DNA of 64,000 nucleotides from Sordariomycetes sp. S80-01Y. Its lineage: Eukaryota; Ascomycota; Sordariomycetes. Location of the stretch: assembly GCA_037042185.1 (NCBI GenBank), contig JAXQJY010000025.1, positions 620,001-684,000 on the forward strand, given 5' to 3'. Both the position numbers and the translations under genes were made by a program. Positions 1 through 64,000 of this stretch are shown one piece after another (position 1 is the stretch's first letter; the number at the start of each line of letters is the position of its first letter). Under the pieces are notes generated by a model. That model was not told the DNA's origin. It saw nothing but the letters and a program-made list of their open reading frames with translations, and made no database searches.

Positions 1-1848
1 CTGCGAGTGCCAGTGGCACTACCAGACTGGGGCCAAGATCGGCCCGCGTTTTCTGCAAGGTACGGACGGGGCGAGGGCCAATCCCTGGGACGGGGGGCGT
101 GGTTGTCGAAACGCGCTATGGCCCCCAAGTCAGGGGCTCCACCGACGACGACACCTCGTCCCTCTTCCACAAACCCAAAACCCAATACCGAGAGTCGCAC
201 CCGTGCCCAGAATCGCGGGCAGAGGATCTTACAGCGACAGCGTTGGGCGCGCATCCGACTGACGCCGTCTGGCCGCGAGGTTAGTCATTGTCTTGGACTC
301 ACGCGTCGCGCCAAAAGCTTGTCTTGCGTCTCGGACTCGGCCCTGGACTGGGCGCCATCGGTCCCCGGCGTCTCCTCCCCCATCCTTCGCGGCTCTTTGG
401 AAGAAATCGTAGGGGTCCGCTCGGCGAATGGTTTCGGATGCCAGCATCGGTGCCAGAGATCGATAGCAGGGGTTTTCAAGCATTCATGCGACAGGCTGGG
501 AGCTGCTGAGAGGTGCTTGGATGAGGGTGTTTGAAACGCCCTTGGCTCTGGCGGCCAATTGTTTCACATTGTTTGCTTGGACGAGATCCACCAATCTGGC
601 GCAGGCAAGGCGCTTGTTTCTTCCACCATGGCGCTGAGCATGGCTGCGTCGTCAATGCCAGTGGGCGAGAGTGTGTCAGAATTAGAATCAGAGGTGAGTG
701 CTCGCCGCCATGGACAGCGGCAGTTATGGGCACCTTACTGAGGCGGCCGGCAGCTGCAGGAGCCTCTATAAGATCCATCCAGCTGCCGCTACTGCCACCA
801 GCGCGTGCCTTCCCTCTGTGGAACGCGTCGGACTACTGCTTTGCTCTTTCCCTTTTCCATCTGCCCCTCCTTCTCCCTTTGCCTCTCGTCAGGCTTCAAC
901 TTCTTCATCGACTTCACTTCATCGCGACAACTTTCGTTCTTTCACCGCCGCATCTACTGCTCCTCCTCTCGTCGCTCTCTCGATACCCCGTACGAAACTT
1001 TCTCTTTTTCTCTTTTCCCTTTATTCGATCGGCGAGACTGGTCTCGACTGGTAGGTGCGCTCTTCTGGTCTCCATCTTCTCGCTGGGGGTCGCGTGTGCG
1101 ATCGTGGATGCTACCCCAGCACACCACCACCAGCCCCCTTCGGACGTCTCCTGGGAGCAAGTGCGCGAATCCCATGATCCATGCCATGGGTTCGACCGAC
1201 TCGGAGTCTTTTGACACACCTGCAGCAAGCTGGCAGCCGATGCTAGGTTGCATGTGCTAGGCTCAACCCTAGTCTGTCGTCCCCGGCGCCGCCTCTCCCA
1301 AAGAAGAAGCTACATGGTCCCTTGACCCCATGGAGTGCCATGGCTTCAGTAGCTTCGGCTTCTTTATTCTTCGTCTTGAGACCCCCCGTGTGGGGAACCG
1401 ACAGCTTGCTCCCATCACGCGCAGCTGTCGCTCGGCATTAGGAGCTTTTCCTAGGCGCCGTGTCGTCACCGCCGAAGTGGCCCCTTATTCAGAGCCACAC
1501 CACACGGGGCGACTCAGGGTGTTCTCGATTCACTCGCTTTGCTACTTAAGCGGCCAGTCGCCAGCCCTGCTCCTCCCTGTCCCATCATTCACGCTCATTG
1601 TTCGCTACTGAACAAGCCCTTCATTCCTTTACTCATTCTGCTCTCGCTTGTTCGGGCAGTAGCACTTGCGCCGCTTCACTTCCTCGTCCCTCCTTTACTC
1701 CTGGTATAAAACCCCCTTGCCGCACTTCAACCACCCCTGATATCGCTATACAAGACTTGCACTCGCAATTAGCCTCCGCAAACACTGACACTCCCTATAG
1801 CATCGTCACCAAATTCCCTGGCGGAAACGAAATAGCTGGTTCTACATC
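1..1848. other. Intergenic region upstream of the GH55 gene
   Basis: No gene could be supported here. Open frames on both strands are short and low-complexity, with no recognisable domain. The stretch from about 830 to 1050 and from 1500 to 1800 is pyrimidine-rich, as is usual for promoters and 5' leaders of filamentous fungi. It contains a CCCC/GGGG inverted motif near 1383-1395 and a TATA box at 1705, both probably belonging to the downstream glucanase gene. Confidence 0.5.
1705..1710 (+). promoter_or_regulatory. TATA box of the GH55 gene
   Basis: A perfect TATAAA lies 139 bases before the ATG at 1849 and is followed by C/T-rich sequence suited to transcription initiation. Placement is by motif and distance only; the transcription start is not known. 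Confidence 0.5.
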
Positions 1849-4218
1849 ATGATGGGCCTGTCGACATTCGCCAGCGTCTCGCTGCTGGCGTTGCGCCTCT
1901 TCTCTTTGGAAGTCTCCGCTTCCCCTGCTGCTCAGGCAGCTGATACCCCCGACAACGGTGACGTTGCGCCTTCTGCATCCGAGTGGTGGTTTGCCAACAT
2001 CGAGCGAACCGGCGCCGTTCCCTTCGGCGATGCTGGCGCCGACTACCCTATCTTCCGCAACGTCAAGGACTATGGTGCTGTCGGTGACGGCACCACCGAC
2101 GACACCGAGGCCATCAACCGCGCCATCCAAGATGGCGGCAACCGCTGCGGTCTAGGCTGCGACTCCTCAACGGATACTCCTGCTCTTGTCTACTTCCCCG
2201 CTGGTACCTATGCTGTCTCCTCGCCCCTCATCCAGTACTACTACACCCACATGATCGGCGACCTCCACGATATCCCTACGATCAAGGCGCTCCCCGACTT
2301 CGAGGGCATGGCCGTCATTGATGCCAACCCTTACAATGGCGAGAACAACTGGTTCACCAACCAGAACAACTTCTTCCGTCAGATTCGCAACTTCAAGATC
2401 GATGTCACCGCTCAACCCATGACGGCCGGTACTGGTATCCACTGGCAGGTCGCCCAGGCCACTTCGCTCCAGAACATTGAGTTCTTCATGATCGAGGACC
2501 CCAGCGAGGAGAATGCCCAACAGGGCATCTTCATGGAGAACGGCTCTGGTGGCTTCATGACCGACCTCGTCTTCCACGGTGGCAAGTACGGTGCCTTCTT
2601 TGGCAGCCAGCAGTTCACCGCCCGTAACCTCACCTTCGAAAACTGCAACACTGGTATTTACCAGATCTGGAACTGGATCTGGAACTACCACGGCCTCACC
2701 ATCAAGAACTGCGGTACCGGTGTGGACCTGTCTGCTGGCGGCGGTGCTCAGACCGTCGGCTCCGTCATCATCCAGGATGCTACCTTCTCCGACACCGAAA
2801 TCGGTGTCAAGACGCTTTACAACCCCGACCAGACCGGCACCAACGGCACTCTCATCCTCGACAATGTCGACTTCTCCCAGGCTGTGCCCAAGGCTGTTGT
2901 CAACTCCGGTACTGATGCCACCATTCTTGAGGGCAACCAGGTCGTTGAGTCTTGGATCCAGGGCCGTGCTTATAGTGGAAGCAACGGCGAAGCCGTCCAA
3001 GGGCCTCGAACCGGACCCAACAAGCCTGCTGTTCTCCTCGACGACTCGGGCAAGATTTTCGCCCGCAGCAAGCCCCAGTACGCTGACGTCCCCGCCGCCA
3101 AGTTTATTTCGGTCAAGGCCGCCGGTGCAAAGGGTGACGGCCAGACCGATGACACTGCCGCTATTCAACAGACTTTCGACAACCTTGCCGAGGACGAGGT
3201 CGCCTTCTTCCCGCACGGCGCCTACATCATCACTGACACGGTCGAGGTGCCCGCGAACATCAAGGTCGTTGGTGAGATCTGGCCTATGCTTATGGCTGGT
3301 GGCGACACCAACTTCCAGGACCAGAAGAACCCCAAGCCTATGCTTCGCGTTGGCAAGCCTGGTGATGTCGGCAACGTTGAGATTTCCGACTTCATGATCG
3401 AGACCAAGGGTCCACAGCCTGGTGCCATCCTGATGGAGTGGAACGTCGAGGGTGCCTCCAAGGGCTCTGCTGGTCTGTGGGATGTCCACTTCCGTGTCGG
3501 TGGCTCTTCTGGAACCGAGCTGCAGTCCGACAAGTGCTCCAAGACCCCCGAGGAGACGACCTCGCCTAACCCGGAGTGCATTGGTGCATTCATGCTCATG
3601 CACGTCACCGCGTCCTCCAGCATCTACATGGAGAACACTTGGTTGTGGGTTTCCGATCACGAGCTCGATCTTCCCGACTTCAACCAAATCAACATCTACA
3701 ACGGTCGTGGTATTTTGATCGAGTCCACCAAGGGTGCCTGGCTTTTCGGCACCGCTTCCGAGCACAACGTTCTTTACAACTACCACCTGCAGGCCGCGCA
3801 GAACGTCTACATGACCGTCATCCAGACCGAGACCGCCTACTTCCAGGCCAACCCGGACGCTACCGTGCCCTTCGATTCCAACCCCGACTACTACGACCCT
3901 GACTGGGCCAACTGCGACGGACCCAAGTGCAAGAAGACCTGGGGTCTCCGTGTCATCGACTCGAGCGACATTCTCTTCTACGGCGGTGGCATGTACAGCT
4001 TCTTCGAGAACTACACCCAGGAGTGTCTCGATACGGAGGATTGCCAAGTCAACATGGTCGACATTGTCAACTCGGGCATCAAGATGTACGGAGTCAACAC
4101 CAAGGCCTCGGTCAACGTCATCTCGTCTAACGGCGAGGGGCTGATGACCCACCTTCCTGACAACGAGAGCATTTTCTGTGCCACTCTCGCCTTCTTTGAG
4201 ATGGCTGGTGATTCTTAG
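1849..4218 (+). CDS. Secreted glucan 1,3-beta-glucosidase, GH55 family
   Basis: Predicted exo-beta-1,3-glucanase acting on laminarin-like glucan outside the cell (cell-wall remodelling, or attack on other fungi or stored glucan). The frame gives 789 residues without introns, the usual GH55 size. Residues 1 to about 25-30 form a hydrophobic signal peptide ending near ASP/AQA. Two copies of the Pectate_lyase_3 signature mark the two halves of the tandem beta-helix fold: DYGAVGDGTTDDTEAI near residue 74 and AAGAKGDGQTDDTAAI near residue 424. The upstream ATG of an ATG-ATG pair is taken as start. The frame ends at TAG 4216-4218 but stays open with coding-like codon use for 62 more codons to TGA 4405-4407. 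That extension is Ser/Thr/Pro-rich, so the true C-terminus may lie at 4407 (see findings). Family assignment is firm; substrate detail is inferred from family. Confidence 0.93.
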   Translation: MMGLSTFASVSLLALRLFSLEVSASPAAQAADTPDNGDVAPSASEWWFANIERTGAVPFGDAGADYPIFRNVKDYGAVGDGTTDDTEAINRAIQDGGNRCGLGCDSSTDTPALVYFPAGTYAVSSPLIQYYYTHMIGDLHDIPTIKALPDFEGMAVIDANPYNGENNWFTNQNNFFRQIRNFKIDVTAQPMTAGTGIHWQVAQATSLQNIEFFMIEDPSEENAQQGIFMENGSGGFMTDLVFHGGKYGAFFGSQQFTARNLTFENCNTGIYQIWNWIWNYHGLTIKNCGTGVDLSAGGGAQTVGSVIIQDATFSDTEIGVKTLYNPDQTGTNGTLILDNVDFSQAVPKAVVNSGTDATILEGNQVVESWIQGRAYSGSNGEAVQGPRTGPNKPAVLLDDSGKIFARSKPQYADVPAAKFISVKAAGAKGDGQTDDTAAIQQTFDNLAEDEVAFFPHGAYIITDTVEVPANIKVVGEIWPMLMAGGDTNFQDQKNPKPMLRVGKPGDVGNVEISDFMIETKGPQPGAILMEWNVEGASKGSAGLWDVHFRVGGSSGTELQSDKCSKTPEETTSPNPECIGAFMLMHVTASSSIYMENTWLWVSDHELDLPDFNQINIYNGRGILIESTKGAWLFGTASEHNVLYNYHLQAAQNVYMTVIQTETAYFQANPDATVPFDSNPDYYDPDWANCDGPKCKKTWGLRVIDSSDILFYGGGMYSFFENYTQECLDTEDCQVNMVDIVNSGIKMYGVNTKASVNVISSNGEGLMTHLPDNESIFCATLAFFEMAGDS

Positions 4219-4407
4219 GGAGTCGACCCACCTTCGCCTCAGGGAAACTTGACGGCCCCGTTCTCGTCGCTTCCCTCGTCCCACACATCGTACGGCTGGC
4301 CCTCGCCGTCCCCGATTATCGTCGAGGAAGAAGGCCAGCTCTGTGCTACTGGGAGGGTGGTCTACATCTCGGTCACTGTCACGGCATCCCCGTCATCGAC
4401 GGCATGA
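4219..4407 (+). other. In-frame open extension after the GH55 TAG stop
   Basis: Directly after the TAG, the same frame reads 62 sense codons and then TGA. Third positions are mostly G or C, as in the gene body. The predicted segment starts GVDPPSPQGN and ends VTVTASPSSTA, a composition common in C-terminal tails of secreted fungal proteins. No splice donor with a branch site was found that would remove the TAG in frame. It may be a lost tail, a readthrough or edited extension, or chance. Confidence 0.5.
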
Positions 4408-4872
4408 ACATGAACATACGCATCACAATGTACATACACTAGCTGCTCCTCGGAGCCGACACTTTTTTTTGATCTCTATGGTTTCTTCTTCACGGACTTT
4501 CTTGGTATGATTCTATCTTAGGGGAGATTGTTGAGGGGACGCACACAAAAGGGAAATGGGTATACCATGTGATAGGGTCACTTGGGAGTGGCTTGCCTGG
4601 AGGCAGCCTCGGGTGATCAGATACCAATGAATGACAGAAACGTGAAAACCCCTCTTCTCCAATTGACACGTGATGTTTATGCAGACGGTATCTATTGATT
4701 TTTCTCAGGCGCAATGCGGGCTCCGAGTGCTCCGCAGACCGGCGCCCATTGATTCAGCCTCCTCGCAGTATGTGACGTCCCTTGTCCTTGGCAGCCCGTG
4801 ACGGCTCCCCGTCCGCTGGACCCCCATGAGCTGGCACACCTGCGCGAGGTCGGTAGGCAGCCCCGCTGCCGT

Positions 4873-4932
4873 CGGAGGAGGAAGAAGAAAGTGAAGAGGA
4901 CGAGGACGAGGACGAGAAAGAGGAGGAGGAGG
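4873..4932. repeat. GAG/GAC purine tract
   Basis: Imperfect GAGGA/GACGAG repeat of about 60 bases outside any confirmed gene. One plus-strand frame reads it as Glu/Asp. Confidence 0.6.
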
Positions 4933-6232
4933 CACTGCCTGGGCCTTCGCTTGCGGGTGCAGGTCCTGCGGTTGTGGATGACACCCTCTCGTTGCTGCGT
5001 CGTAAATACCGTGACCGGAGGAGGGTGGGCAACCTGCAGGAACGGAGAATTAGGTCCGGTACTTTTCGTTGTTGTGCGAGAGGAGCCAGGGCAAGCTGGC
5101 TGCGGTGGCGTCAGGTCGTACGGGCATGAATGAGCGTGCGGTCCAGCCCCAGCTTGGAAAAAGCCCACCGCGTGGCGCCAGAAAAAAGGGGGAGAAGAGA
5201 CCGGCCCAGCTCAACTTGAACTCGGTGCGGCCCCCTTTTCCGCTCCCCGGACAACCAGCCAGCCCACCACGGACGTAGGGACTCGGAGTCGCCAACGTAG
5301 GTTCGCACAGGTGGTCTGGAAGGCTCCCACGGTGCTCACTTGGCCGTGACGAAGCGCTGCGTCCTTCTGGTCCCGCGCTGCTCGCGAAGGGCAGACCGTC
5401 CGGGCGGACGTCGAGCTTGCAGTCCAAGCCGTCTGAGTCGTGCGAGCATGGCTGCGCCCTCAAATGTCCATCTCGTCCTGCCGCCAGCTCCTTACTGGCG
5501 CACGGCTGGCCGTTCCACCGCACCGTTCCGTCCGAGACGTGCGATCAGGCGCTGGGGTTCGAGGTCAGCGGGGGTGGAGGTCGAGGCTGTCCGGACATGG
5601 CCGCGATGGTACGAGGTGGCGCTTCGTCGCAGGGAATATCTTACGGCGATGGGGAGCGCGTGAAGCCCAGGTGGGAAAGGCAGCATCGAGGCGAGAAGAC
5701 ACAAGGCGACAAAGGGCGGATGGGAGACTCGATATGGGCTTCCACATCGGTCAATGCGAAAACCCTCCCCGGTTCTCAACCAACACACCGCTCCGCGCCT
5801 GGGGGGGAACGCTTGGCCTTCCCCAGCGGATCGCGCCGCTCCACGGCCAGGAAGCGCGTTGGCTGTGGGTATAGTAGTGAAGTTGTGAACAACAGCTCTC
5901 GGCCGAGTCAGCGCGGCTGGCCTCCCATGCTCGATGCCGCCTCGGCTATCTCACCTCTGACGCAAAACGGATCGGGACGAGGGGGTGGGAGTGGGCACCC
6001 GTCTGGAGACAGCTTCGACTCCATCAGTGGCAACTGCCGGGGCGGCACGCTGGCGCTGGTGGGCGCAGGCTGCATGCAACGATCGCCAACCGCGCGGGCC
6101 AACCGACTCGTTGGGATGGATGAGGAGCATCGCCACGCGGTTCGCTTCTTGGGTTGCATGTCTAGCGCGCGCACTGGCAGGGCTGGCAGCCGGGCGGTTG
6201 ACCTGTCTAAGTATTGTGGCTAGGGTGGCGCA

Positions 6233-6283
6233 CTAATGCTAATGCTAATGCTGGTGCTTGCTGATGCTGATGCTGATGCTGCA
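6233..6283. repeat. GCTAAT/GCTGAT microsatellite
   Basis: Imperfect hexanucleotide/trinucleotide repeat: GCTAAT units followed by GCTGAT units, interrupted by GGTGCTT. It lies about 120 bases beyond the 3' end of the transcription factor gene. Confidence 0.7.
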
Positions 6284-6404
6284 GCGCTTTAGCTGCGCTT
6301 TCCTCTCCTGTCCTATGCGTACTCTTGGCCGCGGACCGCCTCTATTCGTCCTCATCTACTGCTTGCACCCAGATCTCGCTCCGTGCCCCGCAACTTTCTC
6401 CGTA

Positions 6405-8910
6405 TCACTGAACTTCTGAGTTGTGTTCCCTCAATATCTTCTCCAGCCGACTTGAGTCCGCATCCTTCTTGTTCCCCGACTCGAGCGGGTATGCCGAGTA
6501 CACCCTTTGTCCAAGCATGCTTCTGTCGTCCAGCATATCCGGCCCTATGTGTGCTCCAAGGAGGTTGAGATCCTCCGGCATCTGCCTCTCGAGGAGCAGC
6601 TTGCATATCACCCCGGCAATGTGCACGTGCTTCCCTTGATGCGCCAGCCCTCTCAGGCACAGCACCAGCGTCGAGCGCATGTGCTCGCGCGAGTCACTTT
6701 CAAGCGTGTCTGCGCTGCCCGCCACGCGCGACTCCATGGCTATATTGCACATGTTAGTAAGGAATCCCGTCAGGTGGCCCTCATAATACTCAAACGAGTG
6801 CCGGACGTAGTGCAGGCGGATGACGGTTTCCAGATTGATGATGGCCAGCGGCAAAATTTCGGCGGCCGCGCGCCGCGCGGAGCTCACCAGAGAATTGCTG
6901 GCTGTTGGGCCATCGATGCTGTCTTCTGATATGCGCATGCGCGAGAGTGTAATGAGCGCGATGTGATACTCCATGCTAGCCAGTGTCAGCTGGGCCGCTC
7001 CGGCCAGAGCGGGGCAAGCAGGCAATGGGATGGGGGTCCCTGAACTTACTGCATGGCGAATTGGGCTGGCCAGATGATGTTTTTCGGTAATAAGGAAACC
7101 GGAAGCCCCAGGTACCACGCCTTGAGCTGGTCTCTAAACTCCAACCATCGGTCTGCCGGCAGGCTTCTCGACCCCTTGCTGAAGGCTAGCGCCGCAATGT
7201 CGTTGAGAATCACCTTCAGCATGGATGCCGCCCTGAACAGATGCCCGTAGTCTGTCGATATTAGGCCTTCGTGTAGGGGATATTGCAGATCTAGGTCCCC
7301 GTACAATTTTGGACGTTCATCTGGCTGGGGCAAAGGGGCTTGAGGGGGCGAGTCCATCAGACCTGGCCGTTGGTAGTGGAAACCAGCGATACTGGAGTTT
7401 CCATCGTTAGCACGGGTGCAAAGATGTCGAGACAAGACGGCTGGATTGACGTACGTTGCGTGTTGGAAGACGGTCCAGGCAGTGAAGAGCCGTGCATCGG
7501 CCAGCCCTGACTCTTCGGCGTCGACTGACTCCATGGAATCGAAAATTCCCAACTTGCGAGCAATTTCGACCGCTGAAGCAAGAAACGGCAGCCCGAGCAG
7601 GTCGAGGCCGTTGTGGGCGTAAGCCAAGTGCAACAACGTCGCGGCTTGCACCCGCACGAGGCTCACCGATTCCGCCTGGAACTCCCAGAGTCGTTTAGCC
7701 TCCGCGAGGAAGCGATAGCCCAAGGTGTGCGGATCCCAGTATCGGGGGCGGTTGGGGACGCCGTAGTAACAGTGCTGTATGCGTCAGCCACAGCGCGAAA
7801 CGAAGAATTCGCAAGGAGGGGTAAAACGTACACATGCCTCTGCCATGAGCGCATTGACGAGCAACGGTGAGCAGAATCTCCTGTCCCCGTCGACCAAGGC
7901 CTGCAGAAACGTATCCTTGTGGAATACCGGGAAGCCAGGGTATTCTTGCAGAAGGTAGGCTGACAGTATCGAGACGAACAGCTCGTTGTCCGGAGTGACC
8001 TGCGTCCACCTCGTCACGTCCACCAGTCCCAGTCTGGGATCGACCAGCTTGGCCGCGTGGTACGGCCTCAGGTACTGCGGAGGATACCTCTTGGCCAGGT
8101 CTTCGAGTTCATCCTGCTGTCTTTGCTGCTGCTGTTGCTCATCACCAGCTTCCGACTGCTGACGGTCCTCTGCATGTATAGCCTCATACATGACGCTTCC
8201 GAGGTAAGCGTTGCCGGACCTCTGGATGGCCGCAGGCATTTGTGTGCGGTAGGGGAAGTCGAATCGCAACCTCGTCTCGGGGACCAGGGAAACCTGCAGT
8301 AGGAGATCGCCGTCCTGGATCTGCCTGACGATGGTGGCCACGTCGGCGCCCATGCGGATGCGTCGAACGATGTCGTAAGCCCGGTTTTCGGTGCCGGTGC
8401 TGAGGTATTTGTACAGCTCTTTGAAGACATTCTTCTCATCTTCCACCTCCTCCAGGCGGCGCTTGAGGGCTTGGGAGTTTGTCTCGGCGGAGGAGAGGGA
8501 TTGGTAGGTGCATTCCGAGCGTGTTCTAACACAAGCTGCGCATTTGGGTCTGTCTCCCGAGCACTGGGCTCGTCAGCATGGCAGGGCATGGAAGGGCAGG
8601 GGCATGGCAGAGGTTTTACCTTGGTCCGTCTTCGTCGGCAGGTCTCGCAGGCCACACGGGTGAGCTGAGTCCTCGGTGGCAGCGGGACAGACGCGGCATA
8701 GCCCGGCCCCGGACCCAGCCCAGCCGGCGACGGTCCCGCGGGCGGCAAATGGCCGCCTCCGCTGAGTGAAGACGAGGAACTCGACCTCGCTTTCGAGGAT
8801 GTGGCCCCGGAGCCCAGCGAGCTTGAGGACGGCAGGCTGGTCCTGGCAGGTTGTATGTCGGGCAGGGGGCGTCGTTGGCGATCGCTCGGGTCAGCAGGGA
8901 ATTCCGACAT
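6405..8910 (-). CDS. Zn2Cys6 fungal-specific transcription factor
   Basis: Nuclear DNA-binding regulator; target pathway unknown. Five exons were joined by eye: 8910-8620, 8563-7832, 7774-7455, 7391-7050, 6975-6405. They give 751 residues ending in TGA. Introns are 56, 57, 63 and 74 bp with CTGAC or CTAAC branch sites. Splicing restores a complete zinc cluster with cysteines at about residues 88, 91, 98, 105, 108 and 115. A short linker follows, then a glutamine-rich run (DEQQQQQRQQDELEDL) and a fungal_trans middle region with the typical sequences PVFHKDTFL, FHYQRPGLMDSPP and HMEYHIALITL. The 63-bp intron keeps frame and could be overlooked; removing it restores the HAT-IAGFHYQRP join. The N-terminal 80 residues are Ser/Pro/Gly-rich and disordered. 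General layout is like NIT4/NirA-type regulators, but orthology is not claimed. Confidence 0.85.
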
Positions 8911-11208
8911 TGGAAAGGACGGTTCTCGCTTGGCAGGCGCAAAAAGAGGGCGGGGAAATGAAAGGGAACCGTAGTAACTTAGGCAGTATAATGAGCACTA
9001 AGTAAGTCGAAGCAACAGTGGACTCGTGAGCGCGACACGTCCAATGATGAAGGGTCTGAGCAGGTGCAGCAACATGGCCTATACTAGCAGCGATCCGGTG
9101 AGCCAGGCCGCCGCCGCGGCGTTGGTGGGCTGGCTGGCTGGCTGGGCTGGGCTGGGCTGCCAGGCTCCCCAGGCTCGAGATGCTGCAGCTTGTACCCGTA
9201 GTCGCGGAAACCGTGGATGGTGGTGCCGGGCACTGGCAGTTGCGCCACGCAGGCGGTTAAGGTAAGGTAAGGTAGCCTGAGGTGAGGTGAGCACGGCTGC
9301 GGCTGCTGAGTTGTGTGAATTGGTTCGTGGGTCATGGGTCCGAGAGTCGTGGGTCGTGGGCGAGGTGCCTGTCGCCAGTCGTCGCCGATACGCGGGAGGG
9401 TCTGGACCTCTTGAGGCCATCAGTCCCGGCCTACGCTGCCTCGACGTGCTGGTACTCGGCCTTTCAGTCGGATGCCATCGTGATGTGGCGACGCGCGACG
9501 AGGGAATCGCGCTTAAAAGTACCTGGGACTTTTCGTCGTAGGCTACTAAAATAGGTACCTATGATTGCCACTAGGTACACGGCATGGCTGCCCTGTAGGC
9601 CTGTTTCGTCAGCCATCAGTATGTATTCAAATCTCGGTCCGCCTTAATGCAGTATTGGGGATTTTCTGACTTGCCTCTGACTGAATGCCATGCCGATGCC
9701 GATGCCCATACACTCCCCGCCCTCACACGATGATCGCGCAATCATATGTTATACGTACCAAATTACCACCGGCGACCGAACCGGCAGAGGCCACAGTGAA
9801 TTGCCATCTCGATCAGCGTGACATCACCTCCCCCAACTGAAGCCCCTCCAAGCCCCCATCGTTGTCAACCGTCCCCTTCGCTGGACCACCTTTTCCTCGA
9901 ATGAAAAGTTCTTTAGCCGTAGATGGGTAGAGTACGACAAATTCATAGTCAGCGCTCAGGTACGCGTGGGACTTGAGATGGTGGCGAAATGCGGTTGGCA
10001 ACGGGCTGTGATTCGGCCGCTGCATTCGGGGTCCAAAGGCTCGAATACCATCTGGCTCCTGTGGCACTTTCTTCCTGTTGCTATGCTTGGACCGAGCTGA
10101 CCCAGGATATGGTAGTAATTCTGTACCTCTCATGTAGCGCAACTCGAGAAAATTGAGGGATCAGAGATGGCAACGGTGACCTCAGCGTCCACGCATCGAA
10201 GCGAGGACACCCCAAGCCCGTCTCGAACACTGAGGTACTCAATAAGGGAGCCTTACCTTCAGCGCATGACTTGGGTATCCGGAGTCATCCATTCACGCGC
10301 ATGCCACAATGGCTCCGGGGTCGTGCCTGGGGCCAAGCTCAAAGTCAAGACCTACCTTGTGGCAAGGCAAATGATGAAGACGAAAGTTCGTACTAGCGAT
10401 GCTGGACGAATTGAGGCTGCAGAGCACTTGCACCCAAGTCAGTGCATTCTATAAGGATGGATGCTGGGTGTGGTGAGGTGAGGTCCTTGCGCGAAGCATT
10501 CCCTGCTGCCCTGGGAACCAAGGCCCAAATCACAACCTACAGTCCCCTATTCTCCAGAGCGACCGCTTCTGCTTCATGCTTAGACCACCGGCACCTCGAG
10601 CCCTTATATCTTTATCTCCAGAACCGGCAAAATCAGCCTAGGCCGGATCGTGTTCGAGGATGTAACTCTGGTTGGTTTCCGTCGATGAGGGCCACGGAGA
10701 GCCTAGCGAGCAGTCGAGCAGTCCTGCTTCTCGCGCCCAGTCTTTTCGCAAATGGCGCCCGTTGCGGCCATGATACCACCTCTACCCAGCACATACTCAA
10801 CATGAAGACGAGTAGAGCACTAGCAAAACGAACCGCGCGTCCCGAACCTTCATAGATTCCGAGCAACGCTTCGCAAGTTGGCGCCGGCCGCAACTTCCCC
10901 GACCCTCGCACAACGCGTCCGCGAACGCTGGGCAGACCCCGATGTCTTTGTCGCAGTCGTGATGGAGGGATAGATCACCAGATCCCAGGAATGCCGTCCC
11001 AGCCCACTGAGCACGTCAGTGAAGCCCTTGCCTGGCATTGCTCCCCGTCCTGCTACGAGCCGTGGAGCAGCAGGATGTTGGCGGCCGCCGCAGAATACTG
11101 ATGAGCTTCCAGAGAGAAAAATTACCAAGATGCTGGCACCATCCGCAAACGTCGTCGCATTCAAGTCCGTGTCATTTTCGTCGCGTTCGAATCTTTCGCT
11201 CGAGACTT
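8911..11208. other. Intergenic region between the two transcription factors
   Basis: Probable promoter of the 6.4-8.9 kb regulator plus the 3' flank of the next one. It contains GGCTG-type repeats near 9127-9160, GGTAA/GGTGA short repeats near 9258-9290 and a TAGGTACCTA-like palindrome near 9553. A 106-codon minus-strand frame at about 9813-10133 has no recognisable domain and was not annotated as a gene. Confidence 0.45.
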
Positions 11209-14200
11209 CTAGTCCCCAACAGCCGACATCGAAACCCTTCGACCCATCGCGCTTTGCAAATCCAACGCTGCCTTCCTCGCCGACGGGTATATGTCCGACA
11301 ACTGCGTCAGCTGCTCCAGTGCACGGTTCGCGAGCGAACGACGAGCCGTCTCTCCATCGCCCAACATTGCGCTCAACGAACTCCCCCCGCTCTCGTGGCT
11401 TGTGGTGCTGCCGCATCGATCTCGGGCGTGTTGAGCGCGTGTCTGACCCGACTCCACGGAGTAGTCGTCGCCAGCGCCGAAAATGTCGCTGTCTACCGTT
11501 CCGGCGGCGTATATGAACAGGGGAACAAAGCAAGGAAGTCGGAAGTCCTCAAGCTGGCTGCATATCTGCGTGAAGCACAAGATAGAATCGGCAGACTCCC
11601 TACAGATCTCAGCAGGCACAATATCCTCCGAGTTGACGTGGCAGAATGGCCGGAAGAGAGTCAACAGGCAGAAATGATGATACATGCTGCTGCGGTCAGC
11701 ACAGATCATGAAGATATAGGAAGTGTGGAATGAGGGGAGCTTCTCACTGGATAAAGGGGCCAGCATCCTCTATGCCTCCTCCTTGCTTGAGGGTCGAATG
11801 ATACCAGTCCAAGCAGGCGCGGTACGTGTCTCTGACGTGAGCCGAAAGGCCGCCATCGACGGCAACTTGAGAGCGCGAGATGCAGCCGTATATCCAGTCT
11901 GTCAACTGAAAGGCGATAGCAGGCCGTTGGTATAACCCTCCATCTGCCTGAGCAATCGTGTTGAGACCTGTGTTGCTCAGCACTACGAGAGGTGTCAGTC
12001 AACAGTCGATATATATGGTCAAATCCGAAGAGCAAGCCGATTTCGCAGGAGAATTCCCTCAAAGCTTCCGGCGGCAACGTGTGATGGTGTACATAGGGAT
12101 CTGGCAACGAGCCCTATCGCCTCGCAGCTTGAGCCCGCCTGCCAAAGTGAAGTCAATGGCACCCCGGTCCCGCACATTCAAGGCTGCTACAAATTCGCTT
12201 CGACTTTTTCTTCGAATTGCAACACCGAATCGGCGGTTGGGCACCCATATGCAACTTGACAATGGGCGAACAGGGGCGGAAGGCCAAAGGACGCCTGGCA
12301 AGGCAGGCACGGCATGTCAACTCAACTCGACGTCATTTTTGAGACCGATCGGCTGTGAGACAACCAAGAATCAAATCTAACGGAAGCGTGTGAAAGGCGT
12401 GGGCAGCGGCGGTAAGAACGAGTGGATGGGACTCTGGCTAGCCCCCTTTCAAAACATGGCAAGCTCCCATAAGCCACAGTACGAACGCCTCACTTGTGGC
12501 GGATTGTTCACAACAAGCTCTTCTATTTCTCAAGAGAGTTGCAGCTGTCCGACCAATCTGATGACTCTGCCTCGTGGGTTCACTCTGCGCAGAGACTGAG
12601 TGAGGCCGCAAGCAAGAGTGGAAAGGGGGGTAGAGAAGGAAACGAAGAGCTCGAGAGGGAAACAGAAAAATAAAAGATCACTCACGCTGCTCAACACAGG
12701 CAACCGTTTCGGCGGGTTCTTTCGGCGTGAAAACTACAGAGAGCCCGTCTAAATTGTTGCTCAAGGGTGTCGAATGAGCAATAGTCAGTCGAATCATTCT
12801 GTCGCTCAACGTCAGCTGATGATATCAGCGCCGGACCAGTCAAATCTCTACCTCGCCAACGCAATAGCACCATAGAGGGTCGTGGCTTGCACCGAGTTCT
12901 TCAACTGAATTTCTTGATCCAAGTCGGCGAATAGCTGAGCCAGTCTCGCGACACCCTCATCTGCCAGAGCCTGAGCGCTCTCATACTGTCCGGCCCCAAG
13001 CTGATGCAGGCTCATGAGGCCCAAAGCTTGGGCGTTCGGAATGCTGTTTTCAGAATTGACCGTTCTGATGAGCCTCGAGGCCTCATCCCACAGCTGGTTA
13101 CCTAGGGAGACTTCAGGGCCGAGATCATAGCCGTGTCTGATGCGGCAGGCTAGACAGCACATGATCCTTACCAGAGCGATCGAGCAATAGTCCTTGTTGC
13201 CGGCCATGAAATCGTCCCAGAAAAGATCCTTGGCGATTGTAGGAAATGGCGTGTACTGCTCCTGGAAAAACATTTCCAGGAGCTCGTGTGTGAGCTTAAA
13301 TGGCATGACCTTCATGTCTTTCTCGTTCCTGCTTTCACCCCCGAAGTCGATGATGTGCGAGTGTCTCTGCGAGCTCGTGCCCGAGCCGACCCGTCCAGGC
13401 TGCTCAGCCTGATTGAAGTATACTGGCGCATCGAAGTGGACTCGGTCATTTTTCTCGAGTATAGGGGAGTGAGAATCGCTCCCATAGAATTGGCTTTGAG
13501 GGGTGGTGTCGTCGGTCGTCTGTGGCATCATGGGAGATGTGCCTCCAAACCCCCAACCACGTCCACGCTGCTGAGTGCCGGCGAAGGTCCTGGTTTCACC
13601 TGGCGAGGACAGATAGGAATCCGTCCGGGCTCTACCTCCGAGATACTGCTCTGCCGCAGAGCCAAATCTGTCCACGCTCGCCGAAGCCAAGGGCGAAGAG
13701 CTTGAGCCGTCTCCGCAACTCGCATCGCCCGCATTTCGCTCAGAGGCGAAGGCTCCAGGACCGGCACTCAAGAGGCTGCGGAGCTCTTGTTGGCTGAAGC
13801 GCCCGAGGATGTCGTCGTCATGCTCGCTGCCGAGCCGCAAGGCCGACAGGGCTTCGGCAATGTCCTCGACGGGCTTCCCACGCCACAAGGCGATGATGGT
13901 CTCGATCTCATGCTCGCCGTTGACTAAAGCCCGAATGATGAGGGTAAAGGCCGCATCGTGAGCCTGCAGCGCCGTTCGTTCGTCGCGGAGCAGGTCTTTT
14001 GTTTCCAGCTGTCGGTTTTCGTAGATGCAGGGGGTGCCTAGCTGGCGGCACCGTCCACACGGCTTTTGTCCGTTGCACTGTTTGCGGAGAGGAAGATTGT
14101 CAGAGCGATTCTCTACCTATTGTCGCGCGTTGCCCGTCGTGGCGTCCGGGGGAGACACGGGGTCGATCAAGAAGTGCGGCTGGTGTTGAGGGAGGTGGGT

Positions 14201-14476
14201 GGGAAGAGATTACGGAGGGGACGACGGGGCATAAGGGAAAGGATGTATGCTGAGGCCAAGGGGGGAGACACCTCAGTCGCCGCGGTCACGGTGGTCGCGC
14301 TGCGGATCCCCCCTTGGGCTTGGGCTTGGGCGGTAGCCACCTCGGACCCTAGCCTTGCCACGAGAGTCGGACGGGGCTAAACTCGGGCCTCAGGCGGAGG
14401 ACAACAGACTTACTCGTGCTCGCTTGCTTCGGCAGCCCCGGCAAGCCTTGAACGTCTTTCGACCCGTCTTGACCAT
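11209..14476 (-). CDS. Zn2Cys6 transcription factor, structure partly unresolved
   Basis: The ATG at 14476 opens a 21-codon exon (14476-14414) with the first half of a zinc cluster, ACRGCRSKRAR. After a 336-bp intron, exon 14077-12852 supplies CNGQKPCGRCRQLGTPC and a long fungal_trans region (FPTIAKDLFWDDF, RIMCCLACRIRHGYDLG). A 53-bp intron leads to exon 12798-12686, which joins as ALAR-MIRLTIAH. The C-terminal part is clear: exon about 11982-11748, a 58-bp intron, then exon 11689-11209, joined as FIHSMYHHFCLLTLFRPF. Between about 12685 and 11983 I see protein-like segments (for example DRGAIDFTLAGG and ARCQIPMYTIT) but could not join them without a stop or weak splice site. Either more introns exist or the gene is damaged. 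It ends in TAG, followed by 15 open codons. Family certain; exact product uncertain. Confidence 0.6.
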
Positions 14477-16827
14477 CGCCTCAGTGGAGGGGGAACGGGG
14501 GCTGGCATGCCGCGAAGGTATGTAGAGAAAGACGAGGGGGGCGTTGTCTGACAGCAGCAGGGGAACGGGCGCCCCGTGTTATATCATTGACGATGGGAGC
14601 GGGCTGGAGATGGATGGAGCTGGCTCCGGGTCGAGCTGGAGCTGGTGCTGGCGCTGGTACCGGTGCTGGGCAGTGAGCATCCATGCTACGGCAGCTTGCC
14701 TCGATGGAGCACAGCGTACCAGGTAGCCGTGGGCGACGGACAGGCTGGCACAGGCTCTGGTTGGGACGAGCTCTGGCTGGCACAGGCATGGGTCGAGCAC
14801 TCAAGGTGGACGAGGAAAGCTGGTCAAGGGCCCGGCCGACCCTGGCAGCCCTGGAGACCCTGGCGATTTGGTTCGGAGGGCGCTCCGAGAGACATTATTG
14901 GCTGGCGCGCTCCAACTGTGCGCTAAGAGCAGCTCGCAGCCACGCAGCCCTCAGGGCCCCGCCGCTGCCAGTGGCTGCCAGTGCCAATGCCAGGGCCGGT
15001 CACGAGTCTGAGCCTGAGCCCCAGCCTGAGGTCGTCGTCGTCGAGTCCTTCAAGCTGTCGGGTGCGCCTGTAGTTGGGGCAAGGTTGGGTAGCCCTGCCC
15101 AGTGTCCTTCCCTACCTTCAAGTTGCCACTGTGATAAGATATAGCAACTCATGTACGGTATGCAGCGCTTAGCTTTACTCGCCTACCAGGTGGGTAAGGT
15201 TGGGTAGTTAGTGCCAGCTACTCCAGGACTACGACAGTTGTGAGTCGTCGTAACACTGGTAGCAGTAGCAAGCGCCCTCTACCATGGTAGGTAACCAATG
15301 CATCTATCAGGCCTACTCCGGAGGAATTGAGAAACACTATCTGCTACTCTAGTAGTTGTAGTGCTAGTCGCCAGCCAGTGACTGTGCTGGCCTCTGCACC
15401 TGGCCCCAGGTTGCTCGCCCTTGCCGTGTGGTCCCGGCTCGAAGAAGACCCTGGAGCCTCATCAGAGCCGCCGCTAACAGGCTTAACCCCCTGGTTGCCG
15501 TGCGTTGCCATTACATCAGCATTCCTGCGCCGTCACAAAGAGGAAAGAGGCTCGCCGGAGCACCAGCGTTCACACACTGTATGTAAAGGTACGCCCAGAC
15601 CGCGCCGAGACGCAGGTCTCTGCATCTTTCCAATCACGGCCTCCCGACGCCCCTGGTACTAAGGCATCGACCGCCGGGAAGCAGGAGCCCGCAGCCAGCG
15701 CGGCCGGCGGGCAATCGTGCATATCCAATGCCGGGGGGGCGGAGGACCGCATCGTCATGATCCGAAAGTCTGATATCGAACTCAGTCACAATGCCATCAC
15801 CGCTACGCGCCGGCACCGCAGCTCCAATCGAGCCCGGCTGCATGTGATCGAGTGGCCACTGCTCAGCGGCCGCAGCAGCCCCGCCGGAGGCAGCCCCGAG
15901 GTGGCGACAACCGGAGAGCTTCTCGCTACACACTCGTCTACCTACATGCCAGTACGACCCCATCGTCTTCCCAGGCTGCCGTGCCCGTGGGAGTGCACAT
16001 GTGGCTGTATGTGCTCGACCATCGGACCTCGTGCTAGCTCTGCAAGCCTCTCAAGCCCCCTTTTGCAGGTGGCTCATTCGCCCCCAAACAATGAACTTCG
16101 AGAGCCTTCACTCCTGGCAAATCTCGTCAAAAGGAGCTCGCTCCTCACCAGAGGGTCTGATGGCCAGGGTTGCATTCTCCATCTCCGAGACAAGAGCCCT
16201 GATGCACCATGACGAGGGCGTAGCGTCATGTCCGAGATTCGCCATTATCTACCCCATTTTACACGTCAATGATATCTGGCTTTTGACTTCAACGACCCAA
16301 CCTCGCAAGCTTCGCAACGTGTTCGTCATTTGTTTGCCGTCCGCGCATGCTCCTAAATGCAGGGGTCTTTCCTTTTCCCTTTTCTCCTTGGTGGATTTGA
16401 TTCTGCTCTGGGGGTCTGACATAGTGGGACGCCCTAATTGCCTCTCCATCTCGATCGTCATTCTCTTGTCGCGAAACCCCCCAACATAGGTCAGCTCAAC
16501 GATACAAGAAGCCCATCATGACTGTCCAATCTGTTAGATCGTGCAAGTTGCGTACTAATGAGAAGACAAAAGGGCCCGAGGCTCGATCTAGTTGATTTAG
16601 AGGTTACCCCTGGATTCATCCAAAAATAGAAATGTACACAATCCAACCAAGAGCTCCACTCCACGCCCAATGCAGTGCTCCTGTGCCAACTCCCGCTTCC
16701 CAATACGCGTACTCGATACTGAAAACTAACAATAATGCATCCTCTCATATCCATCTTTTCTAGGTACTGTCATGCTCAACGAGCGTCCATGTTAACTCTC
16801 TGTGTGACTGGACGGTGCTTCGCTGCC
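14477..16827. other. Intergenic region with short repeats
   Basis: No gene supported. Around 14585-14670 there is a GGAGCTG/CTGGTGCTGG-type imperfect repeat, and the rest is GC-rich with many short overlapping frames. It covers the promoter of the 11.2-14.5 kb regulator and the 3' flank of the DIP2-like gene. Confidence 0.45.
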
Positions 16828-19800
16828 TCATGGCTGGCGCGGGCCGCCCATATCGCCCATCAGATTCATGTGCATGATCGCATCCGCCTCCCACGACTTC
16901 CTCGATTCTTCTTCGTCGTTGCTCCAGAAATCAATGTTCTCGCGGCCGTCTACGCCGGGAAGTCTGATCTGAGGTGGCGCTTGACTTTCCGCCGACCGAG
17001 ATCCAGGCTTGGGACCTACCGGTGGCGGACCGGGCGTGCCAAAGCGTTCGAAGTCATTGTCGAAGTTGTAGCTACTCTGGCGTTGATGCTGCTGCTCTGA
17101 ATTTCCTGGGGCGTGATGTTGAGGCTCGGCTTGCTGGTACTGTTGAGGTTGAGGTGGCTGAGGTGCCGCTGCGTCTAGGGGTGGGCGGTCATGTAGCTGA
17201 TAACCCGTCGGTGTTTTCTGGTCGTCTGGCATACCCATCGTCGCCTCTGCGGGCGCCATGTCGGCGATACGATCCATCTGCTGCTCGAACTCCTCCTGCT
17301 CCATGATCCTCGGTGCCTGCTCGACGTTGCGCAAGCTAGACGCACCAGCCTGACCACCACCGAAGCTACGAGCGCTGAGCATGGAATGTCGGTTCGAGAC
17401 GCCTGCATCTTCGGCAACATCTCCCATTGCTCTAGGGTCCAGGTCACGGATGGCAAACTGAGCGAGTGTGCGCATCTTGCGCGTCACCCAACCAGCGAGC
17501 AACTTACCGCGCTGCTTCTCGCCCAGACGTGAGCGAGGGAAGTCGCCCTTGTTAACGAAAGCCACAATGTCCACGATAATCTGGTGCTCCATAAGGATGG
17601 CGTTGACGATGACTGGCACCAATGACGCGAGGTAAGGCTTGCGCGCTACTTCGACGAGCACAACGACTAGACCACCGGCTTGGAACACAGCGCTACATAC
17701 GTCAGCATGGCATTAGCTTTGAGGGAGAGGGATGACTTACCAGCCGCCTGCCACGATGTTGCGGTGACAACGTTCGACAGAGTATTCAATGTCCATGGGG
17801 AAGTGGCTCAGCCCGTTGATCTCAAACGTCTCACCGATGCTTCCGAGGACGAACAGCACTTGCATGTCTACCTGAGCGCCACCGGGACCGATCGGTCTGC
17901 TGATGTTGTGCAGGAAACCTAGGTCTCCTGTACGAATGTATTGCACGTTCGGGTCACCATCAACCGTGCGCCCATCGAAGCGCTCCGCATCAAATGCGTC
18001 CTTCGATCCGTAGAACGACTTAACGCAAGCCTCCGAGTCAACCCAAATCTCACCATACTCGCCTTCGTGGCAGTGAATGCGACTCTCCGGGTTGACAATG
18101 GCAATCTGGGTCGACACGGGAACCATGCCCGAGTCTTGGATGAGGAGAGCTTGCGGGTCAGACTCGGGGTCAGTAGGCATGATGAGTCCTCGTCGCAGAG
18201 CCTTCATATCCAGCCAAAGCTCGATGGGCTCGATGCACATGTAAGACCGCGATGCCACCATAGGGTTCAGGACGTGCGAGTAGACGGTGTTGATGGCTGT
18301 CCTGTCGAGACCAGCCGCAGCAAAGTGCAGCCTGACCTTCTGGAACACGTCCACGCGCGGGCGCCCGTCGGCTGTGATCATCATGTTCTTGAGCTCGTGC
18401 AGGGTGAAGCCCTTGGCTTGCATGGAGGCCATTCCGTGGTCCAACATCTGCGGCGTGGCATAGGTGTCCTTGATCTTGTATCTAGACAGGGTGACAAACA
18501 GAGACATCGGATTCTGGGCGAACTCAACCGGTGATAGCAGGTAGGTCGGTGTGCCAATGTAAATACCCATGAGACATGAATGAATAAAACCCAAGCCGGT
18601 GGTGCTGCGAACGCAGCCCAGTACGGGTCGCGAGGATGTCATTTGACACGTCTCCTTTTGAACCTTACACATGCCCATGATGGTGTCATGCCCAAGCTGA
18701 ACAGCAATGCGACGCTGGTCGGGGGTCCAGTACGTCCAGACGATGACTGGGTATCCAGGACGAATCCAAGCAGGGTCAATTGTGAGGCCCAAGTCGCGGA
18801 GCCCACTGCTCTGTTTTGGCGGTTTCGTCGTATTGTACTGATTTGGAATCGAAATCTTCAGAACCTGTGCCGATTGCTTGATGTGGCTGGCGACAGGCTT
18901 AGTCTTCAGCAGGTGATCAACATCCTGATTGACCAAAATTGCCTTGACCTTGTAGTCAGCAATAATATGCAGGTATGCAGGCACGTCCTCATTCAGGCGG
19001 TTCTGATCCAGAGGAGCCATGGGGATGACGACAGCGCCCAGGTTGATACAGGCGTGGACGGCGAAGACGAAGTCTTCTGAATGTGTGTACATGAGGATCA
19101 GGTGATCTCCGGGGCGGATCTTGGCCTTGTTCTTCAAATACATGGCAACAGATGCCACTCTAATGTCAAACTTCTTCCACGGGATCCCTTTGCCCTCACG
19201 ACCTCTCCCGTCGATCGTACAATAGGATAGCTCCTCTGGTTGACGGGCCACGCGCCATTGAATGAGGTCGGTAATGCAGGAAAAGTTGTTCAAGGGAGTT
19301 GATGTGCGGTCATCGATTACCACCTCGCGTCGGTCGATACCCGAGTACTGCTTGTCTGCGGGATGGAGGATATCCGCGCGGGACTCAGAAGCGAGCTGTG
19401 ACCAGATACCGCCCATGGGGTCAATGCCAACCGGCAGATTCAGCACGGCATGTTCAACTCCAAACTTGACATGCACGCAAGGCAAGTTGCCAAGGTCGAA
19501 CTCGCGACGACAAAGCATATTGCCAATTTCACGACGTCCGTTCTTTAGCACCCTAGGCAGCGAGTTGGGCGCAGTGACCATGACACAGTACAGACGTAGA
19601 TGATGTTCCTGCATCAACACTTCCATACACCGGTCTGCAAGTGTGTCCAGCAAGGCTGTGTCCGGTTGCCTTGGTGGTCCACCGTTTGTCGACGGTGCGG
19701 TGGAGGCTGCGGGTGACTCAAGTACGACAACAGGCAAATGCTCGTCGTTGATGAAGACGTCGAAGGCCGAACAGTCGTAGATCTTTGGCACGTTCTTGAC

Positions 19801-22534
19801 AATGCTGACAACAATATGCTGAACAAAGAAGTACCTGTATTCAGCCACTTCGTGCCCGTGTTCGACCCATTCGACCTTTTGACGAATGCGATCTTCGTAC
19901 AAACCAAGGATGAATATCTTTCCTTGAATCACTGTTCCCAGAAGTCCAGTACGCAGGAACTCGGGCTCGACGGGTGTCGGAGTAGGCTCTCCAGGATCAA
20001 ATTTGTAGGGTCGCGCATGGAAGATGATTTCGGTGTTCTTGGGCTGAGCCCAGAATCCTCCAGACAGTGAGGGTGAGTCTACCCAGATCTCGCCCACGGA
20101 GTGAGGGGATGCAAGTAAGCCAGTCTCGGGATCGACAACAGCAAGTGTGGCATCAGGGATGGGGTATCCGAAAGCACCGACGCGAACACCAACCGACTCG
20201 GCTTTCTTTCTTGCTTCTTCGCCAACAGCAAGAACCACCACTTCGTTCGTTTTCAAGGCTTCGCGGTCCAACAAAACTTCGTTCACCTCGGTCTTGGCCT
20301 TTTGCACGGTTGTAGTCGTGCTCCTTCCGCCGAGCAAGCTACCAAAGCCGTTTGAGGGAGCAGACTTCTCCTCCTCTTTGATCTCGCCGTCATCGTCGGA
20401 CTCTTCGTCAGATCCTAGGTCCAGCTTCAGTGGTACGCCCATCCGCTCTTCGCCGCCGAGCCAGTCTCTGATACTGATTACCATGCCACCGTGTTCTGGT
20501 AGACATAGCATCGGCGCCACGGCATCCCTTGCTTTCGAGTTGCGCAGAGGTCGAAGCCAGCGATCAGCCAAGACCTCGTGGAATTCGCTATCGACGGTCA
20601 AAGTGTCAATAAGACAAAGCTTTACCGCTTGGAAGTTGGGCTCCATCCCCTTCTTGAAGTTCCTCGTGGTCATTGGTACCTGCAGGTAATTGTAGACAGC
20701 GCGTTTCAAGCCGTGGTAGTCTGCGACCATTACGGTGGCCTTGTACTTTGTGATCAGGTGCGCGTACAGTCCAGGAGTATCAACAGCCTTGCCGTCAAAC
20801 CAGACCGTCGTGTGTCCGCCGTAGACTGTCATCAGAACGCCCAGGATCATACCAATGCCTTGTCGCGGATCCAGGTACGAGAGCAGGATCTCGCTACTGG
20901 CAGCACCTCCTATCAGCTTGCCGTTCTTATCGCGCAGAGACGGGTTGAAGGTGTCGCCAGGTCCGTTTCTCGGGATTGTTGAAAGCACGGCACTGAGGCA
21001 GGCCATTTGATGCATGATGGTTCGATGGCTGAGCACAACGCCGCGAAGATCGCCCGTTGGTGCTCGCGAGAACTCAATGTACGCCAAATCTGGAACAGCC
21101 AATGGCGGTACCTCATCCTTCTTCTTTGGATGGTAGCTGCCAAACTCGTTCGTCTTCCACCATTCCACTCCCTTAGGCCAAGTTAATTTCTGAGTGGTGA
21201 TGTCGCGCTGGAAGGCCTTCAAGTTGTTGTCGGTGGTCAGAGCTAAGTGCGCTTGTGTCGATGTCAAGATCCAGTTCAGTCGCTGGTAGTCTTGGAGGTC
21301 GTTGATCGGTACCGCCACCACGCCCGCAATAAAGCAGCCCATCAGCGCAATCGCGAAGTCTATGACCTCGGAGTCTCGGTAGACTAGCGCTACCCGATCA
21401 CCTCGGTACAGAGAGCTCTTATCCCGGATGACCTGGGCGACCTTCTCGGCCCTCGCCGCAAGCTTGTCCCATGTAATGGATGATATTTCCTTACCCTTGC
21501 TGTCCAACACCCAGTATGCAGGTACCTTGGCCGTGGTCCTGGCCCGATGTCTGAGAATAGCCGCCATGTTGTCGAATTTGGACATTGGAGTATTGCTGTC
21601 GTGGGGATCGTGGATTGCGAACGGAACGTCTCGTGGTTCGAGAGGTAATTGATATTCGAGCGCTTCGGGAGGCGGCAGGTCGCTTGCTGTGAGCATTGGG
21701 GGTGCCATTGCGGCTGTGGGAGAGAACGCATCGTTGACTGAGTACCGTTGTTGCGCGCCGTACTCAGGATATTCCCCTCCCTGGTTCTGGTCAAAGTGCT
21801 GCTGGCCAGCAAAGTCCGAGAAGAAACCCTGAGAGTCCATCAACGTCTGGGTGCGACCGTCGTAAGGCTGCTGTGGCGCATAGCCAGCCTGGTTGTCCGG
21901 ATACGACCCTTGCTGCTCCGGTTTGAAGGCATAGTCTCCAGAAACCATTGTACCGCTCCTGGACTGCGCATCGGCGTTCGAGCCTGGCGTTAAGAAGAGC
22001 GAGTCACGCTGCGATATGACCGGGCGCTCCGCCATTGGACCCCCAGGCCTTAACAAGCCAGCTGGTGTGTTCATCGGCGAGTCGTGTAGGGACGGGGGAC
22101 CGCCATAGGAGGAAGAGGGTCTGTAGGAGCTTGGGCTGGCGGATCCCGAGGGGTCGCCTCCCATTGAAGCAATGGCAGCAGCTCGGTGGCCATCTTGGGG
22201 TTGGTACATGGGCGCATCGGGGTCGTGAAGGCGAAGGCCACCCCGTTGCTGCTGGGGTTGCTCTGGTGGCGGCTGTTGCGGGGTGTTTGCGTACTGCGAC
22301 AGCAGCTGGGCCCGTCGTTTCTGGTAACTGCAAGACATTAGACACTTCAAGAATTATTAGACTCAAGTCACGTACCCCTTCTCGGTAATGTCGCCCTCCT
22401 ACAAGCACAAATCAGCCATCTCGAAGCACACGTGGGGACGCTGGAAGTGGGCAAGGTTAGCACCATACCTCTAGATCTCGTTGGAGCTCATCGAGTCTTG
22501 CCTGAAGCTCAGGATTGTACTCGTAGTCAGCCAT
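16828..22534 (-). CDS. DIP2/CPS1-type protein with two adenylate-forming domains
   Basis: Four exons: 22534-22469, 22398-22376 (23 nt), 22327-17741, 17692-16828, coding for 1846 residues and ending in TGA. The first two exons and the start of the third encode a DMAP1-binding-like region (ELQARLDELQRDLE, EGDITEKGYQKRR), the hallmark of DIP2 proteins. A disordered Pro/Gln/Ser-rich stretch runs to about residue 250. Two AMP-binding (acyl-CoA synthetase/FAAL-like) domains follow, the first from about residue 270 (SFITWDKLAARAE-like block, VVLSHRTIMHQ) and the second from about residue 1090 (RPGDHLILMYTHSEDFVFA). The C-terminus is a hydrophobic patch (VFQAGGLVVVLVEV) and a Gln/Pro-rich tail. Fungal relatives are CPS1 of Cochliobolus, a virulence factor, and yeast Cmr2. 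DIP2 proteins are reported to control a subset of diacylglycerols. Function here is inferred from family. Confidence 0.9.
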
Positions 22535-23998
22535 GATGGACGACGGCGTCACGGCGACGGGGGAAAAGGAGTTGTTGTTGAGCGAGCGACGACGTCTCGA
22601 GGACGGATGGTGGTGGTGAAGAACCGTAAAGGCGATGGGATGTCTCACCTCACTAGAGCCGGGTGCGGCCCCGGACTGTGGTGCACTGCAGCGAGTGACG
22701 GTGCGCTAACTACTCGTATATACAGGGCAGCACAGCGCTAAGAGGTCCCCAAGTCCCGAGTCGGCTTCCCGTCCCCACCGCGAACCCGAGTCCCGTGACG
22801 TAAGGTGTCGAGCCGTTTATCGATAAGAGGCTTCGATACGAAGACGTCGACCGAACATGGGTGGGTTCGCTGAATTCTTAGACAAGCCTAGTCTGAACGC
22901 AATGCGAATCTTAACATTGACAAACTTGCGCAAACCCATTCTTTGGGTTTTTCGGTGACATTGCTCAACATAACACGATGTTACGTGGAAGTCAATACGA
23001 GCTATCTGGGATATGTCTCTCAAATTCCAAGACGCCAAGGATAGAATGGATCCATCCGTCCCCTTCTGTCAACCCAACCTCGTGTCAGTCTTTAAGACCT
23101 TCTTAATGTATCCAGGCATAGCTACTGCGCATATCTACCCACTGAAGCCTTCAGCGCTCATAACCACCACGGCTTACTAGATGCGCTTCAGTTCTCGCTT
23201 GGCTCTCCGCGCACGGAGGATCGGTGCCCTGTAGCCTTGACAGGCCACATTGCGGATGCGTGGGCCTCGGAACGGGAGCTCATACATGTCCGTACTGCAG
23301 CTTCACTGAAGATAAACAGCAAAGATGTCCCCAGCCCAGCCTTTTTCTCCGGTTTCAAAGCTTTTGTCCTTACAGCTGAGGCCATGATGGCTGCCAGCGC
23401 ACTTGTGACAAGAGCTCGCCCTCTGCACATTTCGAGACAAAGGCCGGTCCATTATGTCAACGTATACACACACGTTCAAACATCTTCTCTTTCCTTGATC
23501 TAACCTTCTCGGTACGTCCTATGTACATATGTCTTTGGCGCTGAACATCAGTGTAGCTTTTGCTGATCCATTCACCTCTCACGATCAATGTCCATTCAAA
23601 GACGTTTTGCCATTGAAGTCTACTGCTGTACTTCATTACTCGTACTTTGCTACCACTTTGTTTGGCGGTGCTTCTTTGTCTTCGATTCCTTTCACACGTC
23701 TTTCCGCGACACAATAGACTTTAACCTCCCCCGAGACTTTGTTCTTCTTAGAAGTCTATTGTCGTTCGGGAAATCGATCTCAAACCAGACCCGAGTTCAG
23801 GGCTTCTTCTTGGAATGAACACTGAACAAACTGCTTCTTTGAATGATGCTTCCTGAGCTGGAGCTCTGGTCGTGTCTATTTAAGATATCTGCGCTTCGCA
23901 TCTAACTCCTTCCCGTCTCGATTCTCAAACCCAACACTCTCCCCAGCCCCAACTAATTTACCCAGCAATCCAACTCCTGAACAGGAGTAGCAGCAACT
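22535..23998. other. Divergent intergenic region
   Basis: Shared upstream region of the DIP2-like gene (-) and the unknown protein gene (+). No gene supported. The stretch from 22800 to 23900 is more A/T-rich than the surrounding genes, and a pyrimidine-rich leader precedes the ATG at 23999. Confidence 0.5.
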
Positions 23999-26092
23999 AT
24001 GCCCGAGCAAGGCTTTGAATCCAACAACGATGGAGATCAGCAGATCAACTGCAACGACTACGGCGCTTGGCCCGAGTTCTTGCAGAACCCCGCTGACGCT
24101 GCTGGTAATCAGGGCCTTGGCATCGAACCTCATACGAACGTAGCTCCTCAAGATGGTTCTTCCAATGTGCTCGAGAACCCCTTTCCGAATACCTCCGATA
24201 TGAACAACCTTTTTTCGGATGCTTTTGATCTGAACAACACCTCGTTCATGAATGTCCCTAACGTCGACAAGCCTGCGCAACATGGGTTCCATGGCCCCCA
24301 GGGGGGGATCTCGGGCCCAGCCCAGGGCCAGCAAGCCAATCCACCTCAATTCGCGTCTCCTTCTGATATTTTCTCAGCCCCGAATGACCGGGCAGCAGCT
24401 CCTTACGGTGGCTTCAATGGTCAGGCCCTGCCCGGTGCCATGGCAGCTGCCGAACAGCTTTACCCCGGCCCGGTCTACACGCAGCCCACTGCCATGGACC
24501 CTTACGGTCTGCCTAACCATACCTTTCCGCAGCCTGTTCACGAGCACAACCAGCAAGGTCAGTTCCTCCTCACCAACGCTGCTAACCCGTTTTTTAATAT
24601 GAGCGCTGTAGGTATGAATGCAACCCCTATGTATGACGAGATGGGCGTTTACGGTGCCAGCAACAATGCTCTAGGTGAGTTCAACAGGAACAACTTCAGC
24701 GATGGTGCAGGTAACCTAAACTATCACGCCAACAACCCTGTTTCGGCTGTCAATGATGACCCCAATATCGAGTATGTGTCGGCGGATGGTACCCTTGTCA
24801 AGCCTGCCAATGTTCAGTATGACCAGCGCATTGGCTTCTTCATCCCTGTCACCAGCCGCCAGAGGGTTGTCGCTACAAAGCGCAAGGGACCTCGACCTGG
24901 ATCCGACGAGCCTCTTTATGATATGTGCAAGTGGAACCGCCGCGACGCGAAGAATGAAGACTCTGAATGTCTTGGAATCAATGTTTATGGCGACAACTTT
25001 GACATCCCCCCTCCGTGGGACCTCCCTAACGATCTCGGGAGGATTCGCTACGATAAAGATGGATGTATCCCGAAGACTCAACTGCTGACTGCCCGCCAGA
25101 TTCGTGCTTACATCGACCACAATCCGCGGGCTCTAATGATCAGGGTGGCCAACACCCCTGCGCAAGCAAACCACCGTATGTTTGCTGATAAATGTGTCTG
25201 GAACTGCTGCCCTATCCCTACGCGCACCATCCGACAAGGGTTCCAACAGGTCGTCTTCGACGAGTACCCCGCGCAGACTGACAATGGTGAACGCGATCCG
25301 TACCGTGTCAGCGGCCGGATGCATTTGTTTTGTTATGAGCAGTGTTCTGATATTGTCGAGGACTTCAAGCGTGGCATTGTGAGGGCGGAGGTCCGCAACC
25401 TCGTGCGCGAGGAGAGGAACGCCATGTCCTTGACCCGTGATAAAATCAACATCGCTGTCGAGCGTGAGACCTACGATCCATGGTTCCGCCATCACATCCA
25501 GAACAGCAACGGAGCGCTTATGGCGCCTCGTCCCCGCGAGGAGACCCTGGGCCACGCCCTTACGATGCACCATCTACAGACCCAGCCCGGCCAACGCCAG
25601 AACAAGCGCGACATGCGCAACCACCAGAAGGCGGCCCCCAAGACCATTGACATCCACCAAGGCGATCTGGAGGCCTACGCAGCACGCGAAAAGTTGTCGG
25701 ACGCGTGGAAGAAGCGCTGCGCTGGCGACCCTAGCTACGCTGACGATGCCTTCCAGCCTTGCCGCAACCCTGCTCCCTACACGCTGCAGAGCTACTTTGG
25801 CTCTAAGGCAACTGGGGCCGGCTTCCTCCTGGACCCTTCTCTTAAGCAAAGCGATCCTCAACCCCCTCGGAAGCAGAGTGGAAGGAAGCGCACCCGCTCT
25901 GAGGCTCAGGCTGACGAAGATGAGGACATCTACTCATGCAGCGACGATAATGGCGGGAACAAGGACGAGCGCCCTGAGCGCGCTGTCAAGCGACCGCGCA
26001 CGTCCCGCCCGTCCTCCTCCGCTGGTGGCTCGCCCGGCAACCGTTCCACTCGCGCCAACCCTCAGGAGCTGGTCTTCCCCAAGTTCGACTAA
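23999..26092 (+). CDS. Fungal protein of unknown function, probably nuclear
   Basis: Uninterrupted 697-residue frame from an ATG in good context to TAA. The N-terminal 270 residues are Asn/Gln/Pro/Gly-rich and disordered. Residues about 280-500 form a compact, probably folded core with several Cys, His and Trp residues (MCKWNRRDAKNED, DKCVWNCCPIPTRTI, RMHLFCYEQCSDIVEDF). This could bind a metal, but I recognise no named domain. The C-terminal 100 residues contain two basic nuclear-localisation-like clusters (RKQSGRKRTRSE, AVKRPRTSR) around an acidic run (ADEDEDIYSC). No signal peptide or membrane segment is visible. Long length, strong codon bias and clear domain layout make it a real gene. 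A fungal lineage-restricted regulator or nucleic-acid-associated protein is a guess. Confidence 0.8.
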   Translation: MPEQGFESNNDGDQQINCNDYGAWPEFLQNPADAAGNQGLGIEPHTNVAPQDGSSNVLENPFPNTSDMNNLFSDAFDLNNTSFMNVPNVDKPAQHGFHGPQGGISGPAQGQQANPPQFASPSDIFSAPNDRAAAPYGGFNGQALPGAMAAAEQLYPGPVYTQPTAMDPYGLPNHTFPQPVHEHNQQGQFLLTNAANPFFNMSAVGMNATPMYDEMGVYGASNNALGEFNRNNFSDGAGNLNYHANNPVSAVNDDPNIEYVSADGTLVKPANVQYDQRIGFFIPVTSRQRVVATKRKGPRPGSDEPLYDMCKWNRRDAKNEDSECLGINVYGDNFDIPPPWDLPNDLGRIRYDKDGCIPKTQLLTARQIRAYIDHNPRALMIRVANTPAQANHRMFADKCVWNCCPIPTRTIRQGFQQVVFDEYPAQTDNGERDPYRVSGRMHLFCYEQCSDIVEDFKRGIVRAEVRNLVREERNAMSLTRDKINIAVERETYDPWFRHHIQNSNGALMAPRPREETLGHALTMHHLQTQPGQRQNKRDMRNHQKAAPKTIDIHQGDLEAYAAREKLSDAWKKRCAGDPSYADDAFQPCRNPAPYTLQSYFGSKATGAGFLLDPSLKQSDPQPPRKQSGRKRTRSEAQADEDEDIYSCSDDNGGNKDERPERAVKRPRTSRPSSSAGGSPGNRSTRANPQELVFPKFD

Positions 26093-27597
26093 TGAACCAT
26101 GACGTGGGTTGCTGGTCTTTGACCTGTATGGTTTATTCCTTTGAGATTGCTCTATCGCCGCATCCAAGAAGTCTTGGTTGCTGCACTGAACCGAGGCGGC
26201 GCTACTATCCCTCGCAGTCGACAAGCGTCGACTTGTGTACACCAAGATGGGAGAAAAGATTCGGAGAATTTATTAACAAGCATAGCGAAGCGTTGATATT
26301 TGAGATGCATCAAGAAGTTTTGGTGTTTGGGTTTGGATTTGATATCGGCATGCACGATGAAGAAATGATGAGACCCTAGATTGCTTTTACGTCTCATCGT
26401 TGAGGGAAGCAAGAGAAGAATACTAGGTGGGTTGCGGATGGTTCGCGAACCGGTAGCTAACTAAGCGTATGAAAACGGTGGCTAACTCTTCTTCCCATGT
26501 TGTCTTTCCCCTCTTTTTCCCATTAATTGACTAAAACCACTACGCTCTGAACTAAAGGGCATTCGATAGATGGTCCCTTGGGCGCGAGCTCAACGTAGGA
26601 AGCCGCCTTTCTCTTCAGCGAATCACGCTGGCTGCCGCAGGCTCGGCGCCTGCAAATCGACGCCCGAAATATGCTGTTGTTCCTTCAGCCCTAGACTCTG
26701 CATCTAGCACAGCTACGATGTTGATCCTAGCTCGAGTCTGCCGGGGGGGAAGAAGGGGACGGAGTCGCCGAAGAGGGGTGGAGCTGGGCGGTCCTATCGT
26801 CTTATGATAGGTGACTCCATCGTTCCGATCCATCCATCCTTCAAAAGAATTCCACGCACCATATATAAGCTATATCCCTTGTCTAGGGCTTCTGCAGTTT
26901 TCAAGTTATGTTCGTTGAGATCCCTTTGAGATCCACAGAAGGCGACAAATAGTTTGGGCTACGTCGATCGTGTAAGATCCATCCCAGCACGCGCTGAGCC
27001 AGCCCCATCCTGTCCAATTCCCAACGAGGCCCGCCAAGGCGAATGCATCACTAATGAATTCCCAGGCTGCAAAAGAAGTAGCTTTCCCTAGATTACCTAC
27101 AGCGGGACCTTAGCTCGCAAGTCGAAATCCCGAGGCGCTGGAATTTTGGCCGTCCCACTTCGCGGCGGATCAGCGACCCCAAGAGCGCGCATACACACCA
27201 CTACAGCGTCATTCCAGCCACCCCCACAGCCTCGCGATAGAAGAGGAACTTGCCGCAACTGTCTAAGGGAGACTTTAAAGGCGAACCCGGCCGCGGCAAA
27301 GGCGCGTCACGTGGTCACCTACTCAACGACGCTGTGCGAGCTTGGACTTCCACTTTGTCTCGGTCTAGCAAGTACCTTGACTAACGCCGGCGCACTCCCT
27401 TGCACTAGGCGGGATTCCTTCCCTCATCTCACTCAACACCCACAGCTGTCGTCTCACTCCATCATCTCAACTCACTTCGGCTTCATCCATACAGCTCCTT
27501 GTCACCCGGTTCACCATCGAGTATATACAAGTTACGACGACTAAGCGCGCGCGGATGACGACACGCCAGCGACCTGACGCGCTTGGACTCGACTGAC
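26093..27597. other. Intergenic region upstream of the phosphodiesterase gene
   Basis: No gene supported. A 132-codon plus-strand frame at 27146-27544 lacks any domain and lies in a pyrimidine-rich leader. A short upstream ORF sits at 27555-27596. Confidence 0.5.
27555..27596 (+). promoter_or_regulatory. Upstream ORF before the phosphodiesterase start
   Basis: ATG at 27555 starts a 13-codon frame ending in TGA at 27594-27596, one base before the main ATG at 27598. An upstream frame ending this close could limit initiation at the main start and allow only reinitiation or leaky scanning. The transcript start is unknown, so its presence in the mRNA is inferred. Confidence 0.45.
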
Positions 27598-29416
27598 ATG
27601 GACGGGACCGTGGGTGAGAGGGCGAAGCCTGCGTTGCAGGTGATTATCTTGGTGAGTGACAGATGGTTCTCTGAAGACAATTGTTCCTCGCGTAATCAAT
27701 CGTTCCCGTGAAATTGGAGATGGGCTGGCCGAATGCACGGCTACGGGTTGTGTCAAAGGACTCGAAAAGTGACAGGTCGATCGACGGACATCGCGCCCTT
27801 GTTCCCAACAACGGCTACGCGCATGATCAGCTTCTTGGTCTCAAAGACGCTCACCATTCAATCGCCACCAAACCCCTGCTCTACCAATCAGTCACAATGT
27901 TTTTGCGAATCCCAGCTAACGCGCCCAGGGCTCCGGCGGCGGCCCTCAGGAAAACAACACCACGGCCTTCCTTGTCCGCTCCGTCTCTCAGGACTGGCAC
28001 AAAGGCTCGCTCGTCGCCGTAGATGCGGGCGTCCACCTCTCTGTCATCACCCGCATCCTCAAGGAGACCCTGCCTGAGACCATTTCATCGCAGCCCCACA
28101 CTATCGAGACTGGTCCCTTTGCCGGCCTCAGCGTACCTCATAAGTCTGCAGAGGCGAACGCCGGGTACATAACGAGCCAGCTGATCGAGACGTACCTGAT
28201 CACGCATCCCCACTTAGATCACATCTCGGGATTCGTGGTGAACACCGCTGGACCGCCGGGCACCAGGCCCAAGAAGTTGACGGGCTTGCCTAGCACCATA
28301 CACGCTTTCAAGACTCACATTTTCAACAACGTCATCTGGCCAAACCTGAGCGATGAAAACAACGGTGCCGGTTTGGTGACGTACTGTCGTCTAGTGGAAG
28401 GGGGTTCGCCAGCTCTAGGGGATGGATACTCCGAGATCAGCGATGGTCTGCTTGTCAAGATTTGGTCCGTCAGTCACGGGCATTGCATTGAGAAGCACTG
28501 TCACCGTGGCTCGCAATCCTCGGCCTCGGGCCATGACGCGAGCTCTCTCCAGACACCTGGACCTGGGTCTAGAAGAGGAGCTGGTGAAAGCTACACGAGC
28601 CAGAACACGCCCAGGAGGCAGAGTCTACTCAGCCAAGCCACATTTGGCAGTCAAGGTGGAGGTTCGGGATCGCCAGGTGGTGCAGAGGCTGAGAAGTTCT
28701 GCGTGTACGACTCCAGCGCGTACTTCATTCAAGATGCAGATCGCAGGAGGGAGGTCCTCATCTTTGGCGATGTGGAACCTGACAGTCTCAGCTTGAGCCC
28801 AAGGAATCTACAGATCTGGCAGGACGCGGCTCCAAAGGTTGTGGCGGGGACGTTGGCCGCGATCTTCATCGAGTGCTCCTACGATGACAGTCGGAGCAAT
28901 GATCGGCTCTTTGGGCATCTAAAGCCCATGTATGTTATCGAGGAGCTGCGCATGCTGGCGACGGAGGTCATTGCTGCGACTAAGACAAAGAGCGAACCCG
29001 GGCCCGACGCGACTAAGAAGAGGAAACGAATGAGTGATGCTGGAGGGATGCATAGGAGTGCTCCCCACCCATCAGCTCCCGACGACCCAGTCTCCCCCAA
29101 GACCTTTAAGACTGTCGACGCTGAGCCTGGCTCGAGCAGTAGCATGACTGCCGGCCGGGCTGCCTCGAGTGCGTCGCCACAAATGTCAATGCTGACACAT
29201 GATGTTGCCCTGCGAGACGTCAGTCCGCCCTTGTTTGCGCAAGCTGGCAGGGCGCTTGAAGGGCTGAAGGTTGTCATTATACATGTCAAGGAGACTCTCA
29301 ATGACGAGGGTGATGTGGGAGAGAGGATACTGAAAGAGCTCCAGGCGCACGAGAGTCGGGTACAACTGGGGTGTGAATTCTCAATCGCGAAATCAGGGCA
29401 GAGCTTCTACCTTTGA
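27598..29416 (+). CDS. Class II 3',5'-cyclic-nucleotide phosphodiesterase
   Basis: Hydrolyses cAMP to AMP and so damps protein kinase A signalling. Two exons: 27598-27651 (18 codons) and 27929-29416, separated by a 277-bp intron with donor GTGAGT and branch CTAAC. The product is 513 residues. The join reads VIIL-GSGGGPQENNTTAFLV, the conserved opening of the family. The metal-binding signature THPHLDHISGF lies near residue 110, in the metallo-beta-lactamase-like fold of class II enzymes (yeast Pde1 type). Further conserved blocks are KIWSVSHGH, IFGDVEPDS and AAIFIECSYDDSR. Low-complexity insertions at about 210-250 and 365-440 (KKRKRMSD) make it longer than yeast Pde1. The downstream neighbour is convergent with a 237-bp gap. 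Confidence 0.93.
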
Positions 29417-29653
29417 GATCCCATGGGATATATTGGTCCTTTTTTATGACGTACTGGGGCGTTGCGGTTCATTTCTTCCTGGTTATGATGTGTCACGGCC
29501 TACACGAGGCCATATGCGGGCCTACTTTTCAGGGGCGGTCTTTGAAAAATTGAGTCTATATACTACATCGGCTCCACTATGTGTGGCAAAGAACGATGCT
29601 CGGATCTATAGCCTTGTGTATCTTGACCTTCTATGTTCCCTCTCCGACACGTT

Positions 29654-30625
29654 CTAGTTCTTGGTCTGACCCTTCAGCTTATCGAAGCCCTCCGAACCGC
29701 CCATATCCTTCTCCCAATCCGGCCTCGGCAGCTCGATAGCCTCCGTTGTCCTCGCGTAGGTGATCCCTCCCAGCCTGCTCACCGGCTTCAGGACAGCCGG
29801 ATCAACCATGTTCTTGTCCTCGTTGATCGCGTCCTCCCTGACCCAGAACCTGACACCCTCGAAGATAGCAATGGTGCCACTCTTCTTGCCCTCGACCTTT
29901 CTGCTCTCGTACTCCTTCACCATGTCGAGTTTGGCTTCCACGCTGAAGACGGACTCCTTGACGCGAGCGCACTTGACCTTCTCCGTATCGTAGGCGGGCG
30001 TCAAGCCGGAGACATCCCACTCGGAAGCTCCGTAGGGGGCGTTGATAGATGTCGCGTTGGCTGCTTCGAGGAAGTCCTCCGAGATGATGTTGATGACGCA
30101 TTCCTTTGTCTCAAGCACGTTCTTCAGAGTATCCTTGGCGTTGCCAATACCGGAGGCGAAGCCCACAACGAACAGGGGAGGGTCGTGGTTCATAAAGTTG
30201 AAGTAACTGAACGGCGCCAAGTTGGTGGTCTCGCCGTCGGCGCTGCGCGTGCTCACGAAAGCAATCGGCCTGGGTGTGATAGCGGAGATGAGGAGCTTGT
30301 AGTTGAAGGGCACAGGGCGGCCATCCTCGTAAGGATCGATGCTGACGTGCTTCTTCACCTTGGTCTCATCGGTGGCCAGCCGGTTCGAGCCGGAGCCATA
30401 CTTCCAGTCGGGGTTGGGCGTCTTGGTGTAGTGAAAGGTCGAGGACGTATTGAAGTCAGGGCGTGTGGCCTCGACGGATTTGAAGTCCGGGTGGGGATTG
30501 CGGTTGTAGTTTGACATGGTGAGGGTCCTGGTAGTGATAAATGGGAGCGGGAGAAGGCCAAGCGGTTTGGGTATGAGAGCGCGATTGAAGGAGGTGTATA
30601 GAGACTTCAAAGAGACGCGGGACAT
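29654..30625 (-). CDS. Flavin reductase-like FMN-binding protein
   Basis: Single-exon gene of 323 residues ending in TAG. The core from about residue 95 matches the flavin reductase-like, split-barrel FMN-binding family (DIM6/NTAB type): LISAITPRPIAFVSTRSADG, NLAPFSYFNFMNHDPPLFVVGF, ECVINIISEDFLEAANAT. Such proteins bind FMN and reduce flavin or oxidise small substrates; the substrate here is unknown. Residues 1-36 are basic, Ser/Thr/Leu-rich and lack acidic residues, like a mitochondrial presequence. A second in-frame ATG at 30517 (Met37) starts a protein without it, so two isoforms are possible. It shares a 480-bp divergent promoter with tRNase Z. Confidence 0.9.
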   Translation of the reverse strand: MSRVSLKSLYTSFNRALIPKPLGLLPLPFITTRTLTMSNYNRNPHPDFKSVEATRPDFNTSSTFHYTKTPNPDWKYGSGSNRLATDETKVKKHVSIDPYEDGRPVPFNYKLLISAITPRPIAFVSTRSADGETTNLAPFSYFNFMNHDPPLFVVGFASGIGNAKDTLKNVLETKECVINIISEDFLEAANATSINAPYGASEWDVSGLTPAYDTEKVKCARVKESVFSVEAKLDMVKEYESRKVEGKKSGTIAIFEGVRFWVREDAINEDKNMVDPAVLKPVSRLGGITYARTTEAIELPRPDWEKDMGGSEGFDKLKGQTKN

Positions 30626-31105
30626 GGGGACTAGGAGGATGAGTGAATTGTCGGGTGAGATACTGAAGATATGAAGCTAATTGGCGTTGTTGCGGGGAGG
30701 TTAAGTGGATAAGTTGGAATGTGGCAATGGAGGGAGAGGTCCTGATGGTGTAATAGATCTGGACGGGGGAGCTGCACTATGTCCATCCTATACGGTGCCC
30801 AAATCACACAAGCCTCTATATGAGATGATCCGGTATCGCAATACTGAAGTTCTCTTGTAGCCTTTTCGAACTGAGATAAACCTGAGTCGGCGATTACTGG
30901 CGATGTTAAATCAGGGGCCCCGCATGCCCGGTCCAGGGTAGCACCATAGGTAAAGGTAGCCGACTTAGAGTCACCGGCAACTCAAGAAAAAAACCCGAGG
31001 GTCCACCTCGAGCTGCCAGTCAACCGCACGCGAACCCACGCGACGAACAAATGCAGTGGCCCCTCGTCCTGCCCCTCCGCCCTTCTGCGTCCTTCTCCGT
31101 TGCCA
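30626..31105. promoter_or_regulatory. Bidirectional promoter region
   Basis: 480 bp between the divergent start codons of the flavoprotein (-) and tRNase Z (+) genes. No TATA box is evident on the tRNase Z side. The region must hold both promoters and leaders. Confidence 0.5.
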
Positions 31106-33913
31106 ATGGAACAATGCATTGCCCATAGCATTACCTCTCGGCTTTCTGTCCACCGCGTCACCACTATTGTCCCACATAGAGCTTTCCGAGCTTGCGCACC
31201 CCACCGGTACGAACCTCGAGCATTCAGGTCTTACGAGCGGTCGCGGAGGCCCTGGAAGCCCTGGAAACCTTCCAAGACGAAGCTGGTGGACTGCGGCGGT
31301 GCCCAGCAGGAGAGGCGGATCGAGTTCGCAACCATGACCACCGACGTCGCCGTCACGACGCTACCTTCGGCCGATACCCCAGGAACGGCCATCTGCCTGC
31401 GTCATGAGAGGGGCAGCTACCTCTTCGGCCATGTGGCTGAGGGAACACAGCGTGTTATGGGCGCCCGAGGCACGCCAATCAACGGCATCGGCAACGTCTT
31501 TCTCTCTGGGAGCGTAGGTTGGGATAAGATTGGGGGGCTTCCCGGGCTGCTCTTGACCATTGGCGGGGTGGTGAGTACGCAGAGCGCCTTGATCGCCGAG
31601 AACAACAAGGAGAGAGCAAGAAAGGGTCAGCGGCCCATCAACAGGGCGGTCGCTGAAGGGGTCAATGTTCATGCTGGAGAGAACATAACCCACGCGTTGG
31701 CGACGCAACGAGGCATCATCCAACGACAACCCATCAAAGCAGAAATCTACGAACATCGAGGGGACCCAAGGGCGGAAGACCCTGAAAATCTCGAGCCCGA
31801 CTGGCATGACGAATTTGTGAAAGTATGGAAAGTTCCTGTGGCGAGGGAACGCTCCAGCAGCCCAAAGAAACGTCTGCGTCTTGACGATTCCGCCGCCGAC
31901 GAGGAACACAAGGAGCCATCTTTGCTCTCCGACCCGGAGATTGCGAACTTCATAATACGCGAACACATCTGGAACGCGAAATCCATGCAAGGCAACATGC
32001 CCCTGGTTTGTCGCGAGATCCACGAGCTAAAGCCTGAAGACACCGCAATCGTCTTCGAAAACGGCACCCCGAAGCTTTACAAGGGGCCTTATTCGGTCGA
32101 TGGTGGGGCATTGCCGAACGCACATGATGAGGCGTGGCTGTGGCAGCCAGATGTCAAGTATCGAAAAGAGTCCGGGGAGCGTACGCTGAGCGTGGAATCC
32201 CCTGACAGACTACCCCTTCCTCGGACGACGTACAGCCGAACATCAATGAGCTACATCGTTAAAACGGCTGATCGCCGGGGAAAGTTTGACGTCAAAGCAG
32301 CCCAGGCGTTGGGTGTCCGCAAGGCGGACTACTCGGCATTGACTCAGATGAGGGAGGTTACAAACGAAAGCGGAGAAATCGTGAAGCCAGAACAGGTGCT
32401 CGGTGAGCCTATACCTGGGAAAGGCTTTGCTGTGGCCGACATCTCAGGGCCAGACTTTATCGAGTCCTTCGTTGCGCGACCGGAGTGGTTCAACAAACAG
32501 ATGATGGCCAACGTTGTTGCTATATACTGGCTTCTCGCACCCGGGCTTGCGACACATCCCAAGATCAAGAAGATGATGGACGATCTTCCCGACATTCGCC
32601 ACATTATTTGCTCATCCGATGCATGCCCTAACCAAATATCGCTTGCGAAGCCAGCAGAGCTCCAGCTGATGCTGCGTCGCATCGACCCTGCCCGGTACCC
32701 CATCCCCCAGTACCAAAATCAAGTTGCCCTGGAGGTGCCCGACTCTAAAAGCAACATTCACTTTGCGAGGGCCGGGAACAAGATTCATCTCATGCCTCGT
32801 CTGGTGATGGATGACGAAAAGGCGGAGACTGTCTCGCCCTTTATCAACTTAGAGCAAGCTTATAATCGCTCTCCCACGGAAGCCCTGAACTTGGCGTTGG
32901 ACGCAAAAGAGAAGACTGAGGCACCAGACTTCCTGAAGATGCTCGAGGAGAAGGAGAAAGACATCCCAAACCGTGATGCTGAGATCACTTGCCTAGGCAC
33001 TGGATCTTCAGCCCCCTCGAAATATCGCAACGTCGCCGGCACCCTCATTCGCGTGCCTGGCATAGGCAACTACCTCCTCGATTGCGGCGAGGGCACCCTC
33101 GGGCAAATGCGTCGTCTGTACGGCCTGGAAGAGGTGGCCAACATCCTGCGAGACCTCAAGTGCATCGTCATCAGCCACCTGCATGCGGATCACCACCTTG
33201 GCACGATCTCTGTTGTTAGAGCTTGGTACGAGCAAACCATGAAGGACGGCTCCAACGCTAAGCTTGCGATCTCCTGCATCGATCGCTACGAGAAGAACAT
33301 CCGTGAAATCTCCCAGATCGAGGACTTTGGCTTCCACCGTCTAGTCTTCCCAATGCACACGGGCAATGACCAATACAAAGATTACCTTGTACGACGGGCT
33401 GAAGACTTCAAGAGTGGCGAGCCAGGCCTCGCCGAATTCGGCCTCAGCGCCATCAAGCAGATCGCCGTCCCGCACTGCTGGCGCTCCCTCGCCCACGAAA
33501 TCGAGCTCACCTCCGGCCTCCGCGTCGCGTACTCGGGCGACACGATTCCCTGCGACAGGTTCGCCGAGAAGTGCCGCGGCGCCCACTTGCTCGTGCACGA
33601 ATGCACATTCCAGGACGACATGCTCGAAGATGCGAGGAAGAAGCAGCACAGCACTGTCAGCGGCGCCTTGTCCGTGTCCAAAAGCATGCAGGCCAGGCGG
33701 ACGCTCTTGACCCACTTCTCGCAGAGATACGTCAAGGCTGACGTCGCCAAGATGGACAGCATGAAGGCAGACGGTGTGTTGATGGGGATGGACTTCATGA
33801 GCGTGAAGCTCGGCGACTTCCAGAAGGCAGCGCTGTATGTCCCTGCTGTACACAGCGTGATGGACAATCTGGGCGGTACGGATGACGATGTAGAACCCTC
33901 AGTTCGTGTATGA
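31106..33913 (+). CDS. Long-form tRNase Z (tRNA 3'-endonuclease)
   Basis: Removes 3' trailers from precursor tRNAs in nucleus and mitochondria (ELAC2/Trz1 type). Uninterrupted frame of 935 residues from the first ATG at 31106. The N-terminal half is a degenerate metallo-beta-lactamase domain (RHERGSYLFGHVAEGTQRV, IGNVFLSGSVGWDKIGGLPGLLLTI). The C-terminal half is the active one: CLGTGSSAPSKYRNVA and LLDCGEGTLGQMRR, then the zinc-binding histidine motif SHLHADHHLG near residue 691. Further motifs are AYSGDTIPCDRF, LLVHECTFQDD and LTHFSQRY. The first 70 residues are Arg-rich with almost no acidic residues, as in a mitochondrial presequence. A second in-frame ATG at 31334 (Met77) would give a protein of 859 residues. 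Confidence 0.95.
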   Translation: MEQCIAHSITSRLSVHRVTTIVPHRAFRACAPHRYEPRAFRSYERSRRPWKPWKPSKTKLVDCGGAQQERRIEFATMTTDVAVTTLPSADTPGTAICLRHERGSYLFGHVAEGTQRVMGARGTPINGIGNVFLSGSVGWDKIGGLPGLLLTIGGVVSTQSALIAENNKERARKGQRPINRAVAEGVNVHAGENITHALATQRGIIQRQPIKAEIYEHRGDPRAEDPENLEPDWHDEFVKVWKVPVARERSSSPKKRLRLDDSAADEEHKEPSLLSDPEIANFIIREHIWNAKSMQGNMPLVCREIHELKPEDTAIVFENGTPKLYKGPYSVDGGALPNAHDEAWLWQPDVKYRKESGERTLSVESPDRLPLPRTTYSRTSMSYIVKTADRRGKFDVKAAQALGVRKADYSALTQMREVTNESGEIVKPEQVLGEPIPGKGFAVADISGPDFIESFVARPEWFNKQMMANVVAIYWLLAPGLATHPKIKKMMDDLPDIRHIICSSDACPNQISLAKPAELQLMLRRIDPARYPIPQYQNQVALEVPDSKSNIHFARAGNKIHLMPRLVMDDEKAETVSPFINLEQAYNRSPTEALNLALDAKEKTEAPDFLKMLEEKEKDIPNRDAEITCLGTGSSAPSKYRNVAGTLIRVPGIGNYLLDCGEGTLGQMRRLYGLEEVANILRDLKCIVISHLHADHHLGTISVVRAWYEQTMKDGSNAKLAISCIDRYEKNIREISQIEDFGFHRLVFPMHTGNDQYKDYLVRRAEDFKSGEPGLAEFGLSAIKQIAVPHCWRSLAHEIELTSGLRVAYSGDTIPCDRFAEKCRGAHLLVHECTFQDDMLEDARKKQHSTVSGALSVSKSMQARRTLLTHFSQRYVKADVAKMDSMKADGVLMGMDFMSVKLGDFQKAALYVPAVHSVMDNLGGTDDDVEPSVRV

Positions 33914-34426
33914 ATGTCGCCACAGGTTGGGCGATTCGATTGTATATCATGTCTTGCATCTACAGGCGTTGGGTACGGAACTCTTAGACCTCGGTGCTCA
34001 CAAATAGACACGGGACAATTTTCACTCTTATTCGATAGCGTTAGCATCACACCTGTAGCGACAATTAGCGATGGGGGAGGCTTGGTGAGGTGACTAGACA
34101 TCCTGTGATAACTCTGAATCCGTTCCATATCCGTTCTATGGACTGGTCTCCTGTCGCAAAGATCTGTCTATAAACCTTTGGCTCAGGCACAGATCTGACG
34201 TTCTTTGTTCGGTCGCGGAACGACGAGGAAAAGGGGCTTCAACTGTGAATGTTCCCCTTTGTCTGAGATGCAAACCAACATAAAACCGCAAACTCGTGAT
34301 GTGACAAGGGTAAAGAGTACAGTATATGGCATAGGAGCATTTCGATGACACGATGGGTAGTCAGTTCTTGTATTATTTACGTCCGACTTCCTGCGTACAT
34401 TCATAACCTCACAACAAGTCAGTGAG
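33914..34426. other. Intergenic region
   Basis: 3' flank of tRNase Z and promoter of the small unknown gene; AT-richer than the coding flanks. I see no further feature. Confidence 0.5.
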
Positions 34427-35137
34427 ATGGCCTCTTCAACCAAGACAGAAGCTTCAAAGCTCCCTGTGCGCCTCCCTCACCAAGCCCGTCTCGTAACTAC
34501 CCTCTCACCAAACGACGTAAAAGCGCTCTGCAGCACGCTCTACATGCCCGCTGCCATCGCCCCCAGCCCGACGCGGCAATGGCTCACCTCCCAGGCGGCA
34601 CTCGTCGAAAAGCTCCCTTCAAAACTCCGTCGCATGGTCAAGCGCGACGGGACCAGTCGCTCCGATGGGCAGACCATCCTCTGCGCCGGCCATGCAGGTT
34701 TGAACGGGTATGTCATCTCCGCCCTCATCGGGCTCCTGTGCGATGAGTGTACGTACCACAACGAGGGTATCTGGGGATGCCGCGAGCTGGGTGTTCTGAG
34801 GGAGATCATGGTAAACCAGGAAGATGCGGCCTTCGTTGCGAGCGGGATAGCCCACGGGACGCTCACGGGCGAGCTGTACGTTGGCAACAGATGCAGCGCG
34901 TGCGTCCTCGCCGCCATCGCTTCAAACTGCGCAGCGGTGGAAGTGCTCACCACTGCCATGTTCATCGCCTTCCACAGGGGTCTCAGAGAAGAGGTCAGCG
35001 TCCTGAACCCCTTTCTCGGGGAGTGGGCGCATATGCAAGGCCTCCAGTTGGGCGAGAAGGGCAGCCTGTACGAGGAGTTAGAGAGGGCATGGGACGAAGT
35101 ACTTGCTCAGGATGAGGTGTCCTCAGGAGAAAGGTGA
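34427..35137 (+). CDS. Conserved-looking small protein of unknown function
   Basis: 236-residue frame without introns from ATG (context GAGATGGCC) to TGA. I do not recognise the family. The middle (residues about 85-180) looks folded and is rich in Cys, Gly and Ala: ILCAGHAGLNGYVISALIGLLCDECTY, SGIAHGTLTGELYVGNRC, SACVLAAIASNC. It includes helices long and hydrophobic enough for a compact helical bundle, but no clear transmembrane pair. Cysteines at CDEC and CSAC spacing could bind metal. Strong G/C bias at third positions, sudden end in a charged tail and isolated location support a real gene. Convergent with the LAMMER kinase gene, 677 bp away. Confidence 0.65.
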   Translation: MASSTKTEASKLPVRLPHQARLVTTLSPNDVKALCSTLYMPAAIAPSPTRQWLTSQAALVEKLPSKLRRMVKRDGTSRSDGQTILCAGHAGLNGYVISALIGLLCDECTYHNEGIWGCRELGVLREIMVNQEDAAFVASGIAHGTLTGELYVGNRCSACVLAAIASNCAAVEVLTTAMFIAFHRGLREEVSVLNPFLGEWAHMQGLQLGEKGSLYEELERAWDEVLAQDEVSSGER

Positions 35138-35814
35138 GACAGGCCGGAAGAGATCAAGGGGGTTTGTTGCTAAGAAATCGCAGCTTTTCGCTTGTGTACA
35201 TGGCTGATGAGAGCGGAAGCAGTACCGGGCCCACGAGCTGAGAAGAAACACCACCATCCATGACAGATCCAAGAGGGTGCAGATCGAGAAGGTTCGGGGA
35301 TTGAGGGCTGTACTTGTGCTATTCCTAGATGTGTCTTCCTTTCGGAGCGTTTGGGCCCTCCTGGACGTTTGAACGTAGCCGTGGGAAGGGTCTTGTACGT
35401 ATGTCTTGCAAAGAAACCAAATGGGTATAGTCCCTAGCTGTGTCATCGTGTCTGCTATGCTCTTGAGATGGTGCTTCACTTTGAATTCATGCACAAGACT
35501 GAAAGCTTTTATTAGACAAAAGGAAAGACCCTCAATCCTTGTCCAGGGAAAATAAAGCTTGCAACGGCGATCCTATGTCCATAAACGCCGGATTGCCAAA
35601 TCTCACGATGGCGGTCCTCAGCGTCCGCCTAAAGGAAAAGGAAAGAGAAATATAGATAGCAACCAAGTGCCAAGGTACAGCACGAGCTATAGTAGCGGGT
35701 ATATGAAAAGTTCCCTCCCAAGCTCGGTAACAGTAACGCTTGAAAATCTCGAAAATACAAACTCCGTGACCATGCCGCCGTCATTAAGCTGTTCGTAAAT
35801 GTGCAGTCGTCTTT
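35138..35814. other. Convergent 3' intergenic region
   Basis: Holds the 3' flanks of the 34.4 kb gene (+) and the kinase gene (-). No coding sequence could be supported. Confidence 0.5.
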
Positions 35815-38133
35815 TCACCATCGTTGGGAGTTGCCCTGTTTCTGCAGCATCCTTTCATTGCGTATTTTCGCGGCCTCAGTGCCGTCGTCGCTCGGATCGC
35901 CCTCCTTGAACCACTCATGATTGAGGGCTTCCTTCGCGGTGATTCGGCGTGCTGGATCGTAGACGAAAATCTGCCGTAACAGGTCCTTGAAGTTCTTCAT
36001 GAACGTGTTGTTCTGGGGTATGATTTCCTACTTGCTGTCAGCCACTGTTCGTAGAACCTTCGGGAGAGAACCATACGTCTAGCTGCTTCATGGCTCTGAC
36101 AAAGCGACGGGATCCTCTGGTGGTGTCGACTTGTGGGTAATCCAGTTTCAGCCGTTTGAAGTATCTAGGACATTAGCACGAAAATCCGGTATGTCAAGGG
36201 GATCAACCTACTTTGAGGCACTGTTGGCACCATGATTCCTTCCGGTACCCTTGTTGACGGCTTGGACAAGACTCGTGTCGATACGTCGGCCAACAACTGC
36301 CTCCATCATGGCCAGGTGCTCGAGATTATCATGGGTCTGGAAGAGGGCATCCCCAGTGAAGAACTCAACGAGGATGCAACCGATGCTCCAGATATCGCAG
36401 GGGAAGGACCACCCCAGTCCGAGAATGATCTCCGGCGCGCGGTAGTGCCTGGTGGACACAACCGATGAGTGGTATTCCTCTTCAAAAGTAGCTGATCCGA
36501 AGTCAATCAGTCTAATCTCTGTGTCGAGGAGCACTCTCCTTTGAGTTGCTGTCCTGTTTATGGTTGTGGAGGAGGACGGTATCCTCCTGTTGTATGTGAA
36601 GGTTTGGTAATCGTTCTGATACAGCAGAATGTTCTCAGGCTTCAAGTCGGTGTGAATCAGATTCAGGTCGTGCAGGAAGGCGACGCTTGTGAAGAGCTGG
36701 CGTGCGAAGTGCCTTATCTGACTGTTGGGGAAGGGGACGAAGCCGTTGCCTTTCAGGAAGTCGAAGACGCTCTGACCCAAGAGATCCATAACGATGCAGA
36801 TGTGACCGCGATAGTCGAAACAGTCATTGAGGTGTATGCACCGGTTACGGTTCTCCTGGTCGTTGGCTTTGAGCGTGGCAAGCACCCTCAGCTCGATCCT
36901 GCTAGCATCGCGGTATTTCTGAACTGATCGAATGATCTTGACAGCGACAGCCTTGCCTTTCTTGCGGTCGTGTGCTTGTACCACTTTGCCAAAGGTGCCT
37001 TGGCCCAGCAGGCGAGTTATTTGGTCTGGCTTGTGTTAGCCAGGACTCATAGGGTGGGGAGGGTGAACTAACATCGTGAGGTGAGGGGAGCGTCGGGCAC
37101 TACGATATAGTGACCGTCGTCGTCGTCGACTTTGGCGATCTTGTGGTTTGGAGGCTGTACTCATTAGCGGATGGTCGTGATGGCTTAGAAGGGTACCTAC
37201 ATCATGTACTGCCCTAACATTGACGTCTGCGGCCTTCTTAGGCGGGCCAACTGGAGGCTTATAGCTGATGCAGCGAGTGCCGAAAATGTCCGTATCCCTG
37301 CGCTTGGCCTCGTTGGCAGCTTGTTGTCGAGTATTCCTCTTCCGCTTGAGAGGTAGTGCAGTGTCTAGAAGCTGGCCATCGGAGGAAAGCGATGTTGGGG
37401 CGGTGGTGTGCAGGGCCGAATTTGCGCGGTCGCTCTGTACGCTCTGTACGCTGGTGCCCGCCGGCGTGGTCGAGTCGACGTACTGTACGTGGTAGCCAGG
37501 TCCATCCTCGCCCCGTCTCCTTTTCTTGACTGGTTGGCGAGGTAGGGAGTCGTTCGTAGCAACGGCATAATTGTTAGCCTGCTGGTTGTTTGTGGTCGGG
37601 TTGGTGATTTTGCGGCTGGTGTTGGCCACGGGCTCGGGGCTGGAGTCATCGATAACGATGACTTCCTTGGGCAATCCATTCGCGTAGAATTTATTCCAGT
37701 CGGGGCCCCTTGAGCAGCGCTTTTTCTTGGGGGGTTGCTCGGCCATGTCGGTTGCGTAGTGGTCGTCTGGCTGTTGTCTCGACACGAAGTCGTACTCGGT
37801 GTTGTGGTGCTGGGCGTGGGGAGGGGGACGGGGCGCTGTGGGCTGCTGGGTTACGCCATCCGAAGGCGAGGCATAGCCCGCATGAGGGTAAATTGGCGGA
37901 AGTCTGTTAGAACTTGCAAAGGAGCCCTGCTGGGCGTTTCGGGAGGAGGAAGTCGAGTAAGCACCGCTGTTCGCCGTGGTTGAGGAGGAGTTGTATGTCT
38001 GAGGGTAGCGATAACTCGCGGAGGCGCCGGGCCGGTGGTTCTGGTGCGACTGCGCGTAGGTCGGCTGCTGGTGATGAAGATGGGGGTAATGGGATCGAGG
38101 GAGAGTGGCCGTGGCCGTCGTAGGGGTCGACAT
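35815..38133 (-). CDS. LAMMER (CLK-type) dual-specificity protein kinase
   Basis: Phosphorylates SR-type splicing factors and other nuclear targets, and affects growth and stress responses in fungi. Five exons: 38133-37201, 37154-37073, 37025-36212, 36164-36077, 36027-35815; introns are 46-49 bp. The product is 709 residues. The N-terminal 310 residues are disordered, with basic nuclear signals ([18 protein letters not shown]). The kinase domain starts after [18 protein letters not shown] with GQGTFGKV, then [38 protein letters not shown] and the diagnostic motif [11 protein letters not shown] (the LAMMER signature). The last exon encodes [16 protein letters not shown]. The true start is the ATG at 38133, because the frame upstream has no ATG. 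Confidence 0.95.
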
Positions 38134-40097
38134 GGTTCCGCTAGACGTTGGCAACCGCTACTGCTCGAGTCTTTGGGCGTCGAGGACGAGGGTCGATGAT
38201 GAGGGACTGAAGACCAAGAGCGAGCAGCCAAAATCACCGCCCAGGGCCGATCTGACCGTCCGTGTGTCGTAGCAGCCAGTCTAAACGAACAGCGGAGAAG
38301 CGTGCCACGGCTTACGCTGGGGCGCTGTCTGTTGGCACTGGGAGGGCGGTGCCAAAGTCGGCCTCAGCGACTGTTTCGCGCGTGTGAGGTGGTGCGTGGG
38401 CCCTGCTGCTGTGGAGACGGTCCAGACGCCTCAGGCACGCTGGCAGCCGCTGCTGGGCCACTGGTAGCGGATGTGACGAAACGAGGAATCGAAGACGTCG
38501 CGTAGGATAGAGTTCGCCGGACCGCGGGCAGATGTTGTGGATAAAAAAAAATGCGTCAGTGGTGAGGCAGATGCAGCCTGCAGATGGCAAACGGCTCGAT
38601 GTTAAGAGAGCTGAGGAAAGCAGTCTTGGAGACCACTTGGAACTTGGACTGTTGAAGACGGCAAGAGCGAAGGACGGGCGGGGATCGAGGTCTCCGAGTC
38701 CAGGGACTGCCCGTGTGGCCTCTGGGCTCTGGGCTTTGGCTCTGGGCTCCCAGGCTCGATCAGGAAAGCCTAAGGGCCCGTGATGGTGGTGTCAGCGGCC
38801 AGCCACTGGTGGCCACCCGATATTGCCGCTTCTGATCACACTGCAGGCGATTCACCTCGCACCGGAGTTACTTTAATCTTTGCACATGGCTGTCGCGACC
38901 AGAAAGCCAATGTTCAGGGCAGCTTGCATTGACGATTCCAAAAGGCCACAAACTCAAACATCGATGCTTTGCGAACGCATTAGAGTCTGTGTTGTGGCGG
39001 TGCCGGTGCCATTGCATCCTCCCACCTGGCCGTCTGGTCTTGTTCCGAATTGGCACCATCCGGTGGAGGCACACAGCCTGAACAATTGATTTCGGGGACC
39101 TCCCAAGATGCGAACAGCACGAACGTAAACAGACAGGAACCACCTTATAGGGACAGAGCTCAAAGTAAAATTAGATCAGTATACGAGAGCAGCTGGAGCC
39201 ATGTTTGATATGCTTCCTGCTGCTGATTTTCGTACAGTACCTCTGTAATTAATGGTTGTTGCTGCGACTGGTCAGATGAAGCGGCAGAAACACTCCGCGA
39301 ATTTCAGTCATTTTGGCACCCTCAACAGCCGCTGCGCGTTTCACACGTGACCTGCCCCAGCACGGCAGCCAGCCCGGGGCAGCGAGTCTCCGTTGCTCCT
39401 TCCCCATGATGACGCACCGAAGCCCACCGCGCATCGGAGGGCTCACTTGGCGAATACACCTAGCGAAGGGCAATCGCCATGCTGTGCTCCCCTATTATTG
39501 ATTTCGACAGAAAGGTAGCCTTGACAAGGCCTCGCAAAGCCTCGTACGAAGTAGATTCGTAGCTCGACTGAGGCCAACGGAATATTGGAAAGAGCAGGGA
39601 ATCCTGTTGGACCCTTGTTCCTGCGAGGCGTTCCTTGGCGCGCTGTCCCGCTTGCGAGGGTCTGCTGCCCCAGTGTGGCAAGAAGTTGGAGGTTGCTGTT
39701 TAGGGATGATGGTTGGTATGAAATCATGGTCGTCAGAGCTCGTGATGTCACGGATGGGACGACATGAAGCCTTTAGCGATGTTGACGCTCGTGTAACCCA
39801 CGCATGCTTGCATCATAGCGCTGCTCGCGTTTAATACAACAACGACATGACGATCCTGAATAGGTCGCAGTACATCCAGTGTCTCGTCTATCTCTCTATT
39901 CCTGGCAGCACGAAAATTCGGTATGTCTCTAGAAGCTCGCAACAAATGCTTTCGGGCGTCTCCCGTAACCCGGCAGGACCCATCCTCAGTCGCGAAACAG
40001 CCTCTTTCACGAGCTGTGCCAATGTCTCTGGCGTCAGCCAACCGTGTGATCAGGACCTTCTGGTTTGTAATGTCACCTCGGGAATATCATGATCCAT
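38134..40097. other. Intergenic region between the kinase and sideroflexin genes
   Basis: Upstream of the LAMMER kinase and downstream of sideroflexin. All frames are short and overlapping, with no domain. I see nothing else that can be supported. Confidence 0.5.
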
Positions 40098-41335
40098 TTA
40101 CAAACCACGGTTGAACACTACCTTTCCGTCCACGCCACCTTTGCCGTGGAATTCTGGCTCAAGACTCTCGGCTTGGATCTCCTGCTGCTGCGGGAACACA
40201 GCCAATGCTAACGGCAGCGCAACGAAGCTAGTCACAGCAATTAATCCCAGGTTGATCCCCAGAGGAACCGCCGCTGCCAGTCTCGGCCGCCGCTTGAATA
40301 TCTCCTTCTGCAGCAGGTTCTTGTACCACTGCTGCTTCTCCTGAATGTAGTATAGGCCCATCGCCGGGAGGATCATGATGGGGCTGTTGTTGAAGACTCG
40401 GCTAGCAGCAGTTTCGTAGACGGCCAGCTTGGCTGCCTTTCGAGACTTACCCAGCGACGGGACCTCGGACTCTGACTTCCCTTCGGCTTGGAGCTTCGCC
40501 TTCTCGGCAGGGGAGAGGACGGGGCGGACATCGATGCCCGTGATGATTTCCCCGCGGCGCATGAGATAGGCGTTGAGCGCACCTGCCGAGGCCACAGCGG
40601 CAAACGGTACCAGTCTCTTCAAGATGTTCCTCGCGCTGGGAGAGACCTTGAGTCGAGGCACAGCGGCGTTGAGCCCCAGCGCAACTGAGCAGGATGCTCC
40701 CACAGCGACACTGTATGACTTCGCAATATCCCCCCAAGTCATCGGTGAAGATTTGTTCGCATTGGCATTGTTGACGGCGACATTAAGAGACTGGTTCGTC
40801 ACCTGCCATCCAACTATACCGAGGGTCGAGAGGCCGGGCGTAAGCATACCCGCTGTGACGACGAGATTCGACAGAACGAAGCAGGACATTCGGAAGGGAA
40901 GAAACACAGGCTCGCCGGTATCTAAACGAACATTCGTTAGCTATTGCCCGTCATCAAACTTCGGGAGAGGCCATACCAGGGTGAAGAGTTGAGTCAACGA
41001 CTTTCTTTGCGTGCCATAGCTCTTGGTTCATGTCCTGGATTTTGCCGGTCTTGTATTCAGTCACCAGCCTCTTTGCCTTCTCAAGACCTGTCTTCCCAGC
41101 GAAGAGAGTGCTGTAGAGCTTCAGTTAGTCCCAGTTCCGCATCCTATCGGCTCCTCGTTGACCACGGCGATGGCCACTGCCACTGACAGCCTAGCTTGTG
41201 CCTGGTTCTTTTGGCAGATTCGTAGACTCACCTAGGGTCTGTGATTCCCATCGCATGCCTTACCCGCCCCGTATACGTCCCCAGGTCATACTGCGAGGCT
41301 GGCAGCTCACGACTGCCCGGTAGCGACGCAGACAT
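40098..41335 (-). CDS. Sideroflexin, mitochondrial inner-membrane amino-acid transporter family
   Basis: Sideroflexins carry serine and related amino acids across the mitochondrial inner membrane (yeast Fsf1 type). Three exons: 41335-41232, 41110-40977, 40921-40098, encoding 353 residues and ending in TAA. The joins give the family blocks YDLGTYTGRVRHAMGITDP, ELWHAKKVVDSTLHPDTGE and PVFLPFRMSCFV. Several hydrophobic helices follow, with GWQVTNQSLNVAVNNANAN and the late block AVYETAASRVFNNSPIMILP. The first intron uses the second of two nearby AGs (CTACAG), which alone keeps frame. Length matches the family (about 320-350). The neighbouring GNAT-domain gene is divergent, 2.2 kb away. Confidence 0.95.
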
Positions 41336-43525
41336 CTTGGCCCGATCAGTATGTCGATTGGTTCGGTAAAGAGCGAGGATCGGTGTCTCGAGGACAGAAG
41401 AATGCCCTGGGTGCGCTACCGGCTGTCTTCGTCTACGGAGCGGTCTCCGAGTGAAAGCGGTGCCCGACTGCGAGGGGTTGAGGCCGGTTGACTCTTACTA
41501 GCTGGTGTTGGTTTGGGGGGCGGCAGGAAAAGGCGACGATAAGCGGGACCGAACTTCGGAGTCGGTGAGAGGGACAAGACACAAAAGAAAGGACACCGCC
41601 GCAGAAGATTGCGTCCTGTCTAGAATTTGCCAATTTTCGGACAATGACGTGATCATTCAATGAAACTATTTTGCGCATGCCTACTAAGCATCTATTGATG
41701 AAGCATTAGACCACCGCTGTGTGTCCAAAGACGGACTGCAGGTTCGTGGTGCAGGGGCCAGCGAGTGCGCTGCTACTTTTTTTGGCACCCAAGGAACATT
41801 CACCAGAAACGAAGGGGTTGATGGCAATTGACAGGAACTTGAGCCAGAGCTATCCAGCCCACGTTTCAATTGCGTGCGTCGATATCAATCCAGTAATGCG
41901 CAAGCCAGACACTTGCTGCACAAGAAACAACTAATCAAGGCTTGGATGATTAGGCCGGCTCTGAGCTAACATAGCCTTGAGGACCTCGATCTGCTTGAGG
42001 ACTAGTGCCACAGTTGGCCGATTTCGCTTCGATGGTGGTCTTGTATCTGAATACATCCAAAATATCATCCGGGAATCTGCTACCGATAGCCTTCAGTTGC
42101 TCAAGTGTGAGCTCATTCATCGGGACACCCAGCTCCTCGCTATTTGCTACACCGCCCAGCGATGTGACGTGTCTCGCGGAAGGGTACAGAGAGTGCTTTG
42201 AGTCTTCCAGCTAAATCAGTGGCGACCAGAAGAGGGACCAGCGCAGCCACTACCCGCTCTGGCTGGATACTCAGTGTAGAGAGGATGCCGTGTGCGATCT
42301 ATACACTATCAGAGATAGTCTTGATATGATCTAACATAGGCTCACATCTCTCCTGTAGGTCTTTATTGTACGTTCAGGGTAGCAGATGGTTGAAGTCTCG
42401 ACTTGACCACAGTCATGAGAATCCTTGTAGATGGCCTATCCATAGCAAGATAACAAATGGCTGCTAGACTATTCAACCACCACAAACAAAATGAGAAGCC
42501 TCCTTCGAATTCCATAATCCCAAGGCCAGATATATCTTGCCTTGGTTATAACAGAAAAACAACGCCTAGACAGAAAGACGTGTAGTTACTGGTCGCCGCT
42601 CCTAAATTGCTACGGGTGCATTTTCAATTTCACAAGAGCGAAACAGAAGCAAACTGCGAAATATGCACTTTTGGCGGTGCATAAAATGCAAAACAGATCA
42701 AATCCCATTGACAGAGCGGTAGAAGTTTGCTCAAGAAAATAGATGCCATGGAACTTGCCCGTGTCCACGGTGATGGAAGCGTGTCCTCCAGGCGGGCATT
42801 TGCTGTCTTTACCAAGATTTCACTTAAACTCGCAGTATTCCAGCCCTGTAACTCTCTCACTCTGGACAGATATGGCTTGAATTTCTTTGTATTCATGGGG
42901 AGAGATCATGAAAGCATCATCGTCGAAGATGGGCACCCTGCATCATATACGCCACGTTCCTCTAGGCCCTGAATCCCACCCCTTTATGGCTGCTACCACT
43001 CGCAGGTGGTACTGGTGCACTAAGTGCCTAAAAAGCAACAGGAAGAAGAGGAATGATCATGTGCCGGGGCACCGAGTCAAGGAGCTGCAGTTCAGTTCAG
43101 TTGTTTGGTAGCCCAAACAGGGGCATAAAATGTTGCCACGCCACCACTCAGCCTGAGGTCAAGCTCTGGTCATCTTGCTCAACTCCCTACATCAACTGCA
43201 GCCCAGTTTAACAGCGGCAGTTTAGATCTACCTAGGTCCAGAACCGATTTGAACACCAAAACTTGTCACATGTGACTTCTGCTAATACTAAGTAGTCAGG
43301 GCTTCAGGACCCCGAGGCCAAGTGCGACCCGGCCCCTTCAAGGTGCCTTCGGCTTCACTTCAGATCATTTTCTCCGTTCACCCTCGCCTCAGGTCACTTC
43401 CCTTCTCTTTACCCCCGCCAGTATCTCCTTCAGCCCGCTCGAGCTCAACCTTGCCCTTCTGCCCAATTTCTTCGATCGATCGCTTCTTGAGCATCCATCT
43501 TTTACTCCAGGTTCCCGTCCTTAAA
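41336..43525. other. Divergent intergenic region with a gene relic
   Basis: Separates sideroflexin (-) from the GNAT-domain gene (+). Apart from the argininosuccinate lyase relic at 41931-42430, nothing coding was recognised. From about 41650 to 43280 it is clearly more A/T-rich than the genes. Confidence 0.5.
41931..42430 (-). pseudogene. Argininosuccinate lyase pseudogene, C-terminal fragment
   Basis: Minus-strand remnants of the last third of argininosuccinate lyase (arginine biosynthesis). Readable blocks in order are YNKDLQE, EPMLDHIKTISDSV, LVATDLAGRLKALSVPFRETRHIAG, GVPMNELTLEQLKAIGSRFP, DDILDVFRYKTTIEAKSA and LKQIEVLKAMLAQ. They lie in different frames. There is a stop (TAG, + strand 42299-42301) where homologs have Gln. 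Frameshifts occur near 42155 and near 42008. The segment ends in TAG at 41931-41933. No upstream two thirds of the gene are visible. It is a dead copy, presumably of an intact gene elsewhere in the genome. Confidence 0.85.
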
Positions 43526-45683
43526 ATGCCGACTCGTCCCAGGGCAAGCCTGACGCGGTGGCTCCCGGCTGAGGAGCCAACGCAGCGTCGAACACATGAG
43601 CAACCCGAACTCGAATTCGCCTCGCCGTCATGCGAGGGTTTTCGTGAGGACTTCTGCAGCAACGCAGATCGCCTCAGGACGGGCTCCACGCAAGTGGACG
43701 AGTCATCTAACGTAGGAAGCTTACTCATGCTTTAGAAAGTAGATAGCTGACCTCAAGTAGACTCTCAAAAGTCCTCACGCCGTTAGCGATCAGAGCCATA
43801 TTGCGCAACAGGCTGATGTCAACTCTACGGTCGGGTGTTCTCCAGTCGGAGTCTCGCATCCCATTCCAGTAGAGACCGCCGCCCTCGCCGGCGTAGAGCC
43901 GGTGGAAACGTCTAATCCTACGCCACGGACTTCTCTTAGTGTCATCGATGGTCATACCAATGTCGATGCCAATCTATCCCGGACCTCGTCTGCAACCGAA
44001 AAGAGCCCGACAAGAGAGCCCCTCGTCAAGGCGGAAGACAAGATTGCTTGCAACAACGATGCCATGGAAAGGTCCAATAGCCGTGTCACTGACATTGACA
44101 AATCAGATGTAGCCGTTCATGTTTCCCTTGGAAAGCATTCAGTTCGTTGCAACCCTTTGCAGGAAAACAGCAACGGCCAATGTCCTAGCGTGTGGTCCTA
44201 TGGCTCAGACAAAGCAGAAAAAAACGTCGCAGTGCCATCTCAAGCTCAGCTACCAACTGCGTCAATTCCTTCGAACCCTATCGGAACGAAGAAGATGTCC
44301 CTCTCGCCCCTAACCTTCGTCCACACATACGCGAACGGCCAGGATGCTATCCTCCCTGGTTTTGAGCCCTAGGTTGGCAGCAAAAGCAGTGTCAATGGGT
44401 CTAACACGAGCCTGAACGAGGAGATCGTCGGTGCTGGCAGCGACAGTGGATGGGATAGCGCCGAGACCGTTGCATGGTTAGTCAAAATGAAGAACAGTCC
44501 GCTCGACCACCTCGGACTTACGGTACCCCATGAGCGGCTTGAGGCTCTGGCCTCTTTGCCCATCGACCCAGGCTCAGGTTGTTGCGAGGAAGCGGTTAAC
44601 TACCCGAGCACATTCCCTAACCCCGAGAAACTCCACACAGAGCTTGAACGGAAACGAACCCAGTATAGCTCTAGCCGAAACATAGAGCAGGAGATGGTAG
44701 CTCGAAAGAGGATCGAACAGATCAGTAAGAAGCAAGAGGCCACAAAACGAGAGGAGATGCAACCACAAGCTACTGCGGTCCCCGGCCGTGGTGTGAACTG
44801 GCCCAAGGCGGATACAATGAGACCAGGAACCAAGAGAAATGAAAACAGCAATTCCAAGGTATCGGTCAACCTACATCAGATCAATTGGCCCAAGGCAAAC
44901 TGCAAGGTCGTACCAGCGACAGAGGACCATTTTGCTGAGATCGCGGAGATCATCCACCTTGAATCTGGAGCCAGGGACCGCGTGCCTCAAGTCCTCGATG
45001 GCGGCAAGATCACAGTCAAAGACATTGTTCACATTGGAGACATGTGCAGGTTGCATTACCGGCCTTTTATCGTCGCGATCAACGAGTCAGCGGAATTGAT
45101 GACCGATCGAGCAAGATGGCCCGAGCAAGCCCACGATGAATTTGCCGAGTACATGGCTTGGAAGAGAGATCAGCCAAAGGAGAAGGCCGCCGTGGTGGGT
45201 TTTGCTTATGTGACCGAAGCGAAAGTTGGCTTCCTCGACAAGCCTGACCCTGGCGCCCGCAATGTCGGTGCGATCCGGCTAGTAGTGCACCCTGGCCACC
45301 GTGGCAAGAAATATGGCAGTGCTCTGCTCGATCGGATCTGTCAGTCCACAGCACCTTATCATCGCAGTCTCGTTGATCATGAGTGGAGGGGGCTGGACGA
45401 GGGCAACTTGGTCTACGAACGGAATGTCGCCTACAACCAGCGACAGTACTCGCACGTCTTCATCGAAGTCCACACAGCGGGCGGTGACCGCGAAATGAAG
45501 TGGAAGAGAAAAATGTTGGAGAAATTCGATTTCGTCAAGATTGCTCGCTTTGACAAGATGTTAAGGACAGATCGTGGCGAGGATAGCCAAGATCTGAGTC
45601 TGGAAGTCTGGCGGATGGAGACCAGCCAGGCGATGGTGAACATGGAGCCAGGGAGGTATCTCGAGAAGAGAACGCGGTTCTAG
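43526..45683 (+). CDS. GNAT N-acetyltransferase-domain protein with internal TAG
   Basis: Exon 1 is 43526-43711 (MPTRPRASLTRWLP start). A 49-bp intron with branch CTGAC ends at 43760, and exon 2 is 43761-45683. Exon 2 is one continuous frame of 640 sense codons except for one TAG at 44370-44372 (codon 266 overall). The C-terminal half carries a GCN5-related acetyltransferase core: VVPATEDHFAEIAEIIHLESG, VVGFAYVTEAKVG and the acetyl-CoA-binding loop VHPGHRGKKYGSALLDRI. The N-terminal 370 residues are disordered. If the TAG acts as a stop, only a 265-residue acyltransferase-less protein is made, or a shorter protein starting at Met 44487. The TAG lies in a hairpin loop (see findings). An in-frame 54-bp intron ending at the TAG is possible but would need a poor GTCCAC donor. 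Acetyl acceptor unknown. Confidence 0.75.
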
Positions 45684-46242
45684 ACCGTTTGTTGTGAGAA
45701 CCTTGGAGATAGGTTTAGTGTTGGAACATTGTCGAGAGCTGTGTCATGTCATGTCTGGATGGAAGTTATGTTTGCTGAAAAGGGGCTGGATGTAGGTGGA
45801 AATTTGCTCAGAATTGTACACACGAAGGACGGTTGCTGTGGTTGTCCGTCGATCCAGACTCAAGGGCCACGATGATGCAGAAAAAATGGTCAGACTAGAA
45901 CTAGGCCTTAGATCTCGTTTCCTATGAAGGGCTTCTCAGAGCCTACAAGTCTACCATTCGCGCACTGAGATCAAACCCAGTATTTGTCTGTTAGGAAGAA
46001 ATCGTGGCTGGCGAGGAGCCGCCGCACAGTGCATCTAAGTCGGTGCAGCCTAAGTATGGGGGTATGGAGAACATCCCAACACCCAGGCTGCCGCTTCTCA
46101 CCAATTGCCCAACTTCGACTCATCTTCACCTTCCGGCATTCGTAGCGGCAAAACTAACGCACACATCAACGGCTTCCTGTGGTGGTGTTTCTTCTTACCG
46201 ACACTTGATGTTCATACTGTCCCTGGCGCCTTGGAGAAAAAG
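45684..46242. other. Intergenic region upstream of ARL2
   Basis: 3' flank of the GNAT-domain gene and promoter of the ARL2 gene. The GNAT frame stays open for 63 codons after its terminal TAG, to TGA at 45873-45875, but with codon use unlike the gene body. Nothing else supported. Confidence 0.5.
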
Positions 46243-47000
46243 ATGCTGTCCATCTTGCGCAAGGCCCGTCTCAAGGACAAGGAGATGCGCATCCTGATGC
46301 TGTGAGCAAACTTGCCTTGTGTTCGACTTTTAGGCTGACATTTCAACAGCGGTCTCGACAACGCGGGCAAGACGACGATTGTTAAGAAGATTATGGGCGA
46401 AGATGTGAACACCGTCAGCCCCACGCTGGGGTTCATCATCAAGACCATCGACTACGAAGGGTATGTGCAGCCCCAGGTCCTTGACATCAGATGGTTGATA
46501 AACTAACGGTGCTGCCAGGTACAAGTTGAACATCTGTAAGAGCACAACTGCCTGACCTTGACAATGATAGACGCTGATGAGGAGATGCAGGGGACGTCGG
46601 CGGCCAGAAGACCTTGCGGTCGTACTGGAGGAACTATTTTGAGAAGACAGATGCCCTGATATGGGTGGTTGACGCCACGGATCGTCTACGCATCGAGGAC
46701 TGCCGCGATGAGCTCGCCGGGTTACTACAAGAAGAGGTACCGCCCGTCCGTCTTATCCCTTCTACGCACTAAGCTGATGGAGTTAAGCGTCTCTCCGGCG
46801 CGAGCCTTCTGGTCTTTGCCAACAAAACAGACGTGGAAGGTTGCATGACGGAGCAGGAAATCCTCACAGCCCTCGACCTCAACTCAATACGGACCCACCG
46901 ATGGGAGGTCCTTCGCTGCAGCGCCATGACGGGCAAGAATCTGAAGGAAGGTCTGGCGTGGGTCGTGGAAGATGCGAAGAAGAGACTTTTCCTCTACTGA
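46243..47000 (+). CDS. ARL2 small GTPase
   Basis: ADP-ribosylation-factor-like GTPase of the ARL2 type (Alp41/Cin4), which acts with tubulin cofactors in microtubule assembly. Five exons: 46243-46301, 46350-46460, 46519-46535 (17 nt), 46591-46736, 46788-47000. The product is 181 residues, the standard length. Motifs are GLDNAGKTT (P loop), [15 protein letters not shown] (switch I), [18 protein letters not shown] (switch II), NKTD and CSAMTG. The start MLSILRK and the lack of an N-terminal glycine fit ARL2, which is not myristoylated, better than ARF. The third exon is a microexon required to keep YKLNIWDVGGQ intact. Confidence 0.95.
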
Positions 47001-47685
47001 GAAGACCAATGATGAAAATTGAGCGATCGACGATGCCGATGTTGACACTAGCATGAAATCGACGGCATCGTCCCGACAACCGCGGGTCTGGAGCATGAAC
47101 TCGCCTATGGGACGTCATGGAGGCAATACTGGGAAGAAATAGAGTTCAAGGCAAAGTGGAGGACAGGGAATGAGGCACTGAGAGAGCGAAGTCGGCGGCG
47201 CGGGGTTTTGGGTTTGTCGCGAGGCAGACGCGCGGGTTGCGTGCCAGTGTAAACAAACCTCAGACTCCGGGTCGGAGCTAGCTGCAGTGCTCACAGATAC
47301 GGCAGTACTGCGTAGAGGGCGTCAGAGTTCCTACCAAGGTTCCAATGTCTTAACGAGGGCAAGGAGCTAATATATGACGAGAAAAAGCACCAAGACACAG
47401 CATGAGTTATATTATCGTAGCGTTGCATTCATGTCATGGCAGGTGCATCCAGACTGCTGGGGGGGGAGGGAAGAGAGCGTCCCTGGTGCGCGTTTCTAGT
47501 CTAGTTGCGACATGGTGCTTGTTGATGGACAGGGGTGTCCCCAAAGCCGAGAGAAAGCAGCATCATAACCTCATCCCACCTCCACGACACCACCACGACA
47601 ACAACCACTTCCCGTCTCTGCGGCGCAATTGACGCCTGTCCTACCATTTTGTATCCTCAATAGCTGGCAGAGAACTGCGGCCACC
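47001..47685. other. Intergenic region upstream of the DUF4045-like gene
   Basis: 3' flank of ARL2 and promoter/leader of the next gene. The ATG at 47686 has a strong CCACC context. No other feature seen. Confidence 0.5.
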
Positions 47686-50600
47686 ATGTCCGACGAAGTC
47701 TCCCAGTTCCTCGAGTCTGTCGAGCGGCTGCGCGGCCAGCAGATCGAAGAAGACGAGGTCCGCGCCCGCGAGCTTGAGGAGTACCTGGCGGCCAAACGAG
47801 AACGACAGGCCCGGCGAGAAGGTCAGTTTTTCTCATCCCTATTCTATTTCCCCCACCAATGCAGACCACGGCCCACACTGCTCTCACCTGCGCCTGACTT
47901 CAAGTCTGGCGTTGCCGCGGCGGCCACGTTGGACAGCAGATTCACCTCGCGCCACGACAACCAAAGTTTGCTTCTCGTAGCCTCGCAACTCAATGCAAAG
48001 CCCCTGTAAACACGTTTCTGACTCTCTGGAACCTTCAGAGCGCGCTAGGTCCATCTCACCCCAGAAAAGCTCACCTGCAAACACGCCCTCCCCGCGTTCG
48101 AGCCGTCAGTACAGCCAGTCCACCTCCACCCGTCTCACCGAACCGCCGCAAAAGCTCGACACCCCAGCCACCACCGCTCGCGCAGAACCCACCGAGCCCC
48201 AGTCCGAACGAATACGCGAAGCCTCGACCGGCCTCGACGGTGATAGCGACGCAAGTATGCTTTCGTCTCCCACAAAGGAGAACGAGTCTCCGGATGATGT
48301 CAAGCGGACGCCACCGGCCAGATCAGGGACCCTTTCGTGGCAGCGCCGGCCGCAGAGCAGGGGCAACACGCGACCTTTGAGCATGCTGGCCGCACAGAAT
48401 GCGACCCAGCGATCTCTTGGTGTGTCACAGGACAAGGAGCCAAGTTCAGCTGAAGCTACGGAGACGGCTTTCTCCCGGGATCAAATTGCACAAAACCTGG
48501 GGGCCAAGGACCCTTCTTGGTTTCGGCAGACGTCCGATAGGGGGCTGGGGTCTGCTGCGTTCAGGAAGAACCAAGTCGAGGACGAGGAGAGATCTGACGT
48601 TGCGTCTGGAAGGGCTCAGTTGCCCGGCATGTCGGATGCTTCTAGGGATAGATCTCCGTCAGCTGCCAGTGCAAGCACTGCCATCTCTGGACGAGGCGGA
48701 CTTGCTTCACCCCTGCCTCTAGACAGCGCTTCGCGCTTCGAGCCTCCCACTGAAGAGCCACCTCCAAGCGAAGAACTTCATGGCTCCCCAACCGGTCGAC
48801 TTTCCCCGAGCCGCTCTACATCCCCAACGAAAGGCATGGGTGGCTTTGTGCAAAGTGCCATGCTGAAGCGCTCTGACAGTGTCAAGCGCTGGAGTGTGCA
48901 GACTCCTGGGCTCAGCCGAGCCGATACTGTCACATCGAACAGGGGAAGCGTGTATGGGCGAGAGCGACCGACAAGTATTTCCTCACGCGAGCACACCCGG
49001 TCGCCGGCTTCAAGCAGACCAACTTCCCGGCATGGGAACACAAGTGGTGATGCGACACCTAAAGCTTCTCAAGCTGGCTCACCAACCGAATCCGAACACA
49101 ACAAGGAGGACGCGGCACTGCCAGTTAGCCCCTCCAAGACGATGGACTCCCGCCGGTGGTCTCCGACAAAGTCAAGCTGGCTTGACAGTGCACTCAACAA
49201 GCCCGAGTCGCCAAAGCCGCAGCTCAAGCCTTTCCAAACTCCAGAGCCGTCATGGAAAGCGCAATTGAACAAGACCAAGGCCGACAAGACCGGAAGCGAA
49301 TCTACCCGCGGACCGTCCGCATCACACAAGCATCAAGTCAGTATCGGTGGACTCATGAGATCTTCCCCTATGGGGGCGGGAGTCAAGTCCAACACCACTG
49401 ACCTGGGTGGTATCTATTCTCCACCCGCCAGGGGTAATAGGCCCTCAATGGGACACCGACCATCACCCAGCTTGTCAAGGTCTACCACCGATCCAAGCGA
49501 GGACAGAGAAACCAACGAGGCATCTGAAGCCCCGGCGCAGCCCAAAGAAGAAGACGCTGCCGAGGAGACTGCTAAGAGGGCTTCTGTGGCTAGTCCACCT
49601 GCTGTCAAGCCCAAGCCGGAAACCCCGCCGAAGAAAGACTTCAGGTCTACGCTGAAACCACGGCCAGCGGACAGCGGAGCGGATAAGAAGGCTGAGCCCG
49701 AGTTCAAAAACGCCCTAGGCAACCTGCGACGGACCAAGACGCAGAATTACGTTGCTCCAGATGAGCTCAAGGATAACATCATGCGAGGCAAAAGCGCTCT
49801 GAATACCACCGGGGGGCCACAAAAGTCCGTCATCAAAGATGAGTTCAAGGACGCAATCCTCAAGAAGAAGGGAGATTTCAAAAAGGTTCAGGAGGAAGGA
49901 AAGGGCGTCACCCGAACACAGACTTCAGCCGCAGAGAAGCCTGTTCCGGAGGGACTCGCTCGTCGCGCCGAACTAGGGAAACCTGTTGGCTTTAAGCGGG
50001 ACGCCGAGCTCGTTTCGCAAGGGCTGCCCAAGAAGGGCGAGTCGCCAAAGCCGACACCTGCTCCGAAGAGGATCTCAAGCCAGTCCAGTGTTGGCACAAG
50101 ATCACCTTCAGCCTCTGACAATCCCCCCTTGGTGGTGGAAAAGCCTACGAGGGTGTCTACTGAGCCTGATGTGTCCTCGTCTCCTTCACCTCGGCCGTTG
50201 CCAAGCCTGCAGAAGGAAACAAGCGCTCCCTCAAGGCTTGGTCAAGGCTCTGGCCCTGGTGGAAAGCTTGCTGGTCGTTTCAACCCAGCCTTGGCAGGGA
50301 TACTTGCTAGGGGCCCTCCTTCTATGGCCACTGAAGGTGGCAGAAGCCCCGGCGCCTCTAGCACTGCATCACCAGCTGCGGATGAGCCTACGAAACCCGG
50401 GCCTCAGCTGACACACATGACCAAAGGTCGAGCGCGCGGGCCTAGAAGGAAAGCGCCAACAACCGTGGCAACGTCGCAACCCGCGTCATCGCCTGTGAAG
50501 GAAGACCTCAAGCCGGAGTCAAAGCCAAGTGAGACCGTGCCGCGAGCATCTCCAGTTCAATCTCCGAAGCCGGCAGTCCGATCTCCACCTCCGGAAGCCG

Positions 50601-52535
50601 TTGCTCCTCTGAAGATCGAAAAGGCCAACGGAACGACAAGTGGCACTAACGATCAGCCGGTACCTCTCTCGATCCAAAAGCAAGTGGCCAACAGAGCAGC
50701 GTCTCGTGACAGCCCTGCTCCCCTACAGACTGGCAGCAACATGAATGACCGGGAGCCCGGGTCCGCACCTAGGCCGCTCCCACTTCGTCGGCAACCTACA
50801 AGCCCTGAGAAGCCCACTGCTGAGCCTTTGTCGCCCATCAAACCTCACAAAACAGGAGGCGACGTCTCACAACCTGGCTCACCCAAGAAGCTTGATGTCA
50901 AGCGTATGTCAAAGTTCTTGGATGACTCAAACGTCGGTGACCCAAAGTCGGACACTCCCAGGGAGCCCGTCAAGCTATTTCACCAGCGGACTGGGTCGAG
51001 GTCGCCCGTGAAGAAGGACGTTACCCCCGAAATGGAGGCTACTTCGCCTACCAAGGTAGACAGCGAGCCAGTGGCTTCTGTCAGAGACTCCATGTCTCGA
51101 TACGGCAGTGCTGTAAAGTCACCAACACCACCCTCGAAACCATCCTTTGACAGGGACTCGCTGCCCAGCATGTCCAAGCCCAGCACGCCCAAGCCGCTAG
51201 GAGCTCGAGCCCTACCGAGCACCCCATCGCGCAGCCCGGCGAAGTCAACGGCAGTCGACTCACCAGCACCATCGCCGCGCAAGCAAGGAAACGAACTCTC
51301 AAACCTGCTAACGGACTTCTTCGGCTCTGATAGACCCAAAAGTGAGCTCAAGGTGGACCCTGCAGAGCTTCTGGCAGCTCGTCCCGGGGACGGTGTTAAG
51401 ATTACGACCCTCGGCATGCAGATGTTCCAGATCTCTGGGGATGGAAAGAAGTTGCCGATCCTCGCTGGCAATGAGCGTACGTTGTTCGAGCGCGAGATGT
51501 ATGTTTGCATTCATGAGTTCGAGAACGAGATGCGCAGGAAGCAGCTCGCCGTGTACTTTTGGGTTGGCGATGAGGTTTCAGAGTCAACTGCTGAAGACGC
51601 TCAACTATTCGCCCAGCGAGAGGCCAGGTCACTAGGGACAAGGCTCATCAAGCTGTCTCAAGGCAAGGAGACATCTGAGTTCTTGCAAGCTCTGGGCGGC
51701 ACCGTCATCAGTCGCCGCGGCTCAAGCAACAAGTACGACTCTCTCGCACCCAATATGCTCTGCGGTCGTCGCCATCTCAACCAGGTCGTTTTCGACGAGG
51801 TCGACTTCACGGCAGCCAACCTCTGTGCCGGCTTCCCCTACCTCATCAACAGTTCCGGGAAGTGCTACCTCTGGAAAGGCAAGGGCAGCAACGTAGATGA
51901 GCTGAGCTGTGCCAAGCTCACCGCCATGGAGCTCAGTCTCACCGGCGAGATCGTTGAGTACGAGGAGGGTGGTGAGCCCGACTCTTTCTGGGATCTCTTT
52001 GAATCCAAAGCCAAGCCTCACTCTGCGGATCACTGGCGGTTGAAGCCCAACTTTGGGAAGTACGGCAGCAGACTCTTCTGCTCAGACGCCGACTCTCGCC
52101 AGCAGGTAAGTTCCATTCCTTGTTTGTGACACGTGTAAATAACGAGCGCCCCAGATCTACGAAATTTCTCCCTTCAACCAGGCGTCCCTCTCGCCTTACT
52201 CAATCTACGTCTTAGACGCCTTCTTCGAAATATACATCATCGTCGGCTCCCACGCCGGCACCGCCTTCCCGTCCTTCGCCAACGCCCTCAACTTCGCGCA
52301 GGGCTACGCCATCCTCGCCGCGGGCATGGAAGACCGGCCCTTCGTGCCCGTGTCCACGGTGGTGCTGGAAGGCGTGCCGCGGGACTTGAAGCGCGTCTTC
52401 AGGAAGTGGGACGAGAGCGTCAGCCCGACCGTGGTGCGGGAAAAGGAGATGCCGACCAAGGGCGGCGGGCTGAGGAGGGGACGCAGCTTGAGGGTCGTGC
52501 CGCTCACCCAGGCTCTCCAGGCGCTTAGCGAGTGA
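47686..52535 (+). CDS. DUF4045-like protein with C-terminal gelsolin-type repeats
   Basis: Large fungal protein, probably linked to actin. Three exons: 47686-47821, 48039-52105, 52155-52535; introns are 217 and 49 bp. The product is 1527 residues. It opens with a charged helix (VERLRGQQIEEDEVRARELEE), followed by about 1050 residues of disordered Ser/Pro/Lys-rich sequence carrying motifs such as RRWSPTKSSWLDSALNKPE and SKHQVSIGGLM-like blocks that typify DUF4045 proteins. The last 400 residues are folded and gelsolin-like: MFQISGDGKKLPILAGNERTL, YFWVGDEVSESTAEDAQLFA, LYLINSSGKCYLWKGKG-like block and IYEISPFNQASLSPYSIYVLD. The family is fungus-specific; actin binding is inferred from the gelsolin fold. 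Convergent with the zinc-ribbon gene. Confidence 0.88.
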
Positions 52536-52952
52536 TCGGACAGAGCGGGTGTGCGAGACAAGTCCCGATTTGCAGGCGGACGGGTGTTCTTTTTTTTTTA
52601 CTCCTTTCTTGTAACGAATTTTACGGATGTACGTACACGAGAAGGCGGGGAGTTATTGTTAGAAAAGGGGCGCAGCGGTTGCATGAGAAAGGGACGACTT
52701 ATACGAGGTGTATTCATTTATCCTTCCCCTTTACGTAATAGCGAGCTCATATAACACACCGTTGACTTTCGGATCTTGTTTGATGAGCATCTGAGCGTAG
52801 CCGGAGAGGGGGATTAGAGCAAACGCGCGACCTGTTGACTTCAGGGGCCATGAGAGCGCGGTGCTTGAGAACGTATGGATACTTTCATCACTGCTCAAAC
52901 ACTACTGTCAACCAATGCTCCCATACCACGACATTCCCAACAGCCGTTCTGG
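52536..52952. other. Convergent 3' intergenic region
   Basis: 417 bp containing the 3' flanks of the DUF4045-like gene (+) and the zinc-ribbon/coiled-coil gene (-), including a poly-T run at 52591-52600. No gene seen. Confidence 0.5.
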
Positions 52953-55900
52953 CTACCCACCAAACCCACAGTTGCTCTCCTTCTCCAAATCCGTATTTAT
53001 CACCAAGTCGTCCTTGCCCCTCATGTGCAGCACAATCGTCAACCCCTCAATCCCAAACTCATCGCAATCATGTCTAGCCAGTGTCTCGCCCACGCCAACA
53101 TCTATCCTTCTCGTCGGGTGCGACTGTGCCAGTGCCCCCTGTGCCAGTGCCCCTTGTCGATCGTCCGTGGTGTGGTGAGAAGCCGCGTAGGAGGCTGCTT
53201 CGTGGTGCGAGGAGATTTCGGACTTGAGCTGCTCGACCTCCGAAGAGAGGTCCATGCACCGCGCACGCTATTCGCAAGTGTGATCTGGGGGCAGCACCGG
53301 TCGCGGGTTATGGATGGTAGAGAGATTTGCTTCTTTGCGAAGAATGTCCTGGCTGAGCACGCTTGATTGACGGTGACCAATGAATTGACGACGAGATTGG
53401 AGAAGATCTTCCGCGCTCTGCCTCGCAAGAGAATGCTCGAGATCACGCAGGCGCAGCCTTGAGGGAGTTGAGAACGACTGGTCGATATTTTGATCATGGC
53501 CATGTGCTTGATTGCCGTGGGAGGTGATGACATGCTGGGCGTTGCCCGTTTCTCCTTGATCAAAGACTAGACAGACTCCAGCTGATTCGTCGTGGGTGCT
53601 TGATGTTGCTTGAATAGCCTGGCTTGGGTGGCAATGCCCGCAATCATCGCCTTGTTCAGTGTATCCCTTGAGCTGAGTCTGGGTAGGCACGCGACTCAAA
53701 CTGTGGCGCCATTGAGGTACGGGGGAAAGTGGCTTCTTGGCCATATTCTGAACAATTGGTTGGTCAACCTTCCGTAAGTGTTGCCGCCATTGGGGCTGTT
53801 CGGACCTCTTTGCATCATGAGTATGCTCATCCTTTTCATGAGTCACCTTTCGCAGGGTGTGGTCGACCCATGGCGCCTTAGTAGCATGATCACTGTGCAG
53901 TTTCTTCTCATGCACAGGCTTTTCGATACGTTTCAGTCTTGGCCATTTCTCAGGCTTTGGCTCTGCAGAATCATGGCCTTCGTGATGCCGCAACTCCTCA
54001 AAGAGTCTGCAGTCCCTGTCTTTCGAGATTCTAGTCATCTCGTTTGTCGAGTATCTCGGCCTGACCTGGATACCATCGTCGTGGACCCAACGGATGGTGT
54101 TTCCAAGAGTATCGTCTCGGCTGCTGGTCCTGTTGAGCCATGCTTTCGGTGATGGTGGTTTGAACCTCGGTGACGCCGGTTTTGAAAGGGCCGTCTTGCG
54201 AGTCTGTTGTGTGGAGAAAGGCACTTCTGTTGCTGGAAGCTCAAATGTCGGAGTTTGTGGTCGCCATGAGTAGCTTCGGTGCCAGTCTTGAGCGCGTGAC
54301 ATCAAGTGGTCACCTACGGCTGGTGATTTTGGGCTAAGCTCTACATCGACCATGGGATCTTGAAGAAGGCTGTGTCTCGCGAGGCGCTGCTCCACGCCCA
54401 ATTGATCCACGGAGAGCGAGTGTAGACGTGATCGAGTTGGCTGCCTTTTGAGCGAAATTTTGTTGTCGATATCAAGCTCATGTAGTTCGAAGCAGGTTGG
54501 CTCGCCAACTTCGTCGTCTGCCAGAGAATGGACGCGATGGCCAGCGCTCTCTGAAGACTGTGCTTGTTCTTCCTGGGGTTCCGAAGCAAGTGTTCTGCGA
54601 GATGCAACTGTTTCCCCGTGGAGACTGCTCGAGCCTGCAGCAAGATGTTCGAGGATGTGCTGCGAATTATAAAGGTCCTCTCCATGATGGTACAGCTGAT
54701 GGATCTTCTTTTCCAAAGGATCTTCCATGGAGTCAAGACAGTCCCTTTGGTGGCCTCTGGCTGAGCTTTTGGTAGAAGAATCATCGCGGGACACTAGTTG
54801 CTCAGGGACACTCTGTTGACCGGAGTCGTCTCTGCTGTAAATCCGAGACTCACGTTGATCTAGTGCTGATGAAAGAACTAGGCGCAGCGGGCCCTCATGC
54901 GAGTACCCCATGTGTCTTCTTGGTACGCAATTTGATAGATGGGGAGATCCTTTTGCTTTCGCATTCATGTTTGAAGTTGTTGGGGGCAAGGCCCCTTTGT
55001 TGCGGTCCGCCTGTATGAAGGGGTTCTTGGCTACATGATCTGATATGTCAACGCTAGTCTTTCTGCGTCCAGGAAGTCCATTGTCAAGTCCCTCGAGAGT
55101 AGAGGACATGGGCTTAACGGGATCGTCGCGCGCCTCACTGCGGATGCTCACCCGAGGCGTTGAGGCACCATCATTAGATCTGTGTCGATGTGGATGAACT
55201 GCAATGGGCACAGTTGTGACCGGGTAGTGGGGGGCGCTCCTGTGCTCCGTTGATCCGCATCTGCCATCTCTGAAGCTTTCAGATTCTGTAATGTTTCCAA
55301 GCGACGGCGGCTCGAAGGGAGATTTCTTACTGCACTTCAGGCAGGAATCGTGACCACATGAACCACACTCCTTGCGATCAGGAACCATCAGATGGCAGGC
55401 ATGGCAAATCTTCACTTCCAGCTCGGAACCATGACGATGGCTGCTCCGGGCAGAGTCCTCAGACAGCCAGCCAAGGGGGGGTCTCACGCCGTACTCTTCA
55501 AACAGATCACGAGCATCCTGGCGGCGAGTATCAGAATTGGCGGCACTCGATCCTTGACTTTTGGGATGGGCGTATGGAGGATTGCATATTGACTCTTGTC
55601 GACTGATGCTTGATATACCTGTCCAATTGTGCTGACGCCGTTCGGGCCGCAGTGGCTGTTGCTTCTTGCTCGATTGCTCTCCGGCCAATAGCCCTATTAA
55701 AGAAGCAGGTCGAAGGATGTTGCCGTTATGCTTCTGTAGAGGTGAGTGCTGACTCTGGCCCATATGAAGCTGCTCAATCTTCGCTTTAGGCGGCTCCTCT
55801 TTCGGACCAGTTGGAGACGCCTCGCTGTAACTGTGGTGGGTGTAGTCGACCGAAGGTCCACTCTGCTCCCCAAGGAGCAAGTTCCTCGAAGCAGGTTTCG

Positions 55901-56141
55901 CGAAGCGCTGTTGTTCTGGACGTCGCCCCTAGCCAAGCGTCGTGCTTTCGCGTTCCCTCCCAACAGCAGAGTGCGGGTGGTCTTCGCTGGCGTCGGTTCG
56001 AGTGGAGAGCTGCCTCAGTTGTTGGATGCGGGACCCAACGATTCCAGATGGGATTCGTTCGTCTTGGACGGCATGTTGACTTTGCAAAGAGGCGGTACTG
56101 CGGGAGTGTGAATGGGAGAGGCTAGAAAGTGAGTGCACCAT
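52953..56141 (-). CDS. Zinc-ribbon and coiled-coil fungal protein with two internal TAGs
   Basis: One reading frame runs from ATG 56141 to TAG 52955-52953 (1063 codons). It is interrupted only by TAG at 55931-55929 (codon 71) and TAG at 53270-53268 (codon 958). The longest uninterrupted part alone would not begin with a good ATG. The protein is mostly disordered (Ser/His/Arg/Gln-rich). It has one likely zinc ribbon, CHACHLMVPDRKECGSCGHD followed by SCLKC, at about residues 240-270. After the second TAG a short coiled coil follows (MDLSSEVEQLKSEISSHH). I do not recognise a named family. Continuity of composition and frame across both TAGs indicates a single ancestral protein. Either the gene is decaying, or the TAGs are recoded (see findings). 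Confidence 0.65.
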
Positions 56142-56550
56142 GGTGACGTGAACGATGAGTGTAAGCGATGCTGGCAAATTGATGTCAACAACGGCCAAAG
56201 CGACCAGTTACCAACGAATGATGAGAGGTATTAGGAAAGGGCTTCGCATCTTTTCGCGGTGAGGCGGTGAGGAAAACAGGTGGATGTCGAGGAAAGACAG
56301 GAAGGTTCGACACGCCTCGAAGAGTTCGAGACCGAAACCGCCGCTGAAACATTCTAGCACCTGCTTCAACTCAGAAGGAAAGTGCAACTCCTCGCAATGG
56401 GCACGTATTGAGTCCCGCAGTTAATCAGCAGGGTTAAGGAAGCCAGACTTGGTGATCATGTCATGACATCTATCATTTGTCCGACACGGTACTAGTTAAG
56501 AGGATAGGAAAGTAGATGTACAAAGGAGCGCATCGCTTCTATTACCACAC
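56142..56550. other. Intergenic region
   Basis: Between the ATP synthase delta gene (3' end) and the start of the zinc-ribbon gene, both on the minus strand. It is the promoter region of the latter. No other feature seen. Confidence 0.5.
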
Positions 56551-57314
56551 TTATTTAACGTGGGTAGCAAGAGTCTCGAGAACCTAATACGATCAGTATG
56601 TCGCCCTTGTAGATTTGAGAATCGTCACTCACCTCCAACTCAATCTTCGCCTCGGCAATGTCCTGCTCGCTTCCGCTGCCGTTGGCGACCTTCTGGGCCT
56701 CGGCGATCTGGTTCCTGATGGCGTCCGCGCTGAAGTCTTCGAGCGCGTAGCCCTCGGGAGCGTTGATGCTCATGGTCGAGTCAGGCTGGACGGTCGCGAA
56801 TCCACCAGAAACTATCATCCATAATCAATATTGCTGCTCGGTGTATCAATCAACTCGACTCAGGGCGGACGTACGGAAGAACTGCTTGGCGCCACCAGAC
56901 TCCTCAACAACCTCGACCAGGCCAGGCTTGAGCTGCTCAATCGAGGGAACGTGGTTGGCGAGGACACCCATCTCGCCAGACTCCGCAGGGATGTTGACCT
57001 GGACGACCTCCTGAGACTTGTAGATGGACTGTCGTGCGGCAATTAGCTCTGATCCTGGAACACTCGCGCCACCGCTTCGAAAACTCAATTGAATCGCGCA
57101 TCGGTTGGGTCGGGGTCAATTGCGTACCTGGTGAGGCAGAGACATGCTCAGCTTGATCTGTGTTTGGTCAGCAACCAGAGCTGGGAGATGAGGAGACGGG
57201 ATCGTGGCATGCCTTGTCAGCGACGGCCTCAGCGTAGCCTCGCCTTTGGACGGGGGCTCGCATGACTGTAGGGCGAGCGCGGACAGCCGCGCGGGCGAAG
57301 CGAGAGGCGAACAT
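56551..57314 (-). CDS. ATP16: ATP synthase subunit delta, mitochondrial F1 central stalk
   Basis: Part of the rotating central stalk of F1Fo ATP synthase, with gamma and epsilon (bacterial epsilon homolog). Five exons: 57314-57213, 57157-57128 (30 nt), 57028-56875, 56811-56633, 56583-56551. The product is 165 residues ending in TAA. It begins with a clear mitochondrial presequence (MFASRFARAAVRARP, then RRGYAEAVADK). Mature blocks are IKLSMSLPHQ, VVQVNIPAESGEMGVLANHVPSIEQLKPG, FFLSGGFATVQP and NAPEGYALEDFSADAIRNQI. The first intron has a GC instead of GT donor (AAG|GCATGC) and a CTGAC branch; all other introns are GT-AG. Length and motifs match fungal homologs closely. Confidence 0.95.
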
Positions 57315-60300
57315 GATGGATGAGGGCGCAATGGGGAGGTGTTGCTGGAGGTGAAGCTCGAATTGAGGTCGTCGGTACGATTCTTTGCCAGGCCGCAAAC
57401 CACGGCTCGGCTAGCGGGAAAATCCGGCCATATCACGTGAGCCAGCACCTCACCTCCTCAGGCTGGCACCCGAGTCGCGCACATCCCATCGTGGAGAGCT
57501 TCGGTAGTACAAAGCACCTACGCGAATAATAAAAAGCAGCATCATGAAGGAGCTCCTGGTATATTTCAACTTTGAAACTCCCATGACATGTTCGGCGCCG
57601 GTACACACGCGCATTCAAACGCTAGACTGTTGTCTCGATGTCAGCGACAACAACGCATACAATAGGCCGCAGCGTCCTCCTGCATGCATGAAAGGTTAAA
57701 GCAATCGATCAGTTTCCTTTTTTTCGAAAAGCAATTAGCTGCTTCTGGTACTAGTGAGCCATGAAGGCGGGCGCAGGTAGCTTGCTCATCGCATCCGCCT
57801 CGCCACCATCATCACCACAGCCACGACTCAAGCAGTGACGCGATAACGAGCCGTAGTCCAGCGTCACTTTTTCTTCACTTCCAAGTTTGTCTGCTTGGTT
57901 TCCAAAGTCGGTGGTTATGCTGCAACTTGCAGATCACGTCAGTACTTACACGAACGGCCCCTGCAAGCATCGGCAGATAGCTATGTATGCTCACTCGAGG
58001 ACGCTGATAGAGGCGAAGATGCAATGTCCGTTGTAGATCTAAGCCCAGCTTTACAAGTGCCAACACATGGATAATGCAAATTATCCACCACAGCTCTCAA
58101 GTGACAACAGAGAACTCCGCAGCCATGCATCGGCGACCAACAAGCCAGCAGACCTGGAGGGACCTTGATGCGGGCCCCTTGACTCCCGAGCTGCCCGTCT
58201 TGCTTCAGCACAGTCGTCGAAAATCATCGGTGTGAATGTGCCAAAGCAGCTAAGTACCTTTCGTTTGACCAGAGGGAAGGGTGTGGCAATGTCCAACGCA
58301 TACGATGTAGACACCTTGCCGCTTTTCTCGCGAGCTCGTGAATCAAAAAGGTTTTTTTTTTCCTCTCCCGTCCACTCTTCTGCCCCGCGATACAGTATTC
58401 GGAGCACTGTCCGCAACCTTCAAGCAACCGCATGATAAAATCGCTCGGTGTGAGTGAATAGACGAGCCTAGGCCGGCCTGCGTGGCTGCTGGGTTCCACG
58501 GAATTTTCTAGCCAAAAGTCAATCGCCTTTGAAACGTCGACCCGTTCCTCGGCATGCGGACTCCGGGGTGTCCGTTTCCGGGCGCTGCCGTGTAAGTGTG
58601 AAGTTTGTGAGCGAGCCGCAGGGGGCCGAGTTTCCAGGTGTGATCGGTGTGTAAGTAATGGGGATAATTCAACTTGACGAGGTGCCTATGTGTCGTAGAC
58701 GTCTTGGATGAGAAATACGACACAATTCAAACCCGTTCTCTTATGCAGATGCGCCGATGCAAATTGGCGCCAGAGGAAGTCATTGTATTCAACGCAATTC
58801 CGAGGTGCTCCGATGCTGGAACCACCCATTTAATCAGAGCTTTGGCGGGCGAAGGCCACTATACTTGTCTTATTTGTGCTATCCTATATAATACAACACA
58901 ACCTCCGAACAGGATATGTCGGAATCCGAAAATAAGGAAAGGAGTCACACAGAGCCTCCATGCCGAGGGAAACACTGAAATCTAGAACCAGAATCGGAAA
59001 CCAGAATCGGAAATCACAGGGACTTAGGCGTAGGGTAGGCATCCGTTGAGGCATCGAATCACTGAGCACCGACAGAAGGGGTTATCATCCTCCCAACTAT
59101 GTACCTCTCGTAGCAAAGTAATGTTGGGGAATCAATTGAAGCTAACGGCAGTACTCACTATTTACGAACAACTGTTTTGTCGGCCATTCCCAACCTTAAA
59201 GAGTCGCTCTGTCCAATTATACGTGATACTTGGCAAGCTTGGTTGGAGCAGTCACACAACTTCAAGGTCACGTACGACCTCATAACGGCTTGTGGCGGCA
59301 CCTCTCTCGCCTAGAGCATGCAAAGCCGGCAACTCCATCGCGAGACATCACACACATACGATTTTCGGTGTCCTCTCAAGGTCACGGAATCACCACGGGG
59401 ACACCATCCAGCGGAACGCACACTTGACGTCGAGCCTTACATCAGCTTGGCATTTACGAGCTCACGCCGAACCCGCCTCCTGGAAGCGGGGTTGTTGACT
59501 GATGGACCGAAGGTCGTGAAGGTTAAACGCGGGGTCCAAGGTCTTGTGACGAGGGTCTCAACCCGTATGCTGATAACGACGTCAAGCTGCTTAAGTCGAG
59601 CATTGTGGAGGGTTGTTGGAGCCCTGCCTATGGCTCTCCCGTGAAACTATTACCGAACAAGTGAGATGGCGTTGGGGCGTGTAAGTGGCTCGGCAGCAAG
59701 CGCTGACACTCCAGAGCATGTCAAGGAGCATCGTGACCTCCCTCGTTGGCTGTTGATGCTGATCGATGGACTGATCCGCTGCGTCTGGCTGCTTGGGCAA
59801 TGCACCACCTCTTTGACGATCAGCGACACATGTCGCGAAATACCGGCATCCGAAGCTGGTTGATCGTCGTAGCGCTTCAAGGGACTACTGAGACATGCGT
59901 CCGGCCGCCAAATCAAGGCCCGGCAGCTGTCCGTTACGCGGCCGGGAATGGACTCGTCGTCACTCCGCGTAGCTTCATCGAAGGCGCATCCAGCGATCTC
60001 GGTGGATCTGTGTTCTTATGCACAGCCGTGGCAAGGGCCTGTTTGTCAAGATAAGCTTGAGGAAGGATAATTAGAGGTGAAACGCGGTCGGCAGCGTAAG
60101 ATGCTACGTCAGCTTGTTCGCCCAGAGTTGGTCCTGGCCGTGGATTGGGTTGACCTTTTCTTAGGATAGATAGCATTACGCCCAGCACTACTCCGTAGTC
60201 GCTATGTCTTCCTAAATGTGCTGGACAAAGCAGGGCGGCGGGAAATTGTGACCGAAGACTGCAAGACGAGTCGGCAATCAGGACACCACCTCCAAAAGCT

Positions 60301-62074
60301 CAACATGTTGCGTTTCACCATTAGCTTTGGAAATGCTGCACCTGGGATGACAGAATCGCTGCTCAGCGCTGACTTGGATATTCCTCAAATCCATTTAATG
60401 CCATTCCTGGGTCGCGTTCCAAGGAACAAAGCCGGATGAATTGCCCTGCGTCGCGTTATTGACCGCCAAACCTCGGAATAAGTCTTGTTAATGTCTAATT
60501 AGTGGACGCAATGGCTTCAGGCTGGGGGACGATGTCCATTCGGTCATGGGGTCTTGTCGCCAGTATGAGGGAATTGTCGGTAGTGATGGGGGGGTTTCCC
60601 ATTATTGGCGTCCATCCAGGGTGCTGGTCACTTCTCTCATAAGGTCCGGTGGTGTCTCATGCAATGCAGCTGCAGCGACTCAAACGGGATGAAGCTGCTG
60701 TGGGGGCTTGTTGCTGTTGAGGTCCATGCCGCATGAAACGCGAGTCGTACCCAGGACATGATGAGTCCACACGGCGTGGGATATGTTTCTCTTGACGCGT
60801 TGACAAGCCCCCAATAGCCGGGCAACTGCCGCGTCGGACGGCGATCTTAATGTCAAAGCAGCGGCAAGACAACTGGCAGTGGCAGCGGTACCCGTTGACT
60901 CGCTGACGATGGACTTTCGGGGCGCCAAGGACCCGTCGTCAGGAGAAGTGGCATGCGGCCTACAGCGACGAGTCGCAGGTGTCAAATTTAGTGGGCATGT
61001 TGAAGGCGGTCTCATTTGGCTGGCCTCGCCCGCCATGCCAAGAAGTTCTGTCACTGCCCTGGCGTCGGCGCACAGTGTCGGCCTCTGTCGGCCGCTAGAT
61101 CTGGGTGGCTCATCCCCACTGAAAGAGCCCGAAGGACCCCCATGACAGTGTCCTACGCTTTCTGCGAGTCGGCATACACTGTGCGCGAGACCCGCCCTCT
61201 AGCGTCTTCTTCATTTTCAGCAGGCGCGACCCTCGGGAGACCGAGAAAATTATCTGACTCCTTGGCCAATGGCCACACTCCGTTTGCAAAGCGAGCCCCG
61301 CTGCAACCTCTCGAGGTTGTGGCACGTTGCTGTTGCGCTTGCGTCGCTCGTTCTTCACTGTCTGAATGGCCTCTGAGCCGGAACTGGGTCACGTAGGTAC
61401 GTACATCACTTTCAGACAGTGCAAGCGCACCGGAGAGGTGCTCCTGCCCACTGCCAGTGGTGGAAACCGCCCACCGCGTTTGCCCTCCCCAACTTTGCCC
61501 GGTATAATATCACCGTTCTCTTCGTTTCTCCCTTTTGATTCCCTTCTGCTTATATTGCTCCTTGGGTTGTCTCAGCCTCACTTATTTCTGGGTCAGTTGC
61601 TGCGAAGCAGGGCGAGGACTCCTCGTCTGGGTACCGTGCCCGCTGCCTTTTTCATCACTTCCCATTGACACCAGCACTGCGACACATATCCCTCGTACCT
61701 ACAGCCCTACTCGAGCCTTGTCGCGCAAAACCAAGTCAGCAGACAAAGGTCGTTGTTCTGAGTTCCAGTCAGCGAAAAGCAAGACAAAAAGGACTCTTGT
61801 GCAGCCCCCATCAAACTCTGCCTTGACCACCCGAATCGCCACCCACCCACTCCGCCGTTTCCATACCTGGCTCGCCCGGACGTCATCCGCCAAACGCCAA
61901 GCGACTCTGCCACCCTACGACTCTTTGACGCATTCCGCGGCCTAACGACTCCTTCGACCGTCCACCGATCCCGACCGACAGGCTGTGCCCCTGCGGCAAA
62001 CCAAGACCCTGATTTTTTTGAGTGACGCTTAGTCGTCAATCGCATCATCAGACACCACTCTTGGCCGACTTCAT

Positions 62075-62092
62075 ATGGTTCCTCCCTCCTGA
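62075..62092 (+). promoter_or_regulatory. Upstream ORF 1 before the DUF2457-like gene
   Basis: ATG followed by four codons and TGA in the presumed 5' leader of the gene at 62383. The extent of the leader is inferred from base composition only. Confidence 0.35.
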
Positions 62093-62153
62093 AACCTTCA
62101 TCCTGCCACACACACCCGACGCCCTCGACTTGCACAACTACGCCTTTCACAAG

Positions 62154-62174
62154 ATGTCGGTTTTTCAGTTATAG
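62154..62174 (+). promoter_or_regulatory. Upstream ORF 2 before the DUF2457-like gene
   Basis: ATG followed by five codons and TAG, 208 bases before the main ATG at 62383. Together with the first it may lower initiation at the main start. Confidence 0.35.
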
Positions 62175-62382
62175 CAACACCGTCCCCCAGGGACACGACG
62201 ATAGCGCTTCGATCACTGCGACGCCTTAGCATCGTCACAGGAACGCGCAATCACACCATAGTACCGAACGACATAACCAAACGCAATTCGACGAGCACTC
62301 GTCGATACCGCTATAGCTTGACAGCTGAACCTGAGACCGACCCGTCACTTGCGCATTTATATACGCGCGCACACTAGTCATT

Positions 62383-64000
62383 ATGGTCGGCTTACCCTCT
62401 ATCACATGGAAGGTGCCCGCCTGGGCTACCTCTACCTCAGAAGACGCCGAAGAGGTCGACGAGCCTCCAGAAACGCGTTCTGACCCTGCCAGCCCTCAGC
62501 GCTTTCGGAAGACGCCTGTTCGACGACCTAGCGAGCAGACGTCACTCCTGACCAAGGCTATCATGGGCCATACCGAAGATGGTCGCGAAGAACATTACTG
62601 GTCGCCCGAATCGCGCCGACGCCGTTCGATCACCAGCAATGTCAGTCTCGCTTCCACCGCAGATTTGACAAGCGACACAGGCTTCACTAGCCCTGCGCGC
62701 ACGAACACACCTAGCCCGCCAATTCCCGAGACTGTCACCGCAAGATTGCGAACTCCCGCTTTCCAGCCCAAGAACGTGTCGCTTGCGCCGCAAGTCGTGG
62801 ACAAACCCCTTCATCTTCAGGGCAACAATCAAGCCACTGGTGCAGAGGTCCCTCGCAAGCGATCGATACAGTTCGCTTGTGCAACAAAACCCTTGACGGA
62901 GAACAGCGCTTCCCGCCCCGCACCGTCAAGAGTACCATCCGCCCAGGAAGCTCCTCGCCGCCCATGCATCAAGTTTGCTTGCCCCCCTAAGCCCACTTGC
63001 ACTCAGGGCACCCCTCCTCGCCCTCATAAGATGCCTCCTCCACGTTCGCCCCGCTCGCCCAAGGCCACCCGGAAATCACAGTCTCCTTCGACACCTCGGA
63101 AGTCAACGACCGCATCCCCAGCTACACCCCGTCCCTCGAGCAGTCACAAGAAGTCCACCGCTGTCACACCTCGACCCAAATACCTCCGGGCCAACTCCAA
63201 CGACCTCGGGGCCGATGGCTCTCAATTTCACGAGTTTGCCTGTGAACGGTCGCGCGAGGACGATTGGATCCGTCATGACGATTGCGCTGCTAAGTGTAAG
63301 CTCACCATTGACGATACCCTTACAAAGGAGAATGAGATCCGTCGAATTGCCAAGGAGGCTGAAGAGGAAGCTGAGTTGGAAGACGAGGAGGATGAAGCTG
63401 TCTTGGACGAAGACGACGAGGATCTGGATGAAGACGAAGAGGATGCCGACGAAAACAATGACGAAGATGACGAAGATGAGGATGACGACGAAGACGAGTA
63501 TTCTCTCTCTGAAGGCTACCACACCGATGAGGAGACCGGATTCGCTTCCTCAGACGAATCCGACGCCGAGGAAGATGGTAACATGACTCTCTGGACCCTC
63601 AGCAAGAGCCCTACCGTCCGTCCCAGCACGATCAGGCCTTTAACTCGTCGCACGTCCTTGACCGAGCAACAATCGGATTCTTCAAGCACCTCGACTGGTC
63701 ATCGACGCCGGTCCAAGATGCAGCGCATCAAACCCCATGAAACTCCAGACCTGCCTGACAGCACTGATTTCGTCTGCGGCACACTGGATGAAGACCGTCC
63801 TCTCGAAGAGGCTTACCTATCGCAAATTGCCGCCCGCCGCAATGAGAAGCTTCGCGTCATCCCCCAAGATATCGACCCTAGCTTCCCCACATCCGAACCT
63901 GAGGACGAAGAAGATGAAGACATCTACAACCCTGTTCACCACGAGAGCGACGATGAGGACTTCTTGGCAGGCGAGATGGAGGATATCCATCACGAGGCGG
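62383..64000 (+). CDS. Acidic DUF2457-like fungal protein (partial)
   Basis: The frame from ATG 62383 stays open to the window end (539 codons, 3' end missing). It begins MVGLPSITWKVPAWATSTSE and is basic and Ser/Pro/Thr-rich to about residue 270. It includes two similar short blocks, KRSIQFACATKP and RPCIKFACPPKPTC, and the SP-rich PPRSPRSPKATRKSQSP. A segment with paired Cys (HEFACERSREDDWIRHDDCA) follows. Then comes a long Glu/Asp run at residues about 325-375 with almost no other residues, followed by YSLSEGYHTDEETGFASSDES. This order of basic N-part, short conserved core and acidic middle is what I know of fungal DUF2457 proteins. Function is unknown; nuclear location is a guess from composition. 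Confidence 0.75.
   Translation, partial: MVGLPSITWKVPAWATSTSEDAEEVDEPPETRSDPASPQRFRKTPVRRPSEQTSLLTKAIMGHTEDGREEHYWSPESRRRRSITSNVSLASTADLTSDTGFTSPARTNTPSPPIPETVTARLRTPAFQPKNVSLAPQVVDKPLHLQGNNQATGAEVPRKRSIQFACATKPLTENSASRPAPSRVPSAQEAPRRPCIKFACPPKPTCTQGTPPRPHKMPPPRSPRSPKATRKSQSPSTPRKSTTASPATPRPSSSHKKSTAVTPRPKYLRANSNDLGADGSQFHEFACERSREDDWIRHDDCAAKCKLTIDDTLTKENEIRRIAKEAEEEAELEDEEDEAVLDEDDEDLDEDEEDADENNDEDDEDEDDDEDEYSLSEGYHTDEETGFASSDESDAEEDGNMTLWTLSKSPTVRPSTIRPLTRRTSLTEQQSDSSSTSTGHRRRSKMQRIKPHETPDLPDSTDFVCGTLDEDRPLEEAYLSQIAARRNEKLRVIPQDIDPSFPTSEPEDEEDEDIYNPVHHESDDEDFLAGEMEDIHHEA
63340..63500 (+). repeat. Acidic GA-rich low-complexity tract
   Basis: Coding GAG/GAC/GAA/GAT tract within the DUF2457-like gene, producing about 50 nearly consecutive Glu/Asp residues. 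The opposite strand reads as Ser-rich shadow frames only. Confidence 0.8.

Follow-up and report, generated by a model that had tools for sequence, protein, structure and literature searches.

In perithecia, Tad2-Tad3 together with Ame1 deaminate the A of UAG codons, which are then read as tryptophan, as described in PMC11156358, where about 70 premature-stop genes are given for the whole Fusarium graminearum genome. PUK1 and 69 other PUK1-like premature-stop genes were described from this species, and the edited pair of codons in subdomain IX of PUK1 reads UAG-UAG in F. graminearum, UAG-UGG in Neurospora crassa and UGG-UAG in F. verticillioides (PMC4817773). Stop-loss editing of a canonical UAG is reported for 323 genes in F. 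graminearum (PMC4817773), and for 15 genes with peptide evidence in Sordaria (PMC6794485). The context preferences of editing span positions -2 to +4 (PMC9600606). A stable hairpin loop around the A is a preference, seen at 62% of the sites in F. graminearum. The cofactor Ame1 has a Met-Val pair (MV500-501), a position required for Tad3 binding, and a serine (S531) whose change to alanine (S531A) is tolerated in the F. graminearum protein (PMC11087585).

We examined a 64,000-nt stretch (the window; C8:620001-684000) of a 30.9-Mb genome in 16 contigs. Introns here are of the filamentous-fungus type (GT, a CTRAC branch site, and AG). The initial annotation had described four in-frame TAGs in three genes of the window, and had proposed that they are recoded by A-to-I editing of the mRNA. 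We observed that all four TAGs were present, at 4216-4218 (+), 44370-44372 (+), 55929-55931 (-) and 53268-53270 (-), but they were unequal in support, and the observation is confirmed only in part. The UAG lies within a frame that is coding on both sides clearly at 44370 and moderately at 53268, while this was not the case at 4216. TAG 44370 is the most secure premature stop and a true interruption, 53268 is less secure, 55929 is a possible but weak case, and 4216 is likely to be a normal stop. The features are as follows.

1849..4218, + strand: GH55 (exo-1,3-beta-glucanase type) gene of 789 codons, ending in TAG 4216-4218, probably complete
4219..4404, + strand: open 62-codon stretch after TAG 4216, a possible stop-loss extension, otherwise 3' non-coding sequence
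43526..45683, + strand: GNAT-domain gene in our own gene model (exon 1 43526-43711; intron 43712-43760, 49 nt; exon 2 43761-45683)
44370..44372, + strand: premature in-frame TAG, the best supported of the four, with coding flanks on both sides, no frame-keeping intron and 4/6 context positions
52953..56141, - strand: gene 3, running from its ATG (56141) to the final TAG (52953-52955) and encoding a protein that has a CxxC..CxxC..CxxC stretch
53268..53270, - strand: putative premature in-frame TAG, followed by a tail of 104 coding-like codons (52956-53267), with 3/6 context positions
55929..55931, - strand: TAG between a 70-codon stretch and an 886-codon frame, either a premature stop or the end of an upstream ORF, with 6/6 context positions

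TAG 44370 interrupts one coding frame. The frame is open for 203 codons before the TAG and for 436 codons after it, and the GNAT domain (Acetyltransf_1, E 2.9e-06, Pfam) sits 3' of the TAG. Only 0.1% of 2,000 shuffles kept the upstream 203-codon stretch of exon 2 open, and this stretch scored as coding (p=0.0005). The 38 codons from the TAG to the next in-frame ATG, which is only 114 nt further on, also scored as coding (p=0.002). No relatives of the GNAT part were seen in viral_contigs or genome_contigs, both of which are non-fungal collections.

Gene 3 has a core of 886 open codons (53271-55928), and its ATG (56141) stands in the context CACCATGG, 70 codons ahead of TAG 55929. The gene, its tail and its upstream stretch gave no Pfam match, and no relatives of gene 3 were detected in the non-fungal viral_contigs collection. 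An interruption of the coding frame by TAG 53268 is moderately well supported. The 104-codon tail was open in 3% of shuffles, and with the genome codon model it scored as coding (p=0.001), its own frame being the best of the six. Training the model on gene 3 itself gave p=0.036, and a reverse frame then scored better. Downstream of 68 control ORF ends (which include exon ends before introns), 7 of the 68 scored as high as this tail over 60 codons, and 3 of the 68 were open for as long. TAG 55929 is a weak candidate for a premature stop, its upstream codons resembling a leader. These 70 codons were open in 25.5% of shuffles, with coding p values of 0.32 (genome model) and 0.07 (gene-3 model). 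Since they do not score as coding, it is equally likely that the TAG ends an upstream ORF within the leader.

TAG 4216 is most likely the ordinary end of the GH55 glucanase, and at most a candidate for stop-loss editing. The gene has a Pect-lyase_RHGA_epim domain (E 2.8e-98, Pfam), and its product aligned with the solved homologue 5m5z (E 4.6e-290) up to residue 785 of 789, 2 residues before the end of 5m5z itself. As the alignment ends almost exactly there, this TAG is probably the natural stop. The 62-codon stretch beyond it gave no Pfam match; it was open in 35% of shuffles and had a coding p value of 0.012, with a reverse frame scoring higher. A divergent GH55 paralogue on another contig (L037, C1:304300-305100) has more than 100 residues beyond the usual C-terminus, which makes an extension past TAG 4216 possible but does not imply it. 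A 741-codon open frame runs antisense to the GH55 gene (window 2167-4392, -), and is most likely a codon-usage shadow.

Automated annotation tends to conceal premature-stop genes by false introns (PMC4817773), and introns ending in TAG were the main trap in our own searches. Three apparent TAGs in kinases, one in the window and the others on C9 and C12, were 3' splice sites, and a TAG within the long DUF726 gene was rejected as an interruption for the same reason. For the four TAGs, a consensus rule found no frame-keeping intron candidate spanning any of them, and the intron explanation was rejected on this basis. Within long ORFs, 29 of 947 positions had a candidate under the same rule. When applied to five TAG-ending control introns, it recovered two of them correctly (L034, L029); the remaining three were not recovered because they are 49 or 50 nt long, which is no multiple of three, and are unable to bridge a frame.

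We also evaluated RIP, which is unlikely as the origin of the interruptions. Among the best candidates scored, neither the GNAT gene nor gene 3 had a second copy. The RIP indices were 0.55/1.24 for the GNAT gene, 0.42/1.44 for gene 3 and 0.62/1.24 for the window, which are normal by the generally known cut-offs, and TpA/ApT did not rise in either gene (0.55 and 0.42). RIP damage was rejected on these two grounds. Two contig starts, L010 (C2:1-10000) and L019 (C9:1-10000), were RIP-like, with TpA/ApT of 1.22 and 1.13 as against 0.62 in the window.

The proposal had also relied on the UAG lying in a hairpin loop. This argument did not survive the controls. The A was in a loop at all four sites with flanks of 15 or 20 nt, at 2 of 4 with 30 nt per side (the published folding setting) and at 3 of 4 with 40 nt. 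Out-of-frame TAGs had the A in a loop in 59% of 556 cases (15 nt), 49% of 555 (20 nt) and 35% of 555 (30 nt), so the loops are at chance level. No site folded better than its shuffles: the z-scores at the four sites were -0.75, -0.23, -0.37 and +0.72, with 34, 78, 67 and 146 of 200 shuffles folding at least as well. On these base rates and shuffles we rejected the hairpins as evidence for editing at the four sites. The context preferences were matched at 6/6 positions at 4216 and 55929, 4/6 at 44370 and 3/6 at 53268. A score of 6/6 occurred in 2.6% of 6,719 TAGs, and the two ideal contexts belong to the two sites with weak coding evidence.

We further counted stop codons in 341,184 bases drawn from 38 sources, which were not random and overlapped in part (contig starts made up 13 of the 20 regions in one set). 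A codon-score scan of these 341 kb gave 23 intron-free candidates, comprising 14 TGA, 6 TAG and 3 TAA. Kinase matches with exactly one stop inside had 4 TAG, 3 TGA and 9 TAA (127 of 161 candidates scored). We also searched for single-stop bridges, i.e. two open stretches of at least 250 codons together, with at least 55 on each side of the stop. There were 115, and the 35 that were unshadowed and had no intron candidate comprised 20 TAG, 11 TGA and 4 TAA; nine of these were in the window (7 TAG, 2 TGA). We read 24 of the 26 bridges outside the window by eye, and they were mostly ordinary ends, leaders and antisense frames, so the TAG surplus among the bridges is no proof. The bridges notwithstanding, a TAG excess was not established by these counts, and the case for editing rests on the individual genes. 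For comparison with the bridges, the ends of 109 long ORFs had 39 TAG, 46 TGA and 24 TAA; reassignment of UAG to a sense codon was rejected, since TAG is the normal stop in 39 of these 109.

It had further been claimed that no TGA or TAA interrupts an otherwise open frame in the window. This agrees with the long bridges at 7784, 8573, 37036 and 46770, which have spanning intron candidates, but not with the scan, which flagged five intron-free TGA or TAA places (484, 14579, 42820, 56015 and 57168, all on the - strand); those at 14579 and 42820 are short open stretches among other stops. The label of a cluster for the four TAGs has no statistical backing. With about 70 such genes in the whole F. 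graminearum genome, two within 12 kb here are unexpected.

Do other genes of this genome carry the marks of the editing system? A search for kinase domains gave 140 matches (127 of 161 candidates scored), and seven had a TAG inside. Four of the seven were examined: three TAGs were 3' splice sites (L034, L035 and the kinase in the window), and one lay in a PUK1-like gene on C15 (L036, C15:3046500-3049500). The three other matches carry several stops each. The nearest solved structure to the C15 kinase is yeast CBK1 (E 8.6e-43). Its subdomain IX reads Cys-Asp-Trp-TAG-Ser-Ile-Gly, where CBK1 has Trp-Trp at the same pair (TGG-TAG versus Trp-Trp). This is the F. verticillioides state (UGG-UAG) of the edited pair, and from the match at this pair we infer that the C15 kinase is the PUK1 orthologue. 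Its TAG (L036 position 1764) lies in a hairpin with a z-score of -3.38, none of the 200 shuffles being as stable, and meets only 3/6 context positions. There is a second in-frame TAG at L036 position 824, upstream of the kinase domain and about 940 bp from the other (z -1.75). Under a looser rule, this second TAG falls within a 129-nt intron candidate whose branch site is poor; the stricter rule gave none.

The genome has three DUF726 genes. The copy on C13 (L031, C13:1431556-1432602) is Ame1-like, with Met-Val at the diagnostic position, 31 residues (counted by eye) before the position of the nucleophile. At this position the two remaining copies read Leu-Asn and Leu-Asp. In the C13 protein, Gly replaces the hydrolase Ser; this differs from the Ame1 of the described Tad2-Tad3-Ame1 complex, in keeping with the tolerance of S531A. 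A MAT alpha-box gene is also present. An asexual species without the editing machinery had been named as a finding that would speak against the proposal, and at the gene level this genome is not of that kind. SPO22, a premature-stop gene in Fusarium, had no stop in its matched domain here. Only one DNA-methylase locus was matched genome-wide (C16:2899019-2899888, in two stretches), with no stop inside; in F. graminearum, RID has been described among the premature-stop genes.

Together, these results favour, if by a limited degree, the known A-to-I mRNA editing of the sexual stage in this fungus, probably a Sordariomycete to judge by its Ame1-like and PUK1-like genes, with 44370 and 53268 as probable new premature-stop targets. 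For these two TAGs, editing is the most economical explanation. The recoding proposal is thus supported in part: in its favour are 44370 and 53268, along with a genome that has the cofactor and a known editing site, and against it are 4216, the hairpins and the missing TAG excess, with 55929 weak.

Ordinary loss of function would make 44370 and 53268 unedited nonsense mutations of the strain or species, i.e. young pseudogenes or truncated alleles. A lone stop in an otherwise open frame is just how a young nonsense allele looks, and TAG should be easily reached from common codons. We consider this unlikely, as both genes have a TAG while their frames, 640 and about 1,060 codons long, showed neither TGA or TAA stops nor a frameshift, there is no RIP signature, and elsewhere in the genome a TAG occupies a proven editing site. 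The TAGs could also be artefacts of the gene models, with 53268 the true end of gene 3, 55929 the end of a leader ORF, and 44370 lying between two genes or in an oddly spliced intron. The leader-like score upstream of 55929, the 7 of 68 ORF ends that equal the downstream score of 53268, and the several apparent TAGs in the genome that are 3' splice sites all point this way. Against it, the flanks of 44370 share one frame and score as coding as far as the stop itself, with 114 nt to the next in-frame ATG, frame-keeping intron candidates are absent at all four sites, and the tail of 53268 reaches p=0.001 with the genome model, which makes such an error of modelling quite improbable.

Two further explanations compete with editing of the transcripts. 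Programmed translational readthrough of UAG could draw on the C that follows the UAG at 53268, a mildly leaky context, but the readthrough motif of the CAA-UUA type follows none of the four TAGs, and we regard readthrough as very unlikely. A sequence or assembly error at the TAGs has hardly any probability in our view: there is a single assembly, but one of its TAGs coincides exactly with a site already known in other species, so a TAG within a coding frame can be genuine in this genome.

If editing is the correct explanation, vegetative cells would make truncated products from the GNAT gene (44370) and from gene 3 (53268, perhaps also 55929). Deamination of the UAG adenosine by Tad2-Tad3-Ame1 in fruiting bodies would let the codon be read as tryptophan, giving the full-length protein. 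TAG 4216 would stay the normal end of the GH55 gene, at most edited as a stop-loss site. The editing of the GNAT and gene 3 transcripts, its stage and the functions of the proteins are our inferences from the genomic sequence. Premature UAGs may even be denser here than in F. graminearum, with several per gene (two in gene 3, and two about 940 bp apart in the PUK1-like gene), but this is doubtful. Several UAGs in one transcript would need several editing events, and the stops could jointly act as a stringent sexual-stage switch.

In comparison with targets of the PUK1 type, the window sites share an in-frame UAG in an open coding frame, with U before and G after the A, and the PUK1-like gene on C15 carries its TAG at the very Trp pair of subdomain IX that is edited in PUK1. 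The window sites, as candidates, differ in having no stable hairpin like that of the PUK1-like site, and gene 3 may have two separate TAGs. As for stop-loss editing, TAG 4216 resembles the described cases in being a terminal UAG with 6/6 context positions and an open 62-codon extension, but the extension is not clearly coding.

We found no description of the GNAT gene or of gene 3 in the text of the open-access papers searched. The phenomenon of editing is already known, and these two genes would add to its members. Internal positive controls for this genome are provided by its PUK1-like and Ame1-like genes. If edited, the GNAT acetyltransferase-like gene and gene 3 would count as new sexual-stage switches in a further Sordariomycete.
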